Shown here: in pieces, positions 1 through 64,000 of the stretch
Position numbering within the stretch: the first letter of the stretch is position 1
Layout: each line of letters begins with the position of its first letter
NCBI GenBank assembly: GCA_900618065.1
Contig: UYIL01000003.1
Location: 1,798,001-1,862,000, forward strand
From: Streptococcus thermophilus
GTDB taxonomy: Bacteria > Actinomycetota > Actinomycetes > Mycobacteriales > Mycobacteriaceae
DNA length: 64,000 bases
Direction of reading: 5' to 3'
Position numbers and translations under genes: made by a program
Notes under the pieces: model-generated
What the model was told of the DNA's origin: nothing
Seen by the model: only the letters and a program-made list of their open reading frames with translations
Database searches by the model: none

Positions 1-306
1 GCATCGGGCTTCTGGCACTGGTCGGCATTCAACATCCCGGCTGACGTCACAGAACTGCCGTCGGGCGCTGGCTCCAAGGAGGACCTCGGTGTCGGTGCGA
101 CGACCCTGACCGGCTCGTCCGGCATCAAGGGTTACTACGGCGCCAACCCGCCGGAAGGGCACGGCCCGCACCGCTACCTCTACGCTGTCCACGCTGTGGA
201 CACTGAGCTGCCTGTCGACGAGATCGCCAACCCAACGCAACTCGGCTTCAATCTGAACTTCCATGCGCTTGGCCGCGCCATCGTGTGGGGCTGGTACGAG
301 AACTAA
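1..306 (+). CDS. YbhB/YbcL (PEBP) family protein, C-terminal part
   Basis: The reading frame is open from the first base and ends at TAA. The visible 101 residues show the phosphatidylethanolamine-binding / Raf-kinase-inhibitor-like fold signature: a FWHWSAFNIP segment, a GYYGANPPEGHGPHRY segment and a YAVHAVD strand. Bacterial members are small soluble proteins whose physiological ligand is mostly unknown. The N-terminus lies outside the window, so length and start cannot be judged. The next gene begins about 30 bases downstream on the same strand. Confidence 0.85.
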   Translation, partial: ASGFWHWSAFNIPADVTELPSGAGSKEDLGVGATTLTGSSGIKGYYGANPPEGHGPHRYLYAVHAVDTELPVDEIANPTQLGFNLNFHALGRAIVWGWYEN

Positions 307-336
307 GCCTGCCCCCGGTGAGGTAAAGTCACCGAA

Positions 337-690
337 ATGGTTCCAGTGCAGCTCCGTGTCGGCGGTGCCTTCATGGCGCTCGCCGTAGTTCTGATCATTC
401 TCGCCGTGATGGCGTTCGTCGCCGGTGATCGACTTTTCACATTCACACCGTCTGACCTGATGATTTGCGTGGCCGCGCTGCTCTTCGGCGGCTTCGGCAC
501 ATTCAGCCGCGACCAACAGGCCTCACGCTCACGCATCGTCGCTTTGGCTGCGGCCTCAGTGCTCATTATCGCGTCGGTGTTAACACCGAAAAAGACCGCC
601 GTTTTCACCACCGAAACTTACTGGCTTCTCTTGTGGGCGGGCATGGCAATTGCCTGCGCCCTCATCCTGCGACGTTCAGCAGCGGCTTAG
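337..690 (+). CDS. Small hydrophobic membrane protein, function unknown
   Basis: 117 residues with four hydrophobic stretches (about residues 9-30, 39-52, 67-82 and 95-110), so a four-helix inner-membrane protein is likely. It follows the PEBP gene by 30 bases on the same strand and overlaps the end of the convergent pyrD by 4 bases. No enzymatic motif is visible. I do not recognise a family. Confidence 0.6.
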
Positions 691-1763
691 GCTTTCCACT
701 CAAGACCACTGCCGATGGCCTCACTGATGTTGCTTAACCCGTGCGCTTTCACCTGCGCGGCAAGTCCTTTGTGAATGTCGCGGATCCATCCCAGCCCGCC
801 GTAGATAAACGGGGTATAGCCCTGAAGCAGGCTTGCGCCGGCAGCGATGCGCGCCCACGCCTGCTCTGGGGTAGAAATGCCGCCCACGCTCACCAGCACG
901 AGCTTCCCGCCGACACGCGCATGCAGCCGCTTAAGCACCTCGAGCGAGCGCTTTGCGACGGGCGCACCAGACACCCCACCAGCCCCCATCGCCGCGACCT
1001 CGTCCGCGTCGGATTTCAAGCCCTCGCGGCTGATCGTGGTGTTGGTTGCCACGATGCCAGCCAGACCCAAATCGAGGGCGAGGTCAGCGACGGCATCGAC
1101 ATCCTCATCGGATAGATCCGGGGCGATCTTCACCAGGACGGGGGTATCGGTCGACTCTTGGACTGCGGCGAGGATAGGGCGGAGTTCTTCGATGGCCTGG
1201 AGGTCGCGCAGTCCGGGCGTGTTGGGGGAAGAGACATTGACCACTACGTAGTCGGCGAGCGGGCCGAGCAGGGACGCGCCGGTGCGGTAGTCGGCGACAG
1301 CATCCGTGGAGGTCTTGTTCTTGCCGATATTGATTCCGACGACATCGTTGGAGCGTTTGCGCTCCAACCTGCGGGCCACATCGAGCGCGCCCTCGTTGTT
1401 GAAGCCCATGCGGTTCAAGATCGCTTTATCGGCTGGCAAACGGAACAGGCGCGGGGCCGGGTTGCCTGGCTGCGGGCGCGGGGTAACGGTGCCCAGCTCG
1501 GCGTATCCAAAGCCGATTGCCCCCCACGAGTCGATAGCCGTGGCGTTCTTATCAAAGCCCGCGGCGAGGCCGAGTGGGGCGGGGAAGGAGACGTCGAATA
1601 GCGTCTGCTTGAGCACCGGATCATGAACGCGGACGAGTTTTTCCATGCCGCGGTTGACCGGGGTGACCGCATTCAATAGCGCGAGCGAGCCACTGATGAT
1701 GCCGTGGATACGCTCCGGGGGGAGTAGGAACATGACCTTGAGAAGACGGTCGTAGGCGCTCAC
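687..1763 (-). CDS. pyrD: Quinone-dependent dihydroorotate dehydrogenase (class 2)
   Basis: Oxidises dihydroorotate to orotate with FMN and passes electrons to the quinone pool, the fourth step of pyrimidine synthesis. At 358 residues it has the class-2 length, including the N-terminal membrane-associating helices (about 1-40). Motifs seen are [10 protein letters not shown] (116-125) and [11 protein letters not shown] (176-186), which carries the catalytic serine, and a C-terminal phosphate-binding SVGGIS segment. The start is GTG with AAAAGGAGA upstream. It lies 12 bases downstream of a lipoprotein gene on the same strand, so the two are probably cotranscribed. Confidence 0.96.
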
Positions 1764-1775
1764 AGCGGTCTCCTT

Positions 1776-2840
1776 TTAGTTGATGGCACTATCGACAGTA
1801 GCCGGATCGATGATCTGCAGCCCGTCGCCTGAGGCGGAGCCGAGCACGAGTGAGCCGTCTTCCAGCACTATGAGGCTTTGAGCATCAGCAACAGTGTTCA
1901 GCTTCCCCTTTTCCAGGGGTACACCCTGGGAAAGGTCGTAGGCGGTAACCGTGTTGGTCTCGGTGGAGCTCACCCAGGCAAGCCGGCGCTTCGAGTCCCA
2001 CGCGACATCCCAGGGGCTGCCGTCGGTAGGCACCATTTGGTGCAGTCGGACGACTTCATCCGTGGTGTAGACCAGCATGCGGTTGCCGGTGGCATCGGCA
2101 GCCAGCACCATGCCGTTTTCGCCGAAGGCGACTTTGCCCACGCCCAATCCAACACGCAGTGTGCCGCCCTGGTGCCCTTCGACGTGAAGGTCTTGGATGG
2201 TGGTGTCAAAGCGGTTGATGCGCACGACTCGGTCATCGTCGTCCGTCTGCTCCTGCGCAAGGAGATAGTCGGACGGACGGGCCACTTTGAAGGTATCTAG
2301 CTCGGTGCCGTCCTCGGCGTAGATCCAGACACGTTCCTCCGTGCTGGAACCAGCGATGATGCCGCCGCCGAAGAGGGGAGCAGCAACAGTCACGTCGTCG
2401 CCAACGGGAACGATTGTGTTCGGGTTACTCGGGGCAGAAGGGTCGACCAGTTCGACCTCGTTGTGGTCCGCGCGCGCAACCGCGAACTTGCCGGCGTTCG
2501 CCGAGATGTCCGCGGCGTCGGGATCGATTGCGGTTTCCCGCGCATTGCCGGAGGTGAGCATGTCGATGTCGCCGACGAGCAGTTTGTCGCCAGCCCGCAC
2601 ACCAAGGCCGCCGTCTTTGATCTCGGTATCGGTGCGCGTTGCCGGCACGAGATCGATGTCTTGGATTGGGTCAAAGTCGATGACCTCACCCGCTGGGTCA
2701 GTTGCGTCTGGTGAGGCCACGGGCTCGGCGTTGCCCATGGTGTCCATCTGCTCCTCGCCCTGCTCGATCATGCCTTGGGTGCAGCCGGTCAAAACCAGGC
2801 TGGCAGAGACAACAACAGGCAAGAACACACGCTTTTTCAC
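1776..2840 (-). CDS. Lipoprotein with YncE-like beta-propeller repeats
   Basis: 354 residues. A lipoprotein signal peptide ends in LVLTGC, with Cys20 as the lipidation site, so it is probably anchored outside the cytoplasmic membrane. The body has repeated blade-like segments ([63 protein letters not shown]), typical of YncE/LpqB-like propellers. No catalytic residues are evident. It precedes pyrD by 12 bases and is divergent from uppP. A structural or binding role in the envelope is inference. Confidence 0.75.
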
Positions 2841-2927
2841 GGTTGTCAGCCTATCAACTGGCCAACCGTCACCAATCTGCTGGCCGTGCGCTCTGAGTGT
2901 CGGTTTTCGGGCGCGGAGGGTATATCG

Positions 2928-3785
2928 TTGTGCTCCGTGATTGAAGCAGCCGAAAGCATGTCGTGGATTCAGGTCATCGTTCTGTCCATCGTCCAGGGGT
3001 TGACGGAGTTCTTACCCGTGTCCTCCTCTGGGCACCTGAGGATTGTCTCCGAACTGTTCTGGGGCCAAGACGCTGGCGCCAGCTTCACCGCCGTCATCCA
3101 GCTGGGCACAGAGCTGGCTGTACTCGTGTTCTTCGCGAAGGACATTTGGCGGATTTTGACGGCGTGGTTCGCGGGGCTCGTCGATAAGAGCAAGCGCGGG
3201 TTCGATTACCGCATGGGCTGGATGGTCATTGCCGGCACTATTCCCGTCGGACTTGCCGGCGTGCTGCTCAAGGACCTGATCCGTGAAAATTTCCGCAACC
3301 TGTGGATCACCGCGACGGTGCTGATCGTCTTTTCCTTCGTGTTCATTCTCGCGGAGCGCAAGGGCCACAAAACGCGCGGTTTCGACGAGCTGACCATGAA
3401 AGACGCCATCATCATGGGTCTGTGGCAGTGCCTTGCGCTCATCCCGGGCGTGTCGCGCTCCGGCGGCACGATCTCCGGTGGTCTGTTCTTGAACCTCGAC
3501 CGCGAGGTGGCCACACGCTTCAGCTTCCTGCTCGCGATTCCGGCAGTGCTCGCGTCCGGGCTGTTTTCGCTTCCCGACGCCTTCGACCCCCAGGCCGGTC
3601 AAGCCGCCTCCGGTATTCAGCTCTTCGTCGGGGCGGGTATCGGCTTTGTGCTCGGCTACATCTCGATTGCGTGGTTGCTGCGCTTTGTCTCGCACCACTC
3701 GTTCGCGTGGTTCGCGGCGTACCGCATCCCGCTCGGCGTGATCGTGATGATCCTGCTGGCCACCGGCGTCATGCAGCCGGTGTAG
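2928..3785 (+). CDS. uppP: Undecaprenyl-diphosphatase (BacA/UppP)
   Basis: Integral membrane enzyme that dephosphorylates undecaprenyl pyrophosphate, recycling the lipid carrier of peptidoglycan and arabinogalactan; overexpression gives bacitracin resistance. Family motifs are clear: [13 protein letters not shown] near the N-terminus and [15 protein letters not shown] mid-protein, with about eight hydrophobic segments. The start is a choice. TTG at 2928 has GGAGGG seven bases upstream, while GTG 2937 and ATG 2958 (MSWIQV) lack a good site. The open frame extends further upstream but would overlap the divergent lipoprotein gene. Confidence 0.95.
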
Positions 3786-3820
3786 CGCTGGTAGCCACGG
3801 CTGTCTTGTAGGCTGACTCC

Positions 3821-5059
3821 ATGCACTCTTGGCCCGCGCTCTCCGTCCCCGCAGTCGCCGGAACTCTTGTCCCGTTGACCCTTTTTGACACCGCTGACCA
3901 GCAGGTCAAGGAGGTTGACACCACGGCCACGACCAGTGGCGGTGAAATCGGGATGTACGTCTGCGGCATCACGCCGTACGACTCCACGCACCTGGGGCAT
4001 GCGGCGACGTACCTCACGTTTGATCTGGTTCACCGCCAGCTGAACGCCAACGGCCACAGTGTCCATTACGTCCAGAACATCACCGATGTCGACGACCCGC
4101 TGTTCGAGCGCGCCGAGCGCGACGGGGTGGACTGGCGCGAACTTGGTCAGAGCCAGACCGACCTGTTCCGCACCGACATGGAGATCCTGTCCGTCATCCC
4201 CCCGCGCGACTACATCGGCGCGATGGAATCCGTCGATGAGGTCATTGCAATGGTGCAGACGCTGCTGGACAACGGCAGTGCGTATGAGCTCGTCGACGAC
4301 TCCGGTGACCACCCCGTCACCGACATCTACGCGCCCATCACAGCAACCGAGCAGTTCGGCTACGAGTCCAACCTCGACCGCGCCACGATGGAGGACTACT
4401 TCGCCGAGCGCGGTGGCGACCCGGAGCGTACAGGCAAGCGCGACCCGCTGGACGCGCTGCTGTGGCGCGGCCACCGTGAGGGCGAGCCGGCGTGGGAGGC
4501 CCCCTTCGGTGCGGGCCGGCCGGGCTGGCACATAGAGTGCTCCGCTATTGCGACGAATCGTTTGGGAACGCAGTTCGCCATTCAAGGCGGCGGCTCTGAC
4601 CTCGCCTTTCCGCACCACGAGTTCTCCGCGGCCCACGCCGAAGCAGCGTACGACATCCCCCGCATGGCAGGCCACTACGTCCACGCTGGCATGATCGCGC
4701 TCGACGGGGTGAAGATGTCTAAGTCGCTGGGCAACCTCGTCTTCGTGCACAAGCTGCGCGAAGAAGGTCACGACCCATCAGCGATCCGACTTGCCGTGTT
4801 CGGGGGCCACTACCGCGACGACCGCGACTTTTCCAACGTAGTCCTCGAAGATGCAGAACGTCGGCTTTCGGGTTGGCGCGAGACTCTTGCGAATGAGGTG
4901 AGCGAAGCAGAGGCGGTAGGTAGCGTCGATAAGCTGCGTGCTGCTCTCGCGGACGACCTGAACACGCCTGAGGCCCTGCGCATCGTCGACGCTGCGCAGG
5001 GCGACCACAACGGGATCGTTGCAGCTGCGCTCGACGGCTTGCTTGGCGTGCGGGTGTAG
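3821..5059 (+). CDS. mshC: L-cysteine:1D-myo-inosityl 2-amino-2-deoxy-glucopyranoside ligase (mycothiol synthesis)
   Basis: ATP-dependent ligation of cysteine to GlcN-inositol, the third dedicated step of mycothiol synthesis. At 412 residues it fits MshC and is shorter than cysteinyl-tRNA synthetase. Class I synthetase signatures are [18 protein letters not shown] (HIGH-like HLGH) and KMSKS. The zinc ligands Cys in YVCG, Cys in HIECSA and His in FPHHEF are present, and so is the WHIECS segment. In place of the CysRS anticodon domain there is only a short helical tail. Supports an actinobacterial origin. Confidence 0.94.
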
Positions 5060-5083
5060 CGAAACTGCGCCACAATAGCGGGT

Positions 5084-5464
5084 ATGACAATCCGCGATCA
5101 GTTCCAGAGCGACGTCGACGAATTCATCGACGATCTGACCACGTTTGCAACCGGTTCGTACCTGCAGGACAGCGACAGGGAACTGTGGGAAGAGCCGTTT
5201 GACCCGGCTGTCCTGCCGGACCTGAAAGAGCTCATCGAGAAGTACCTCGACGCCCTGGAGATCATCGGCGACGACCCGGACGGGGAGAAGCTGAACTCGG
5301 TCGTGGAACCGTTCTTTGCCAAGCTCGACGAGTTCAACGCCAAGCACGCTGAAGCTGTCCTGGAGCCGGAGGAGAAGTCGGACCTGCAGGACCTTGCGTA
5401 CCGCGCGGCGGCAGCCACCGGCGCTGACGACGAAGCACTCAACTCCCTTCCCGAGCTTGACTAG
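5084..5464 (+). CDS. Small acidic conserved hypothetical protein
   Basis: 126 residues, strongly acidic, predicted helical with no hydrophobic segment or signal, so probably cytosolic. It lies 24 bases after mshC, and the following HAD gene appears to start inside its last codons, so translational coupling is likely. I do not recognise the family and no functional motif is visible. It is placed between mycothiol synthesis and histidine synthesis genes, which gives no firm clue to its role. Confidence 0.7.
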   Translation: MTIRDQFQSDVDEFIDDLTTFATGSYLQDSDRELWEEPFDPAVLPDLKELIEKYLDALEIIGDDPDGEKLNSVVEPFFAKLDEFNAKHAEAVLEPEEKSDLQDLAYRAAAATGADDEALNSLPELD

Positions 5465-6158
5465 CCGCACACCAAGCACTGCGCCGAAGGCCGTGTTCTG
5501 GGACATGGACGGCACGATGGTTGACACTGAGCCGCTGTGGGGCATCGCTACCTACGAGCTCTCAGAGCTGCTTGGCCGCAGGTTAAGCGCAGAAAAGCGC
5601 GAAGAGACTGTCGGCGGTGCCTTTGCGAACACGTTGCGCGTGTGCGCGGAGTGGGCGGGAGTCGAGCTTGTCGACGGTGATTATGACCGCTACCGGTCCT
5701 GGATGTACCAGCGGATGGGCGAATTGCTCGTCGGCGATGTGGAGCCGAATCCCGGCGTGCGCGACCTTCTCGCCTCTCTCAAGGGCGAGGGGATGCGGAT
5801 GCTGGTGACCACGAACACGGAACGTGAACTGGCGGACTACTGCATCGACATCGTTGGCCGGGAGTTCTTCGTCGACTCTGTCACCGGTGATGAGGTGGCC
5901 CAGCCGAAACCGGCGCCAGATATGTATCTGCGCGCCGCAGAGATCGTGGGGGAGGACCCCGTTGATTGTCTCGTCTTCGAGGATTCCTGGGCCGGTATGT
6001 CCGCAGCCGCCACGGCCGGGTGCGTTGTGCTTGGGCTTGCCGACGACGTCCCGGAAGGTGTGGCGCGGTTTGATCCAGCCGAGTTCACCGGAGCCGATGC
6101 GAACGATGTGTCCGCATGGTTCAGCGCTGCCCGGGATCGGATAAAGTATCTCGCGTGA
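5457..6158 (+). CDS. HAD-superfamily phosphatase, beta-phosphoglucomutase-like
   Basis: About 233 residues. All four HAD motifs are visible: [15 protein letters not shown] (nucleophile Asp), VTTNTER (motif II Thr), QPKPAPDMY (Lys) and VFEDSWAG (acidic pair). The helical cap between motifs I and II places it among the PGMB-like phosphatases or mutases. The open frame runs further upstream inside the previous gene. TTG at 5457 is the first start that gives a plausible N-terminus, while GTG at 5493 would remove residues just before motif I. It overlaps hisE by four bases (GTGA). The substrate is unknown. Confidence 0.85.
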
Positions 6159-6418
6159 AAAACTTCGAGGATCTTTTCGCCGAACTGACCACTAAAGCCG
6201 CCGAGCGTCCGGCCGGTTCGGGCACGGTGGAGGCTCTGGACAAGGGCGCGCATTTCATCGGGAAGAAGATCCTCGAAGAAGCAGGCGAGGTCTGGACTGC
6301 CTCCGAGTACCAGTCCGATGAGGAGCTCGCCGAGGAAATGAGCCAGTTGATCTACTGGACCCAGGTGATGATGGTCCACCGCGGCCTGACCCCAGACGAT
6401 ATCTACAAGTACCTTTAG
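6155..6418 (+). CDS. hisE: Phosphoribosyl-ATP pyrophosphatase
   Basis: 87 residues, the usual HisE length. Hydrolyses PR-ATP to PR-AMP in histidine synthesis. The family signature is clear: [18 protein letters not shown], then [13 protein letters not shown] with the metal-binding acidic residues, and a C-terminal [11 protein letters not shown]. The start is GTG at 6155, overlapping the HAD stop as GTGA; a longer reading from 6116 would add 13 residues not typical of HisE. hisG follows after 19 bases, the standard actinobacterial hisE-hisG pair. Confidence 0.95.
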
Positions 6419-6437
6419 CAGGAGCTCCGAGACCACC

Positions 6438-7289
6438 ATGATCAAGATCGCCGTGCCCAACAAGGGCTCCCTGTCGGAGGCGGCCACCGGCATCCTCAAA
6501 GAAGCAGGCTACAAAGGCCGCGGATACACCAAGGCTCTTAACATTGTGGACGAAGCCAACGGTGTCGAATTCTTCTTCCTGCGGCCGAAAGACATCGCTA
6601 TCTACGTCGCCGGCGGCCACCTTGATCTGGGCATCACCGGCCGTGACCTGATGCTGGATTCGCGCGCAGATGTTGAAGAAATTCTCGACCTTGGTTTCGG
6701 TGGATCCACTTTTCGCTTTGCTGCGCCCGCCGACGTGGCTGAGGGCATGACTATCCAGGATCTTGAGGGTAAGCGCCTGGCCACCTCCTACCCGCACCTG
6801 GCGGCTGATTACCTCGCTGACCGCGGCATCAACGCTGAAGTGATTCGCCTCGACGGTGCAGTAGAGATCGCCATCAAGCTCGGCGTGGCCGATGCCATCG
6901 CCGACGTGGTTTCTACCGGTGCCACGTTGCGCCAGCAAGGGCTTGCTCCGTTCGGGGAGCCGATTGTTCAGAGCGAGGCGGTCGTGGTCAAGCGCACCGG
7001 GCGAGAGCTGACAGGTGAAGACGAGATCGTGCTCTCGCGCATCCGCGGCATTCTCACAGCGCATAACTTCGTCATGCTCGACTACAACGTCTCCCGGGAC
7101 AACCTGCAGTCCGCGGTGGACATCACCCCGGGGTTAACTGGGCCGACAGTCTCCCCGCTGCAGCGTGAGAACTGGGTCGCGGTGCGCGCAATGGTGCCGC
7201 GTAAGGAAGCGAACCTCCTCATGGACCGCCTCGCCGCAGCAGGTGCGGAAGCTATCCTCGCCTCGGAGCTCAAGATCGCGCGAATCTAA
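6438..7289 (+). CDS. hisG: ATP phosphoribosyltransferase, long form
   Basis: First enzyme of histidine synthesis: ATP plus PRPP gives PR-ATP. 283 residues, the long HisG type with a C-terminal ACT-like domain for histidine feedback. Visible are the N-terminal VPNKGSLSEA segment, GGHLDLGITGRDL, and the PRPP-binding ADVVSTGATLRQQGL (about 154-170). The C-terminal regulatory domain covers about residues 210-283. It has a good AGGAGC ribosome site, sits directly behind hisE, and is followed by aspA after 21 bases. Confidence 0.96.
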   Translation: MIKIAVPNKGSLSEAATGILKEAGYKGRGYTKALNIVDEANGVEFFFLRPKDIAIYVAGGHLDLGITGRDLMLDSRADVEEILDLGFGGSTFRFAAPADVAEGMTIQDLEGKRLATSYPHLAADYLADRGINAEVIRLDGAVEIAIKLGVADAIADVVSTGATLRQQGLAPFGEPIVQSEAVVVKRTGRELTGEDEIVLSRIRGILTAHNFVMLDYNVSRDNLQSAVDITPGLTGPTVSPLQRENWVAVRAMVPRKEANLLMDRLAAAGAEAILASELKIARI

Positions 7290-7310
7290 ATCTGGCTACA
7301 CTGGGCGCGT

Positions 7311-8729
7311 ATGGGCTACAGAACAGAAGAAGATTTGCTCGGTACCGTCGACGTTCCAGACGACAAGTACTACGGCGTGCACACGATGCGCGCGATCGAC
7401 AACTTCCAGATCTCGTCCGCCAAGATCCAGGATTACCCGGATTTTGTTCGCGGTATGGTCATGGTGAAAAAGGCCGCCGCGATGGCCAACCGGCGTTTGC
7501 ACACCCTGCCGAAGGAAAAGGCTGACGCGATCATCGTCGCCTGCGACCAGATTCTCTACGACGGGCGCTGCATGGACCAGTTCCCGATCGACGCTTATCA
7601 GGGCGGCGCGGGCACCTCGGTGAATATGAACACCAACGAGGTCGTGGCCAACCTTGCGCTGGAGCACTTGGGGCACCCGAAGGGTTCCTACGACGTCATC
7701 AACCCGAACGACGATGTCAACATGTCGCAGTCCACCAACGACGCGTACCCGACAGGTTTCCGCCTCGGCCTGCACCAGTCCTTCCAGGGTCTTATCGAGG
7801 AGTTGGACGAGCTGCAGAAGGCCTTCCGCTCCAAAGGCGACGAGTTCCACGACATTCTCAAAATGGGCCGCACCCAGCTGCAGGACGCTGTCCCCATGAC
7901 GCTGGGCCAAGAGTTCACCGCCTTTGGTGCCAATCTCGCCGAGGAGCAAGACAAGCTCCGCCAGGCGGCTGAGTCACTGCTGGAGATCAACCTGGGTGCC
8001 ACGGCAATCGGCACCGGTGTGAACACCCCGGGCGGGTACCGCGATCAGGTCACGGCTGCTCTGCGCGAGGTCACTGGCCTGCCGATCTCTACCTCCCCGG
8101 ATCTCATCGAGGCGACCTCGGACACCGGCGGTTACGTGATGGCGCACTCCGCCTTGAAGCGCGCAGCGATGAAGCTGTCGAAGATCTGCAACGACCTGCG
8201 CCTTTTGTCTTCTGGCCCGCGCGCCGGCCTGAATGAGATCAACCTGCCGGAGCGCCAGGCTGGTTCCTCGATCATGCCCGCGAAGGTCAACCCGGTCATC
8301 CCCGAAGTGGTCAACCAGGTCTGCTTCAAGGTGTTCGGCAACGACGTTACTGTTTCCATGGCCGCTGAGGCCGGCCAGCTCCAGCTCAACGTGATGGAGC
8401 CGGTCATTGCCCGCAGCCTGTTCGGTTCAATTTCTCTGCTGCGCAACGCGGCGAAGACGCTGCGCGAGAAGTGCGTCACCGGCATCACCGCCAACAAAGA
8501 TGTCTGCCAGGGGTACGTGGAGAACTCCATCGGCATCATCACCTACCTCAACCCGTTCATCGGCCATCACAACGGGGACCTGATCGGCAAGGAGGCCGCT
8601 GAGACGGGTCGCGGTGTGCGCGAGCTTGTTCTGGAGAAGGAGCTTCTCGACGAAGAAACGCTCGACAGGATCCTCTCCAAGGAGAACCTCATGCACCCGG
8701 AGTTCCGCGGCAAGCTGTATTTGGACTAG
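7311..8729 (+). CDS. aspA: Aspartate ammonia-lyase (aspartase)
   Basis: Reversible deamination of aspartate to fumarate and ammonia. 472 residues, fumarase/aspartase superfamily. The signature [15 protein letters not shown] is exact and contains the flexible catalytic loop; [12 protein letters not shown] and [12 protein letters not shown] line the active site. The LGATAIGTG segment is also present. The [10 protein letters not shown] and DEEGRSR-free form fits AspA rather than FumC. It is followed by a strong terminator and then by a C4-dicarboxylate transporter gene, which suggests aspartate-driven fumarate supply. Confidence 0.95.
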
Positions 8730-8767
8730 GACGCAAACGGGGGTTAGCCTCGCCACAGTCCGCCTCT

Positions 8768-8800
8768 GACCGTCCTACCAGCCTGGTAGGGCGGTCTTTT
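8768..8800 (+). terminator. Rho-independent terminator after aspA
   Basis: GACCGTCCTACCA (8768-8780), loop GCC, then TGGTAGGGCGGTC (8784-8796). This makes a 13-pair stem with a single G-U pair, directly followed by TTTT. It ends the hisE-hisG-aspA transcription unit and separates it from dcuB. Confidence 0.92.
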
Positions 8801-8865
8801 GCGTCGCATACTGGAGTCATCACAACTCAACAGGGCATTGACTGTGCTCGAGAAAGGATCCCGTT

Positions 8866-10179
8866 GTGCTGCTGTTAGTGCTCCAGCTCATCATCCTCTT
8901 CGGCGCCATCATTCTTGGCGCCCGTCTGGGTTCCATCGCTATCGGCTTCGCAGGCGGCTTGGGCGTCATCGCGCTCGGGTTGACCGGCATGCAGGTCACT
9001 GCTGAGGACATTCCCTTCGATGTCATCGGCATCATCATGTGCGTCATTGCCGCGATCTCGGCCATGCAGCTCGCCGGCGGAATGGACTATCTGGTGTATC
9101 TGGCGGAGAAGTTCCTCCGCCGCGACCCGAAGCGTGTGACCTTGTACGCGCCGATTGTCACCTGGCTCATGACCGTGCTTGCCGGAACTGGCCACACCGC
9201 GTTTTCCACGCTGCCCGTCATCGTGGAGGTGGCCAAGGAAGGTAAGGTTCGGCCGTCTCGTCCGTTGACAGTGGCGGTCATCGCCTCGCAAATGGCGATC
9301 GTCGCTTCACCGATCTCCGCCGCAGTGGTCTTCATGGCCGATCTGCTTGAGCCGGAAGGTGTGGGTTACCTCCAGTTGCTCGGAGTGATGATCCCAGCGA
9401 CGTTCCTGGCCATTTTCCCCACAGCGTGGTTGGCCAACCGGGTGGGCAAAGACCTCGTGGACGATCCCGTGTATCAGGAGCGCCTCGAAAAAGGCTTGGT
9501 GAAACCGCCCGCGTCCCAGACCGGCTATGCATCGACGAAAGGCGCGAAGACGTCGGTGATCATCTTCCTTGCCGCCATCGTCGTGGTCATGGTGTACGCC
9601 ACCATCATTTCCGACCAGGTCGGGCTCATTGCAGAACCCACGATCCCGCGCAATGAGGCGATCATGACCATCATGCTGGCGGCCGCGGCCATCATTCTCA
9701 TGGTGACCAAGCAGCAGGCCGCCCAAGTTCTGAACACCCAGGTGTTCCGCTCCGGAATGTCGGCGGCGGTCTGCGTGCTCGGTGTCGCGTGGTTGGGCAC
9801 GACATTCATCAACCACTACATCGAGGAGATCCAGGATATCTCCGGCAACGTTCTGCAGTCGCAGCCGTGGCTGCTGGCGGTTGTGCTCTTCTTCGCGGCA
9901 TCCCTGCTGTATTCCCAGGCAGCTACGGCGAAGGCACTCATGCCGGCTGCCATGGCCATTGGAGTCAGCCCGCTGACTGCAGTCGCCGCGTTCCCGGCGG
10001 TGTCCGCGCTGTTCGTCTTGCCGACGTACCCGACTCTGCTCGCGGCGGTGGAGATGGACGATACCGGGTCCACACGCATCGGCAAGTACGTCTTCGACCA
10101 TCCGTTCATCATTCCGGGCACGGTGTGCATCATCATCTCCGTCCTGCTGGGTTACGCCTTCGGTGCAGTCCTGATTTAG
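8866..10179 (+). CDS. dcuB: Anaerobic C4-dicarboxylate transporter (DcuA/DcuB family)
   Basis: 437 residues with about eleven hydrophobic helices. In enterobacteria DcuB exchanges fumarate or aspartate for succinate during fumarate respiration. Typical Dcu features are the MQLAGGMDYLV region, the long GTGHTAFSTLPVI segment and ASQMAIVASPISAA. GTG start with AAAGGA upstream. It lies behind the aspA terminator on the same strand, so substrate supply (fumarate from aspartate) and transport are neighbours. Direction and partner substrates cannot be read from sequence. Confidence 0.9.
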   Translation: MLLLVLQLIILFGAIILGARLGSIAIGFAGGLGVIALGLTGMQVTAEDIPFDVIGIIMCVIAAISAMQLAGGMDYLVYLAEKFLRRDPKRVTLYAPIVTWLMTVLAGTGHTAFSTLPVIVEVAKEGKVRPSRPLTVAVIASQMAIVASPISAAVVFMADLLEPEGVGYLQLLGVMIPATFLAIFPTAWLANRVGKDLVDDPVYQERLEKGLVKPPASQTGYASTKGAKTSVIIFLAAIVVVMVYATIISDQVGLIAEPTIPRNEAIMTIMLAAAAIILMVTKQQAAQVLNTQVFRSGMSAAVCVLGVAWLGTTFINHYIEEIQDISGNVLQSQPWLLAVVLFFAASLLYSQAATAKALMPAAMAIGVSPLTAVAAFPAVSALFVLPTYPTLLAAVEMDDTGSTRIGKYVFDHPFIIPGTVCIIISVLLGYAFGAVLI

Positions 10180-10198
10180 TGCGCCTACCCTGGGGAGC

Positions 10199-11875
10199 AT
10201 GAACGCTCCAACCTCTGACGTGGCGATTGCTCAAGCCCACACGCTCGAACCGATCGGGGACATCGCCGCCAAGGCCGGTGTGCCCGACGCCGCGCTCATC
10301 CCGTACGGCAGGAGTATGGCCAAAGTCGATGTCGGTGCGCTTCAGTCAGCGCACCGTGAACACAAGGAAGGCAAGCTCGTCCTGGTCACCGGTGTGTCGC
10401 CGACTCCGGCCGGTGAGGGCAAGTCCACCGTCCTCATCGGGCTGACCGATGCTTTGGCGCAGCAGGGCCACAACGCGATAGTCGCTCTGCGCGAGCCGTC
10501 CCTGGGCCCTGTGATGGGCATCAAGGGTGGCGCTGCCGGCGGCGGGTACTCGCAGGTCGTGCCGATGGAGAGCATCAACCTCCACTTCACCGGTGACTTC
10601 CATGCGATCACGTCCGCCAACAACACGTTGGCCGCGATGATCGACAACCACATCCAGCAGGGCAACGAGCTGGGCATCGACGCCCGACGCGTCACCTGGC
10701 AGCGGTGCCTTGACGTCAACGACCGATCCCTGCGCAACGTGGTCACCGGCCTTGGCGGCCCAGCCTCCGGTGTTCCAGCGCAAACCGGATTCACCATTAC
10801 CGCGGCCAGCGAGATCATGGCTGTGCTCGGTCTCGCCACCGACCTCGAAGACCTGAAAGCGCGCCTGGCGCGGATCACCATTGGCCTGACTTTCGACGGG
10901 AAGCCTGTCACCGCCGGTGATCTCCACGCCGAAGGTGCCATGGCAGCGCTGCTCAAAGAAGCTCTCAACCCGAACCTTGTGCAGACTCTCGGGGGTACGC
11001 CAGCGTTCATTCACGGCGGCCCGTTTGCGAACATTGCGCACGGCTGCAACACCCTCATTGCCACCCGCACCGCGCAGCAGTGTGCCGACATCGTGCTTAC
11101 GGAAGCAGGCTTCGGATCCGACCTGGGTGCAGAGAAGTTCTTCGATATCAAGGCGGCGTACGGGGACTTGGATGTCGCCGGCGCAGTGATCGTGGCGACG
11201 ATTCGTTCGCTGAAGTACAACGGCGGCGTTGACAAGCAGAAGCTCACGGAGGAGAACCTTGAGGCGCTCAAGGCGGGCGTGGTCAATCTCGAGCGTCACG
11301 TGGAAAACGTGCGGAAGTTCGGTGTCACCCCGGTTGTGGCGCTCAACTTGTTCACGTCGGATACGCAGGCGGAACGCGATTTCATGCGTGAATGGGCCGA
11401 CACGTTCGGTGTCGCCCTGGAGGAAGCTGAGGTGTGGGCGAAAGGCGGCGAAGGTGCCCAGGAACTGGCCACGAGGCTGTTGGACAACCTCACCGAAGGC
11501 TCGTCGAAGACGCTGTATGACCCTGCCGATGGGATTGAGAATGCTATCGAGACTCTCGCCCGGGAGATTTACCGCGCCGATAAGGTGCAGTATTCGGTCA
11601 ATGCGCAACGTGACTTGAAGACGATTAAGGACAACGGCTGGGACACGCTCCCGGTGTGTGTTTCGAAAACCCAGTACAGCTTCTCGGATGACCCAGCTGC
11701 CCTCGGTGCGCCAGAAGGCCACACGCTGCACGTGCGCAAACTCATCCCGCGCACTGGCGCTGGCTTCATTGTGGCGCTGACCGGCGACGTGATGACCATG
11801 CCGGGGCTGCCGAAGGTGCCCGCCGCCAACAATATCGACGTCGCCGCCAACGGCACCATCAGCGGGCTGTTCTAA
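10199..11875 (+). CDS. fhs: Formate-tetrahydrofolate ligase
   Basis: ATP-dependent formylation of tetrahydrofolate to 10-formyl-THF, feeding purine and fMet synthesis and allowing use of free formate. 558 residues, full length. The P-loop reads TPAGEGKST near residue 65; REPSLGPVMGIKGGAAGGGYSQV and FTGDFHAITSANN follow in the family order, and GFGSDLGAEKF is present. It starts 19 bases after dcuB, so cotranscription is possible. Its stop overlaps the end of a convergent nuclease gene by four bases. Confidence 0.96.
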   Translation: MNAPTSDVAIAQAHTLEPIGDIAAKAGVPDAALIPYGRSMAKVDVGALQSAHREHKEGKLVLVTGVSPTPAGEGKSTVLIGLTDALAQQGHNAIVALREPSLGPVMGIKGGAAGGGYSQVVPMESINLHFTGDFHAITSANNTLAAMIDNHIQQGNELGIDARRVTWQRCLDVNDRSLRNVVTGLGGPASGVPAQTGFTITAASEIMAVLGLATDLEDLKARLARITIGLTFDGKPVTAGDLHAEGAMAALLKEALNPNLVQTLGGTPAFIHGGPFANIAHGCNTLIATRTAQQCADIVLTEAGFGSDLGAEKFFDIKAAYGDLDVAGAVIVATIRSLKYNGGVDKQKLTEENLEALKAGVVNLERHVENVRKFGVTPVVALNLFTSDTQAERDFMREWADTFGVALEEAEVWAKGGEGAQELATRLLDNLTEGSSKTLYDPADGIENAIETLAREIYRADKVQYSVNAQRDLKTIKDNGWDTLPVCVSKTQYSFSDDPAALGAPEGHTLHVRKLIPRTGAGFIVALTGDVMTMPGLPKVPAANNIDVAANGTISGLF

Positions 11876-12684
11876 GCCTCGGTAACAGAGTCCGCAGCCG
11901 ACCCCGGCCACCCGGGGTACTCCGGCGGTGTCCCGCCGTAGATCGGGCAGAGGGCTTGGAACGAGCACCAGTTGCACAGTTTCGACGGCTTCGGGCGGAA
12001 GTTGCCGGACTGCCCGTCGGATTGAATCTTGTGCCACAGGTCGCCTAAGTCCCGTTCGAAGAATTCGAGTTCTTCCCGCGATGGGGCAAGGAAGAGTGAA
12101 TCAATCACTTTGAGGTACATCAGCCTCAGCTGGTGCGGAATCGTGCCGAACATGCGCCAGTACACCAGTGCGTAGAAACGCATCTGGAACTTCGCTTCGT
12201 CAGAGAAGCGGGGCGAGGGCTTCTTGCCCGTCTTGTAGTCGACAACACGGATTTCACCCGTGGGCGCGATGTCCACGCGGTCGATGAACCCGCGCACGGG
12301 AACACCGTTCGGCAGCACGGCATCGACGTACATCTCTTGGGCGTGCGAGTCGAAACCATGCGGGTTCTCCATCTCGAAGTACCCGCGCAGCAGGGAACGC
12401 GCCGCGACGAAGAGGGCGTATTCGTCGCCGATGGGGTCGGCGCAGGAGGAGTCGTCGATAAGCATCTTCTGCCACGCGGGCTTGATCCGCTTCACCGCGG
12501 CGGGGTAGGTGCGCTCATCACGGGGCCAGGAGTGCATCTCCTCAAGAACAGCATGCACAAGCGTGCCGGTGACCTGCGCTTCCGTCTTCGGTTCCGGGAT
12601 CCGGTCGATCGCGCGGAGGCGATACTTTAGCGGGCATTGCAGGTAGTCGTTGGCGCGCGAAGGGGAGAGGGCAAGCGGTTTCAT
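11872..12684 (-). CDS. RecB/Cas4-like PD-(D/E)XK exonuclease with putative Fe-S cluster
   Basis: 270 residues from the ATG at 12684; a start at 12696 would add four. The nuclease core shows GFIDRVDI (Asp135/138) and VVDYKTGKK with Asp149 and Lys151, the PD-(D/E)XK motif. Four cysteines are placed as in Cas4/AddB-type enzymes: Cys17 in YLQCPLKY and Cys237, Cys240, Cys246 near the C-terminus, so a 4Fe-4S cluster is likely. Stand-alone RecB-like proteins of this form are common in actinobacteria, probably in DNA repair. No cas genes are nearby. Confidence 0.85.
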   Translation of the reverse strand: MKPLALSPSRANDYLQCPLKYRLRAIDRIPEPKTEAQVTGTLVHAVLEEMHSWPRDERTYPAAVKRIKPAWQKMLIDDSSCADPIGDEYALFVAARSLLRGYFEMENPHGFDSHAQEMYVDAVLPNGVPVRGFIDRVDIAPTGEIRVVDYKTGKKPSPRFSDEAKFQMRFYALVYWRMFGTIPHQLRLMYLKVIDSLFLAPSREELEFFERDLGDLWHKIQSDGQSGNFRPKPSKLCNWCSFQALCPIYGGTPPEYPGWPGSAADSVTEA

Positions 12685-12710
12685 TGTGCCCACCATTCTA
12701 AGGTGGAGCC

Positions 12711-14725
<2,015 letters not shown>

Positions 14726-14734
14726 GCTGGAGCC

Positions 14735-16228
14735 ATGAACGATGCCGACCTCCGCGAGCTGAAACAGCAGAACCAGGCTCTCTCCGCGCGCAATAAGCAG
14801 CTCGCGGAGATGCTGAAGGTCTCCCGCGATAAGCTCAAGGACCTTTCCGCGCAGGTCGACGAGCTGTCCGAGCCGGCGTCGACGTACGGCATCTACCTCG
14901 CCCCAGCGCGCCGCGGGCAGGAAGCGGAGGTATTCACCTCAGGCCGCCGAATGCGTCTGAAAGTTTCGCCGCATATTGAGCCGGGCACGCTCACCCCCGG
15001 CGGGCTGGTGCGTCTTGGCGAAGGGTCGATCGTTGTGGAGGCGGCCGGGTTCCCCAGGGCCGGTCAGCTGGCAACCCTGTCGGAGAAGATCGGGTTTGAC
15101 CGCGCCATCGTCGCTGACATGCAGGGCGCGGAGCAGGTCGTCCACCTTGCAGAGAATGTTCGCGCCAAGGCCCGCGCGGGGGACACCGTGCTTATCGACG
15201 CAAAAGCGGGCTACGCCTTCGAACGCATCCCCAAAACAGAGGTGAATCAGCTATCCCTCGAAGAGATTCCCGACGTCACCTACGCCGACATTGGCGGCCT
15301 GCGGGACCAGATCGAGACGATCCGGGATTCTGTCGAGCTGCCGTTCACGCACCCGGAGCTGTACAAGGCTTACGACTTGAAACCGCCGAAGGGGCTGCTG
15401 CTGTACGGCCCGCCGGGTTGCGGCAAGACGTTGATCGCCAAAGCAGTCGCGAACTCGCTGTCGACTCGTATCGGCGACGGGGGAGCGGCGCACTTCCTCA
15501 ACGTCAAGGGCCCGGAGCTGCTGAATAAGTACGTCGGTGAGACAGAGCGCTGCATCCGCCTCATCTTCGAGCGCGCCCGCGAACTCGCCGGCGAAGGACG
15601 ACCCGTCATCGTCTTCTTCGACGAGATGGAGTCAATCTTCCGCACCCGCGGATCCGGCGTGTCCTCCGACATGGAGACGACCGTCGTCCCGCAGTTGCTT
15701 ACGGAGATTGACGGAGTGGAGGACATCGCCAACGTCATCGTCATCGGCGCCACCAACCGGGAAGAACTCATCGACCCGGCGATCCTGCGCCCCGGCCGCC
15801 TGGACATCAAGATCCGTGTGGACCGCCCCACGCGGGAGGAGGCCCGCGAGATCTTTGCTCGCTACATCACCGATGACGTTCCGCACGCGGAGGAGGTGAA
15901 AGATCTGGTGAACGCGGGCGTCGATAAGCTCTTTGCACCTCGGCCATTCGTGCAACTCACGCTTATCGACGGCACCACCGAAACCCTCCACTACTCCGAC
16001 TTCGTCTCCGGCGCGATGATCGCCAACGTCGTCGACCGTGCGAAAAAGCTGGCCATTAAGGATGAAATTTCGGGCGCGGGTTCGGGAGTTTCCGTCGCGC
16101 ACGTGCGCGCCGCCGTACGTGCCGAGCAGGACGAGAGCGAGGACATGCCGAACGTGTCTAACCCGGACGAATGGGCGCGCATTTCGGGCCGCACTGGCAA
16201 GCGGGTCGTGGCTGCTGAGGTGCTGTAG
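14735..16228 (+). CDS. arc: AAA ATPase of the Pup system (ARC/Mpa), no proteasome-docking tail
   Basis: 497 residues. An N-terminal coiled coil (about 1-48) captures Pup; two OB-type domains follow, then one AAA module with Walker A GPPGCGKT, Walker [11 protein letters not shown] and an arginine-finger segment [12 protein letters not shown]. Mycobacterial Mpa ends in a QYL tail that opens the 20S gate. This protein ends in ...VVAAEVL, lacking that tail, which fits corynebacteria without a proteasome. It probably unfolds or extracts pupylated proteins. It starts nine bases after trmI. Confidence 0.95.
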
Positions 16229-16251
16229 GTGTCCGGGGTTCTTGGTTTCGT

Positions 16252-16584
16252 CTAGATGTCCCGCAGGCGGATCTCGAGGTCGAAAGCGATAACGATCGCG
16301 GCCGCTAACTCACGTTTTTGCCGGAAAGTCAGAAACCCAATGTGGTCCAAGACGCTTGTCACCGGCACGGTTTGCAAGTTATCCACATTGACCGCGGACT
16401 CGTGGTCTAAACCATTGCTCTCATCGACGACGATCTCCGTCTTCAACCCTCGGACCTTGGTGAAGATGGGAGCCACGGTGACGTTAGAAAGATAGGGGAT
16501 TGCCACATCACGTGTGAGAACCACTGCAGGACGGACTTTATCCATCTGAACCCAGTAAATCCCCCCTGACTGGATATCAGTCAT
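16252..16584 (-). CDS. MazF/PemK-type toxin (endoribonuclease)
   Basis: 110 residues, the usual size for a MazF-fold mRNA interferase. It starts with GGIYWVQMDKVRPAVVLTRD, where the conserved Arg-Pro of the RPAVV segment sits; a VAPIF strand and a C-terminal LDHIGFLTFRQKREL helix complete the fold. It overlaps the upstream antitoxin gene by eight bases, so translation is coupled. It lies convergent to arc, inside the pupylation region, which suggests later insertion. Target sequence cannot be predicted. Confidence 0.9.
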   Translation of the reverse strand: MTDIQSGGIYWVQMDKVRPAVVLTRDVAIPYLSNVTVAPIFTKVRGLKTEIVVDESNGLDHESAVNVDNLQTVPVTSVLDHIGFLTFRQKRELAAAIVIAFDLEIRLRDI

Positions 16585-16816
16585 CGAGCGCCACGTTCTG
16601 GCTTACCCAGTTGACTATGAGGTCAGCTTCTGGCTCAGGGGCATCCCGCAGGATCTCAACATCCCTCAGCGCGATAAGTCGTCGAAGTTCTCGCTCGACA
16701 GCGCTTTCGACGATGTCGGCGCGGCTGCGCGCCATCTCTGCAGCAACAGCCTCATCCATAGCGGACACCAAGCTATCCGAAATCCTCAACGAGATCTGAC
16801 GTGTCGGCGAACTCAT
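16577..16816 (-). CDS. Ribbon-helix-helix antitoxin of the MazF pair
   Basis: 79 residues from ATG 16816. The N-terminus (TRQISLRISDSLVSAMDEA) has the short beta strand plus helix pattern of a ribbon-helix-helix DNA-binding dimer. The acidic C-terminal part (EPEADLIVNWVSQN) would wrap the toxin. A longer frame to 16885 would overlap the pdxR end and the operator repeats, so the shorter start is preferred. TGGGAT repeats directly upstream are the probable autoregulatory site. Confidence 0.85.
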   Translation of the reverse strand: MSSPTRQISLRISDSLVSAMDEAVAAEMARSRADIVESAVERELRRLIALRDVEILRDAPEPEADLIVNWVSQNVALDD

Positions 16817-16818
16817 AG

Positions 16819-16842
16819 TTGGGATTGTATCCCAATGTGGGA
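16819..16842 (-). promoter_or_regulatory. Triple half-site operator of the toxin-antitoxin operon
   Basis: Two overlapping perfect dyads share a middle arm: TTGGGAT-TGT-ATCCCAA (16819-16835) and ATCCCA-ATG-TGGGAT (16829-16842). So three TGGGAT half-sites alternate in orientation directly upstream of the antitoxin start. This is the layout expected for cooperative binding of ribbon-helix-helix antitoxin dimers. The regulator assignment is inference. Confidence 0.65.
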
Positions 16843-16847
16843 TGCGC

Positions 16848-18236
16848 TTAAAGGGCCGGATTGCCCGCAAGAGCTCGAAGGACAATGTCGAAGTCGTGGT
16901 CGCTGAGGTGCGCGAAGCTCATGATCAATCCTTCCGCGCGCCCATCTCCACTCGACCACAGTGACTCAAGGCGGCCGCATTCGATCCTATGTGACCGAAG
17001 CTTTTCAGTGAACTGGCCACGGCGGGCAGATGAGTCGAAGCTCAGCGTGAGATCCACTCCGTTCGACTCGGCCATTTCATTGACGTGTGCGCCGCTGGCC
17101 TCGAGCACCGGAACGAGATCCGTGTGGATGATCGCCCGCCGACGCGCCAAACGGTTACGGACGGCTTTCGTGTTCCGGCGGACATGTCCGTTCTGAAGTA
17201 GATGCGCGACGGCTAGCTGTGTGACCGCGGATACGGGCATGCCGAGGACCTTCCGCGTCTGCCGCACACTTTCAGCGAATGCTGGGGGAGTGACCACGTA
17301 CCCGGCAGAAAGGTTGCGGCTGAGCAGAGTGGAAAAGGTTCCCAGCGTGAACACATCGCCCTGGCTAGTGAGAGCACCCAGCGGCGGCTGCGGGGCAAGG
17401 CGGTAGCGCAGCTCAGCATTGAAGTCGTCCTCGATCAGGGCTGTGCCACTCTCATGCGCCCACGTGAGCAGTTCGGACCGGCGAGCAGCCGGCATCGATG
17501 CGCCGAGCGGGTATTGGAAGGCCGGCGTGACCAGCAGCGCATCTAGTTTATCGGGCAAGAGTCGGACGTTCACGCCGAACTCGTCGACGGCGCATGGGAC
17601 CGCGTCGTGCCCGGCAGTCGGGATGACGCGGCGTAACCCTGGATGGCCAGGATCCTCGACACCGACTCTCAACTGGCGGTGACGCCGCACGAGGGTGAGC
17701 AGGATGAGCAGGAGACCCTCGCGCGAACCTCCGGTGACGACGATCTGGTTCTCGCTCACCGTCAGGCCGCGGGCAAGGCGCAGATGCCCGGCGATCGCAC
17801 GACGGAGTTCAGGCTGACCGGCGGGGTCGATGGAGATGGCCGGTTCAGCTGCCGCTTCCCGCCAAGCCTGTCGCCATGCAGCCGGACGGACCCCGCCAGC
17901 GTGACCCGATGACGGCTTCAACGAGATCGTCCGGTGCGACGGTTCAACTTTTGGCCGAAAAGAAGGTGCTTCGGCATCGCTTGGCGTACCCGCGGGCAGA
18001 TCAGGGTGCACCCGCGTCGGCGACCCCTGCGAGGCCAGCAAGTACCCTTCGCTGATGAGCTGGTCGTACGCCGTGACCACACTCCCGCGCGAAATCCCCG
18101 CCACCTTTGCCAGCTCCCGCGTCGACGGCACCTCGTCCCCAGGCTGCAGTTCCCCGTCAGTGATGGCTGTGCGGATGGCGGTTGCTACTTGCGCGGGGAG
18201 GGGGATGGGGAGGTCACGGGAAACGTCGATAAGCAT
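16848..18236 (-). CDS. pdxR: MocR-type (GntR + aminotransferase) regulator, PdxR
   Basis: 462 residues. An N-terminal GntR winged helix (about 1-75, with PSTRELAKVAGISRGSVVTAYDQL) is fused to a fold-type-I aminotransferase domain that binds PLP; FNAELRY and LGTFSTLLSRNLSAGYVV correspond to the PLP-site region. In C. glutamicum PdxR activates the pyridoxal-phosphate genes. Here it is divergent from pdxS with a 79-base gap containing direct repeats, so control of pdxS is likely. ATG start. Confidence 0.9.
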   Translation of the reverse strand: MLIDVSRDLPIPLPAQVATAIRTAITDGELQPGDEVPSTRELAKVAGISRGSVVTAYDQLISEGYLLASQGSPTRVHPDLPAGTPSDAEAPSFRPKVEPSHRTISLKPSSGHAGGVRPAAWRQAWREAAAEPAISIDPAGQPELRRAIAGHLRLARGLTVSENQIVVTGGSREGLLLILLTLVRRHRQLRVGVEDPGHPGLRRVIPTAGHDAVPCAVDEFGVNVRLLPDKLDALLVTPAFQYPLGASMPAARRSELLTWAHESGTALIEDDFNAELRYRLAPQPPLGALTSQGDVFTLGTFSTLLSRNLSAGYVVTPPAFAESVRQTRKVLGMPVSAVTQLAVAHLLQNGHVRRNTKAVRNRLARRRAIIHTDLVPVLEASGAHVNEMAESNGVDLTLSFDSSARRGQFTEKLRSHRIECGRLESLWSSGDGRAEGLIMSFAHLSDHDFDIVLRALAGNPAL

Positions 18237-18249
18237 GGCGGAAAGAAGA

Positions 18250-18294
18250 CTGGTACAAAGAATCTAAATGGAACTGGCACTAGGAATCTACCAG
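18250..18294. promoter_or_regulatory. Probable PdxR operator between pdxR and pdxS
   Basis: Two direct repeats 24 bases apart: CTGGTACAAAGAATCTA (18250-18266) and CTGGCACTAGGAATCTA (18274-18290), 13 of 17 identical. The segment is also bounded by CTGGTA and TACCAG, an inverted pair. Direct repeats near two helical turns apart are characteristic of MocR regulators. The spacing and position between divergent pdxR and pdxS support an operator. Binding is inferred. Confidence 0.6.
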
Positions 18295-18315
18295 TTGGAG
18301 GGCGACACTGGTGCA

Positions 18316-19206
18316 ATGACGTTTTCCTCGAACCTTTCCAAAGCTGAGTTGACCGAGTCCTTCAAGGGCGGAGTGATCATGGATGTGGTCACGCCGGAGC
18401 AGGCTAAAATCGCCGAGGACGCTGGTGCCGTAGCTGTCATGGCGCTCGAGCGTGTGCCGGCCGACATTCGTGCCCAGGGCGGGGTGGCCCGTATGTCCGA
18501 TCCGGACCTCATCGAAGGCATCCTCGGTGCTGTGGACATTCCCGTCATGGCGAAGGCGCGCATCGGCCACACCGTGGAAGCGAAGATTCTTGAGCATCTC
18601 GGCGCGCACTACGTCGACGAGTCTGAGGTGCTTAGCCCGGCCGACTACGTCAACCACATCGATAAGCGCGGTTTCGATGTGCCGTTTGTCTGCGGTGCCA
18701 CCAACCTCGGTGAGGCACTGCGCCGCGTGAACGAAGGTGCCGCCATGATCCGTTCGAAGGGTGAAGCCGGCACCGGCGACGTGTCCGAAGCCACCAAGCA
18801 CCTGCGCACCATCAAGGGCGAGATCGCTGGCCTGCAGGCGCTGTGGAACGGCAACCGCGACGAGCTCTACGTCGCCGCCAAGGAGCTGCAGGCGCCCTAC
18901 GAGCTGGTCGCCTACGTGGCCGAGCACGGCGAACTTCCGGTTCCGCTGTTCGTCGCCGGCGGAGTGTCCACGCCTGCCGATGCGGCCCTGATGATGGAGC
19001 TCGGCGCTGACGGCGTTTTTGTCGGTTCCGGCATCTTCAAGTCCGGCAACCCGGAGGCGCGCGCCGCTGCCGTGGTGAAGGCAACCCAGAACTGGAACGA
19101 CATCGCCGCCGTCGCCGAGGCGTCCCGCGGTCTCGGCGAGGCCATGGTCGGCATTAATGTTTCTGACCTGCCGGCTCCGCACCGTCTCGCCGAGCGCGGT
19201 TGGTAG
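18316..19206 (+). CDS. pdxS: Pyridoxal 5'-phosphate synthase subunit PdxS
   Basis: 296 residues. Makes PLP from ribose 5-phosphate, glyceraldehyde 3-phosphate and ammonia, normally delivered by the PdxT glutaminase. Catalytic lysine segments VMDVVT / ARIGH ([10 protein letters not shown]) and the LLVDESEV-like [10 protein letters not shown] are present; the phosphate-binding [29 protein letters not shown] near residues 215-245 is clear. ATG 18316 matches the usual N-terminus; an upstream ATG at 18268 lies inside the operator. No pdxT follows. Confidence 0.96.
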
Positions 19207-19224
19207 GAGCCGCGCGCGTTACAT

Positions 19225-19306
19225 TTTCAGTATGGCCTTCTGAACGATGGGCCAAGAAGTGACCTGCGGAAACGTAGAATCGTGGACGCAGAAGGCCATA
19301 TTGAAA
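19225..19306. repeat. 82-base element with 18-base terminal inverted repeats
   Basis: TTTCAGTATGGCCTTCTG (19225-19242) is the reverse complement of CAGAAGGCCATATTGAAA (19289-19306) at 17 of 18 positions, with a 46-base centre. It sits between pdxS and dop. It may be a miniature inverted-repeat element or a long RNA hairpin with no U-tract. No clear target duplication is visible. Its origin is not established. Confidence 0.6.
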
Positions 19307-19355
19307 TCCTAAGATCGAAGAACCGGGATTGTCCTCCGGCCTAAATCTGGGCCTT

Positions 19356-19361
19356 TAGACT
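19356..19361 (+). promoter_or_regulatory. Putative -10 box of dop, leaderless start
   Basis: TAGACT at 19356-19361 lies eight bases before the dop ATG at 19370. There is no ribosome site between, so transcription probably starts at or next to the ATG. The -35 region is weak. Confidence 0.4.
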
Positions 19362-19369
19362 GAGACACC

Positions 19370-20869
19370 ATGACGCGCTTCATGGGAACCGAAACCGAGT
19401 ACGGCATTCTCACGCCCGATAATCCGAGCCTGAGCCCGATTGTGAGCTCGACGCACGCGGTGGTGGCTTACGCGGCGATGCACACAGCCGCCCGCGCGCG
19501 CTGGGATTACCAGGACGAGCACCCGCTCAAGGACTCGCGCGGGTTCGATCTGAAGCGCTACCAGACCGTTCCCATCGTCGACCCCAACGCGATCGGGGTG
19601 GCCAATGTGGTCACGGAGAACGGGGCGCGGTTCTATGTGGATCACGCGCACCCGGAGTACTCGTCACCTGAAGTGCCGGACGCGTTCAGCGCCATGCTTT
19701 ACGACGCTGCCGGCGACCACGTCCTCAACCACGCCGCCGCCCGGATTGCCGAGCTATGGGAAGACGGTGTCTCAGTGCTGAACGGCCACGACCCCTGCCC
19801 GCCGCTGAAACTGTACAAGAACAACGTGGATGGCAAGGGGGCGTCGTTCGGGTCGCACGAGAACTACCAGTACTCGCGTCAGACCCCATTTGAGGCAATC
19901 GCTGAGGGTTTGATCCCGTTCTTCGTGACCCGCCACGTCTTTGCTGGCGCGGGCCGCATGGGACTGGGGGAAGCGGGGGAGCAGGACGGATTCCAGATCT
20001 CCCAGCGGGCCGACTACTTCTTCCAGGAGGTCTCGCTGGAGACCACCCTTAACCGCGGCATCATCAACACCCGCGACGAACCGCATGCGGATGCGACCCA
20101 GTTCGGTCGGCTGCACGTCATCATCGGTGATGCGAACATGTCGCAGTACGCCAACCTGCTCAAATTGGGCACGACGAAAATGGTCCTGGACGCGATCGAA
20201 GAGGGAGTCGACTTCTCCGATCTGCAACTCAAGGAACCGGTTGAGGAACTGAAGCGGGTGTCCCGTGATCTGGGCCTGACGCACCAGCTCGGGCTCAAGG
20301 ATGGCCGGGCGCTGACGGCACTGGCGATTCAGCGCGAGTACCTGGCACGCGTCACGCCCGAAACAGATGTGGACAGGCAGGTTGTGGCGCTATGGGAAGA
20401 GATCCTGGACGATCTTGAGCGCGACCCGCTGTCTACCGCGGACCGTCTCGACTGGACAGCGAAGTGGGAGCTGATCAAGGGTTACCTCGATCGTGGAATC
20501 GACATCGGTAACGCCAAGCTCAAAGCTGTGGACCTTCAATACGCCGACATCGATCCGGACAAGTCGCTCTACCACGCGCTGATTCGGGCTGGACGGATGA
20601 AGACATTGGTCAGCCAGGAGGACATCGCCCGGGCTGCGGCCACACCGCCAGAGAACTCCCGGGCGTATTTCCGCGGCAGGATCGCGAAGGAATTCGGTGA
20701 AGACGTCCTCTCTTCGAGTTGGCAGACCATCCAGTTCAACACTGCCGCCGGGGCGCGGTCTGTCTCCATCCACGCAGTGGACGGATTCACGCGCGATGAT
20801 GTCGGTGAGTTGCTGGACCGTGCGGCATCCGTGGATGAGATTGTCGCCGCTTTCAACGAGAACCCATAA
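19370..20869 (+). CDS. dop: Pup deamidase/depupylase Dop
   Basis: 499 residues, carboxylate-amine/glutamine-synthetase-like fold. Converts the C-terminal Gln of Pup to Glu and also removes Pup from targets. The N-terminal FMGTETEYGI carries the metal-binding Glu residues; VDHAHPEYSSPE carries the catalytic Asp. The Dop-specific loop (KDSRGFDLKRYQ) that PafA lacks is present and separates the two paralogues. First gene of the dop-pup-pafA-pafB-pafC cluster. Confidence 0.96.
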   Translation: MTRFMGTETEYGILTPDNPSLSPIVSSTHAVVAYAAMHTAARARWDYQDEHPLKDSRGFDLKRYQTVPIVDPNAIGVANVVTENGARFYVDHAHPEYSSPEVPDAFSAMLYDAAGDHVLNHAAARIAELWEDGVSVLNGHDPCPPLKLYKNNVDGKGASFGSHENYQYSRQTPFEAIAEGLIPFFVTRHVFAGAGRMGLGEAGEQDGFQISQRADYFFQEVSLETTLNRGIINTRDEPHADATQFGRLHVIIGDANMSQYANLLKLGTTKMVLDAIEEGVDFSDLQLKEPVEELKRVSRDLGLTHQLGLKDGRALTALAIQREYLARVTPETDVDRQVVALWEEILDDLERDPLSTADRLDWTAKWELIKGYLDRGIDIGNAKLKAVDLQYADIDPDKSLYHALIRAGRMKTLVSQEDIARAAATPPENSRAYFRGRIAKEFGEDVLSSSWQTIQFNTAAGARSVSIHAVDGFTRDDVGELLDRAASVDEIVAAFNENP

Positions 20870-20889
20870 GCGCTAAGTAGGGTAGAGCT

Positions 20890-21075
20890 ATGGCTCAAGA
20901 ACAGATCAACACCCATTCCGGCGGAGGCTCGGACGAGGAGGGTACCGGCCAGGAGGCTGGTCAGGTGAACGTCAACACCGCAGGCACCGACGACTTGCTC
21001 GACGAGATCGACTCTTTGCTGGACAACAACGCCGAGGAGTTCGTCCGTTCCTACGTGCAAAAGGGCGGCCAGTAA
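20890..21075 (+). CDS. pup: Prokaryotic ubiquitin-like protein Pup
   Basis: 61 residues, disordered and Gly/Glu-rich at the N-terminus, then a helical ARC-binding segment ([22 protein letters not shown]), ending in the invariant Gly-Gly-Gln. The terminal Gln must be deamidated by Dop before PafA ligates it to target lysines. It lies between dop and pafA and overlaps the pafA start by one base, so translation is coupled. No prcB or prcA lies between pup and pafA. Confidence 0.96.
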
Positions 21076-22490
21076 TGACGGTGTATCCGCGCCGCATCAT
21101 GGGCGTGGAAACGGAATTCGGCCTGACCGCCATCCGGGACGGCAAGGCGGTTCTGGGGCCCGAAGAGATCGCGCGCTACTTGTTCAAGCCAGTCGTGGCC
21201 CAGTACAAGAGCACGAACATCTTCACCGAGAACGCGGCCCGTCTGTATCTCGATGTCGGTGCGCACCCGGAGTATGCGACAGCAGAGTGCGATTCGCTCA
21301 CCCAGTTGCTCAACCACGACAAAGCGGGGGAGGTGCTGTTCACCGATCTCGCCGCCCAGACGGAAAAGACCCTCGCAGCCGAAGGCATCGGCGGCGACGT
21401 GTACCTGTTCAAGAACAACGTCGACTCCGCAGGCAACTCCTACGGCACGCACGAGAACTACCTGATCAGCCGAGAACTGTCGCTGAAGAACTTCGGCATG
21501 CGGTTGCTGCCGTTCCTGATCACCCGGCAACTACTCTGCGGTGCGGGCATGATCAAGAACGGTCGTTTCCTCATCTCGCAGCGCGCCGATCAGGTGTGGG
21601 AGGGAGTCTCGTCAGCAACGACGAGGACACGCCCGATCATCAACACCCGCGACGAACCCCACGGGGATTCGAGCCGCTTCCGCCGCATGCATGTCATCGT
21701 CGGCGACTCGAACATGGCGGAGCCCTCCTTCGCTCTCAAGATCGGCTCCACGCAGCTGGTCATCGAAATGCTCGAAGCGGACTGGGACATTCCGGCTTTC
21801 GACATCGCCGATCCGATCAAGCACATCAAACAGATCGCACTCGACCCGACCGGCCAGACAGAACTCGCGCTCAAAGACGACACCACAGTGACCGCGCTCG
21901 AGGTCCAGCAGGGCGTCCTCGAGGCTGCGAAGGGCTGGCTCGCCCAGCGGCCGAACGAAGGCACGCCGAACACAGAGCTGGAGAAGGTCGTGGAGCTGTG
22001 GGGCAGGACACTCGCGGCCATCGAGACCCAGGACTTTGAACCCGTCGCTGGCGAGATTGATTGGGTGATCAAGCGCAACCTCCTCGAACGCTACCGCGAC
22101 CGTTTGGGCGGCGACTGGAACCACCCGAAGCTCGCCCAGATCGACTTGGCCTACCACGACATCAACCTGCGCCGCGGGCTGTTCTACCACCTGCAGAACA
22201 AGGGCCTTGTGAAGCGGTGGACTACCGATGACGCGATCGCCCACGCGGCGACCAACGCGCCGGAAACCACGCGAGCGACCCTGCGCGCACAGTTCTTGGA
22301 CACGGCGCGCGAGCTGGGCGCCCACTACACCGTCGACTGGGTGCACATGAAGGTCGACCGTCCGGAACCGCAGACGGTGGATGCGCAGGATCCGTTCGCG
22401 ACGGAGGACGCAGGCGTCGATAAGCTCGTGGCGTACATGCACAACAACCGCGAGGTGCTTGGTAACGCACAAGGGGGAATCCGTGGCTAA
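21075..22490 (+). CDS. pafA: Pup-protein ligase PafA
   Basis: 471 residues, paralogue of Dop. ATP-dependent isopeptide bond formation between Pup-Glu and substrate lysines. The N-terminal RRIMGVETEFGLT carries the metal-binding Glu residues; YLDVGAHPEYATAECD carries the catalytic Asp; KNNVDSAGNSYGTHENYL and TRPIINTRDEPHGD are family motifs. The Dop loop is absent. It directly follows pup (one-base overlap) and overlaps pafB by eight bases. Confidence 0.97.
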   Translation: MTVYPRRIMGVETEFGLTAIRDGKAVLGPEEIARYLFKPVVAQYKSTNIFTENAARLYLDVGAHPEYATAECDSLTQLLNHDKAGEVLFTDLAAQTEKTLAAEGIGGDVYLFKNNVDSAGNSYGTHENYLISRELSLKNFGMRLLPFLITRQLLCGAGMIKNGRFLISQRADQVWEGVSSATTRTRPIINTRDEPHGDSSRFRRMHVIVGDSNMAEPSFALKIGSTQLVIEMLEADWDIPAFDIADPIKHIKQIALDPTGQTELALKDDTTVTALEVQQGVLEAAKGWLAQRPNEGTPNTELEKVVELWGRTLAAIETQDFEPVAGEIDWVIKRNLLERYRDRLGGDWNHPKLAQIDLAYHDINLRRGLFYHLQNKGLVKRWTTDDAIAHAATNAPETTRATLRAQFLDTARELGAHYTVDWVHMKVDRPEPQTVDAQDPFATEDAGVDKLVAYMHNNREVLGNAQGGIRG

Positions 22491-23427
22491 CGACGTGCGA
22501 GTGATCCAACGGCTGACCAATCTCACGTTCGCGTTACTGGGGTCGAACAAGCCACGTGACATGGAGTGGATCCGCAAGCATGTTGACGGCTACGAAGACA
22601 AGACGGATACCGCCATGGCGCGCATCCTCAAGCGCGATGTCCAATCATTGCGCCGGGCTGGCGTTCCCGCACGCAGTGAGAACGGGCTGGTCTGGGTGAA
22701 TAAAGACTCCTACGAACTCCCGCCGATCAGCTTCACCGAGGAAGAAGCGTATGTGTTGGGGTTGGCGGGGGACCTGGGGACATCGGGAAGCTTGGGCGCG
22801 TTCGCGCGCTCCGGGTGGACCAAGATCGCCGCGAGCGGTGCAACGCGGGCATTTGACGATGCTCCGATTAGCGCGCTGGACAACGACATTTCCCGGCTCG
22901 ACACTGATGTCGTTGCGGCCGTGACCGCGTGCGTGCGTTCCCGCACCCGGATGCGCTTCACGTACCAGCCGTCCCCGACGTCGCCGCCGCAGACGCGCAC
23001 GATGGACCCGTGGGGGCTCATCGCGCTGAACAACCGCGCCTACGTCGTCGGCTACGACGTGGAACGCGAGGCTGGACGCAGTTTCCGAGCGGTGCGCGTC
23101 AGCGATGTCCGGAAAGTACGTGACGTGCCCGCAGGGGATTTCCACCTGCCAGACCGTCCGGTCCAGCAGATCGTTAAGGATTCCCTGCGCGGCCCCACGG
23201 TGGAAGAAGCGGTGGTGCGCGTTGACCCGGGAACGGCGGGGGAGCTCGTCGCGAAAGCTACAGATCTCGGTGATAACCGTTTCCGTCTCGTCGACGTGGA
23301 GCGTGACTGGCTGGTGCGCACCGCGGCCAGCTTCGCTCCGCATGCGGTGGTGGAGTTGCCGGGGGACGTGCGCGAGGACGTCGTCAAGCTATTGAGCGCG
23401 ACTCAGGAGGCGCAGAATGAAAGATAG
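22483..23427 (+). CDS. pafB: WYL-domain transcriptional regulator PafB
   Basis: 314 residues. An N-terminal winged helix (RVIQRLTNLTFALLG ... MEWIRKHVDGY) precedes a WYL domain (RMRFTYQP, WGLIALNNRAYVVGYD) and a WCX C-terminal part. With PafC it forms the PafBC activator of the mycobacterial DNA-damage response, independent of LexA; it is not needed for pupylation itself. GTG start with AAGGGGGA upstream; the frame is open further back inside pafA. Overlaps pafC by 11 bases. Confidence 0.92.
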   Translation: MANDVRVIQRLTNLTFALLGSNKPRDMEWIRKHVDGYEDKTDTAMARILKRDVQSLRRAGVPARSENGLVWVNKDSYELPPISFTEEEAYVLGLAGDLGTSGSLGAFARSGWTKIAASGATRAFDDAPISALDNDISRLDTDVVAAVTACVRSRTRMRFTYQPSPTSPPQTRTMDPWGLIALNNRAYVVGYDVEREAGRSFRAVRVSDVRKVRDVPAGDFHLPDRPVQQIVKDSLRGPTVEEAVVRVDPGTAGELVAKATDLGDNRFRLVDVERDWLVRTAASFAPHAVVELPGDVREDVVKLLSATQEAQNER

Positions 23428-24352
23428 CCCGGAGAAGCTCGGTCAACTCGTCCGCGCGCTGAACTTGATCCCGTACTTGCACCAACACCCGGACGCGACG
23501 CCGATGGAGATCGCCCGCAACCTGGGGTACCCGCACACCGAGGTCATGGAGGACCTGAAGCGGCTGCAGATGTCGGGCGTGGGCAAAGGACCGGGGGAGA
23601 TGATCGACCTTTCCGCAGATTGGACCGGCATTACGCTCATCGAGGACCAGGGGTTGAACGCGCCGTTGCGTCTCACGCCCACGGAGGCGAACGCGCTTTT
23701 GCTCACCCTGGAATCGTTGGAAACCATGCCTGGGCTTGTGGATCAAACCGCGGTGGCGTCCGCCGCGCAGAAACTCCGGGACGTCATGCGCGATGCCGGT
23801 GTTCCCGACTCCGATCATGCGGAGACTCCCGGACCGGCAAGCGTGGTGTCCCAGGCGCTGACACAGCGCTGCATGCTCGAGGTCACCTACTATTCCGCCA
23901 CGTCCGACACAACGCGCACCCGCACCGTCTCCCCGGTGGGTCTGTTCCACCGCGACGGTGCGACCTACCTGTCGGCGTTCGAGGACGGCTCACTGAAGAC
24001 CTTCCGCTTGGACCGTATCCAGGACGCTTCGCTTCTCGACGCCCCCGCCGCCCCGTCTGCCCACCGCGACTACGACGCGGCCAACCCCTTCGGATTCGGG
24101 CAGGAGAACGTGGCCACGCTACGTATCCGCAGCGACGCGACGTGGCTGGCAGACTACTGGCAGATCGACCTACACGATGACGATGAGCACGCCGGCGGTG
24201 AGTGGGTTGAAGCGACGATGCCGTTCGGTAGCGATGATTGGCTGGTCCGTTTCTGTCTCAGCCAGGCCGACCGGGTCAGCGTTGTGGAGCCGACTCACAT
24301 CGCGGAAGAGGTCGCCGGTCGCAGTTCTGCGGCCCTAGAGCGTTATGCTTAG
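23417..24352 (+). CDS. pafC: WYL-domain transcriptional regulator PafC
   Basis: 311 residues. Same architecture as PafB: winged helix at the N-terminus (LVRALNLIPYLHQHPDATPMEIARNLG), WYL domain (LEVTYYSATSDTTRTRTVSPVGLFHRDGATYLSAF is the core, about 150-195) and a C-terminal extension. The overlap with pafB implies stoichiometric synthesis of the PafBC heterodimer. tatA follows after a 40-base gap, as in mycobacteria. Confidence 0.92.
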   Translation: MKDSPEKLGQLVRALNLIPYLHQHPDATPMEIARNLGYPHTEVMEDLKRLQMSGVGKGPGEMIDLSADWTGITLIEDQGLNAPLRLTPTEANALLLTLESLETMPGLVDQTAVASAAQKLRDVMRDAGVPDSDHAETPGPASVVSQALTQRCMLEVTYYSATSDTTRTRTVSPVGLFHRDGATYLSAFEDGSLKTFRLDRIQDASLLDAPAAPSAHRDYDAANPFGFGQENVATLRIRSDATWLADYWQIDLHDDDEHAGGEWVEATMPFGSDDWLVRFCLSQADRVSVVEPTHIAEEVAGRSSAALERYA

Positions 24353-24392
24353 AGCCACACGCGCTTTAAGCCCTTGAATGAAAGGAACTCCC

Positions 24393-24686
24393 ATGCCAAA
24401 CGTTGGCCTGATGGAAGGCCTCCTGATCGTCTTCATCATCCTGCTGCTTTTCGGAGCCGCAAAGCTGCCGGACTTGGCTCGCTCTGTGGGCCGTTCTGCG
24501 CGCATCTTCAAGTCCGAGGTCAACGAGATGAACAACGACAAGGCCGCGCAGGAATCCGCCGCGAACTCCCAACAGCAAGTCCCGCCGCAGCGCGAGATCA
24601 CCTCTGGCACCGAGTCGACTCAGACCCGCAGCACCCAGCAGGGCTTCTGGGACCAGCCGGAGAACCAGCAGCGCCCCGCTAACTAG
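24393..24686 (+). CDS. tatA: Sec-independent translocase subunit TatA
   Basis: 97 residues from ATG 24393, which has AAAGGAACT seven bases upstream; an ATG at 24378 overlaps that site and is less likely. A single N-terminal transmembrane helix (GLLIVFIILLLFGAAKLP) is followed by the FGAxKLP hinge and an amphipathic helix (ARSVGRSARIFKSEV), then a Gln-rich disordered tail. It forms the pore of the twin-arginine pathway with TatC, encoded two bases downstream. Confidence 0.95.
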   Translation: MPNVGLMEGLLIVFIILLLFGAAKLPDLARSVGRSARIFKSEVNEMNNDKAAQESAANSQQQVPPQREITSGTESTQTRSTQQGFWDQPENQQRPAN

Positions 24687-24688
24687 CC

Positions 24689-25660
24689 GTGTCCCGCAAG
24701 AACTCCGAGGGCACGATGACCCTCACGGAGCACCTGCAGGAACTGCGGCGACGCGTGGTCGTGTCGCTCATCGCCATCGTCGTCGGAACCATCATAGGAT
24801 TCATCTGGTACCAGTGGGCTCCGGGGCCGACGATGCCGCTGGGCGAGATCATTCGCCGTCCCTACTGTTCTTTGCCGGAACATCTGCGCGCGGATCTCAC
24901 GTCTGACGGGTCGTGCCGTCTCATCGCCACCTCGCCGTTCGAGATGTTCATGCTGCGTCTCAAGGTCGGCTTCCTCGCAGGTCTCGTCCTCTCGTCACCG
25001 GTATGGCTGCAGCAGATCTGGGCGTTCATCACCCCGGGCCTGCACAAGAACGAGCGGCGCTGGACGATGTCGTTTGTCACCTTCGCTGTGACGCTCTTTG
25101 TCGTCGGCGCAGTTCTCGCCTACTTCATCGTCGACCAGGGACTTTACGTTCTCATGTCGATCGGTAGCGAATACCAGGTCAGCGCCCTGTCCGGCGGGGA
25201 GTACTACAACTTCGTCCTCGCACTGATCGTCATCTTCGGCGTCAGCTTCGAGGTGCCCCTGATCATCATCATGCTCAACCTCGCCGGCCTGCTCGAGTAC
25301 GAGCAGGTCAAAGACAAGCGCAGGATCATCATCGTGGCCCTGTTCATTTTCGCGGCGTTCATGACGCCCGGCCAAGATCCGTTCTCCATGATCGTGCTCG
25401 CCCTGTCGCTGTGCTTCCTCGTGGAGATGGCGTTCCAGTTCTGCCGCATTAACGACAAGCGCCGCAAGAAAAAGCGCCAGGACTGGGGCGACCTGCGTGA
25501 CGACGAAGCCTCCGGCCCGATCACTCCTGCCGAGCCCATCAGCGCTACCGCTCCCGTGAGCGCGCCGACTGCGGTGGCTAGCCCGTCACCGTCGCCTTCA
25601 CCTGCGCGCGAACCCGCAGAGGACTTCAGCAAACCCGGATACTTCGACGACGTGCTCTAG
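24689..25660 (+). CDS. tatC: Sec-independent translocase subunit TatC
   Basis: 323 residues, six transmembrane helices. It recognises twin-arginine signal peptides. The N-terminal TLTEHLQELRRR segment and the FEVPLIIIMLNLAGL and FMTPGQDPFSM motifs are typical. The C-terminal ~70 residues are a Pro/Ser/Ala-rich cytosolic tail. GTG at 24689 gives the N-terminus seen in actinobacterial TatC; ATG 24716 with GAGGG upstream is an alternative. Forms a pair with tatA. Confidence 0.95.
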   Translation: MSRKNSEGTMTLTEHLQELRRRVVVSLIAIVVGTIIGFIWYQWAPGPTMPLGEIIRRPYCSLPEHLRADLTSDGSCRLIATSPFEMFMLRLKVGFLAGLVLSSPVWLQQIWAFITPGLHKNERRWTMSFVTFAVTLFVVGAVLAYFIVDQGLYVLMSIGSEYQVSALSGGEYYNFVLALIVIFGVSFEVPLIIIMLNLAGLLEYEQVKDKRRIIIVALFIFAAFMTPGQDPFSMIVLALSLCFLVEMAFQFCRINDKRRKKKRQDWGDLRDDEASGPITPAEPISATAPVSAPTAVASPSPSPSPAREPAEDFSKPGYFDDVL

Positions 25661-25670
25661 GGTGGTAGCC

Positions 25671-28427
25671 ATGTCTTCGACGCTCCACACGCATCTGGAT
25701 GAATTCCGCGCCACTAAGTCGTTTCCGCTCGATGACTTTCAGGTGGAGGCGTGCCAGGCGGTGGAGGAAGATCGCGGGGTGCTGGTGTGCGCCCCAACGG
25801 GCTCCGGAAAGACCGTGGTGGGGGAGTTCGCGGTCTCGCTGGCGCTGTCTCGCGGGACGAAGTGCTTTTACACCACTCCGATCAAGGCGCTGAGCAACCA
25901 AAAGTACCACGACCTCGTCGACGAGCACGGCGAGGATGCCGTCGGCCTGCTCACGGGTGATGTGAGCATTAACGGCAACGCCGAGATCGTCGTCATGACC
26001 ACCGAGGTGCTGCGGAACATGATCTACGCTGGATCGAGCGCTTTGGACCGCTTGTCACACGTGGTCATGGATGAGATCCACTACCTCGCAGACCGCGACC
26101 GCGGTGCGGTGTGGGAGGAGATCATCCTCAACCTCGACGAGTCTGCGCGCATCATCGGCTTGTCCGCCACGGTCTCAAACTCGGAAGAGTTCGGCGAGTG
26201 GCTGCACGAGGTCCGCGGCGACACGGCCGTGATCGTTTCGGAGAAACGCCCAGTCCCGCTTAATCAGTACATGATGGTGCAGCGCAAGATCATGCCGCTG
26301 TTCGAGCCAGGCACGGTCGAAGCGCCCGGCAACGTGAACAAGGATCTGGAGCGCGCCATCGAGCGGCTCGAATCCAGCGCCGCCAACGAAGGTCTCGATG
26401 ATTTCCGGGAGGGCAAAGGCTTCCGCTCGCGCGCAGGCGGGGGCCGCAGTGGCGCGCCCCGCGGACAAGACCGCATCCGATCCGTCGGCCGCCCTGAGGT
26501 TGTGGAGGCGCTGCGCGGGCGTGACATGTTGCCGGCCATCGTGTTCATCTTTTCCCGCGCGGGGTGCGACGGAGCACTCTTCCAATGCCTGCGTTCCCGC
26601 AAAGAACTGACGACTCCTGAGGAAGCCGAGCGCATCAAGCAGATCGCCGATGAGGGGGTCGAGGGAATCCCCGAGGAAGACCTCGACGTGCTCAACTACC
26701 GGCAGCTGCGCACCGCATGGTCGCGCGGATTCGCTGCCCACCACGCGGGACTTCTTCCCGCGTTCAAGCACATCGTGGAGCAGCTCTTCGTCGAAGGGCT
26801 CGTCCGTGTTGTCTTCGCCACGGAGACGCTCGCGCTGGGCATCAACATGCCGGCCCGCACCGTGGTCTTAGAGAAACTGGTCAAGTTCAACGGCGATGCC
26901 CACGTGGATCTCACCCCGGGGCAGTACACGCAGTTGACGGGGCGCGCAGGCCGCCGCGGGATCGACACGATCGGCAACGCCGTCGTGCAGTGGGCGCCGG
27001 CGATGGATCCGCGCGAAGTCGCCGGTCTTGCCTCCACCCGCACCTACCCGCTGATCTCGCTGTTCACGCCCGGCTACAACATGGCCATCAACATGCTGCA
27101 GATGAACGGCTTCGAAGATTCGATCCGGCTCATCGAGAAGTCCTTCGCTCAGTTCCAAACCGACCGCTCCGTCGTCGGCGAGGTGCGCACGATCGAGCGA
27201 CAGCGCGCCAAGGTGGACACGCTGCGCGCTGAGCTTATCGACGTCGCCGGCGCCGACGTCAGCGACGACCTCGTGGAGTACATGAACCTGCGTCGGGACC
27301 TGACTGAGGAAGAGAAGCGCAACAAGAAAGACTCGATCACTGAGCGCCGCCAAGAGGTCCAAGCTGTGCTGAGTCGACTGCAGATCGGCGATGTCATCGC
27401 GCTGCCGTCGAAACGCCGCCCGGAACTCGCCGCCGTCGTCGCACCGGCAGGGAAGAAGGATGACCCGCGGCCGTGGATCACCACGGAGCGTGGATGGTCG
27501 GGACGCATTGACGCCTCCGCCTTCGCCAACGCCCCTGTCGTGGTCGGCAGTATCAAGGTGCCGCGAGACATCGCGCACAAACCGCGCAAGCACACGCGGA
27601 AGGTGGTCAGCGAGCTCTCCCGCAGCCGCTTCAACGCGCCGAAGAAGTTGAAGCAGGAGGCGCGCAACCGGCCGTCGAAACGCATGCTCGAACTGCGCGA
27701 TGCGATCCGGTCCCACCCGGTGCATTCCTGGCCGGCTGCGCAGCGCGAGCAGCTGGCGCGTCTCGGTGATGAGCTTGTGCGTGAGGAAAGGTCGCTGGAG
27801 CGGGCGCAGAAGAGCGTCGATAAGCAAACGGACACCTTGGGCCGCATGTTTGAACGCATCATCGGTCTGCTCACGGAGATGGACTACGTGGAGCTTGTGG
27901 ATGGCGAACCCACCGTCACCGACGAAGGCGAGCGTCTCGCGCGCATCCATAATCCTTCCGACCTGCTGGTCGCCCAGTGTCTGAAGCGGGGGATCTGGGA
28001 TGACTTGGATCCTGCCGAGTTGGCTGGCGTTGTTTCGATGTGCGTGTTCGAGAACCGCAAGTCGACCGGCGGGTACCCGGAGGCCGCGACCGACCGGATG
28101 GCGGATGCGATGAACGACACCATGCGCATTCACGGCGAGCTCGCCAGCGACGAGCAGCGCCATCGTCTGCCGCCGACGGATATTCCCGATCCCGGCTTTG
28201 CATTGTCGATGCACCAGTGGACGGCCGGCGCCCCGTTGGGTTACGCGCTGGCCGCAGCCGCCGAGTCTGGTGCGGAGCTGACACCGGGCGATTTCGTGCG
28301 TTGGTCGCGCCAGGTCATCGACCTGTTGGAGCAGATTGTGCAGACCGGTTACTCCGATGACATCAAGCACAGCGCGCGTAAGGCTGTCGACGCGATCCGG
28401 CGCGGTGTGGTGGCGATCGGCAACTAG
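25671..28427 (+). CDS. helY: Ski2-like DEAD/DEAH-box RNA helicase HelY
   Basis: 918 residues. Walker A CAPTGSGKTVVGEF, Walker B VMDEIHYL (DEIH), SAT motif LSATVSN, and the C-terminal helicase motif QLTGRAGRRGID are all present, followed by the long C-terminal region of Ski2/Mtr4 relatives with a DSHCT-type domain. Probably in RNA processing or turnover. Order tatC-helY is conserved in mycobacteria and corynebacteria. The four-base overlap with the convergent protease gene leaves no room for a classic terminator. Confidence 0.93.
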   Translation: MSSTLHTHLDEFRATKSFPLDDFQVEACQAVEEDRGVLVCAPTGSGKTVVGEFAVSLALSRGTKCFYTTPIKALSNQKYHDLVDEHGEDAVGLLTGDVSINGNAEIVVMTTEVLRNMIYAGSSALDRLSHVVMDEIHYLADRDRGAVWEEIILNLDESARIIGLSATVSNSEEFGEWLHEVRGDTAVIVSEKRPVPLNQYMMVQRKIMPLFEPGTVEAPGNVNKDLERAIERLESSAANEGLDDFREGKGFRSRAGGGRSGAPRGQDRIRSVGRPEVVEALRGRDMLPAIVFIFSRAGCDGALFQCLRSRKELTTPEEAERIKQIADEGVEGIPEEDLDVLNYRQLRTAWSRGFAAHHAGLLPAFKHIVEQLFVEGLVRVVFATETLALGINMPARTVVLEKLVKFNGDAHVDLTPGQYTQLTGRAGRRGIDTIGNAVVQWAPAMDPREVAGLASTRTYPLISLFTPGYNMAINMLQMNGFEDSIRLIEKSFAQFQTDRSVVGEVRTIERQRAKVDTLRAELIDVAGADVSDDLVEYMNLRRDLTEEEKRNKKDSITERRQEVQAVLSRLQIGDVIALPSKRRPELAAVVAPAGKKDDPRPWITTERGWSGRIDASAFANAPVVVGSIKVPRDIAHKPRKHTRKVVSELSRSRFNAPKKLKQEARNRPSKRMLELRDAIRSHPVHSWPAAQREQLARLGDELVREERSLERAQKSVDKQTDTLGRMFERIIGLLTEMDYVELVDGEPTVTDEGERLARIHNPSDLLVAQCLKRGIWDDLDPAELAGVVSMCVFENRKSTGGYPEAATDRMADAMNDTMRIHGELASDEQRHRLPPTDIPDPGFALSMHQWTAGAPLGYALAAAAESGAELTPGDFVRWSRQVIDLLEQIVQTGYSDDIKHSARKAVDAIRRGVVAIGN

Positions 28428-28978
28428 CGCACTGTTCCTTTCGGGAGGAGGTTCACCGTGGCCACGCGGAGATTCTTCCCGAACGGGTCGAGGATGAGCG
28501 ATTGCACTCCCACGATGCTCCCGCCGACCATGACAGGGCCGCCGGAATCGCCTTTGACTGCGGGAGTGGTGTTGAAGACCAACCCGGCCGGCCGCACGCG
28601 CGTGGCGCGAGACCGCGACATCGCCATAGGAATCGTGCCTAACCACAGGCCTGGACGCGCCTGCATCCTTCGCGCGCGTCCGCCAAATCCGAACGTGACG
28701 GCTGGGGTGCCGATCCGTGGCGCAGCGGCCTCAACGATCCGCGGGAAGTTTTCACCCGACAACTTCCGAAAGGGACGCACGGTCACGATGGCAATATCTG
28801 TGCCCGGCACGGTTGTGACCTGCCTAATGGTTCGGATAGCGCCGTGCGCCTTCACCGTGGCTCCTGTGGGATGCTCCCGGAAGAAGTGCGCACACGTCAG
28901 CACCGTCTCAGGATCGAGCAGCGTGCCCGAGCAATAAGCAGACCCAGATGAGATGCGGACAAGCGAAGCGGGAAACAT
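28424..28978 (-). CDS. Trypsin-like serine protease, no evident signal peptide
   Basis: 184 residues from the ATG at 28978. The chymotrypsin-fold triad is visible: His31 (TCAHFF), Asp61 (GTDIAIV) and Ser145 (KGDSGGP). The open frame continues upstream, but it runs into the divergent pepQ start, so the extension is a shadow. With this start no signal peptide or membrane anchor precedes the protease fold, which is unusual for this mostly secreted family. Either the true start is missed or the protein is cytosolic. Confidence 0.8.
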   Translation of the reverse strand: MFPASLVRISSGSAYCSGTLLDPETVLTCAHFFREHPTGATVKAHGAIRTIRQVTTVPGTDIAIVTVRPFRKLSGENFPRIVEAAAPRIGTPAVTFGFGGRARRMQARPGLWLGTIPMAMSRSRATRVRPAGLVFNTTPAVKGDSGGPVMVGGSIVGVQSLILDPFGKNLRVATVNLLPKGTVR

Positions 28979-29011
28979 TGCCGCCCATCCTATCCACCTA
29001 CAATGGCGGGC

Positions 29012-30130
29012 ATGAATGCTCTTCCCACGCATTTCTCGCCCGCCGTGTACGCGCATCGCATCAAGCGCGCAGAAACCCTGTGCACGCAGCGGGGACTCGG
29101 CGGGGTAGTGGTGGGAACTGGTCCGGAACTCGCATTTCTGACTGGTTCGTGGACACAGTCGCATGAGCGTCTCACCGCGCTTGTCGTCTCTCCGCTGGGC
29201 GACCCCACGCTCATCGCCCCGGCCACGGATGCTGCCGACCTGGCCTTCGTGGAGCAGCTGGGCATCACCCTGCACACGTGGCGTGACGGGCACGATCCCT
29301 ATCGCATCGTTGCGGCGCACCTCGGTGGCGGCACGGTGGCGCTGGGCAAATCGTTGACTGCCGACCACGTTCTTCGCCTCATGGAGGTCGTCGAAGACAC
29401 CGTGCTTATCGACGACGCGCTGCCGGACCTGTTCATGGTGAAAGACACCGATGAGATCGCGCAGCTGGAGTTCGCAGGAGCCGCCATTGACCGCGTCCAC
29501 GAGCGGGTGCCGGATCTGCTCCGTCCCGGCCGTAGAGAGAACGAGGTGGCTGAAGACCTTGCTGAGTTGATCAAGCGTGAACACGCATCGGTGGACTTCA
29601 TCATTGTCGGCTCGGGCCCGAATGGGGCCAACCCTCACCACGACCACTCAGACCGCGTGCTGGAGGACGGCGACCCAGTCGTGGTGGATATCGGCGGTTC
29701 CGTCGGGGCTGGCTACCACTCCGACTGCACCCGCACCTACGTGGTCGGTGAAGTGAAAGATTCCTCGTTCCAGCGTGCCTATGACGTGCTCCGCACCGCG
29801 CAAGACACAGCCGTTCATACCGCACGACCCGGTATGACGGCGGGGGAGCTCGATGCTGTGGCACGCTCCAACATCAACCACGCTGGGTACGGAGTGAACT
29901 TCTCCCACCGGCTCGGTCACGGGATTGGATTGAACCTGCATGAGGCACCGTTCATCGTCGAGGGCAGCGACACGGTTCTCGAAGAAGGCATGGTGTTCTC
30001 GATCGAGCCGGGGATCTACCTGCCTGGGCAGTGGGGGATGAGGATTGAGGACATCGTCGTGCTCGAACCCGCTGGCGCACGTCGCCTCAACAACGCTGCC
30101 CGCCAACTCCGCTATGGTTTGCAGTCATGA
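29012..30130 (+). CDS. pepQ: Xaa-Pro peptidase, M24 family
   Basis: 372 residues from ATG 29012 (29003 would add three). An N-terminal creatinase-like domain precedes the pita-bread domain with the five metal ligands: DIGGSVGAGYHSDCTRT (two Asp), GHGIGLNLHE (His), FSIEPG (Glu) and MRIEDIV (Glu). Cleaves N-terminal residues preceding proline. TACAAT lies just before the second ATG, so a leaderless transcript is possible. Overlaps the next gene by four bases (ATGA). Confidence 0.9.
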   Translation: MNALPTHFSPAVYAHRIKRAETLCTQRGLGGVVVGTGPELAFLTGSWTQSHERLTALVVSPLGDPTLIAPATDAADLAFVEQLGITLHTWRDGHDPYRIVAAHLGGGTVALGKSLTADHVLRLMEVVEDTVLIDDALPDLFMVKDTDEIAQLEFAGAAIDRVHERVPDLLRPGRRENEVAEDLAELIKREHASVDFIIVGSGPNGANPHHDHSDRVLEDGDPVVVDIGGSVGAGYHSDCTRTYVVGEVKDSSFQRAYDVLRTAQDTAVHTARPGMTAGELDAVARSNINHAGYGVNFSHRLGHGIGLNLHEAPFIVEGSDTVLEEGMVFSIEPGIYLPGQWGMRIEDIVVLEPAGARRLNNAARQLRYGLQS

Positions 30131-30864
30131 CACAGGCCACACCGGGCGCCGGCACCATCCTGCTCCTCGGCGCGACCAGCGACATCGGTGGGGAGATTGC
30201 TGTGCGCATCTGTTCCGGTCGCGATGTGGTTCTGGCGGGGCGGAGACCGGAGGCGCTAGAAGACGTCGAAAAGCGACTGCGCAACGCGGGGGCCGCGAGT
30301 GTGCGCAGCGTCCCGTTTGAAGCGACGGACTTTTCGTCGCACCGTGAGGTCGTAGGGGCAGCTGGCCCGGTGACGACGGCGATTGTGGCCTTCGGCATTC
30401 TCGGTGACCAAGAGCGCGCGGAGCACGACGAAGAGCATGCCGCCGAAATCGCCATGATCGACTACACCGCGCAGGTGAACATGCTCACCGTGCTGGCAGA
30501 TGTCATGGACCGTGGGGAAATCTTCGCGTTTTCATCCATCGCAGGATGGCGGGCGCGCCGTGCAAATTACGTGTACGGGTCGACCAAGGCCGGGCTCGAC
30601 GCGTTCTGCCAAGGCTTGGCGGACAAGCTGCACGGCGGGCCGCTGAAGCTGATCACGGCACGCCCGGGCTTTGTCATCGGTTCCATGACCGAGGGCATGA
30701 AGCCTGCGCCGATGTCTGTGAGACCGGAGGAGGTCGCCGAGGCGGTCATTGTCGCAGCGCAAAAGAAGGGCAGCCGCACTGTCTGGATTCCACGTCAGCT
30801 GCAGGTGTTGGCGTGGGTCATGCGGTGCGTTCCGCACCCGATCTGGAGGCATATGCCACGGTAG
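30127..30864 (+). CDS. SDR oxidoreductase, DprE2-like
   Basis: 245 residues, short-chain dehydrogenase/reductase. NAD(P) motif LLLGATSDIGGEIA, then VAFGILGDQE, INYTA-like IDYTAQVN, the FSSIAG serine and catalytic YVYGSTKAG (Tyr-x3-Lys). The spacing and the C-terminal VWIPRQLQVLAWVMRCVPHPIWR resemble decaprenylphosphoryl-arabinose 2-epimerase subunit DprE2. No dprE1 oxidase partner is adjacent, so this may be a paralogue with another polyprenyl or sugar substrate. Cotranslated with pepQ. Confidence 0.75.
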   Translation: MTQATPGAGTILLLGATSDIGGEIAVRICSGRDVVLAGRRPEALEDVEKRLRNAGAASVRSVPFEATDFSSHREVVGAAGPVTTAIVAFGILGDQERAEHDEEHAAEIAMIDYTAQVNMLTVLADVMDRGEIFAFSSIAGWRARRANYVYGSTKAGLDAFCQGLADKLHGGPLKLITARPGFVIGSMTEGMKPAPMSVRPEEVAEAVIVAAQKKGSRTVWIPRQLQVLAWVMRCVPHPIWRHMPR

Positions 30865-30898
30865 AATTCGGGAAAACTGGTGCGACAAGGGAGGAAAC

Positions 30899-32206
30899 GT
30901 GGGCAAGAAGAGCAACATTGTCGGTGCGGTAGCCGGTCTCGGTGCCGCTGCTGTCGCTGGTCATCTGTGGAAGAACTCTCGGGAATCAGGCACACGCGGA
31001 CTGGTCACGCGGGCATGGCTGCCGCTGTTTGTGGATCTAGCAAAAGATATCATCAACCGCCCGGTCAGCGATCCCGAGTTCGAGTCGCCGCAGTGGTTGT
31101 CCGGTGCCACCGGAGGCGAGTTGATGCGCACCGAGAAGGTTCGCGCACTCGGGCTGAACTCGGACATGAATAAGGGCACGATGTGGCGGATCGAGTACGC
31201 GACGACGGACGCGCACGGGCGTCCGCTGTCTGCCACGGCCGCCGTGATCCGTTCGGAGAATCCGTGGGAGGGCACAGGGCCGCGTCCCGTTATCGGGTTC
31301 GCGCCTGGGACGCAGGGCACGGCGCGCCACTGTGATCCGTCGTACTCCTTCAGTATGTTCCTCGACGCTCGGTGGCCCTTCGACATCGTTTCCGCGTACG
31401 AGCAGCCCGCAGTGAACATGTATGTCGCCGCCGGCTGCCACGTGGTGGTCACCGACTACCCGCGGGATCCGGAAACAGGCAAGCAGCTCTACTGCGACCA
31501 CGTAGCAGGGGCGCATTCGCTTTACGACGCCCTCCGTGCCGCCAAGCACCTCGACGTCACCAGCGACCGCGTGGGCCTGTCCGGCTTCTCCCAGGGTGGC
31601 GGGTGCGTCGCCGCAGCGCTGGAGGAGCCCGAGTACGCCCCCGACATTCCCGTGGTAGCGGCGGTGTGCGGTGCGCCGCCGTCGGATCTCGAAGATATTC
31701 TCAACCATGTCGACGGTGAAACCGCGACATTCGTCTTGCCGTACGCGCTCGACGGCATGATGGCCTCCTACCCGGAGATTGCAGGCGAGCTCCTCCCACA
31801 CCTCACAGAGAGCGCTGGCGAACTGTTGGGGCTGGCACGTACCCGGTGCGTGCTCGGTGCGATGCCCCACAGTGCGCGCCAAGACACGACGACGTGGACC
31901 ACCGATGGCCGCAAGCTCGTCGATGTGGTCAAGGAGCTGCCGATCACCAACTCGCTCATCGGCGACAAACTCCTTGGCCACGCCTCCCCACAAGTTCCTA
32001 CGCGGCTGTGGGCAAGCGTTCACGACGACATCATTGCGTACCACTCGACCGAGAAACTCGCACGCGATTGGGGTATCGAGCTGACCACGCGGCGCCTGTT
32101 CCCGCTGCTGCGTTTCGACGTAGCCAAGCACCTCGTGCCGTTCTTCATCTGGATGCACGACGACGCGACGTGGCTGATCCGGCAGATTGAGAGTTCCGCA
32201 GTCTAA
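30899..32206 (+). CDS. Secretory-lipase family alpha/beta hydrolase
   Basis: 435 residues from GTG 30899, with GGGAGG upstream. Alpha/beta-hydrolase nucleophile motif GFSQG (Ser231); CHVVVTDYPRD and the C-terminal RLWASVHDDIIAYHS (acid and His region) fit the fungal/actinobacterial secretory-lipase (LIP) family. The N-terminus is short and basic-hydrophobic (KKSNIVGAVAGLGAAAVAG), perhaps an uncleaved signal-anchor. Probable lipid esterase at the cell envelope; the substrate is unknown. Follows the DprE2-like gene by 34 bases. Confidence 0.8.
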   Translation: MGKKSNIVGAVAGLGAAAVAGHLWKNSRESGTRGLVTRAWLPLFVDLAKDIINRPVSDPEFESPQWLSGATGGELMRTEKVRALGLNSDMNKGTMWRIEYATTDAHGRPLSATAAVIRSENPWEGTGPRPVIGFAPGTQGTARHCDPSYSFSMFLDARWPFDIVSAYEQPAVNMYVAAGCHVVVTDYPRDPETGKQLYCDHVAGAHSLYDALRAAKHLDVTSDRVGLSGFSQGGGCVAAALEEPEYAPDIPVVAAVCGAPPSDLEDILNHVDGETATFVLPYALDGMMASYPEIAGELLPHLTESAGELLGLARTRCVLGAMPHSARQDTTTWTTDGRKLVDVVKELPITNSLIGDKLLGHASPQVPTRLWASVHDDIIAYHSTEKLARDWGIELTTRRLFPLLRFDVAKHLVPFFIWMHDDATWLIRQIESSAV

Positions 32207-32224
32207 GGCAGGTAGTCTGGCCGC

Positions 32225-32740
32225 ATGCCCTATGCCGCTTATTTCCTGATCTACCTGATCCTCGAAGCGCTCGCGTTCTGGGGTGTGAGCCAGCTCATCG
32301 GAGTCGGATGGGCCTTGGCCGGCATCTTCATTCTCATGATTGTCGGTGCCGTGGGTGCTTCCGGAGCCATGCGCGCTGAGGTCGCCCGCGCCTCCCACGG
32401 GCACGCCAGCATCGGGCAGTTCGCTGGAGGCACCGCTCTGGCCATGGCTGGGGGAGCGCTGACCGTTATTCCGGGGTACATCACCTCAGCGTTCGGTGTG
32501 CTGCTGTTGTTCCGCCCGACACGCGAACTCATCCGTCAGTCCATGGCGGCGTCCCTGCGCAAGCGTGTAGAGACGTTTGGTGCCCAGGTGTACGACGTGT
32601 CCAATATGCAGCGGCACGCAACCTCCTACGGCACGTTCGGTGACGGCTCGGCTCCGGAAGAAGTGATTGATTCTGAGGAGATCGAAAAGTGGTCGCGTGA
32701 TGCTCGACCGGAAGACTTCGGAGGTCCGGGTGAGCGCTAA
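32225..32740 (+). CDS. FxsA-like membrane protein
   Basis: 171 residues. FxsA family: four hydrophobic segments in the first ~105 residues (YAAYFLIYLILEALAFWG, GWALAGIFILMIVGAVG, LTVIPGYITSAFGVLLL) with the conserved Pro-Gly between the last pair and a following FRPTRELIR. Known in E. coli for relieving phage T7 exclusion by F plasmids; its chromosomal role is unknown. The acidic C-terminus overlaps the lnt start by 11 bases, so translation is coupled. Confidence 0.85.
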   Translation: MPYAAYFLIYLILEALAFWGVSQLIGVGWALAGIFILMIVGAVGASGAMRAEVARASHGHASIGQFAGGTALAMAGGALTVIPGYITSAFGVLLLFRPTRELIRQSMAASLRKRVETFGAQVYDVSNMQRHATSYGTFGDGSAPEEVIDSEEIEKWSRDARPEDFGGPGER

Positions 32741-34301
32741 CTCGAATGCGGTGGTCACTGGCGGCCGCCTGCTGCTGGCTGGCGCAGGGGGAGTGCTGGT
32801 GTACTTCTCCCACGAACCGCACGGGCACTTCTGGGCGGCGATTTTCGGCGTGGCGCTGTTCTACTTCGCGCTGATGCCGTGGCCGTTCGTTGCTGCCACC
32901 GATAAAGCCGCTGCGCCGACCGCCGGCCGTGGCGCGTTGCTCGGGTACGTTCACGCAGTCTGCCTCTACCTGCCGTTGTTGCCGTGGGTGGGTGAGTTTG
33001 TGGGCGCATTGCCGTGGATCGCGCTGTCTCTGGCGTGCGCTCTCTACTCGCTCATCACAGGCGCATTCGGCGCCCTTGTTGCCCGGTGGCGTTTCGGTTT
33101 TCTCGCGTTCCCTCTGGTCTACGTCGCCGTCGAGTACGCGCTGTCCTCGTTCCCCTTCGGCGGATTCTCCTGGGTCCGTCTGGCCTGGGGGCAAATCAAC
33201 GGCCCCCTGGCCAATTTGGCGCCGTGGGGTGGCCCCGCACTGATAACGTTCGCGACCGTACTGCTGAGTGCGTCGATAGCCGCCTGCGTGCATGGGATTC
33301 TCTCTCGCGCCGAGTGGTTGCCAAAGGGGGGAGTAGTCGCCTGGTCGATGGTTGTGGCGGGGTTGATGATCTCCACGAGCATGATCGCGGGCCCGGCCGT
33401 CAACCGCGACGCGCCGACAACAGGGGAGGTCACTGTGGCCGCAATTCAGGGCAACGTTCCCCGCATGGGCCTGGACTTCAACGCCCAGCGCCGCGCAGTC
33501 CTAGCGAACCACGTGAATGTGACCAAAGAGATGGCCACCGACGTGCACGAGAAAGGGGAGAGCGTCGACATGGTCTTCTGGCCCGAGAACGCCTCTGATG
33601 TGAACCCCTTCGCGGACGAGGACGCTTTCGAGCTCATCTCCGGCGCCGTTGCAGAAGCAGATGCGCCCACTTTGGTGGGCACCTTGACCAAGGACGAGGT
33701 CGGTGATCGAAACACTGCCGTCATCTTCGACCCAGACGACGGGCCGGGGGACTACCACCACAAGAAGTACCTGCAGCCGTTCGGCGAATGGATGCCCTAC
33801 CGCGACTTCTTCCGGAACTTTTCCGAGTACGTCGACATGGCCGGCAACTTCAAACCCGGCGATGGCAATGGGACGGTGCGAATGGGGGATCACGTTGTCG
33901 GCGTGGCCACCTGTTACGAGGTCGCATTCGACATGGCCTACCGCGACGCGGTGAAAGCCGGTGCGCAGATCTTGACCACCCCGACGAACAACGCGACCTT
34001 CGGGTTCACCGATATGACCTATCAGCAGCTGGCCATGAGCCGCATCCGCGCGATGGAGACCGACCGTGCTGTCGTAGTCTCCGCCACGTCCGGTGTCTCT
34101 GCGATTGTTCACCCGGATGGTTCGGTGTCGCAGCACACGGAGATTTTCCAGCCGGGGTACCTCGTTGAAAAGCTTCCGCTGCGGGATTCCGTGACGTTTG
34201 CCGTGCGCTATGGGCAGTGGGTGCAGTGGCTGCTCGTCGCAGGGGGAGCAGCGGTGATGGCCGCATCCATAATTGGTGCCCGACGCGGGTACACTGCTTA
34301 G
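32730..34301 (+). CDS. lnt: Apolipoprotein N-acyltransferase
   Basis: 523 residues from GTG 32730, placed six bases after a GGAGG site; the frame is open further back inside fxsA. The N-terminal half has about six to seven transmembrane helices, the C-terminal half is a carbon-nitrogen hydrolase domain: Glu in FWPENASD, Lys in YHHKKYLQPFGEW, and Cys in GVATCYEVAFD. Adds the N-terminal acyl chain to lipoproteins. In C. glutamicum Lnt and Ppm1 are separate, adjacent proteins, while mycobacteria fuse them; the same split order is seen here. Confidence 0.94.
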   Translation: MSANSNAVVTGGRLLLAGAGGVLVYFSHEPHGHFWAAIFGVALFYFALMPWPFVAATDKAAAPTAGRGALLGYVHAVCLYLPLLPWVGEFVGALPWIALSLACALYSLITGAFGALVARWRFGFLAFPLVYVAVEYALSSFPFGGFSWVRLAWGQINGPLANLAPWGGPALITFATVLLSASIAACVHGILSRAEWLPKGGVVAWSMVVAGLMISTSMIAGPAVNRDAPTTGEVTVAAIQGNVPRMGLDFNAQRRAVLANHVNVTKEMATDVHEKGESVDMVFWPENASDVNPFADEDAFELISGAVAEADAPTLVGTLTKDEVGDRNTAVIFDPDDGPGDYHHKKYLQPFGEWMPYRDFFRNFSEYVDMAGNFKPGDGNGTVRMGDHVVGVATCYEVAFDMAYRDAVKAGAQILTTPTNNATFGFTDMTYQQLAMSRIRAMETDRAVVVSATSGVSAIVHPDGSVSQHTEIFQPGYLVEKLPLRDSVTFAVRYGQWVQWLLVAGGAAVMAASIIGARRGYTA

Positions 34302-34333
34302 AGAAACGACATCCCCGGTAAAAAGGAGAGACC

Positions 34334-35347
34334 GTGCCCGTGGCTGACAAACCCAGTGACTCCACGTTGGTGATTATCCCGACGTACAACGAGCTGGAGA
34401 ACCTTCCGCGCATCGTTGAGCGCGTCCGTGCCGCCACGCCGGAGGTGGACATCCTCGTCGTCGACGACAACTCCCCGGACGGCACCGGCGACAAGGCGGA
34501 CGCCCTCGCTGCGGCGGACGAGCACGTTCACGTTGTGCACCGCGCGGAAAAGACGGGCCTGCTCGGCGCGTACCGTGAGGGCTTTGAGTGGGCGCTGGAG
34601 CGCAAGTACAAGGTCATCTGCCAAATGGACGCGGACGGCTCCCACGCGCCGGAGCAGCTGCAGGATCTGCTGGATACTGTGGACAAGGGCGCGGACCTAG
34701 TCATTGGTTCGCGTTATGTCCCCGGTGGAGAAGCGGTGAACTGGCCGAAGGAACGCTACTACCTATCCAAGCTGGGCAACCTGTACATCTCCATTGCCCT
34801 CGGCGATGAAATCGCGGACATGACCGCCGGCTACCGTGCCTTCCGCCGCGAGGTGCTGGAAACCATCGACTTCGACGAGCTTTCCCGCAAGGGATACATC
34901 TTCCAGGTGCAGATCGCCGATGTCGCTATCCAGGAGGGTTTCGATGTGCGTGAGGTGCCTATCACCTTCGTTGACCGCGAGCTTGGCGAGTCTAAGCTAG
35001 ATGCCAGCTTTGCCAAGGACTCCTTGGCCGAGGTGACCAAGTGGGGCTGGACGCGCCGCTCCGGTCAAGCCAAGGACGTGGCCTACGAGCTGAAACGCTT
35101 GGGCAAGTACCAGCTAGATGAGCTGGGTGTGAAGGAGATCCCGGGTAAGGTCACCGGCGCGATTTCTGTCGCCGGCGATATGGTTGAAGAAGGCTCGAAG
35201 TTGCTGGCATACGAGCTCAAACGCAACTCTGATGAAGTAGACACGCGCCCCCTGGCTTCCTTGGGCCGCAGTTTGGTCGGCTTCGCGGAAGAGGGGGCGC
35301 GTTTGGCGAAGTATGAGGTACAGCGGCTGGTGAACAACCGCCACTAA
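34334..35347 (+). CDS. ppm1: Polyprenol-phosphate-mannose synthase with long C-terminal extension
   Basis: 337 residues from GTG 34334 with AAAGGAGA upstream. GT2 domain (about 1-240): VIIPTYNELENLP, VVDDNSPDGT, QMDADGSH (the DxD metal site) and MTAGYRAFRR. Makes polyprenyl-phosphate mannose for lipomannan synthesis and protein mannosylation. The C. glutamicum enzyme is about 270 residues. The extra tail (241-337) contains a repeated pattern VEEGSKLLAYELKR (284-297) and AEEGARLAKYEVQR (318-331), with a third partial copy VAYELKRLGKY (249-259). This tail is unusual. Confidence 0.92.
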   Translation: MPVADKPSDSTLVIIPTYNELENLPRIVERVRAATPEVDILVVDDNSPDGTGDKADALAAADEHVHVVHRAEKTGLLGAYREGFEWALERKYKVICQMDADGSHAPEQLQDLLDTVDKGADLVIGSRYVPGGEAVNWPKERYYLSKLGNLYISIALGDEIADMTAGYRAFRREVLETIDFDELSRKGYIFQVQIADVAIQEGFDVREVPITFVDRELGESKLDASFAKDSLAEVTKWGWTRRSGQAKDVAYELKRLGKYQLDELGVKEIPGKVTGAISVAGDMVEEGSKLLAYELKRNSDEVDTRPLASLGRSLVGFAEEGARLAKYEVQRLVNNRH

Positions 35348-35359
35348 AGGCAGAAAGCC

Positions 35360-35743
35360 TTAAGCCTGGTTCTCTTGAGCTTCTTTCTGCTCTTTGGCAA
35401 TGCGCGCCGCGTTACGGCGGCGCTTGCGCAGCTGCTCCAAGCGCTCTTCAAGCAGCTCATCGAGCTCGTCGATGGTGCGGCGTTCCAGCAGCATGTCCCA
35501 GTGCGTGCGCGGTGGCTTGACCGGCTTGGACTCCACGCCCTCACCTTCAATCAGGGTGCCGGTTTGACCGTTCTTGCACGGCCATTCCTCGGGAATCTCG
35601 GCGTCGTCTGCGAACGGGATCTCGAAAACCTCACCGGAAGGGGTGCGGTACTTCGCCATCCTGCGGGGGGCGAGATCGTGGTCGCGATCCGTCTCGTAGC
35701 TCACTGCGCCCATCCGGCTACCGCGTAGTACCCGATCAGCCAT
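35360..35743 (-). CDS. rbpA: RNA polymerase-binding protein RbpA
   Basis: 127 residues, actinobacterial RNA polymerase cofactor that binds sigma-A-type holoenzyme and stabilises open complexes. Visible are the N-terminal GSRMGAVSYETDRD segment, the core (YRTPSGEVFEIPFADDAEIPEEWPC, about 32-56) and the basic linker and sigma-interaction domain (THWDMLLERRTIDELDELLEERLEQL). Ends 13 bases after ppm1 on the opposite strand. The upstream region has a sigma-A-type and a SigH/SigR-type promoter. Confidence 0.96.
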   Translation of the reverse strand: MADRVLRGSRMGAVSYETDRDHDLAPRRMAKYRTPSGEVFEIPFADDAEIPEEWPCKNGQTGTLIEGEGVESKPVKPPRTHWDMLLERRTIDELDELLEERLEQLRKRRRNAARIAKEQKEAQENQA

Positions 35744-35815
35744 GCTGCATCTGTCCCTTCATAATTGGTCTGTAGAAGCTTGCGGAGCGGTCATGCAGCC
35801 CCGCGCGATCTACAA

Positions 35816-35862
35816 AGTATAACGGCCACCCATAGCAACGGTTCACCCACACCGTTTGTTCC
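35816..35862 (-). promoter_or_regulatory. Dual promoter of rbpA (sigma-A and SigH-type)
   Basis: Read on the minus strand, GGAAC (35858-35862) and GTT (35837-35839) are 18 bases apart, matching the GGAA-N18-GTT pattern of SigH/SigR promoters. A separate -10 TATACT lies at 35816-35821. In Streptomyces and mycobacteria rbpA is under redox/heat-stress sigma control; the assignment here rests on sequence only. Confidence 0.5.
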
Positions 35863-35890
35863 ACCGGTTACGATCAGAGGTGAACAGATC

Positions 35891-36220
35891 ATGAACGAGC
35901 CATTTCAGACCAAAGACGAGGCAGGCACGTGCTTGTGGTGCGGTGCGCCCATTGAACAGCTCCAGGGACGTGGCCGCCGCAGGAAATATTGCACCGATTC
36001 GTGCAAGCAACGAGCCTACGAACAGCGACACTCAGTCCTTAGCGGGCCAGAGCGAGCCCGCCCGCGCAACGACGAGACTCTGCGCGACCGCTTGTTCGCA
36101 CTGCGCTGCGCCGCAGAAGACATCGCTACGGCAGTCTCTGAAGGCGCAGACGCCGATGAGATTGAGTCCTTGTGCGATGAGCTGGTTACCATGGCTAAGA
36201 GAATTGAAAAGCTTCACTAG
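35891..36220 (+). CDS. Small four-cysteine protein, probable zinc finger
   Basis: 109 residues from ATG 35891 with AGAGGTGA seven bases upstream; the frame is open earlier but lacks a site. Cys14, Cys17, Cys34 and Cys38 (CLWC ... KYCTDSCKQRAY) can bind one zinc ion, with basic residues RGRRRK between them, so nucleic-acid binding is plausible. The C-terminal half is an acidic helix. Divergent from rbpA, sharing its upstream region. I do not recognise a named family. Confidence 0.75.
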   Translation: MNEPFQTKDEAGTCLWCGAPIEQLQGRGRRRKYCTDSCKQRAYEQRHSVLSGPERARPRNDETLRDRLFALRCAAEDIATAVSEGADADEIESLCDELVTMAKRIEKLH

Positions 36221-36249
36221 AAACTTCGCGGGAAGAAAGAGGGGATGGC

Positions 36250-36945
36250 ATGCAGACACGCACCCAGAAGATCGTGTTCTTTGGTGGTCTGGCGGTGATC
36301 ATTCCTCTCGCTTTGGTGGCCATCGTTCCGCTCGTCTTCGCGCTGTTCAATTCGCCCGGTATCAAGACTGAGCCTATTGATGACGGTGGCGCTCAAGCCG
36401 CGACAACCGGAGTGGACGGCCACTGGGTGGTGAGCAACCAAATGGGCAAGAATGCGACTTCGGCCGGGTTCACGTTCCGCGAGCTGTTGCCGGGTGATGA
36501 GCGCATCACGTCTGGCTCTACGCCTGCCGTTACCGGCGAGATGACCATTGAGGCGGGCACCCTGACCGCTGGCGAGGTGACCGTGGATATGACTAATATC
36601 GTCACGGATCGCGATGTCCGTGACGTTAATGTGCGGAGGAGCATCCTTCACACGGAGGAGTACCCGGAAGCGACGTTCGCCCTCACAGAGCCCGTCGACG
36701 TCTCAGGGCTGCCGGACGACGGCACCATCGGCACCGTCACGCTCACGGGTGAGATGACCATTCACGGCGAGACGAACACGATCACGCAGGAGTTCAACGC
36801 GCTGCGCACGGGCGATAACGTGATCGTGCACGCCGACATTCCATTCAACCGTCTTGACTACGGCGTGGAGACCCCGGAGTTCGTGGCCGCGAAGATCGCG
36901 GAGGAAGGCGAGATCAACATCCGCCTCAAGATGGACAAGCAGTGA
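36250..36945 (+). CDS. YceI-family protein with N-terminal membrane anchor
   Basis: 231 residues. A membrane helix (about 8-33, rich in Leu/Val/Ile) is followed by the YceI lipocalin-like beta barrel: TSAGFTFRE, GEMTIEAGTLTAGEVTVDM, SILHTEEYPEATFAL and LTGEMTIHGETN. YceI proteins bind long isoprenoid chains; in corynebacteria the anchored form faces outside. RBS GGGGATG-like upstream. Function in this organism is not established. Convergent with the CFA-synthase-like gene. Confidence 0.88.
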   Translation: MQTRTQKIVFFGGLAVIIPLALVAIVPLVFALFNSPGIKTEPIDDGGAQAATTGVDGHWVVSNQMGKNATSAGFTFRELLPGDERITSGSTPAVTGEMTIEAGTLTAGEVTVDMTNIVTDRDVRDVNVRRSILHTEEYPEATFALTEPVDVSGLPDDGTIGTVTLTGEMTIHGETNTITQEFNALRTGDNVIVHADIPFNRLDYGVETPEFVAAKIAEEGEINIRLKMDKQ

Positions 36946-36963
36946 AACGTCCCCTTTTGTCCG

Positions 36964-36977
36964 ATAATGTACATTAT
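36964..36977. promoter_or_regulatory. Perfect 14-base palindrome in a convergent intergenic gap
   Basis: ATAATGTACATTAT is exactly self-complementary and AT-rich in a GC-rich setting. It lies in the 79-base gap between two convergent genes, where no promoter is expected. It could be a transcription-factor site, or fold in RNA. The repeat motif GCTTATCGACGC follows at 37006-37017. Confidence 0.35.
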
Positions 36978-37024
36978 GTCAAGTAGCGTTCGCGCTTAGC
37001 GCTCCGCTTATCGACGCCGCGTCC

Positions 37025-38353
37025 CTACCGCACTCCCCGGCGGTGCTTGTGTGCGAGTGTGTACTGGACTACATCGAGCATCCCCAGGCGTGCCAGCGCT
37101 TCACGGAGGGCGAGCTGCCACATCCATAGCCGGCGGTACACTGCATCGAAGCCGTCGGCTGCGGCTTCACGCAGTTGCCCTTGGAACGTTGTCCGCTGGT
37201 GCCCTAAGGACAATGCGAGATGCTCCGGCGCGTGTGTCTCTCCGACGACGCGTAATCCGGTGTGCTTATCCACCAGCTTCTGTAAGGACTCTTCTGTACC
37301 GTATTCCAGCGCAGGCCACACATACGCGCGAAGCGATTCCAGCGATGATTGAGCGACTGGCGTGAACTTTTCCGTCGCCACAACCGTCTGGACGACGGCG
37401 CGGCCTCCGCGTGCGAGCATCTCGTCGATGACTGCGGCGTATATGGGACGCAGGCGACTTGGGAGGGTTTCAATCGTTTCGATGGACACCACAGCGTCGT
37501 ATCGGCCTTCACGGCGCGCCAGTGCGTGCGGAATGCTCTCCACTACCCCGACATGCACATTGTCGTCGACACCCGCTAGCGTCAGGCGCTCCCGCAGGCC
37601 CGGTAGCACCTCCGGGTCGGTCACCAACGAATCCACCGTCGCCTGACGGTTGGCTGCGGCGATGGCCACTGCGCCCCCAGAGCTGGGAAGTTCAACGACG
37701 TGGGAGCCGGCGTGGATACCGGCGGCGTCGAGAAGCATGCCGACACTTCTGCGTTGTGCATCAGCAAGATCGAGCTTCTCCGTGCGCAATGGCTCGCTGT
37801 AATTAGTCACGGCGACGAAATAATTGGCCGGCTCTCCACTCTTGCCCGCACTCGGCGAGAAAGATTTCACGCTGCGACGTTCCGTCGTAGGCACTCCTGT
37901 GGCGAAGTGACCGGCGAATGAACTCATACCGTCGCCTGCGAACCTCGCGACAAGCTCGGGTGGGACTTCCCCGCCGACGAAGCGCGTCTCGGATTTTGCA
38001 CGTGATGTCCGCGGCTTGTAACCCGACTCAATCAGGCCGCAAAGTACCTTGACTAGTGCTGCCGGCGTTTGTGTGCGCCACTCTCCTGCCATATAGGACT
38101 CCGCTAACCCGATCCAGCCATTGGTGGCAATGCGAGCGAACATGGCCTCGTGGTCCACAACAAGGTCCGGTTGGCCCTCCGGCTCGAGGTCCAGGCCGGC
38201 TTGCATGCACGCCTTCGCAAAACTCGCCTCCGCACGCCGCGACCGCATCCCCATCGTGCGCCCGGATGGAACGTAAGCGATGCTCGGCCATTGCGTGGGA
38301 TCCACAGTTGCCAAGTGATCTAATTGGGCAGGATAGACGGCGTTGTCGGGCAC
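37025..38353 (-). CDS. Cyclopropane-fatty-acid-synthase-like methyltransferase
   Basis: 442 residues from GTG 38353. N-terminal CFA-synthase signature GLAESYMAGEW (82-92) and VTNYSEPLR (182-190). The SAM-binding motif I is VVELPSSGGAV (219-229) instead of the usual VLEIGCGWG, so cofactor binding may be altered. Lipid methylation of membrane fatty acids is the family role. The open frame extends into the divergent ndh start and is a shadow there; a TATCCT box upstream supports the shorter start. Confidence 0.8.
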   Translation of the reverse strand: MPDNAVYPAQLDHLATVDPTQWPSIAYVPSGRTMGMRSRRAEASFAKACMQAGLDLEPEGQPDLVVDHEAMFARIATNGWIGLAESYMAGEWRTQTPAALVKVLCGLIESGYKPRTSRAKSETRFVGGEVPPELVARFAGDGMSSFAGHFATGVPTTERRSVKSFSPSAGKSGEPANYFVAVTNYSEPLRTEKLDLADAQRRSVGMLLDAAGIHAGSHVVELPSSGGAVAIAAANRQATVDSLVTDPEVLPGLRERLTLAGVDDNVHVGVVESIPHALARREGRYDAVVSIETIETLPSRLRPIYAAVIDEMLARGGRAVVQTVVATEKFTPVAQSSLESLRAYVWPALEYGTEESLQKLVDKHTGLRVVGETHAPEHLALSLGHQRTTFQGQLREAAADGFDAVYRRLWMWQLALREALARLGMLDVVQYTLAHKHRRGVR

Positions 38354-38480
38354 GTCGTTTAGGATAGACGGCCGTGAGAGCGGTTTTGTGGTGCCACGGC
38401 GCGCACTTGCCTCAAACCCGCGTATGATTTCATGGCGGATCCGTAAGAAGTTGTTCTGAAAGGCTAGAAGGAGCTCAAAC

Positions 38481-39881
38481 ATGTCCGACAAACCGTTCCG
38501 CCCCGCAGGTAACCGCCACCATGTCGTGATCATTGGTTCCGGCTTCGGCGGCCTTTTTGCTGCACGCGAACTCGACGGCGCTGACGTCGATGTCACGCTG
38601 ATTAGCCGCACGAACTTCCACCTCTTCCCGCCGCTGCTCTACCAGGTGGCCACCGGCATCCTCGGCTCCGGCGAGATCGCCACCTCCACCCGTCAGATCC
38701 TGGGCAAGCAGGAAAACACCGACATCATGCGCGGCGACGTGACGGACATCAACCTCGACGCGAAGACCGTCACCTGCGAGGAGGGGCCCTACACCTACAC
38801 CTACGAGTACGACTCCCTCATCGTCGCGGCGGGCGCCGGGCAGTCCTACTTCGGCAACGACCACTTCGCCGAGTTCGCCCCCGGACTCAAGACGCTCGAC
38901 CACGCGCTGGAGATCCGCTCCCGCCTCGTCACCGCGTTCGAGCGCGCCGAAGTCACCGAGGACCCGGCCGAGCGCGAGCGCCTGCTCACCTTCGTCATCG
39001 TCGGCGCCGGCCCGACCGGTGTCGAGCTCGCCGGCCAGATCGCCGAGATGGCCCACCGCAGCTTCCGCAACGAGTACTCGCACTTCCGCCCCTCTTCCGC
39101 CAAGATCATTCTTCTCGACGGCGCACCCCAGGTCCTCCCGCCCTTCGGCAAGCGCCTCGGCCGCAAGGCGCAGCGCGAGCTCGAACGCATCGGCGTCACC
39201 GTTCGCCTCAACGCGATGGTGACCAACATCGACGAGACCTCGGTGACCTACAAGGACATGAACACCGAGGAAGAGACGACGATCGAGTCCTACACCAAGA
39301 TTTGGTCCGCGGGTGTCGCCGCTTCCCCGCTGGGCAAGCTCGTCGCCGACCAGGCCGGCCTCGAGGTCGACCGCGCCGGCAAGGTCCCGGTGAACAAGGA
39401 CCTTTCCGTGGGCGACCACCGCAATGTCTTCGTCGTCGGCGACATGATGAATTTGGACAAGCTGCCGGGCCTGGCTCAGGTGGCAATCCAGTCCGGTGAG
39501 TACGCCGCCAAGGCGATCAAGGATGGCGTGGAGAATGACCAGGAGCCGGACCAGCGCGAACCGTTCGAGTACTTCGACAAGGGCTCCATGGCCATCGTTT
39601 CCCGCTTCCACGCAGTTGTCCAGATGGGCAAGGTGGAAATCGCCGGTTTCTTGGGTTGGATCATGTGGCTTCTCGTCCACGTGTCGTTCCTGGTGTCCAA
39701 GCGCAACCGCATCGTGTCCATGTTCACTTGGACGCTCAACGCACTTTCTCCCAAGCGCTACAACTTGGCTGCGACCCAGCAGCAGATGCACGGCCGCACT
39801 GCCCTGCTGAACTTGGAGAAGTACGCCGCGGAAGAGGCTGAGCACCTCGTTGAGGTACGCGACACCAACGGTGAGAACTAA
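38481..39881 (+). CDS. ndh: Type II NADH:quinone dehydrogenase
   Basis: 466 residues. Single-subunit, non-proton-pumping FAD enzyme at the inner membrane face. FAD motif VVIIGSGFGGLFAARELDG (about 14-32), NADH motif FVIVGAGPTGVELAGQIAEM, and VFVVGDMM with the C-terminal membrane-binding helices (GWIMWLLVHVSFLV). Corynebacteria lack complex I, so this is the main NADH oxidase. RBS GAAGGAG upstream. Followed by a GC-rich hairpin. Confidence 0.95.
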   Translation: MSDKPFRPAGNRHHVVIIGSGFGGLFAARELDGADVDVTLISRTNFHLFPPLLYQVATGILGSGEIATSTRQILGKQENTDIMRGDVTDINLDAKTVTCEEGPYTYTYEYDSLIVAAGAGQSYFGNDHFAEFAPGLKTLDHALEIRSRLVTAFERAEVTEDPAERERLLTFVIVGAGPTGVELAGQIAEMAHRSFRNEYSHFRPSSAKIILLDGAPQVLPPFGKRLGRKAQRELERIGVTVRLNAMVTNIDETSVTYKDMNTEEETTIESYTKIWSAGVAASPLGKLVADQAGLEVDRAGKVPVNKDLSVGDHRNVFVVGDMMNLDKLPGLAQVAIQSGEYAAKAIKDGVENDQEPDQREPFEYFDKGSMAIVSRFHAVVQMGKVEIAGFLGWIMWLLVHVSFLVSKRNRIVSMFTWTLNALSPKRYNLAATQQQMHGRTALLNLEKYAAEEAEHLVEVRDTNGEN

Positions 39882-39898
39882 GTCTTAGCCGTTCCCCT

Positions 39899-39939
39899 TA
39901 CGCCCGCCCCCGGTTCTCCTGCATCCGGTGGCGGGCGTA
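39899..39939 (+). terminator. GC-rich hairpin after ndh, probable terminator
   Basis: TACGCCCGCC (39899-39908) pairs perfectly with GGCGGGCGTA (39930-39939), and inner GG/CC pairs extend it. There is no T run after the stem, so it may act as a U-less actinobacterial terminator or an RNA-stabilising structure. It lies between the end of ndh and the start of corA. Confidence 0.5.
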
Positions 39940-39982
39940 TGATGCTGTCCGATTACACCACTGACCGAAGGGGGTTGCCTTG

Positions 39983-41053
39983 GTGCCGAAGAACCCGCTT
40001 TCCCTGGGAAAGTCGAAACAGACAGAGAAGGCGCCCCAGAAACCTATTCCCGTTCCGGTGGAACGCTCGATCGACTTCTGCCGTGTGATCGTCGACGGGG
40101 GCCTCCAGCCTGGCAGCTACCACTACTCTGCTGCGCTGGAGAAGGTGAAGGAGGCCGACAGTGGCTACGTGTGGCTGTCTCTCCGAGAGCCCAACGCGGA
40201 ACAGATGGAGAAGGTCGCTGAGGAGTTCGGCATTCACGAGCTCATTGTGGAAGACGCCGTCAGTGCCCACCAGCGTCCGAAGGTGGAACGCTACAACAAC
40301 CAACTGTTCATGGTCATCCGCACCATCGAGTACCGAGATGACGAGGAAGTCACCGACCTGCGTGAGATCATTTCGACGGGTGAAGTGCAGATGCTCGTCG
40401 GTGACAACTTTGTCATCACCATCCGTCACAATGCGGAGTTGCCTAATCTCACCCAGGAACTCGTCGAAGACCCAGAAATTTCCTCCTTGGGTCCCGCTGC
40501 GGTCGCCTGGAAGGTCGCGGACCACGTCGTGGAGAACTACGCCATGGTCACTACCTACCTCCGCGAAGATGTCGACGAGCTCGAAAACGAGGTCTTCACT
40601 CCGCGCCGGCAGATCAACATCGACAAGATCTACTCCTACAAGCGTGAGATCTTGGAGATGCGCCACGCCATCGACCCGCTAGGACCGGCACTGAAGACTG
40701 GTTTGAATCTGCACAAGGACCTGCTGAGCAAGCAGATTCGTTCCTACCTGCGTGACGTGCAGGACAACGCGATGATTGTCACTGACAACGTCAACGGTTT
40801 TGACGAGCGGCTTTCATCGCTTCTCGACGCTTCTGTGGCCAAGGTAACCATGCAGCAAAACACCGACATGCGCACGATCTCCGCAGTCGTCGGCATGGCG
40901 GCCCTGCCAACGATGATCGCCGGCATATACGGCATGAACTTCGAGTACATGCCGGAGCTGTCGTGGCACTACGCCTACCCCGTTACCCTTCTGGTGATGT
41001 TCGGCTCCATGTTGGGCATGTACTGGTGGTTTCGCCACAACAACTGGCTCTAA
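39983..41053 (+). CDS. corA: Magnesium/cobalt transporter CorA
   Basis: 356 residues from GTG 39983 with AAGGGGG eight bases upstream (TTG 39980 is adjacent). Long cytosolic funnel domain, then two C-terminal transmembrane helices. The selectivity motif YGMNFEYMPEL, with Gly-Met-Asn, ends the first helix. Pentameric channel for divalent cations. The next gene is convergent. Confidence 0.94.
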   Translation: MPKNPLSLGKSKQTEKAPQKPIPVPVERSIDFCRVIVDGGLQPGSYHYSAALEKVKEADSGYVWLSLREPNAEQMEKVAEEFGIHELIVEDAVSAHQRPKVERYNNQLFMVIRTIEYRDDEEVTDLREIISTGEVQMLVGDNFVITIRHNAELPNLTQELVEDPEISSLGPAAVAWKVADHVVENYAMVTTYLREDVDELENEVFTPRRQINIDKIYSYKREILEMRHAIDPLGPALKTGLNLHKDLLSKQIRSYLRDVQDNAMIVTDNVNGFDERLSSLLDASVAKVTMQQNTDMRTISAVVGMAALPTMIAGIYGMNFEYMPELSWHYAYPVTLLVMFGSMLGMYWWFRHNNWL

Positions 41054-41061
41054 CCAGCTGT

Positions 41062-41499
41062 TTACGCCATCACCATGGTGCGCAGGGTGGTAATGGCGAC
41101 GATCTTGCCTTCCTGCTTCATTTCAATGCGCCAGATCTGGGTGCGGCGGCCTACGTGCACTGCGATCGCCTCAGCGTCGATGGTTCCGGACGTGACGCTG
41201 CGAATCAGGTCGGTGTTGTTGTTCATGCCCACAACGGGCGCACCTGCGGCGGCGTATCCGGCGTAGGAGCCCATGCTCTCCCCGATGGCGCAGAACACGC
41301 CGCCGTTGACCTGGCCGGCGGGCTGGTGGTGGCGCGGGTCCGCTTCCACTGTCGCGGTGATCTTCTCTGGGCCGAACGCGGTGAAGTGCAGGCCGATGAA
41401 GCTGTCGAATTCGACGTGGTGAGCGTTCAAGTACGCCAGCTCGTCGTCGGTGAGCTGGCGGTCACGAAGTTCCATGAGTTTATTGAAATCCATCTCCAT
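41062..41499 (-). CDS. PaaI-family hotdog thioesterase
   Basis: 145 residues from ATG 41499; an upstream TTG at 41517 would add six. Hotdog-fold acyl-CoA thioesterase: GLHFTAFGPEKITATVEADPRHHQPAG is the core (about 34-60), followed by NGGVFCAIGESMG with the catalytic region. A conserved VGRRTQIWRIEM strand is present. Probably hydrolyses acyl-CoA; the substrate is unknown. Stands alone between corA and gnd. Confidence 0.85.
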   Translation of the reverse strand: MEMDFNKLMELRDRQLTDDELAYLNAHHVEFDSFIGLHFTAFGPEKITATVEADPRHHQPAGQVNGGVFCAIGESMGSYAGYAAAGAPVVGMNNNTDLIRSVTSGTIDAEAIAVHVGRRTQIWRIEMKQEGKIVAITTLRTMVMA

Positions 41500-41621
41500 G
41501 CCCAGAGATTTTAACAACGAAACCAGATCGTATGTGGCGTTATAGATCTGTTTGCATTCAAAGGGTTTTTATATGACCCATTGCCTGCGCGGTCTCAACT
41601 GGCCTGCGTATGCTTTTGGGC

Positions 41622-43079
41622 ATGACAAACGAGAATCTTGCGCAGATCGGTGTCGTGGGTATGGCAGTCATGGGCTCTAACTTGGCCCGTAACTTCGCCT
41701 CCCGTGGCCACACGGTAGCTATATATAACCGCTCCCCAGAGAAGACTCGCACTGTGATGGAACAGCACGGCCACGAAGGCGACTTCATCGCTTCGGAGTC
41801 CATCGCGGACTTCGTCGCCTCTCTGGAGCGCCCGCGCAAGGCAGTCATCATGGTGCAGGCCGGTGCCGGCACCGACGCAGTGATTGACCAACTCGTTGAG
41901 GCGATGGACGAGGGCGACATCATTATCGACGGCGGCAACGCCCTGTATACCGACACTATCCGCCGCGAAAAGGAGGTGGCAGCGAAGGGCCGCCACTTCG
42001 TTGGTGCCGGCATCTCCGGGGGCGAGGAAGGCGCTCTGAAGGGCCCGTCCATCATGCCGGGTGGACCGAAGGAATCGTGGGAGACCCTCGGCCCCCTGTT
42101 GGAGTCCATCGCCGCTGAGGTGGACGGTATGCCATGCGTGACCCACATTGGCCCCGACGGTGCCGGACACTTTGTGAAGATGGTCCACAACGGCATCGAG
42201 TACGCCGACATGCAGGTCATCGGCGAGGCTTACCACCTGCTGCGCTACGCCGCGGGCATTGAGCCGGCCGAGATGGCAGACATCTTCGCGGAGTGGAACC
42301 AGGGCGATCTTGATTCCTATCTCATCGAAATCTCCGCTGAGGTGTTGCGCCAGGTCGACGCGAAGACCGGAAAGCCGCTTGTCGACGTCATTGTCGACGC
42401 CGCCGGACAGAAGGGCACCGGCCGTTGGACCGTGAAAGAAGCTCTGGACCTTGGCGTGCCGACAACAGGCATCGGTGAGGCCGTCTTCGCCCGCGCGCTG
42501 TCCTCCGCCTTGGCGCAGCGCCAGGCTGTCCAGGACACGGGTTTGCCGTCGGGTGAGGTGACGACGCTGGAGGCGCTCGGCGTCGATAAGCAGCAGTTCG
42601 TTGAAGATGTCCGACGCGCGCTGTACGCCTCCAAGCTGGTGGCTTACGCCCAGGGTTTCGACGAGATCAACGCCGGCTCCCAGGAGTACGGCTGGGGCCT
42701 GAAGCCCCAGGATCTTGCAACAATCTGGCGTGGCGGCTGCATCATTCGTGCGAAGTTCCTCAACCGCATCACCGAGGCGTACAACAACGATCCGGAGCTG
42801 CCCTCGTTGCTGCTTGACCCCTACTTTAAGTCCGAGCTTGAGAAAGGCCTGGTCGATTCCTGGCGCCGCGTGGTCATCACTGCTACCCAGCTGGGTCTGC
42901 CGATCCCGGTGTTCGCCTCGAGCCTGTCCTACTACGACTCGCTACGCGCAGATCGCCTACCGGCTGCTCTCATCCAGGGCCAGCGCGATTTCTTCGGCGC
43001 CCACACCTACAAGCGCGTGGACATGGAAGGCACCTATCACACCACGTGGTCCGGCGAGCGCGAGGAAATCACGTACTAG
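41622..43079 (+). CDS. gnd: 6-phosphogluconate dehydrogenase (decarboxylating)
   Basis: 485 residues. Oxidises 6-phosphogluconate to ribulose 5-phosphate with NADP, the oxidative pentose phosphate pathway. NADP motif VGMAVMGSNLARNFASRG, IIDGGNALYTDT, GISGGEEGALKGPSIMPGG, and HFVKMVHNGIEYADMQ with the catalytic Lys. ATG 41622 matches the C. glutamicum N-terminus; TATGCT ends ten bases upstream, so a leaderless transcript is possible. Followed by the helicase gene after 26 bases. Confidence 0.96.
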   Translation: MTNENLAQIGVVGMAVMGSNLARNFASRGHTVAIYNRSPEKTRTVMEQHGHEGDFIASESIADFVASLERPRKAVIMVQAGAGTDAVIDQLVEAMDEGDIIIDGGNALYTDTIRREKEVAAKGRHFVGAGISGGEEGALKGPSIMPGGPKESWETLGPLLESIAAEVDGMPCVTHIGPDGAGHFVKMVHNGIEYADMQVIGEAYHLLRYAAGIEPAEMADIFAEWNQGDLDSYLIEISAEVLRQVDAKTGKPLVDVIVDAAGQKGTGRWTVKEALDLGVPTTGIGEAVFARALSSALAQRQAVQDTGLPSGEVTTLEALGVDKQQFVEDVRRALYASKLVAYAQGFDEINAGSQEYGWGLKPQDLATIWRGGCIIRAKFLNRITEAYNNDPELPSLLLDPYFKSELEKGLVDSWRRVVITATQLGLPIPVFASSLSYYDSLRADRLPAALIQGQRDFFGAHTYKRVDMEGTYHTTWSGEREEITY

Positions 43080-43105
43080 TCCTTGGGGGCTGTACACTTC
43101 ACCCG

Positions 43106-44332
43106 ATGCCCACATTCTCTGATCTCGGTCTGCCCCAACCCATTGTCAACGTTCTTGCGAAACAAGGAATAGACGAACCTTTCCCGATCCAGGAAGCAGC
43201 GATCCCCGCTGTTCTCGATGGGCGGGATGTGCTCGGGCGCGGGCCGACAGGCTCGGGCAAGACATTCGCCTTCGGGCTACCGATGCTGGCGCTTTTGGCT
43301 GGCTCACCTTCGAAGCCCGGCCACCCGCGCGGCCTCGTACTCGCCCCAACTCGTGAGCTGGCCGCACAGATCCGCCAGCGACTCGAGGACCCTGCTGCTG
43401 CCGTCGGGCTGCGCGTGCTCGACGTTGTGGGTGGAGTGAACATCAACAACCACATTCGTTCTCTCGCAGCACCAGTGGACCTGCTCGTCGCTACGCCCGG
43501 ACGCGCTCAAGACTTGATCAACCAGGGCAAGCTCAGCTTCGATTCCGTCGCCGTCACGGCTATCGATGAGGCTGACCAGATGGCCGACATGGGCTTTCTT
43601 CCCCAGGTCCGCAAGCTTCTTGACGCCACTCCAGCCGACGGCCAGCGCCTGCTGTTTTCAGCCACGCTGGACGGAGACGTCGAAAAGCTCGTCCAGCGGT
43701 ACCTGACGGATCCCGTGACGCACTCGACTGCCCCCGCCCAGGCCGCAGTGGACACGATGCGCCACTACCAGCTGTTGGTGGGCAGCCGGGAGGCCCGCAA
43801 CGAGATCGTGCCGCTCATCGCCGCGCGCGACGGCAAAACCATCATGTTCATGCGTACCAAGCACGGAGTGGACCGGCAGGTAAAGAAGCTGCGCCGGGCC
43901 GGCATTGAAGCTCAGCCGCTGCACGGCGACAAGGGGCAAGGCGCGCGCACCCGCGCCATCGAAGGCTTCACCGACGGTTCTGTCCCCGTTCTTGTGGCCA
44001 CCGACATCGCTGCTCGCGGGATCGACATCAGCGATGTGTCCCTGGTCGTGCATATCGATCCCCCGGCTGAACACAAAGCGTACCTGCACAGGGCTGGTCG
44101 CACTGCCCGTGCCGGAACATCCGGCACTGTGGTCACCCTAGTTACCGACGAGCAGCGCAAGGAAGTCGACCAACTACTCCGCAAAGCAGGTGTGGACGCG
44201 AAGAAAGTCCGTGTTTCTCCCATGTCCGATGAGTTAGTTAAGATAACGGGCGCACAGGAGCCTCACGGTCACCCGCTTCCGCCGCCCGGCCAGCCGCAGA
44301 CCACCAAACGATCCCGCGGGAAACAGCGCTAA
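43106..44332 (+). CDS. DEAD-box RNA helicase
   Basis: 408 residues from ATG 43106; upstream codons in the same frame overlap gnd. Q motif and Walker A GPTGSGKTFAF, APTREL, DEAD in AIDEADQMADMG, SATLDG, and HRAGRTARAG of the second RecA domain, all in order. A short basic tail (KRSRGKQR) binds RNA. Probable RNA remodelling or cold-adaptation role; not separable into RhlE or other subtypes by eye. Confidence 0.92.
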   Translation: MPTFSDLGLPQPIVNVLAKQGIDEPFPIQEAAIPAVLDGRDVLGRGPTGSGKTFAFGLPMLALLAGSPSKPGHPRGLVLAPTRELAAQIRQRLEDPAAAVGLRVLDVVGGVNINNHIRSLAAPVDLLVATPGRAQDLINQGKLSFDSVAVTAIDEADQMADMGFLPQVRKLLDATPADGQRLLFSATLDGDVEKLVQRYLTDPVTHSTAPAQAAVDTMRHYQLLVGSREARNEIVPLIAARDGKTIMFMRTKHGVDRQVKKLRRAGIEAQPLHGDKGQGARTRAIEGFTDGSVPVLVATDIAARGIDISDVSLVVHIDPPAEHKAYLHRAGRTARAGTSGTVVTLVTDEQRKEVDQLLRKAGVDAKKVRVSPMSDELVKITGAQEPHGHPLPPPGQPQTTKRSRGKQR

Positions 44333-44343
44333 TCACACCACAC

Positions 44344-45723
44344 ATGGACATTTTCATTTCGCTACTCGCCCTTCTAGGTTTCGTGCTGCTCACGGCATCG
44401 ACAGGCTTGTTCGTCGCCATTGAATTCGCACTCACCGGCATGGAGCGCTCCACCGTGGACAACCACGTGCAGGAGAAGGGAGACAAGACCGCCCTCGCTG
44501 TCCAACGCGACCACAGCAACCTCTCTTTCGTCCTTTCTGGGGCGCAGCTGGGCATCACCCTAACAACTCTTGCAACGGGTTTTCTTGCGGAGCCTGTGCT
44601 GGCACGGTTTTTCGGTCCTGCACTCGAGCTGGTCGGCCTTAATGAGTCCGCTTCAAGCGCTGTTGCCCTTGTTCTCGCCTTGGTTGTGGCAACGACGTTG
44701 TCCATGGTGTTCGGTGAGCTCGTGCCGAAGAACATTGCTATCTCGGATCCTTTGGGCACCGCGCGCTTCGTAGTGCCGCCGGTCAACGCCTTCAACACGG
44801 TGTTCAAGTGGTTCATCAAGGCGATGAATGCTTCCGCAAACTGGTTCGTCCGCAAGCTGGGCATCGAGCCCGCAGACGAGCTTGCTTCCGCCCGGTCTGG
44901 CCCCGAGTTGGGTGCCATGGTGCGCAGTTCCGCGGAAGCCGGAGGGCTCGACGAGCAGACTGCACGAATGATCGATCGCTCACTGCAGTTCGGTGAGACC
45001 ACGGCGGAAGAGGTTATGACCCCGCGCTCGACCGTGAAGTCTCTCGATGTCTCAGACACGGTGAACGACTTGATCGCGTTGGCCATGGAATCCGGCCACT
45101 CCCGCTTCCCTGTCCGCAATGGCGACTTGGACGACACTGTGGGCCTTGTCCACATCAAAGACGCGTTCTCGATTGCCCGTGACCAGCGCGCTACAACGCG
45201 AGTGGGCGATCTGGCAAAGCCGGTCAGTTACGTCCCCGGAACCCTCGACGGTGACGCTGTGCTGAACCAAGTGCGCTCTGCAGGTTCGCAAGTCGTGCTC
45301 GTCGCCGACGAGTACGGCGGCACCCAGGGTTTGGTCACTATCGAAGATGTCGTTGAAGAAATCCTCGGCGAGGTCTACGACGAGTACGATGACCGCGAGT
45401 CAGAGCGAGACTTTCAGCGCTTCGGAAAGTCGTGGGAGGTCTCGGGGCTCGTGCGTCTCGACGAACTTTCGGAGCGGATCAGTTACACCGCCCCCGACGG
45501 CCCGTACGAAACCCTCGGGGGTTTGATCATGGCCTCGCTCGGCCAGGTCCCCTCTGTCGGCGATACTGTGGTGCTCCCCCACCCTGTCCAGGAAATCAGC
45601 GAAGAGATTGAGGGGGCCAATGCCGGCCGCTGGCTGGCCCGCGTGTCCATCATGGACGGCCGCCGGCTGGATAAGGCGATCCTGACCCCTATCTCCTCCG
45701 ACGACGTCGGGAGGTACCAGTAG
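44344..45723 (+). CDS. CNNM/CorC-type transporter-associated protein, first copy
   Basis: 459 residues. An N-terminal DUF21/CNNM transmembrane domain (four helices, with IEFALTGMERS and FGELVPKNIAISDP) precedes two CBS domains (EEVMTPRSTVKSLDV, TQGLVTIEDVVEEILGEV) and a C-terminal CorC-HlyC domain. Often annotated as hemolysin; better evidence in bacteria is for magnesium or cobalt efflux. It overlaps the second copy by one base, so the pair is cotranslated. Confidence 0.9.
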   Translation: MDIFISLLALLGFVLLTASTGLFVAIEFALTGMERSTVDNHVQEKGDKTALAVQRDHSNLSFVLSGAQLGITLTTLATGFLAEPVLARFFGPALELVGLNESASSAVALVLALVVATTLSMVFGELVPKNIAISDPLGTARFVVPPVNAFNTVFKWFIKAMNASANWFVRKLGIEPADELASARSGPELGAMVRSSAEAGGLDEQTARMIDRSLQFGETTAEEVMTPRSTVKSLDVSDTVNDLIALAMESGHSRFPVRNGDLDDTVGLVHIKDAFSIARDQRATTRVGDLAKPVSYVPGTLDGDAVLNQVRSAGSQVVLVADEYGGTQGLVTIEDVVEEILGEVYDEYDDRESERDFQRFGKSWEVSGLVRLDELSERISYTAPDGPYETLGGLIMASLGQVPSVGDTVVLPHPVQEISEEIEGANAGRWLARVSIMDGRRLDKAILTPISSDDVGRYQ

Positions 45724-46772
45724 TGAGCATTTGGACCGCACTCATCCTCATCGTTGCCCTCCTAGCTGCGAATGCTTTCTTCGTGGCCACTGAGTTTGCG
45801 CTTGTGTCCTCGCGACGCGATCGTCTCGAATCCATGATTGCGCAGGGCAAGACAAGTGCTCGCCGCGCACTGGAAGCCACGGAACATCTGTCGCTGTACT
45901 TGGCCGGCGCGCAGTTCGGCATCACCATTGCCTCGCTCATCTTGGGTAAGGTTGCTGAGCCCGCGATCGCGCATTTCCTGGAGAATCCCTTCACCAGCAT
46001 CGGTGTGCCGGAAAACCTGCTCCACCCGATCTCCTTCGTGATCGCGCTGCTCATCATCACGGTTCTGCACATCATCTTCGGCGAGATGATTCCGAAGAAC
46101 ATCGCTATCGCTGGCCCCGAAACACTGGCCGTGTGGCTGACGCCGGTGATGAATGTTTGGGTCAAACTGACCCGGCCACTGATTTTCGCATTGAACGAGA
46201 TCGCCCGTTGGACGCTTCACCTCTTCGGAATTGAGCAGCGCGACGAGCTCGATGCCACAGTGGACCAGGAGCAGCTGGCCAACATGATCTGGGAATCGCG
46301 GCAAGAGGGGCTACTCGACGAAGAAGAAACCACGCGCCTGGCTTCCGCCCTTTCCTCAGAATCCCGCAGCCTGCAAGAGGTCATGATCCCCATTGATCAG
46401 CTAGTGACTATCCCCTACTCGCGGCAGGGCATCCCCCTGCACGTCCTGGAAGAGGCTGTCCGGGAGACTGGTTACTCGCGTTTCCCGGTGGAGGGAACCG
46501 CTGGCGCACTGCTGGGATACATTCACGTCAAAGACGTGCTGGACCTGCTGGATACGGAGATGGAGAATCCGGTCATCCCGTACAACCGCGTACGCCGCTT
46601 GAGCATTGTGGACGGCTCCGGCAGCCTCGACGACGCGTTGACCGCCATGCACCGGCGCTCCGCCCACATGGCCCAGGTCCGCGATAACGGTGAGCTGGTG
46701 GGTGTGCTCGCCCTCGAAGACCTCATCGAGGAGTACGTGGGCACCGTGACTGACTGGACGCACGAGCAATGA
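45723..46772 (+). CDS. CNNM/CorC-type transporter-associated protein, second copy
   Basis: 349 residues from GTG 45723. Same CNNM domain (ATEFALVSSRRD, FGEMIPKNIAIAGP) and CBS pair (LQEVMIPIDQLVTI, GVLALEDLIEEYVG) but without the C-terminal CorC-HlyC domain of its neighbour. Tandem copies of unequal length are common in actinobacteria and may form heteromers. It overlaps the next gene by four bases (ATGA). Confidence 0.9.
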   Translation: MSIWTALILIVALLAANAFFVATEFALVSSRRDRLESMIAQGKTSARRALEATEHLSLYLAGAQFGITIASLILGKVAEPAIAHFLENPFTSIGVPENLLHPISFVIALLIITVLHIIFGEMIPKNIAIAGPETLAVWLTPVMNVWVKLTRPLIFALNEIARWTLHLFGIEQRDELDATVDQEQLANMIWESRQEGLLDEEETTRLASALSSESRSLQEVMIPIDQLVTIPYSRQGIPLHVLEEAVRETGYSRFPVEGTAGALLGYIHVKDVLDLLDTEMENPVIPYNRVRRLSIVDGSGSLDDALTAMHRRSAHMAQVRDNGELVGVLALEDLIEEYVGTVTDWTHEQ

Positions 46773-47629
46773 TCTCTCTGTCGCGCCAGCGGTGGAACGC
46801 CCTCGCCGAAGCCCATGACCGCCGCGCCCGCCAGTGGGTCGAACCGCACCTTGCGCGCCGCAGCCGCGGTGAAAAGCATCCGATCTGGGACTTTCTCTTT
46901 GACTACTACCCTGTCCGCCCCACGCACCTCACGCGCTGGCACCCGGGCCTCGGTACAGAGCTTATCGACGCTTCTGACGCCCCACACACCTCCTGGCGCG
47001 ACTATCAGCTCAACCCTGACGGCACAGTCGCGCTCGATCTCGACTCGTTTCTTGCCCACCGGCGCTCCGATATGGAAAATATTCGCGCCCTTTTGAACGC
47101 TATCGGTGACAACCGCCCGCAGTTCGACTGCTTCGGTTTGCACGAGTGGGCCATGGTTTACGAAACCCAAAAACCACGTCATGACATTCCGTTGCGGTTA
47201 GGGCGGGAGGGCACTAATGACGTCGTCAAGCAGCACGACCTGAAATGCACCCACTTTGACGCCTACCGCTTTTTCACTGCCCCTGCGAAGCCGCTCAATC
47301 TGACGGTGCTGGACTCAAATACCCGCCATGCGCACGACCAATGCGGATGCCTGCACGTGGGCATGGACCTGTACAAATGGGCAACGAAGATGGGGCCAAT
47401 CGTGCCCGGCGAGTTGATGCTCGACTGCCTTGAGCTGGCGATGGACATTCGCTTGCTCGATATGGAGGCTTCCCCGTATGATTGCCAAACGCTAGGCTAT
47501 GGTGTCGTGCCGATTGAGACCCCGGAGGGTAAAGCGGAGTACGTGGCGAGGCAACGCGAGCTCTCCGTCCGCGCGGAACCTCTGCGACACCGGCTCCTAG
47601 TGTTTCTTGACGCTGCATTAACCGGATAA
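46769..47629 (+). CDS. Conserved actinobacterial protein, often named 3-methyladenine DNA glycosylase
   Basis: 286 residues. Homologues are widely labelled as 3-methyladenine DNA glycosylase, but no helix-hairpin-helix or AlkA/MPG motif is visible. Instead there are conserved-looking clusters: HDLKCTHFDAYRFF, HAHDQCGCLHVGMDLYKW and LLDMEASPYD. The His/Cys/Asp pattern would suit a metal or cofactor site. It is cotranslated with the second CNNM gene. I regard the function as unknown. Confidence 0.7.
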   Translation: MISLSRQRWNALAEAHDRRARQWVEPHLARRSRGEKHPIWDFLFDYYPVRPTHLTRWHPGLGTELIDASDAPHTSWRDYQLNPDGTVALDLDSFLAHRRSDMENIRALLNAIGDNRPQFDCFGLHEWAMVYETQKPRHDIPLRLGREGTNDVVKQHDLKCTHFDAYRFFTAPAKPLNLTVLDSNTRHAHDQCGCLHVGMDLYKWATKMGPIVPGELMLDCLELAMDIRLLDMEASPYDCQTLGYGVVPIETPEGKAEYVARQRELSVRAEPLRHRLLVFLDAALTG

Positions 47630-47662
47630 ACTGTCTAACGTACCTCTCGCGAAAGGCAGACC

Positions 47663-49060
47663 ATGGGACGGCATTCCACAGGCAGAAACAATTACGCCCT
47701 GTCGACGGGCGCGATCGCGTTGTTGGTAACGCTCGCCCTCATCACGGTTGCGGCGGCAGCTGCGGGTGCAGTGTGGGCGACGCAACGCAGCAACCCTAAC
47801 GTCAACGCGGCAGAACCGGATTGCGTGTCCGGAGAGCTAGCTCTGCCGGTAGCTGCATCGTCTGAAGGCGTGGCCCGCGAAGTGATCAACAACTACGCCA
47901 ACACACGGCCCGTCGTGCGCGACTACTGCATCCAGCCGGTCTACGTGGAAAGCTTGGCCGACGCCGCGATGTATATAGCGCCGAATACGCCCATTTCGCA
48001 CCAAGAGATTGCGCACGCGCAGCGCAGCGCAACCACTAACGAGCCTGCTTCTGTCTACGCATCCCACGTGGGACTCGCCGGCTCCACCAACATCAACCCT
48101 GCCTCCGTGGATATCAAACAGGTAGCCTTTCCCACAGACGAGCAGCCCGAAGCATCCGCAGTCGTGGCCTCAACCTTGGCGGACAACGATAACGCCGCTG
48201 TCGCCGCTCTCACAGGCCAGCGTGCGGACCCGTCCGCGTCTGAGACACCGAACTCGACCCGCTTCCTCGCGAGCGACGAGAACAGTGTCCCCGAAGGATT
48301 CACCTTTAGCCCGCTGGCGGATAAATCGATCGTCTACGCGGCCATTCCACTGAACACGACAGACAAGGTGACAGAAGAGCAGTCCCGTGCAGCTCAAGCC
48401 TTTGCAGACTATTCGGCTGAACAGTACAGCGAGGACACTCAGCTACCGGTCGTAGCCGAGTCGGTGTGGGCCGCCGCCCGGCCTAACGGTGGTGAGCGCA
48501 TTTCTAGCGCCGCCCAGCATCAGGAACTCGACCAAGAAGCAATCGGTGCGCCGATGGACACCTTGTTCCTGCTGGACACTTCCGAACAGATGGCAGGTTT
48601 CGCCGGTCCGGTTGCAGAGAGCATCGGCGCGGTGGCTACCTCCCTCACGAAAGGCGGGAAGAAAGTGGCCCTGTGGAACTACTCCTCGCCGCTGAACCCC
48701 GGGGTCACACAGGGGTATCGTCGAAATGTCGAGTTCACCAATGACGGCGCGAAAATCGGTGCGACAGCTCGCGGCTTCATTAACGCTGGTGTTCCCCGCA
48801 CCCGTGAAGCTGTCGGAGCGGCGCTTGCTTTCGCCGAGACGGTGGATTCTCCGGTGCGTGTCTTGCTCATCACCTCCGGTACCGCGGATGAGGGTGATGT
48901 GACGGCTGCTATCTCGAGAGCCCAGGAATCTGGCGTTGAGCTTTCCATCGTGCATATCGGCAGAGGCGCGAAAGACCAAGCGCTGATTGATGCTGCGTTG
49001 TCCGCCACCGATGTTTCATCCCCCGTCGATTCCGCGATTCGCGAAGCAGCAGGCTTCTAG
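47663..49060 (+). CDS. Membrane-anchored protein with C-terminal vWA-like domain
   Basis: 465 residues. One N-terminal transmembrane helix (about 16-42), then an extracellular part that resembles a solute-binding-like domain (about 55-260, with PVAASSEGVAREVINNY). The C-terminal vWA-like domain (about 290-465) has LFLLDTSEQ in place of a full metal site Asp-x-Ser-x-Ser. RVLLITSGTADEGDV is the late strand. Probable surface protein, maybe a binding partner of cell-wall machinery. Function unknown. Confidence 0.7.
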   Translation: MGRHSTGRNNYALSTGAIALLVTLALITVAAAAAGAVWATQRSNPNVNAAEPDCVSGELALPVAASSEGVAREVINNYANTRPVVRDYCIQPVYVESLADAAMYIAPNTPISHQEIAHAQRSATTNEPASVYASHVGLAGSTNINPASVDIKQVAFPTDEQPEASAVVASTLADNDNAAVAALTGQRADPSASETPNSTRFLASDENSVPEGFTFSPLADKSIVYAAIPLNTTDKVTEEQSRAAQAFADYSAEQYSEDTQLPVVAESVWAAARPNGGERISSAAQHQELDQEAIGAPMDTLFLLDTSEQMAGFAGPVAESIGAVATSLTKGGKKVALWNYSSPLNPGVTQGYRRNVEFTNDGAKIGATARGFINAGVPRTREAVGAALAFAETVDSPVRVLLITSGTADEGDVTAAISRAQESGVELSIVHIGRGAKDQALIDAALSATDVSSPVDSAIREAAGF

Positions 49061-49077
49061 CGCTCTTCAGGTAAAGC

Positions 49078-49106
49078 AAAACCCTGCCGGAGAGTATCCG
49101 ACAGGG
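49078..49106 (-). terminator. Rho-independent terminator of the merR gene
   Basis: On the minus strand CCCTGTCGGA and TCCGGCAGGG form a stem (49082-49106) around a five-base loop with one mismatch, followed by TTTTGCTTT. It lies just after the MerR-type gene and between convergent genes. Confidence 0.8.
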
Positions 49107-49130
49107 CGTGGGCTACCTGCGATTGAATGC

Positions 49131-49706
49131 TTAGGAGCTGCGGCGCTGACGGCGTGCTGCCAGCTCATCGAGAGCGACCACGTTGTCAGTGTCCTCTGAT
49201 TGGGCGTCACCGCCGATGCGCTCCGAGGGGAATGCCGAGATGGTGCCGGTCAGCTCCTTGACGATCTGCGGAACAGCGATTGCGAACACACCCTGTCCAC
49301 CGCCGAGCAGATCGATGATCTCGTCGTTGCTGCGACACTCGTAGACCGTGGTGCCGTCGGAGACGAGAGTAATCTCAGAGATTTCGTTGATGCCGCGGTT
49401 CCTCAGGTTGTCCACCGCAAGCCGAATGTTCTGCAGCGAGATCCCTGTGTCCAGCAGTCCCTTGACAATCTTCAACACGAGGATGTCGGTGAAGGAATAC
49501 AGACGCTGCGAACCGGAACCTGTCGCGTTACGGATGGATGGGTTCACCAAGTCTGTACGCGCCCAGTAGTCCAGCTGGCGGTAGGTGATACCGGCAACTT
49601 GGCATGCAATGGGCACGCGGTAGCCGACCTCGTCCGACGGCCCGAGATCAAACAGGCTTTCCTGAACGGGGGCGTCGATGTCGTCGTGACTGTCGAAGAT
49701 ACTCAC
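49131..49706 (-). CDS. MerR-type regulator (Rv1828-neighbour type)
   Basis: 191 residues. Winged helix-turn-helix of the MerR family near residues 28-95 (CQVAGITYRQLDYWARTDLVNPS, RLYSFTDILVLKIVKGLLDTGISLQNIR). The acidic N-terminus and a C-terminal ligand-like domain are of unknown function. In mycobacteria and corynebacteria a MerR pair flanks the DUF151 nuclease beside GarA/OdhI. GTG start; upstream a promoter and AACTT repeats are visible. Confidence 0.88.
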   Translation of the reverse strand: MSIFDSHDDIDAPVQESLFDLGPSDEVGYRVPIACQVAGITYRQLDYWARTDLVNPSIRNATGSGSQRLYSFTDILVLKIVKGLLDTGISLQNIRLAVDNLRNRGINEISEITLVSDGTTVYECRSNDEIIDLLGGGQGVFAIAVPQIVKELTGTISAFPSERIGGDAQSEDTDNVVALDELAARRQRRSS

Positions 49707-49745
49707 GTAATTACTCCCATGATGTTTAGAGAAGGGCGCACTTGT

Positions 49746-49775
49746 TATTTAAAGCCAAGCTTAAGCAGCGGTCAA
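49746..49775 (-). promoter_or_regulatory. Sigma-A-type promoter of the merR gene
   Basis: Minus strand: -35 TTGACC (49770-49775), 18-base spacer, -10 TAAATA (49746-49751). It lies about 40 bases upstream of the start codon. Confidence 0.55.
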
Positions 49776-49798
49776 GGCCTGCGACGCCGACACGCCGG

Positions 49799-49822
49799 AA
49801 CTTCAATCTCAACTTTAACTTT
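49799..49822. promoter_or_regulatory. Tandem AACTT repeats upstream of merR
   Basis: Three AACTT units occur at 49799, 49811 and 49817, spaced 12 and then 6 bases. They lie about 24 bases upstream of the -35 box of the merR promoter, just after the nuclease stop. A binding site for one of the two MerR-type regulators of this cluster is a possible explanation. Confidence 0.4.
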
Positions 49823-49826
49823 AGAG

Positions 49827-50423
49827 CTACTTTCCACCACTGTCATCTTCAGTCACATCATTAACATCGGAGCCTTCGAACCCGAGGTCGTGCTCAGACA
49901 CCCCGAGATCACGCATTAGTTGCTGGAAGTCCGCATCGGCCTGCGCATCACCGGATGCAGATTCAGATCCAGCCGGCAACGCATCCCCATCCAGTTCTAT
50001 ATCGAAGTAATCCTGCGCATCCTCCGCCGATAACCACAGCGAGGATTGAGTTAACACAGATTCATCCACTTCAATCGGCATATCCAGCATGACGGACAAC
50101 ACAAACGCGTCCGTGGGGCGGCAATCGAATTCAGCCCCATCTTCCATGGTGATCTCAGCCATAAACACACCGTTGTGGTAGTTCGTCAGCTCAATGGCGG
50201 CGATGCCCGCTGTGGACTGCTCGATGAGGTCAAGGAGGAGATCATGGGTGTCGGGGCGCGTGGGTTCCCAGTCACCAATGCGGCCGATAAGCTGCGCTCC
50301 CCCGACAGGAGACAGCCACACCGGGATGAATCGGCGACGTTCCTCCCACAGCAACAGTGCACATAGGAAGCTTTCCGGGCCTACGGGAAACACCCCGCAG
50401 AATGTAACGGGCACAGAGGTCAT
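49827..50423 (-). CDS. DUF151 bifunctional nuclease family protein
   Basis: 198 residues. Bifunctional nuclease (DUF151) domain in the N-terminal ~135 residues: PVWLSPVGGAQLIGRI, IELTNYHNGVFMAEI and FDCRPTDAFVLSVML. The plant relative was described with DNase and RNase activity. The C-terminal ~60 residues are acidic and disordered. In corynebacteria it sits between ftsR and a second merR gene, as here; the gap to ftsR is four bases. Confidence 0.88.
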   Translation of the reverse strand: MTSVPVTFCGVFPVGPESFLCALLLWEERRRFIPVWLSPVGGAQLIGRIGDWEPTRPDTHDLLLDLIEQSTAGIAAIELTNYHNGVFMAEITMEDGAEFDCRPTDAFVLSVMLDMPIEVDESVLTQSSLWLSAEDAQDYFDIELDGDALPAGSESASGDAQADADFQQLMRDLGVSEHDLGFEGSDVNDVTEDDSGGK

Positions 50424-50427
50424 GGAT

Positions 50428-51156
50428 TTATGCCCCTAGCCCGCGGCGCAGCTCATTTCTCACCAGAGCACTATTCAACGAAACGACCAAGGACATCAGC
50501 TGCTGCCCGAGCTCATCCGCCTCCTGTTTCGCCGATACCTTACCCGACTTAGCCACAGGCTCGACCACCTTCGCCACCATGTCTGCTTGCCTTCCCGCGG
50601 CGTTGCGGAGGGCTTTCAGGTGCCGTCCGTCAAGACCGAACTCTGCTAGCGATGCCGCAGTGCTGACGATGTGAACATCGTCGGCGGTGAACAGGCCGCT
50701 AGAATCCGGAACGATCAGACCGCCGTTGATGCATTTAGCCACAAACGAACCCTCGCACTGAGCTTGGGCAGCCACATCTTCATCCGTCAACCGCTTTGCC
50801 TTTGCGGCACCGATACTCTCTGAAGAAATTACCTGCTCAGAGACCACCACCACGTCGCCCGAGTCCATAGCCTCCAGCTGCTCGCGAATGACTTTGAGCG
50901 GCAGATAGTTGTCGCGCTGCGTGACCAAGATGTAACGCAGACGGTCAATGTCAGCTTCGGTGAAGCGCCGGTACCCCGACTGCGTGCGCTCCGGGCTGAT
51001 CAGCCCCTCCGATTCAAGGAACCGGATCTTCGACACAGTGACATCCGGAAATTCTTCGCGCAGGCGTTGTATGACCACGCCGATGGACATGGTCTTGTTC
51101 CCCGTTTTCTTTGCCTGTTGGGGTGCCTGTTCTTGGGTTTTCCGGATCGCGGTCAC
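50428..51156 (-). CDS. ftsR: MerR-type cell division regulator FtsR
   Basis: 242 residues. MerR winged helix near residues 24-90 (MSIGVVIQRLREEFPDVTVSKIRFLESEGLI, with RRFTEADIDRLRYIL), then a linker and an all-helical C-terminal part. In C. glutamicum the orthologue next to odhI activates ftsZ. GTG start 12 bases after odhI; the first ~20 residues are polar and may not be translated if the ATG at residue 23 is used. Confidence 0.85.
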   Translation of the reverse strand: MTAIRKTQEQAPQQAKKTGNKTMSIGVVIQRLREEFPDVTVSKIRFLESEGLISPERTQSGYRRFTEADIDRLRYILVTQRDNYLPLKVIREQLEAMDSGDVVVVSEQVISSESIGAAKAKRLTDEDVAAQAQCEGSFVAKCINGGLIVPDSSGLFTADDVHIVSTAASLAEFGLDGRHLKALRNAAGRQADMVAKVVEPVAKSGKVSAKQEADELGQQLMSLVVSLNSALVRNELRRGLGA

Positions 51157-51168
51157 TGTGCAAAAAGA

Positions 51169-51597
51169 TTACTCAGACTCAGAGATGAAAACGAGACGGA
51201 ACTTGCCAATCTGGATTTCGTCGCCAGTCGACAGGGTTTGGGAGTTACGCGGCTCGCGGTTGACGTAGGTGCCGTTGAGGGATCCGACATCAACGACCTC
51301 GAACTCGCCGGAGGTACGGCGGAACTCTGCGTGACGGCGGGACACGGTCACGTCATCGAGGAAAATGTCTGCCTCGGGGTGGCGGCCAGCGGTGGTGGTG
51401 TCCTGATCCAGCAAGAAACGTGCGCCTGCGTTCGGGCCGCGCTTCACAACGAGGAGGGCTGCACCTTCCGGCAGGCCCTCCACGCCACCGACGTTGTCAG
51501 AGGCGGTAGCTCCCGTCTCCATCTCCTTCAGAAGATCGGCACGGAATACCGAAGTGGTCTCTACCTGTGCCTCCGGCGTACCGGTGATCTCGCTCAT
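51169..51597 (-). CDS. odhI: OdhI (GarA) FHA-domain inhibitor of 2-oxoglutarate dehydrogenase
   Basis: 142 residues. The N-terminal ETTSVFRADLLKEME segment carries Thr14 and Thr15, the PknG/PknA/PknB phosphorylation sites. The FHA domain (about 50-142) has TTAGRHPEADIF, VSRRHAEF and GSLNGTYVN. The unphosphorylated form binds and blocks OdhA. Start at ATG 51597 matches the C. glutamicum protein; the longer frame has no conserved part. First gene of the odhI-ftsR-nuclease block. Confidence 0.96.
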   Translation of the reverse strand: MSEITGTPEAQVETTSVFRADLLKEMETGATASDNVGGVEGLPEGAALLVVKRGPNAGARFLLDQDTTTAGRHPEADIFLDDVTVSRRHAEFRRTSGEFEVVDVGSLNGTYVNREPRNSQTLSTGDEIQIGKFRLVFISESE

Positions 51598-51705
51598 GTC
51601 TTCTCCTGACGCTTTCGACGGATATCTGTCGTTATTCAACTTCACGCCCATCATACCGACAACACAGCCAACCGCGCTGTCATCGTGGGTGGTTCGCGCT
51701 TAAAC

Positions 51706-54003
51706 CTACCGAAACACGCTGGCAATGCCAGAGATCACGGAGTTTCCTCCCCCAGCAAGAGGATTGTCGGAGACCATGTACGTCCACGTTGCACTCGGAC
51801 GCTTCCAGCCGGCATCGGCGAGGTGAGCCCCGTCACCGTCAACAAGCACATGCTCAAACGTCTCCACCGCGCGGTCTACAGCGCGTTGCGCGAGCTCTTT
51901 GAATTCCCGCACGGCAATCCGGTGATACTCAGTCAGCGGAGTCTCGCGCGCAATGGCCCGCAGGTGGATCGATTCGCGGACATCATCCATGTGGGCGAGG
52001 TGCTCGGACCATTCGTCGTCGAGGTGGAAAAGCATGATCTCACGTGCGGCCTGCACGAGCACATGCTTATCGACGCCCGCAGCTTCCACCTCCGCAGCCT
52101 TCTCCGGCGCACGCTGTGACAGTTCGACCCACGCACGGTCAGTATCCAGGAGAATTGCGCGGCGTTCGTCGATAATTGCCCGATGGTCCGCGAGCAGCTG
52201 GTTGTACTTCCAGGTCTGCGCATGGATCTCCAGGAGCTGTCCTTCGGTGACGCGCTGGCAGTGGGCCACAAAGTCGTGGACGCGCTTCGCTTCCACCCTC
52301 CCGTCCGGGCCTGGTTGTGCAGTGATCTTCTCATCAGCGCCACCTGCGGTGATGATGTCGTCTTCGAGGGAGACGAAAAACAGACTCAAACCTGGGTCAC
52401 CCTGGCGCCCCGCGCGCCCGCGAAGCTGATTGTCCAGGCGCGCCGTGCGGTGGCGCGCCGTGCCGATGACAGCAAGACCGCCCATTTCTGCGACCTCATC
52501 GTGATCAGCCTCATCAGCGCCACCTAGGCGGATGTCGGTGCCGCGGCCGGCCATCTGCGTCGACACTGTCACGCGACCAAGATCGCCGGCTTCAGCCACG
52601 ATGCGCGCTTCCTCCGCGTCGTTTTTCGCGTTGAGGACATTCACCCCGATGCCGCGCTCACTTAGGGCATCCGCGAGGGCCTCTGACTCGGCGACATCAT
52701 GCGTGCCCACTAGCACCGGCTGGCCCGTTTCGTTGATGTGCGCAATCTCCTCAACGATCGCCGTGAATTTCTCGCTCATGGTGGCGTAAACGCGATCCTG
52801 TTCGTCGAAACGCTGCAACGGCTTGGCCCGCTCAATGACCGAGACCCGCAGGTCGTAGAACTGACGGAGCTGGTCCGTGGCCTCCACCGCTGTACCGGTC
52901 ATGCCGCACACGAGCGGGTAGCGGCGCATAAGCGCTTGGAGAGTGATGGAATCAAGGATCCGGCCGCCTTCACTGACATCCAAGCCTTCCTTGGATTCGA
53001 CTGCCGCCTGCAGGCCGTCGGGCCACCGCTGCAGTTCGGCGACACGACCACGGGAGGCGTCGACGAGGTCGATCTTGCCGTCCTGCACGATGTAGTGGAC
53101 ATCGCGAATGAGCAGCGCCTTGGCATGCAACGCGAGGTTGACACGCACGAGAATGGTGCCGATGTTCTCGTCCGAGTACAGCGAGTCGATACCGAGAGCT
53201 TTCTCCACCTTCGCGGCACCGCCGTCAGTGAGAAACACATTGCGGCGGTCCGAATCGATCGTGTAGTCGATTCCCTCCCTCAAGTGGGACACGGCCTCCG
53301 TGATTTGCCCGGTCGCCTGCTCCCCCGGTTTGGAGCCGGCGAGGACCAGCGGGACCAGAGCTTCGTCGACAAGCACACTATCCGCTTCGTCGACAAGCGC
53401 GACATCAGCTGGTGCCTGCACTGTCTGGCTGCGGTGCGTGACCTGGTTATCCCGCAGGTGATCGAAGCCAATTTCCGCGACCGGAGCGTAGACGACATTT
53501 GCCCTGTAAGCCCCGACTCGCTCTTCGCGGGCGGTGGATTCAGTGACGTATCCAACGCTTAAACCGAAGAACTCGACAAGCGGGCGCATCCACTCTGCGT
53601 CACGCTGCGCGAGGTAGTTGTTCACCGTGATGACATGCACGCGCTTGCCGGTGAGCGCGAAACCGGTGGCAGCCATGGCGCCTACAAGCGTCTTGCCTTC
53701 GCCAGTGGCCATCTGGATCACATCGCCTTCGAGCAGGCGCAGCACCGCTTGATTCTGCACGTTGAATGGGGTCATCCCCAACGTGCGGGTTGAAGCCACA
53801 GAAAGAACCGCTAAAAACTCTGGCTTCTTCTGAATCTGCCCATCCACGACGGTTGCCCGGATCTCTGCGGCGAGTTCCGCGTCGCCGAGCCCCCTGTACA
53901 CGGGGATGAGCTCGTGCGCGGAAGCGACAATGCCCTTCGACTTCTTGTCGTTTCGCTCGGACGTGGAGCCCATCGCTTTCCAGAACCAGTCAAACTTGCC
54001 CAT
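51706..54003 (-). CDS. secA2: Accessory Sec ATPase SecA2
   Basis: 765 residues, shorter than housekeeping SecA1. Walker A MATGEGKTLVGA, LVDEADSVLVDEA, the preprotein cross-linking region and TQMAGRGTDIRLGG are in place. The C-terminal zinc-binding SecB site is missing, which fits actinobacterial SecA2. It exports a subset of proteins, often without classical signal peptides. It lies upstream of odhI on the same strand, as in mycobacteria. The upstream region contains tRNA-Pro on the other strand. Confidence 0.94.
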   Translation of the reverse strand: MGKFDWFWKAMGSTSERNDKKSKGIVASAHELIPVYRGLGDAELAAEIRATVVDGQIQKKPEFLAVLSVASTRTLGMTPFNVQNQAVLRLLEGDVIQMATGEGKTLVGAMAATGFALTGKRVHVITVNNYLAQRDAEWMRPLVEFFGLSVGYVTESTAREERVGAYRANVVYAPVAEIGFDHLRDNQVTHRSQTVQAPADVALVDEADSVLVDEALVPLVLAGSKPGEQATGQITEAVSHLREGIDYTIDSDRRNVFLTDGGAAKVEKALGIDSLYSDENIGTILVRVNLALHAKALLIRDVHYIVQDGKIDLVDASRGRVAELQRWPDGLQAAVESKEGLDVSEGGRILDSITLQALMRRYPLVCGMTGTAVEATDQLRQFYDLRVSVIERAKPLQRFDEQDRVYATMSEKFTAIVEEIAHINETGQPVLVGTHDVAESEALADALSERGIGVNVLNAKNDAEEARIVAEAGDLGRVTVSTQMAGRGTDIRLGGADEADHDEVAEMGGLAVIGTARHRTARLDNQLRGRAGRQGDPGLSLFFVSLEDDIITAGGADEKITAQPGPDGRVEAKRVHDFVAHCQRVTEGQLLEIHAQTWKYNQLLADHRAIIDERRAILLDTDRAWVELSQRAPEKAAEVEAAGVDKHVLVQAAREIMLFHLDDEWSEHLAHMDDVRESIHLRAIARETPLTEYHRIAVREFKELAQRAVDRAVETFEHVLVDGDGAHLADAGWKRPSATWTYMVSDNPLAGGGNSVISGIASVFR

Positions 54004-54097
54004 AGTGCGACTCTACGTGACCTGCTGATTACTGATTCAACTGACCGTGCTGTAATCTATCGAAGTTCCCGGAGCGCACTATTGCACTGGGGAGCAA

Positions 54098-54174
54098 CGG
54101 GCTGTGGCGCAGTTTGGTAGCGCACTACACTGGGGGTGTAGGGGTCGCAGGTTCAAATCCTGTCAGCCCGACCA
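54098..54174 (+). tRNA. tRNA-Pro (GGG anticodon)
   Basis: 77 bases. Acceptor arm CGGGCTG pairs with CAGCCCG; D-arm GCGC/GCGC; anticodon arm CTACA/TGTAG with loop CTGGGGG and anticodon GGG at 54132-54134; T-arm GCAGG-TTCAAAT-CCTGT. The 3' CCA is encoded. Confidence 0.97.
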
Positions 54175-54180
54175 TTTCTT

Positions 54181-55356
54181 TCACGGCTTGAGGACGACTT
54201 TGATGCAGCCGTCCTGCTTCTTCTGGAATTTTTCGTACATGGCCGGGCCGTCGTCGAGCGGCCCAGTGTGGGTTTTCAGGTCGAGTACGCCGAGGGGGTC
54301 AGACGGGTCGTCGACCAGCGGGAGGAGGTCTTCGGTCCAGCGGCGCACGTTGCACTGGCCCATCCGCATCTCCACTTGCTTGTCAAACAGCGTCATCATC
54401 GGCATAGGATCCTTCATCCCGCCGTAGACACCACTGAGGGAGATGGTTCCACCGCGCCGCACGGCATCAATGGCCGTGTAGAGCGCGCTGAGGCGGTCCA
54501 CACCAGCATTCTGCACGGCAGCGCGGCCGAGCGTAGAGGGTAGGAGGCCAGCGGCAGCCTGCGCGGCCCCACCGACAGGGGAACCGTGGGCTTCCATGCC
54601 GACGGCGTCGACGACCGAGTCGGGCCCACGGCCGTCACTAAGGTCGCGCAGATTGTCGGCGACCCCCTCCCCGTCCTCGATAACTTCGATGCCGTGCCGG
54701 ATTGCCATGGCGCGCCGCTCCGCGACTGGGTCGACCCCGATAACCCGGTAGCCCAAGTGTGCCCCGATACGGGCAGACATCTGCCCGATCGGGCCAAGCC
54801 CGAGCACCGCGAGAGTGCCACCGTCAGGGACGTTGGCGTACTGGACAGCCTGCCAGGCGGTCGGCAGTACGTCGGAAAGGAAAAGGTAGCGCTCGTCCTC
54901 GCCGACGTTGGGGACCTTGATAGGGCCGTAGTCGGCGTGTGGTACACGCAGGAACTCGGCTTGGCCTCCAGGCAACGAGCCGTAGAGGCGCGAGTAGCCG
55001 AGCAGGGTGGCTCCGTTGCCATACTCGCTAACCTGCGTGGTCTCACACTGAGACTGAAGGCCGCGCTCGCACATGTAGCAGTGTCCGCAGGAGACATTGA
55101 AAGGAACAACGACGCGGTCGCCGGGTTTGAGGTTGGTGACAGCGGCGCCGACCTCCTCGACAATGCCCATCGGCTCGTGTCCGATCACATCGCCCTTGTC
55201 CATGAAAGGCGTGAGGACCTCGTACAGGTGGAGATCGGAGCCGCAGATGGCGGTGGACGTGATGCGGACGATGGCGTCGGTGGGTTCAATGATCGTGGGG
55301 TCTGGGACTTCCTCGACAGTCACAGTGCGTTTGGCTTGCCAGGTCAGTGCTTTCAT
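54181..55356 (-). CDS. Zinc-dependent alcohol/formaldehyde dehydrogenase
   Basis: 391 residues from ATG 55356, with AAAGG upstream. Catalytic zinc ligands: Cys in AICGSDLH and His-Glu in GHEPMG. The structural zinc site is SCGHCYMCERG...C. NAD motif LAVLGLGPIGQMSARIGAH. The overall layout resembles glutathione-independent formaldehyde dehydrogenase relatives, and in corynebacteria mycothiol-linked roles are possible. Substrate not identified. It lies directly after tRNA-Pro, convergent. Confidence 0.9.
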   Translation of the reverse strand: MKALTWQAKRTVTVEEVPDPTIIEPTDAIVRITSTAICGSDLHLYEVLTPFMDKGDVIGHEPMGIVEEVGAAVTNLKPGDRVVVPFNVSCGHCYMCERGLQSQCETTQVSEYGNGATLLGYSRLYGSLPGGQAEFLRVPHADYGPIKVPNVGEDERYLFLSDVLPTAWQAVQYANVPDGGTLAVLGLGPIGQMSARIGAHLGYRVIGVDPVAERRAMAIRHGIEVIEDGEGVADNLRDLSDGRGPDSVVDAVGMEAHGSPVGGAAQAAAGLLPSTLGRAAVQNAGVDRLSALYTAIDAVRRGGTISLSGVYGGMKDPMPMMTLFDKQVEMRMGQCNVRRWTEDLLPLVDDPSDPLGVLDLKTHTGPLDDGPAMYEKFQKKQDGCIKVVLKP

Positions 55357-55407
55357 GGGGAACCTTTCCATGTTTAGTGTGCGCCCGAGCGTAATCCCGA
55401 CTGTGCA

Positions 55408-55432
55408 GGGCACGCAACGTTTTTCGGTGCCC
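55408..55432. repeat. Inverted repeat upstream of the alcohol dehydrogenase gene
   Basis: GGGCAC (55408-55413) and GTGCCC (55427-55432) are perfect inverted arms around a 13-base centre, about 55 bases before the dehydrogenase start. Could be an operator. Weak evidence. Confidence 0.35.
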
Positions 55433-55493
55433 AATAATCTAGTTTCATAAAGTAGAGGTTATGTGTCGGGGCCTGTTGGACTCGTCGGCAGGT

Positions 55494-55853
55494 CTAGTCA
55501 ATAGGCGCAACGCGAATCAAGTTGCCGTCTGGGTCTGCAACGACAAACGTGGTGCCGAATACTTCCTCATACGGTTCCCGAAGGACGGTGACACCCTTGT
55601 TCTTCCACTGCTCGAACGTGGCACTGATCTCATCGGCAGGCACGTTGAGGCACACCTCCGAGGTGCGATTCGCTGCCCCTTCCAGCGCCTCGGCATTGCC
55701 TGACCACAGAGCTAGATAAACGACCTCGCCCAACGCGAACGTGACGTAGCGGGGCGTGACAAAGTCAGTTTCAAGCCCTAGAAGATCGCTATAAAAGGCG
55801 ACAGAGGTGTCAATGTCTGAGGCGTACACGATGAAGACGAGTTCACGATTCAT
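55494..55853 (-). CDS. VOC-family (glyoxalase-like) protein
   Basis: 119 residues, vicinal-oxygen-chelate fold with two beta-alpha-beta-beta-beta units (VFIVYASDIDTSVAFYSDLLG and FGTTFVVADPDGNLIRVAP). The family includes glyoxalase, antibiotic-binding and dioxygenase members; the usual His and Glu ligands are not clear here (no His in the first strand), so a binding role is possible. Small single gene. Confidence 0.82.
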   Translation of the reverse strand: MNRELVFIVYASDIDTSVAFYSDLLGLETDFVTPRYVTFALGEVVYLALWSGNAEALEGAANRTSEVCLNVPADEISATFEQWKNKGVTVLREPYEEVFGTTFVVADPDGNLIRVAPID

Positions 55854-55925
55854 TGTTTGCTCCCTGCTCTCGAAGATGTAGACACCAGGATAGGCAAGAA
55901 CCCACCAAGGGGCAGGGCGGTGTGA

Positions 55926-56909
55926 TTACTGCGGGTTCGGCCCCAACGCTCCGCTGTAGTGCACACCGAAAAAGTCGAGAATCATCTCGGTTCCAAATCC
56001 GTCATATGGCTGAGTGGCGTAGCTGTTGTCTTGTTTGCTACCTGGCCAGACATGGCCGCCCCCGTCGAGACGGTAGTGGCGCAGTTGCGCGTCGCAACCT
56101 TCCCAGACGAACTCCTCGCCGGGGCGACGGATCTCAGCGCGGACAGGTTCAGGTTCGCAGTGGTTGCGCCGTGAAGCGTTGGCCATGACATCCTCGATGT
56201 CCATGTAGGCCTCGTTGTGGCGCACACCTCCCTCGTACTCGATGATCCCGTCTTTCGTGCCGTGCATGTCAATCTGCTTGACCGGTGTGGGTGAGCAATC
56301 TTCGAAGACTTTGTCGTAGAAAGCGGCAGATACAGTCGCGATGCCCGTGATCTGGTGGGAACGGTGGCACGCGGTGTAGGCGGCGAATCCGCCACCGTTG
56401 GATAGTCCGGTCACGAAAACCCGGGCCGGGTCGATCGGGAACTCATCGAGCATTTGTTGGCGCACTGCGTCGAAGTAGGCGAGGTCCTGTTCTCCCGTTG
56501 TTTTTGCATAAGGTGCCGGTGCCCACGCGTCTCCCACGCCGTCCATGTACACGACCACGGCATGCGCCCTGTCTAGCTGGGTGAACTTCCGCATCGCTTC
56601 GGCATTGTTCTTGTACCCGTGGAAGGCGAAGATCAAGGGCAGATCGATCCGCTCCTCGACGTCGGGTGGCACAGTCACGATGAACTTGCGGTCGAGCCCC
56701 CCAGCCTCGATCTTGCGGGTTTCGGTGAATGGGTCGCCTTCGAACTCGCGCACGGGTTCCACGAGCTCTTCGCGGACTGTTTGAGTGACTTCGTCAGCGA
56801 TACTGTCGGCGCGCATCGAATCCTTATTCCCGTCTCCGCATGCGGCGAGCGCCGCCGCGGAGAGCATAAGGGAACAGGTTATCGCTGCTGAGCGTGTGAG
56901 TTTCTGCAC
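55926..56909 (-). CDS. Esterase lipoprotein, PHB-depolymerase/feruloyl-esterase-like (copy 1)
   Basis: 327 residues. Lipobox ALAAC with Cys24, so surface-anchored. Alpha/beta hydrolase of the LpqC / PHB-depolymerase group: FAFHGYKNN (oxyanion), VFVTGLSNGGGFA (nucleophile Ser170), and a C-terminal GGGHVWPG (catalytic His). Substrate unknown; esters of carbohydrate or polyester type are typical. Two paralogues lie at 59.6-61.2 kb. Confidence 0.88.
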   Translation of the reverse strand: MQKLTRSAAITCSLMLSAAALAACGDGNKDSMRADSIADEVTQTVREELVEPVREFEGDPFTETRKIEAGGLDRKFIVTVPPDVEERIDLPLIFAFHGYKNNAEAMRKFTQLDRAHAVVVYMDGVGDAWAPAPYAKTTGEQDLAYFDAVRQQMLDEFPIDPARVFVTGLSNGGGFAAYTACHRSHQITGIATVSAAFYDKVFEDCSPTPVKQIDMHGTKDGIIEYEGGVRHNEAYMDIEDVMANASRRNHCEPEPVRAEIRRPGEEFVWEGCDAQLRHYRLDGGGHVWPGSKQDNSYATQPYDGFGTEMILDFFGVHYSGALGPNPQ

Positions 56910-56994
56910 AGTGGGGGTGCATCCTTTGAAGTCGAGACGCTGCTTTCCTGGGCAACCTTAGCAATCAAAGTCACGACCGGTAAGTTGACACGTA

Positions 56995-57786
56995 ATGGAC
57001 CCCAGCCCCACCCCACGCAACTTCAAACCCAGCACAAAAGAGATGCCGGGTTTCCGCGATGCTGCCACCCGCAGGCACACGGCGGGCGCGTTTGCCTCCG
57101 GGGCGCAGCTTTACGACGCCACACGCCCCTCCTACCCCACCGCCGTCCCCGGGCTCATCGAGACGGTGGGGAACGTGCTGGACCTCGGTGCGGGAACGGG
57201 AAAGCTCACCGAGCTGCTCCTAAAGCCAGACCGCACCGTGTATGCCGCAGACCCCTCCGACGACATGCTCAGGGTTTTGCGTGCACGCATCCCAGTAGTG
57301 CACACCGTTCGAGCAGTTGCTGAGGCACTGCCCCTCGCCGACGGCTCGGTTGATGCCGTCACCTGCGCCCAAACCTGGCACTGGGTCGACACCGCGGCGG
57401 CCAGCGCGGAGGCCCACCGGGTTGTAGTACCCGGCGGTGAGCTTCTCCTGTGCTGGAACACTCTCGACGTGTCACACCCTTGGGTCCTGAGGCTTTCCCG
57501 GATCAGTCACTCGGGGGATGTGCAGAGGGAAGGGTTCTATCCCGACGTCGATAAGCGATGGGCCCTGAAGCGCGAACTGCGTACCAAATGGTTCGCAGCC
57601 GTGACCACGGACGACCTGTTCGCGCTCGCACGCACGCGTTCATATTGGCTGCGGGCGAGCGAGGCCACGCGCGCAAAAGTAACCGACAATCTCCGGTGGT
57701 ACCTCTTCGATCGTCTCGGCTTCGATGAAGGCCAGCCCATTCCCCTGCCCTATCGCACGGATGCATTCGTGTATGAGCGGCGCTAG
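56995..57786 (+). CDS. Class I SAM-dependent methyltransferase
   Basis: 263 residues. Methyltransf-11-like domain: motif I VLDLGAGTGKLTELL (about 61-75), motif II VYAADPSDDMLRVL, and VVVPGGELLLCWN. Similar to yeast TMT1/crg1-type methyltransferases that act on small acids. No partner is visible: the gene is divergent from the esterase lipoprotein. The 11-mer repeat GCTTATCGACG follows its stop by three bases. Confidence 0.85.
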   Translation: MDPSPTPRNFKPSTKEMPGFRDAATRRHTAGAFASGAQLYDATRPSYPTAVPGLIETVGNVLDLGAGTGKLTELLLKPDRTVYAADPSDDMLRVLRARIPVVHTVRAVAEALPLADGSVDAVTCAQTWHWVDTAAASAEAHRVVVPGGELLLCWNTLDVSHPWVLRLSRISHSGDVQREGFYPDVDKRWALKRELRTKWFAAVTTDDLFALARTRSYWLRASEATRAKVTDNLRWYLFDRLGFDEGQPIPLPYRTDAFVYERR

Positions 57787-57959
57787 TAGCTTATCGACGC
57801 CCCGACCTTTTCGAACGAATACTGAATCGCAAGAGGCCATAGCCTCGGAGTAGAACACGCATTCGAACTGTACATAGTTTTCGGGGTTGGTTGGTACACC
57901 CGTTTGCAAGAATGTTCACATAGCTGGATGGAGACACTTAACGCGGGCGGGGAGACGTG
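57787..57959. other. 173-base intergenic region before the HNH gene
   Basis: It begins with the 12-mer repeat GCTTATCGACGC (57789-57800) and ends with a GGGGAG ribosome site. Two TTCGAAC/GTACAT-type AT-rich stretches may hold the promoter, but I cannot assign boxes with confidence. No coding signal seen. Confidence 0.4.
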
Positions 57960-59591
57960 ATGGCAACAAGCACACGAACGAAGAAGGTCAAGCGGGCGCC
58001 GTTCTTCGTCACTGACGATCCGGACTGCCCTGTTGCAAGCGCCGGTTTGGCTATACGGCGAGGCCAAGCCGAGGCCTTCCTGGAGTTCGCCGACGCTGAG
58101 AATGCGATGGTCGGATCACGCGACCACGATCTGGAGGTCTCTCGCCTGGCGCAGCGAACCGGGATGCGCAAGGGCGAGGTGGAGAAGGCCATCTACAGTT
58201 ACCAGTCGCTGGGCCGTTTGCCGCGGCTCCGTGCGATTCAGGAAGAGCACTGGCGACTCGACGTCGACCGCTTGAACGCCATTGCCACGGCGATTGCCGC
58301 CCTGGGGGCCGATGCGCCCGCCGAGGCTTACCAGGTCTTCGACGAGGTGTTGGTGGACATGTTCACTCCTACCCGAATCCGGCAGTCTTTACCGGCGGGC
58401 AACACGATCACACTGCGTCTGAACAAGATGATCGCCGACTTCGACAACGCAGCCGCTTACGATCCCAAGCGTAGAAAGAACCGAAAGAAAGGCCTTCCCG
58501 ACACCACAGACCTCGATTTCGGCGCTGGGGCAGCCGGATCAGACACGGCGTGGATGACCTTGAACGCAGACAACGCCACCATCGCCGCAGTGCGGGCAAA
58601 CATCGAGGCCACCGCGCGCGAGCTGGGGACCACCCAAGCAAAGGCGCTGGTAAAGCTCGCAACCGGGGCAGTCAGTCCCACCGCCACCGCGACCATCTAC
58701 GCTTACACCCCCAAGAATGCAGAAGGGGTTGTCGACGAAGAGGCTGCAGCGTTCATTCCAGGGTTCGGGTACACCGGCCCGAACTCGACTTCCATGCTGC
58801 ACCACCTCGCCGCCAAGTACGGCACAACCGTGGTTGACCTAGATGCCGCGTCCAAAAAGGTCGTGGCCGGCCACGACGCCCCAGCTGATGTCGCCGCGTA
58901 CGTCCGTGGAAGAGACGGCACGTGCGTCTACCCTGGTTGCACGCGGCCGGCGCAGGCCTGCCAGCTCGATCATCGCCAACCCTACGACGAAGGCGGCCTA
59001 ACAATGGCTGATAACCTATTCTGTCTGTGCCAGCACCACCACAACCTCAAGACAGATCGTCGTGCATTCTATGTCCCCGACCCGGTAACAGGCGCGATCG
59101 TGTGGCTCTTGGAGGACGGCACATACTATTGGTCCGATCCCAATGGCTTGCTCACTGCGTACACCACCCCCACGGCGCCCAGGTGGCGGCGCAGTGTCGA
59201 CGATGTCGAGCGTCTCAGACAACAAACCGAGCACTTTCTCGCGAAAAGTCACGCCGTACTCGACGCCTACGAGGCCACCGCGCAAGCCTACGATCCGTAC
59301 ATCCCCGAGGAGCAAGCAGCCGCCTGGGACCTTTACAAGCAGTGCAAAACTGATCTGCGGGATCTAGAGGAAGAATTCGACCAAATCTTCCACTACCACC
59401 CCATCCCACCGAAGGCCGTGCCGGACGATGAGCTCGTGGTCCCCGACAACCAGTTCTTCAACACGTACGACGGGACCGGCCGCGATGCGGACTTCGATCC
59501 CGATGACCCCCACAGTTATTGTGACGAGGAGTACGACATCCACGCTTTCTTCCGCCCTGCCGGCTACCCCTTTTCCTCACCTGACGATTAA
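57960..59591 (+). CDS. DUF222/HNH endonuclease domain protein (13E12 family)
   Basis: 543 residues from ATG 57960 with GGGGAG upstream. The N-terminal DUF222 region (about 1-300) precedes a C-terminal HNH motif (CVYPGCTRPAQACQLDHRQPY ... NLFCLCQHHHNLK, about 320-365) with zinc-binding cysteines and His-Asp-His. This family is multicopy in actinobacteria (13E12 repeat of mycobacteria), sometimes mobile. Its role is unclear. Acidic low-complexity tail follows. Confidence 0.9.
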   Translation: MATSTRTKKVKRAPFFVTDDPDCPVASAGLAIRRGQAEAFLEFADAENAMVGSRDHDLEVSRLAQRTGMRKGEVEKAIYSYQSLGRLPRLRAIQEEHWRLDVDRLNAIATAIAALGADAPAEAYQVFDEVLVDMFTPTRIRQSLPAGNTITLRLNKMIADFDNAAAYDPKRRKNRKKGLPDTTDLDFGAGAAGSDTAWMTLNADNATIAAVRANIEATARELGTTQAKALVKLATGAVSPTATATIYAYTPKNAEGVVDEEAAAFIPGFGYTGPNSTSMLHHLAAKYGTTVVDLDAASKKVVAGHDAPADVAAYVRGRDGTCVYPGCTRPAQACQLDHRQPYDEGGLTMADNLFCLCQHHHNLKTDRRAFYVPDPVTGAIVWLLEDGTYYWSDPNGLLTAYTTPTAPRWRRSVDDVERLRQQTEHFLAKSHAVLDAYEATAQAYDPYIPEEQAAAWDLYKQCKTDLRDLEEEFDQIFHYHPIPPKAVPDDELVVPDNQFFNTYDGTGRDADFDPDDPHSYCDEEYDIHAFFRPAGYPFSSPDD

Positions 59592-59620
59592 AAGCGATCT
59601 TTTCGGCCAAAAGGTTAGCG

Positions 59621-60433
59621 TTACGGGAGGCTATTCAAGCCGAAGAAGCTCAAGATTGTTTCGGTGACATCGATGCTGGTGCCTACATGTGCCCCAGTCG
59701 GCCAACTGTGCCCCATGCCATCAACCGCAAGGTGCTCTACCCGGCCTGTGTCACCATTGCGCTTACGGAACGCCGCAACAACATCCTCTGCCCCGTAGAT
59801 GCGGTCGTCTGTGCCGCGGAGCTCGCCACTGTACGGGACCTTTATATCGGAGGTGCCGTGGATATTCATGTAGTCGATAGCTTTCCCGGTGGAAAACTGC
59901 GACGGGTCGGTGCGCACAGCTGCTGCTACTGTGGCCACGCCCGCAAATCGGTCGGGGTGGGCAGCGGCGGCAGCTGTGGCCAGTCCTCCACCGTTGGAAA
60001 AGCCCGCTAGATAAACTTGCGAGCTTTCCGCCGAGAATGCGCCCTCTAAGTCCGTGACGATCGCCTCGATGAATTCGGATTCTTCCTCCACCGTCGTATC
60101 GGCATAGGGTGCCGGTGCCCACGCCCCAGCAACGCCGTCAGGCGCAGCCACGATTGCGTGCGCCTCGTCTAAGTCTGTGCCGGCAAGGAAGCTGGCCCCT
60201 GTTCCGCCCCTTCCGTGAAAGGCAATGATGACGGGCAATGGTTCAGTCGCGTCGGGTGGAACCGAGACCGTGTAGGTTCGCTCTTCCCCCGCAGCCGTCA
60301 CGGTGCGCTCGGACACTTCAGCGGGGGATTCAGCAATGCTCGTCTCTGCCGGGGAGCTCTCGGTGCCTCCACACGAAGTGAGGAGAACGGTGGCGAAGAC
60401 ACCCAGCGCTGAGGATCGAAGAGCCCGCCGCAC
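59621..60433 (-). CDS. Esterase lipoprotein, PHB-depolymerase-like (copy 2)
   Basis: 270 residues, GTG start. Lipobox LLTSC with Cys21. Same fold as the copy at 55.9 kb: IIAFHGRGGTGA, VYLAGFSNGGGLA (nucleophile Ser) and VDGMGHSWPTG (His). It lacks the long insert of copy 1. It lies three bases downstream of a third copy on the same strand, in a run of genes from the pseudouridine synthase. Confidence 0.88.
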   Translation of the reverse strand: MRRALRSSALGVFATVLLTSCGGTESSPAETSIAESPAEVSERTVTAAGEERTYTVSVPPDATEPLPVIIAFHGRGGTGASFLAGTDLDEAHAIVAAPDGVAGAWAPAPYADTTVEEESEFIEAIVTDLEGAFSAESSQVYLAGFSNGGGLATAAAAAHPDRFAGVATVAAAVRTDPSQFSTGKAIDYMNIHGTSDIKVPYSGELRGTDDRIYGAEDVVAAFRKRNGDTGRVEHLAVDGMGHSWPTGAHVGTSIDVTETILSFFGLNSLP

Positions 60434-60436
60434 GAC

Positions 60437-61165
60437 TTACTGCTGCTCCGACAACTTCTCGATGTTGAAGAAGGCGAGGATCTCGTCGGTCACGTCGATC
60501 CCCCGGCCCCTGGCCCATATCCCTGAGGGCCATTCGTGGCTCATGCCCTCCACTGGGATGTGCACTGTGCGAGCAGTATCGCCATTTCGGCGTTCAAAGG
60601 CGGCGACGACGTCGGGGGCTGGCATGATTGTGCCCAGAACTCCACGGTCTTGGCCCATGTAGGGAACAACGTCGTCCCAGGTGCCGTGAATGTTCATGTA
60701 GTCGATCGGAGTGCCTTGCTCGAGCAGATTCTTGTCGACTCGAATCGCGCCGGAGACGGTAGCGACTCCGGCGTAGGCACTGGGATCGTTCACAGCGAGC
60801 ACGGTGACAAAGCCGCCGCCGTTGGAAAACCCGACCAGATACACTCGCTCTGGGTCGACGGGGTAGGTGGCGATGATGTCGTCACGGATGGCGTGAATCA
60901 GTGCGGTGTCTTCCTCGACCGTCGTCACGGCGTAGGGCGCGGGGCTCCACGCTAGACCACGCCCGGTCGGCGCAGCGACAATCGCTTTGGCGGCACCAAG
61001 CCCCGTGCCCACGAGGAAGTCATGCCCGTTGTCACCCTTACCGTGAATCGCCAGAATGACCGGTAGCTTGTCCGCATCTAAGGTGACTGGAACAGAGCAC
61101 TGGTAGGTGTGGTCGACCCCATCGACTGTGACGGTGCGGGTGATACGGCGTGACTGTCCGGTCAT
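60437..61165 (-). CDS. Cytosolic PHB-depolymerase-like esterase (copy 3)
   Basis: 242 residues with no signal or lipobox. Matches copy 2 in core order: ILAIHGKGDNGH, VYLVGFSNGGGFV (Ser) and VEGMSHEWPSG (His), with WSPAPYAVTTVEEDTALIHAI almost as in copy 2 (WAPAPYADTTVEEESEFIEAI). So this is a duplicate of copy 2 without the lipoprotein part. It lies nine bases after der on the same strand. Substrate unknown. Confidence 0.85.
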   Translation of the reverse strand: MTGQSRRITRTVTVDGVDHTYQCSVPVTLDADKLPVILAIHGKGDNGHDFLVGTGLGAAKAIVAAPTGRGLAWSPAPYAVTTVEEDTALIHAIRDDIIATYPVDPERVYLVGFSNGGGFVTVLAVNDPSAYAGVATVSGAIRVDKNLLEQGTPIDYMNIHGTWDDVVPYMGQDRGVLGTIMPAPDVVAAFERRNGDTARTVHIPVEGMSHEWPSGIWARGRGIDVTDEILAFFNIEKLSEQQ

Positions 61166-61174
61166 GACGTCTCC

Positions 61175-62665
61175 TTATTTGCGGGGCTTACGTTCACGCA
61201 CGCGGACGGCGATGCGCACCGGGGTGCCGTGATAGCCGAATTGCTCACGGAACTTTCGCTCGAGGTACCGGCGGTACCCGCCGTCGAGGAAGCCCGTGGT
61301 GAACAGAACGATGGTCGGCGGGCGTGTGGACACCATCGTGGCAAAGAGCACCTTGGGCAAGCGGTTGTTCTTCATCGGCGGCGGGTTCGCGGCGATCGCG
61401 TCCCGCATCCAGTTGTTCAGCTGGCCGGTGGAGATGCGCCTGTCCCAGTTCTCCAGCGCCGTGATCATCTCCTTCTCTAGGCGATGCAGGCCACGACCTG
61501 TATCCGCGGAGATGTTGATCTTGGACACCCACGGAAGGTGGTCGAGCTGCATGTCGAATTCGCGGTCGAAGTAGTACCGGCGGTCCTCGTCCATCAAGTC
61601 CCACTTGTTGAACGCGATGACCATTGCTTTACCGGCGTCGAGCACCATGCTGATGACGCGCTGGTCTTGCTCGGTGATCTCTTCGGAGGCGTCGATAAGC
61701 ACAACGCACACTTCGGCGGCGTCGATCGTGCCGCGGGTGCGCAAAGACGCGTAGTACTCGTGTCCTTCCGCGTTCTTGACCTTCTTGCGCAGACCAGCGG
61801 TGTCGATGAAACGCCACAGTTTCTGGTCAAGCTGAATGAGCTCGTCGACAGGGTCGACGGTCGTGCCCGCGACATTATCGACGACTGCGCGGTCCGACTT
61901 CGACAGCTTGTTCAGCAGCGAAGACTTGCCGACGTTCGGCTTTCCGACGAGCGCAACCCTGCGCGGCCCTTCCGTGATCGAATGAGCGGACTTCGGCTCC
62001 TCCGGGAACGACTTCACGATTTCATCGAGAACGTCGGCACCGCCGCGGCCGTGCAGCGCCGATACGGGCCATGGATCACCGAGACCGAGCGAATAGAACT
62101 CGGCGACGTCCGCCCACTGGGACTCGGACTCGAACTTGTTGGCCACGAGGATCACGGGAACCTCAGAGCGCTGCAGGTTGTTCGCCATGACAGCGTCCGA
62201 TTCGGTGACACCGACATGGGAGTCAACGACCATGACAATGACATCGGCGTCAGCCATCGCCGCTTCCGACTGGTGCGCGATGGAGGCGTGAATGCCCTTC
62301 GCGTCCGGATCCCAGCCACCGGTGTCCTGCACCCAGTACCGCTGGCCGTTCCAGTCCGACAGGTAACTCACGCGGTCACGGGTCACACCAGGGTGATCCT
62401 CCACAACAGCTTCACGACGGCCAAGGAACCGGTTGACCAACGTGGACTTGCCCACGTTTGGTCGGCCGACAATAGCCACCGTCGGCAAAGCTTCTTCGAG
62501 GTGTCCATCGGCGGTGAGACCGAAAGCTTCCTCTACTTCCGCCCATTCTTCTTCGGTCAGGTCATCGTCAGAAAAATCGGAATCGGACTCCGGCTCACCG
62601 TAATCAGCTTCAGCGAAATCACCCTCGAAGAACTCGATCTCGTCTTCATCGTGTGGATGCGTCAC
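61175..62665 (-). CDS. der: Ribosome-assembly GTPase Der (EngA)
   Basis: 496 residues. Two GTPase domains in tandem: GRPNVGKST with DTGGWDP and NKFE, then GKPNVGKSS with DTAGLRKK and NKWD, and the C-terminal KH-like domain. An acidic N-terminal ~60-residue extension is typical of actinobacteria. Acts in 50S maturation. Overlaps cmk by four bases (GTGA), the conserved cmk-der pair. Confidence 0.96.
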   Translation of the reverse strand: MTHPHDEDEIEFFEGDFAEADYGEPESDSDFSDDDLTEEEWAEVEEAFGLTADGHLEEALPTVAIVGRPNVGKSTLVNRFLGRREAVVEDHPGVTRDRVSYLSDWNGQRYWVQDTGGWDPDAKGIHASIAHQSEAAMADADVIVMVVDSHVGVTESDAVMANNLQRSEVPVILVANKFESESQWADVAEFYSLGLGDPWPVSALHGRGGADVLDEIVKSFPEEPKSAHSITEGPRRVALVGKPNVGKSSLLNKLSKSDRAVVDNVAGTTVDPVDELIQLDQKLWRFIDTAGLRKKVKNAEGHEYYASLRTRGTIDAAEVCVVLIDASEEITEQDQRVISMVLDAGKAMVIAFNKWDLMDEDRRYYFDREFDMQLDHLPWVSKINISADTGRGLHRLEKEMITALENWDRRISTGQLNNWMRDAIAANPPPMKNNRLPKVLFATMVSTRPPTIVLFTTGFLDGGYRRYLERKFREQFGYHGTPVRIAVRVRERKPRK

Positions 62666-63360
62666 TGTGCGCTCCTTTCGATCAGCCCGATCAGGCTGTC
62701 CAGCACGTCGCCCTTGCTCATCTCAGAGGTGTCGATGACGGCTGCATCCTCAGCGGGGCGCAGCGGACTCGTCGCGCGGGACGAGTCGAGCTCGTCACGG
62801 CGGATCACATCGGCCAGAACGGTGTCGTAGTCCACATCGCGGCCGGCTGCGGTGTCCTGGTTGTAGCGCCGTGTGGCTCGTACTTCAGGGGAGGCGGTAA
62901 GGAAGGCTTTGGCTGGGGCGTCGACAAGCACGACGGTGCCAATGTCGCGGCCTTCAACGATGGCGCGGTGCGCGTCGTGCGCCAACTTGCGCTGCAGCTC
63001 AACGAGATTGACACGCACTTCCGGAATGGCGGACACGGCAGAGACGTTTTGCGTGACCTCACGTTCGCGGATCTCGCGGGCGACGTTCTCACCGCCTAGA
63101 AGCACCTCGGTGGAATCCGGATCATCGCTGACCTCCAATGGAAGGTCACGCGTGACCTCGATGACGGCATCGGTGTCAGCTGGGTCGATGCCAGCGCGCA
63201 AGACGGCGAGCGTAGCCACTCGGTACATCGCGCCGGTATCGACGTACTTCGCATCGAGTTGCTTGGCCAACGTACGGCACGTCGTGGATTTGCCGGTACC
63301 GGAAGGGCCATCAACTGCGAGGATAAGGCCCCCGTTGGGCATATTGGAAATCTGGCTCAT
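62662..63360 (-). CDS. cmk: Cytidylate kinase
   Basis: 232 residues. P-loop VDGPSGTGKSTTCR; VDTGAMYR; and the NMP-binding and LID parts (EGRDIGTVVL, FLTASPEVRATRRY). Phosphorylates CMP and dCMP. Start overlaps the pseudouridine synthase stop by one base (TAATG), so the genes are cotranslated. Confidence 0.96.
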   Translation of the reverse strand: MSQISNMPNGGLILAVDGPSGTGKSTTCRTLAKQLDAKYVDTGAMYRVATLAVLRAGIDPADTDAVIEVTRDLPLEVSDDPDSTEVLLGGENVAREIREREVTQNVSAVSAIPEVRVNLVELQRKLAHDAHRAIVEGRDIGTVVLVDAPAKAFLTASPEVRATRRYNQDTAAGRDVDYDTVLADVIRRDELDSSRATSPLRPAEDAAVIDTSEMSKGDVLDSLIGLIERSAQ

Positions 63361-64000
63361 TACAACTCCACCGCCTTGTACAACGCAGTCAACTCAGAAT
63401 TGTTCAGCGCGCGCATCGCGCCAGGCTTGAGCTCACCGAGCTGGACGGTGTGAATCTTCGTGCGCACGAGCCGCTGGACCGGATATCCGGCCTCTTTGAG
63501 CATGCGGCGCACCACGTGCTTGCGCCCTTCGTGAATGACCAGGCGGATCAGCGACTGGCCCTGGTGCGTATCGACGATCTGAGCGTAGTCAGCCTTTGCC
63601 ACCCCATCCTCAAGCTCAATGCCCTTCTTGAGCTCGCGCACGAGTGCAGGCTTGGCCTCGCCGAGAACTGTGGCCAGGTAGGTCTTCTCCACGCCGTACT
63701 TCGGGTGCATGAGACGGTTGGACAGCTCACCGTCGTTGGTGAGCAGCAGCAAGCCCTCCGTGTCCGCGTCGAGTCGTCCGACGTGGAAAAGGCGCTGGCC
63801 CGCCGCCACGCGGTCGGCGACGAAATCACCCACACACGGGCGGCCCAGCTCATCCTCCATGGTCGTGTGCACGCCGCGCGGCTTGTTCAATGCGAAGTAC
63901 TGCTGGTCCTCATTGACGTTCACGCGCACCCCGTCGACGCGAATAATGTCCACGTTCGGGTCGACGCGCACACCCTGCTGGCGCACAATCTTGCCGTTGA
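63360..64000 (-). CDS. Pseudouridine synthase RsuA/RluB-type, N-terminus cut by the window edge
   Basis: About 213 visible residues. RsuA/RluB family: LNKPRGVHTTM, the catalytic GRLDADTEGLLLLTNDG with Asp, and the C-terminal EGRKHVVRRMLKEAGYPVQRLVR. The frame is open to the window edge, and the S4 RNA-binding domain expected at the N-terminus is mostly missing. Modifies 23S or 16S rRNA; which one cannot be told. First gene of a tight run with cmk and der. Confidence 0.9.
   Translation of the reverse strand, partial: NGKIVRQQGVRVDPNVDIIRVDGVRVNVNEDQQYFALNKPRGVHTTMEDELGRPCVGDFVADRVAAGQRLFHVGRLDADTEGLLLLTNDGELSNRLMHPKYGVEKTYLATVLGEAKPALVRELKKGIELEDGVAKADYAQIVDTHQGQSLIRLVIHEGRKHVVRRMLKEAGYPVQRLVRTKIHTVQLGELKPGAMRALNNSELTALYKAVEL

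Follow-up and report, generated by a model that had tools for sequence, protein, structure and literature searches.

Why does one short sequence recur so often in this stretch of DNA? The window, by which we mean the whole stretch of 64 kb that was analysed, is Corynebacterium DNA. The 11-mer GCTTATCGACG occurs in it 18 times exactly, nine times on each strand, in agreement with the count of a first-pass annotation made from the letters alone. Dinucleotide shuffles predict 0.05 copies and an order-4 Markov model 0.26, and the annotated excess over chance is real. The span had been given as 4923..61700; its end is right, but the first copy begins at 4924, one base later.

On the forward strand, the exact copies lie in an M18 aminopeptidase gene (13031..13041, where L001, L002 and L003 have the same 11-mer), twice in arc, which encodes the proteasome ATPase (15190..15200, and 15961..15971, where seven relatives have a GT form), in a gene for a Hel308/Ski2-like helicase, earlier called helY (27233..27243), in an M24 peptidase gene (29404..29414), in an ORF without a Pfam match (46960..46970) and in a SecA-family gene, earlier called secA2 (52065..52075). 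The two other forward copies are intergenic, as the annotation had proposed. One (37006..37016) is outside the gene calls, and the other (57789..57799) begins on the third base after a methyltransferase gene that ends at 57786. Reverse-strand copies occur in mshC (4924..4934), a PDDEXK nuclease gene (12453..12463), arc (15919..15929), the start of the pdxR gene (18224..18234), pafA (22415..22425), the helicase gene (27815..27825), gnd (6PGD; 42581..42591), the methyltransferase gene (57546..57556) and der, also called engA (61690..61700).

The underlying motif has a gap: it is GCTT-NN-CGACG, mostly continued by N-C, and the 11-mer is its most frequent version. Nine of the 11 motif positions do not tolerate other bases, and there are weak flanking preferences next to the core. 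The window has 40 copies of the gapped motif, of which 31 are in gene calls (3.87 expected, at most 9 in 60 codon shuffles). Beyond the exact 11-mer, these copies take the forms GCTTTGCGACG (950..960, +), GCTTCCCGACG (3569..3579, +), GCTTGTCGACG (5666..5676 and 42377..42387, both +; 53364..53374, 53388..53398 and 62919..62929, all -), GCTTGCCGACG (6035..6045 and 14674..14684, both +), GCTTCTCGACG (8642..8652, 24031..24041 and 40819..40829, all +; 37726..37736, -), GCTTTACGACG (19696..19706, 31519..31529 and 57108..57118, all +), GCTTGACGACG (23379..23389 and 47221..47231, both -), GCTTTTCGACG (30264..30274 and 43678..43688, both -), GCTTTCCGACG (61939..61949, +) and GCTTCACGACG (62409..62419, +).

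The motif is not peculiar to the window. A whole-genome count, which the annotation had suggested, gives 186-679 copies of GCTTATCGACG in each of the 13 closest named relatives, with both strands used. Twelve strong carriers have 945-1901 gapped copies per genome, compared with 46-119 for the pattern written backwards. In 14 of 242 Corynebacterium genomes, the motif (dialect A) is replaced by GCTT-NN-CGATG (dialect B). The two share the core GCTT-NN-CGA-Y-G and differ at one fixed position, and the same nine positions are intolerant in both. Dialect B was recovered de novo in G025, both as the top 11-mer and as the top gapped motif. The dialects are mutually exclusive: when both gapped forms were counted in 80 genomes, only G047 reached 300 or more for both, with 352 and 1337.

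A different, third motif occurs in one genome, G036, with 644 copies. It had looked good in a hand alignment on the core TT..YGAYG.C before a PWM comparison was made. The PWM comparison picked another alignment, which was no better than column shuffling (0.108), and we rejected the idea that the G036 motif is another dialect of the first. About 45 of the 242 genomes have no motif above or near background. Contiguous k-mer scans overlook gapped carriers such as G076, and G078 and G091 are A carriers by gapped count. Gapped scans of other sampled non-carriers revealed no clear uptake-like motif in samples of 20-100 kb, some of which are dominated by repeats.

A tree built on TopA from 19 genomes places its four B genomes within one clade of five (100/99) that is nested among A genomes, and its four motif-less genomes require four separate changes. 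Of the window's 18 exact sites, 10 could be aligned with relatives, and the 11-mer is retained in 12 cells of this comparison. Among the 17 single-base differences at aligned sites, 14 are at positions 5-6, indicating that sites turn over by point mutation. A mobile repeat is ruled out, given that the copies have unrelated flanks and that the differences between orthologous sites are point changes.

Several explanations could be considered for such an abundant motif. One is that shared protein motifs or codon usage produce it incidentally. This idea draws on the fact that all 16 genic copies in the window give Leu-Ile-Asp, in nine cases (sense), or Val-Asp-Lys, in seven (antisense), the two readings noted in the first-pass annotation. 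These copies sit in unrelated genes, which does not fit an origin in shared protein motifs. We also permuted synonymous codons inside each gene, using gene calls from a simple script, and this gave 0.93 copies on average and at most 4 in 200 shuffles, against the 16 observed. In genes of C. glaucum (G005), 67 copies contrast with 2.4 expected, and 204 gapped copies with 16.3; 11 of the 67 are in other frames, and two copies in the window are not genic at all. Genic counts are likewise far above expectation in Marseille-P3884, and codon shuffles demonstrate over-representation beyond codon usage in the window, G005, G003 and the dialect B genome G025. These shuffles refute the artefact, whose probability we consider practically nil. 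A polar site of the Chi or KOPS kind, serving a recombination helicase-nuclease or FtsK, would also be a short asymmetric motif that is frequent all along the chromosome. However, in a 400-kb sample of C. glaucum, 141 sites are on the leading and 122 on the lagging strand (p=0.27), and on the way from the origin to the terminus the density is 79, 71, 51 and 62 sites per 100 kb, without a rise (p=0.085); C. glaucum is the sole genome used for this replichore test, and its terminus was set from sampled GC skew. Strand counts are near equal genome-wide in most carriers, with exceptions in G163 (166/123) and G169 (32/58). The lack of strand skew therefore disfavours a Chi or KOPS role. Moreover, the motif is missing or changed in sister lineages, yet every one of these must recombine and segregate its DNA. 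We regard this role, which includes one of the four that the annotation had offered, as very improbable.

Another process might maintain the motif, perhaps involving a methyltransferase, a nucleoid protein or mismatch repair. The HIP1 octamer of cyanobacteria is a palindrome that is very abundant across the chromosome, and the Corynebacterium motif resembles it in being short, very abundant, widely spread, present on both strands and mostly genic. Unlike HIP1, the Corynebacterium motif is gapped and not palindromic, and its dialects are mutually exclusive and distinguished by a single fixed position. We know of no comparable dialects of HIP1, nor of a methyltransferase site of such form. The methyltransferase and nucleoid-protein options, also among the four roles, would by themselves leave the exclusive dialects and the repeated loss within one genus unexplained, and an explanation of this kind seems unlikely to us. 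The motif might also label DNA as self for a defence system that leaves tagged molecules alone. Such a label could likewise yield hundreds of copies and lineage dialects, but this idea is speculative and we consider it quite improbable. Close inverted pairs of the uptake signal sequence (USS) are common as terminators in Haemophilus. The Corynebacterium motif, which has another sequence, differs from the Pasteurellaceae USS in that close inverted, terminator-forming pairs are rare. Only two pairs of neighbouring exact sites are less than 150 bases apart in the window, the G005 sample and 80 kb of G003, too few for inverted-pair terminators; one further neighbouring pair, 47 bases apart, is in G067 (L203). 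Even spacing was not seen in the window, as 30% of random placements are as even, and in G003 the spacing is weakly more even than random (4%). Phage-like DNA, where an uptake sequence would be expected to be scarcer, was also inspected. A TerL match occurs in 3 of 60 carriers. In seven phage-like stretches around terminase genes (136 kb, with unmapped borders), no depletion was seen, with 14 exact sites where about 14 are expected from whole-genome counts, a point against uptake; four terminase loci of 3.3 kb have none.

Our preferred reading is that GCTT-NN-CGA[C/T]G-N-C is a candidate DNA-uptake sequence of Corynebacterium for natural transformation, to which we assign a probability of roughly 75%. 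DNA uptake was the remaining role named in the first-pass annotation, and as a candidate role it is well supported by the density, the use of both strands, the dialects and the genus-wide distribution. In the mechanism we propose, a DNA receptor on the cell surface, which probably belongs to a Tad/Flp pilus or is fixed to one, would bind double-stranded DNA carrying the motif. The DNA would be drawn in and handed to ComEA and ComEC, after which its recombination into the chromosome would be carried out by DprA and RecA. We infer that tagged fragments are preferred in uptake, and that copies arising by point mutation spread by recombination, i.e. by molecular drive. Such a preference would explain how copies accumulate on both strands, within genes as well as in intergenic DNA, until a genome has hundreds of them or as many as about 1900. 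A changed receptor preference would create a new dialect, and loss of uptake would let the motif decay.

Corynebacterium has comEA-comEC and tad loci, and comEA-comEC of C. glaucum was confirmed by profile. ComEC is present in 241 of 242 genomes, including C. glutamicum, and DprA in all 80 tested; being universal, neither discriminates carriers from non-carriers. Two or more T2SSF (TadB/C) matches, the best of them at an E-value of at most 1e-8, were found in 161 of 184 carriers versus 17 of 47 non-carriers, ignoring relatedness. The association shrinks under a looser criterion of at least two matches at E<=1e-3 (162/184 versus 28/47). Four carriers (G003, G202, G194 and G176) lack any T2SSF match, and the non-carriers G066, G143 and G234 have all seven tracked tad genes. 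With simple gene calls, the full seven-gene tad set was found in only one carrier among 20 loci. Perhaps the pilus that reads the motif is Tad/Flp, feeding ComEA/ComEC.

In Neisseria, the sequence-specific receptor is the minor pilin ComP, whereas the receptor in Corynebacterium is hypothetical and uptake there is a prediction from sequence. The cited account of the DNA uptake sequences (DUS) of Neisseriaceae describes motifs present in very large numbers, with dialects that track lineages around a common core, and a barrier to between-species transfer created by these dialects (PMC3630211). The Corynebacterium motif is similarly short, asymmetric and very numerous, with lineage dialects sharing a core. 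It differs in its sequence, in the tolerant 2-base gap and in its actinobacterial host with Tad/Flp genes. The H. influenzae USS is given as about 1300 copies (PMC5217627), a similar copy number, and the weak flanking preferences are another resemblance to Pasteurellaceae. In the actinobacterium Micrococcus luteus, Flp pili are reported to be required for transformation, and tad genes accompany comEA/comEC as in Corynebacterium; the term "uptake sequence" is absent from the main text of that paper (PMC4322843). M. luteus is reported to need two tad clusters, whereas most Corynebacterium genomes have two T2SSF matches, which we take to be one tadB-tadC pair.

The families named for uptake sequences in the cited text are Neisseriaceae and Pasteurellaceae (PMC7811141), and as far as we found such tags were previously described only in these two Gram-negative groups. 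In the literature searched, we found no earlier report of such a motif in Corynebacterium and, judging by titles and the openings of abstracts, no report of natural transformation in this genus. We lean towards the view that this is a third independent uptake-sequence system, located in actinobacteria with a mycolate envelope, using a Tad/Flp pilus in place of the type IVa kind, and having at least two dialects that isolate lineages sexually and possibly, in one species, a word that has been replaced entirely.

The genomes of many Corynebacterium species contain a short tag hundreds of times, in different dialects, most likely for the recognition and uptake of DNA of their own kind. If true, this third case, in Gram-positives, would mean that self-tagging of DNA evolves repeatedly, probably with another pilus. 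Many Corynebacterium species would then be naturally competent now or have been so recently, and there would be a simple route to genetics in species that are hard to transform. How dialects arise, change and disappear would also become testable over about 240 sequenced species, among which are many close pairs where one member has the motif and the other lacks it.

Eighteen copies of the 11-mer GCTTATCGACG, balanced between the strands, had been reported in the window by the first-pass annotation, and our recount confirmed them. The window is from Corynebacterium: its arc protein matches those of C. sp. p3-SID1145 and C. urinipleomorphum at 86% and that of C. sp. Marseille-P3884 at 85%. Three separate controls agree that the excess is well above chance. 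Dinucleotide shuffles predict 0.05 copies and an order-4 Markov model 0.26, against the 18 observed, while the codon-preserving shuffles proposed in the annotation give 0.93 for the 16 copies within genes.

Codon shuffles of 400 kb of C. glaucum were used to define the motif. Substituted forms at positions 1-4 and 7-11 occur at or near background, and positions 5 and 6 accept other bases (observed vs expected: AT, the form in GCTTATCGACG, 67 vs 1.9; GT 39 vs 2.9; GA 28 vs 1.5; CT 14 vs 1.1; TT 12 vs 0.5). Because these two positions alone tolerate change, the element is GCTT-NN-CGACG, which occurs 40 times in the window, or once per 1.6 kb. When 80 kb of C. glaucum were scanned for gapped words without bias, the sub-form GCTTA-N-CGACG ranked first, followed by GCTT-NN-CGACG itself (56 vs 2.75). 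A C is preferred two bases downstream, with a frequency of 0.66 at 67 copies outside gene calls and 0.64 at 309 copies in genes, where codon periodicity accounts for part of the excess. The base immediately upstream is seldom G (0.07), and outside genes T is preferred at position -2 (0.57).

We counted GCTTATCGACG genome-wide in relatives, namely 24 named Corynebacterium genomes and then 242 genomes of the genus. The 13 closest named genomes (2.0-2.6 Mb) have 186-679 exact copies, among them C. glaucum (499), C. urinipleomorphum (529) and C. riegelii (285). Five further named genomes (G014, G015, G017, G020 and G022) have 26-353, with 31 in G015, and C. mendelii, C. marambiense, C. meridianum, C. 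phoceense, C. jeikeium and sp. HMSC08A12 have 0-7. The reversed pattern, as a control, occurs 0-4 times in the 24 genomes. Excluding B-dialect genomes (described below), 164 of the 242 have at least 20 copies; among 22 genomes examined as outgroups, the 20 from other actinobacteria have 0-3, and G099 and G231, which turned out to be metagenome-assembled Corynebacterium genomes, have 3 each. Counts of the gapped motif are 1553 in C. glaucum and 1535 in Marseille-P3884, with fewer in weaker carriers classed by the 11-mer (G208, 285; G178, 115; G185, 127). Eight genomes that seemed to lack the motif by the exact 11-mer have 532-1901 gapped copies. G078, G090, G091, G175, G176 and G238 have 1444-1901 gapped sites with only 2-4 in the AT form, and represent a sub-dialect at positions 5-6.

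A second dialect was found. G025 has just 8 exact copies of GCTTATCGACG, and its most over-represented 11-mer is GCTTGCCGATG (31 vs 1.3 expected in 200 kb). Fourteen of the 242 genomes, including C. phoceense, have 133-478 exact copies of GCTTGCCGATG and 490-1337 copies of the B form, GCTT-NN-CGATG. The A form, ending in CGACG, occurs 26-97 times in 13 of these and 352 times in G047; conversely, eight genomes carrying exact A copies have 37-59 CGATG copies. A single fixed position therefore separates the dialects, which are nearly mutually exclusive. Weak B signals (159-223 copies) occur in G051, G055, G165 and G191.

Other words were also observed. G036 uses neither dialect, and its 2.0-Mb genome has 644 copies, on both strands, of the core ATGACGYCGCG, which occurs at most 42 times in 67 other genomes tested; its longer form is T.ATGACG[CT]CGCG (L146-L148, L157 and L159-L173). 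CGACGCCACC occurs 7 times in G031 (L149-L151) and 8 times in G232 (L136-L138), in 60 kb each, where about 0.6 are expected, and is possibly another short word of genomes without the main motif. G044 (L119-L121) has dispersed repeats around ATTCGCCGGAGGATCC and GGCTC-N7-CTCGG.

In a tree of 19 genomes based on TopA, the four B genomes fall within one five-member clade (support 100/99) nested among A genomes; the fifth member, G066, is motif-less. The four motif-less genomes in the tree require four separate changes. These absences suggest repeated loss, although gains are also compatible. Orthologous positions, whose comparison the annotation had advised, could be aligned in relatives (L001-L024) at 10 of the window's 18 copies. 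Among 129 aligned cells, the 11-mer is unchanged in 12 and differs by one base in 17 (position 5, 13 times; position 4, twice; positions 1 and 6, once each), by two bases in 8 and by three or more in 73, with indels in 19. The sites turn over by point mutation, and an inserted element as their source was rejected because orthologous sites differ by point changes.

Orientation relative to replication shows no significant bias in a C. glaucum sample (141 leading, 122 lagging, p=0.27). Phage-like stretches contain 14 exact sites in 136 kb, about as many as whole-genome counts predict, and therefore lend no support to the uptake reading.

ComEC is present in 241 of the 242 genomes and DprA in all 80 tested. 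The order comEA-comEC-holA (holA being our own assignment) occurs at the ComEC locus in all five genomes inspected, and profiles confirm comEA and comEC in C. glaucum. A flp-like gene lies in 18 of 20 loci around a T2SSF match, which marks a TadB/C-type protein. In G114, NCBIfam confirms ssd, tadA, one tadE-like gene and an adjoining helicase; the match of the second tadE-like gene is below the cut-off. NCBIfam gave no match for tadB and flp in G114 or tadC in G066, which are assigned from position and the T2SSF search. With 5 weak and 6 untested genomes set aside, kinship ignored and most A carriers classed by the exact 11-mer alone, 161 of 184 carriers have two or more T2SSF matches with a best E<=1e-8, as do 17 of the 47 non-carriers (an odds ratio of 12.4, with p=5e-12); for any two matches at E<=1e-3, the numbers are 162 and 28, again ignoring kinship. 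Counting against this link, carriers G003, G202, G194 and G176 have no T2SSF match, and non-carriers G066 (L188), G143 (L190) and G234 (L192) have all seven tracked tad genes. Given exceptions both ways, the tad locus is established neither as needed nor as sufficient. The latter three genomes are suited to a comparative search for the putative receptor gene.

Searches of the literature on Corynebacterium uptake sequences and competence, whose coverage lies outside preprints and most subscription journals, gave no earlier report of the motif in titles and the beginnings of abstracts among the matches listed. The same parts of the matches listed for GCTTATCGACG and its complement, for Flp/Tad transformation and for dialects contained none either. 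Transformation is reported to require Flp pili in Micrococcus luteus (PMC4322843), and uptake-sequence dialects to block transfer between Neisseria species (PMC3630211). By analogy with these organisms, the motif might be recognized via a pilus that delivers DNA to ComEC. Given its abundance, occurrence on both strands, dialects, repeated absence and point-mutational turnover, together with the competence gene set, the motif agrees more closely with an uptake sequence than with the other kinds of element known to us.
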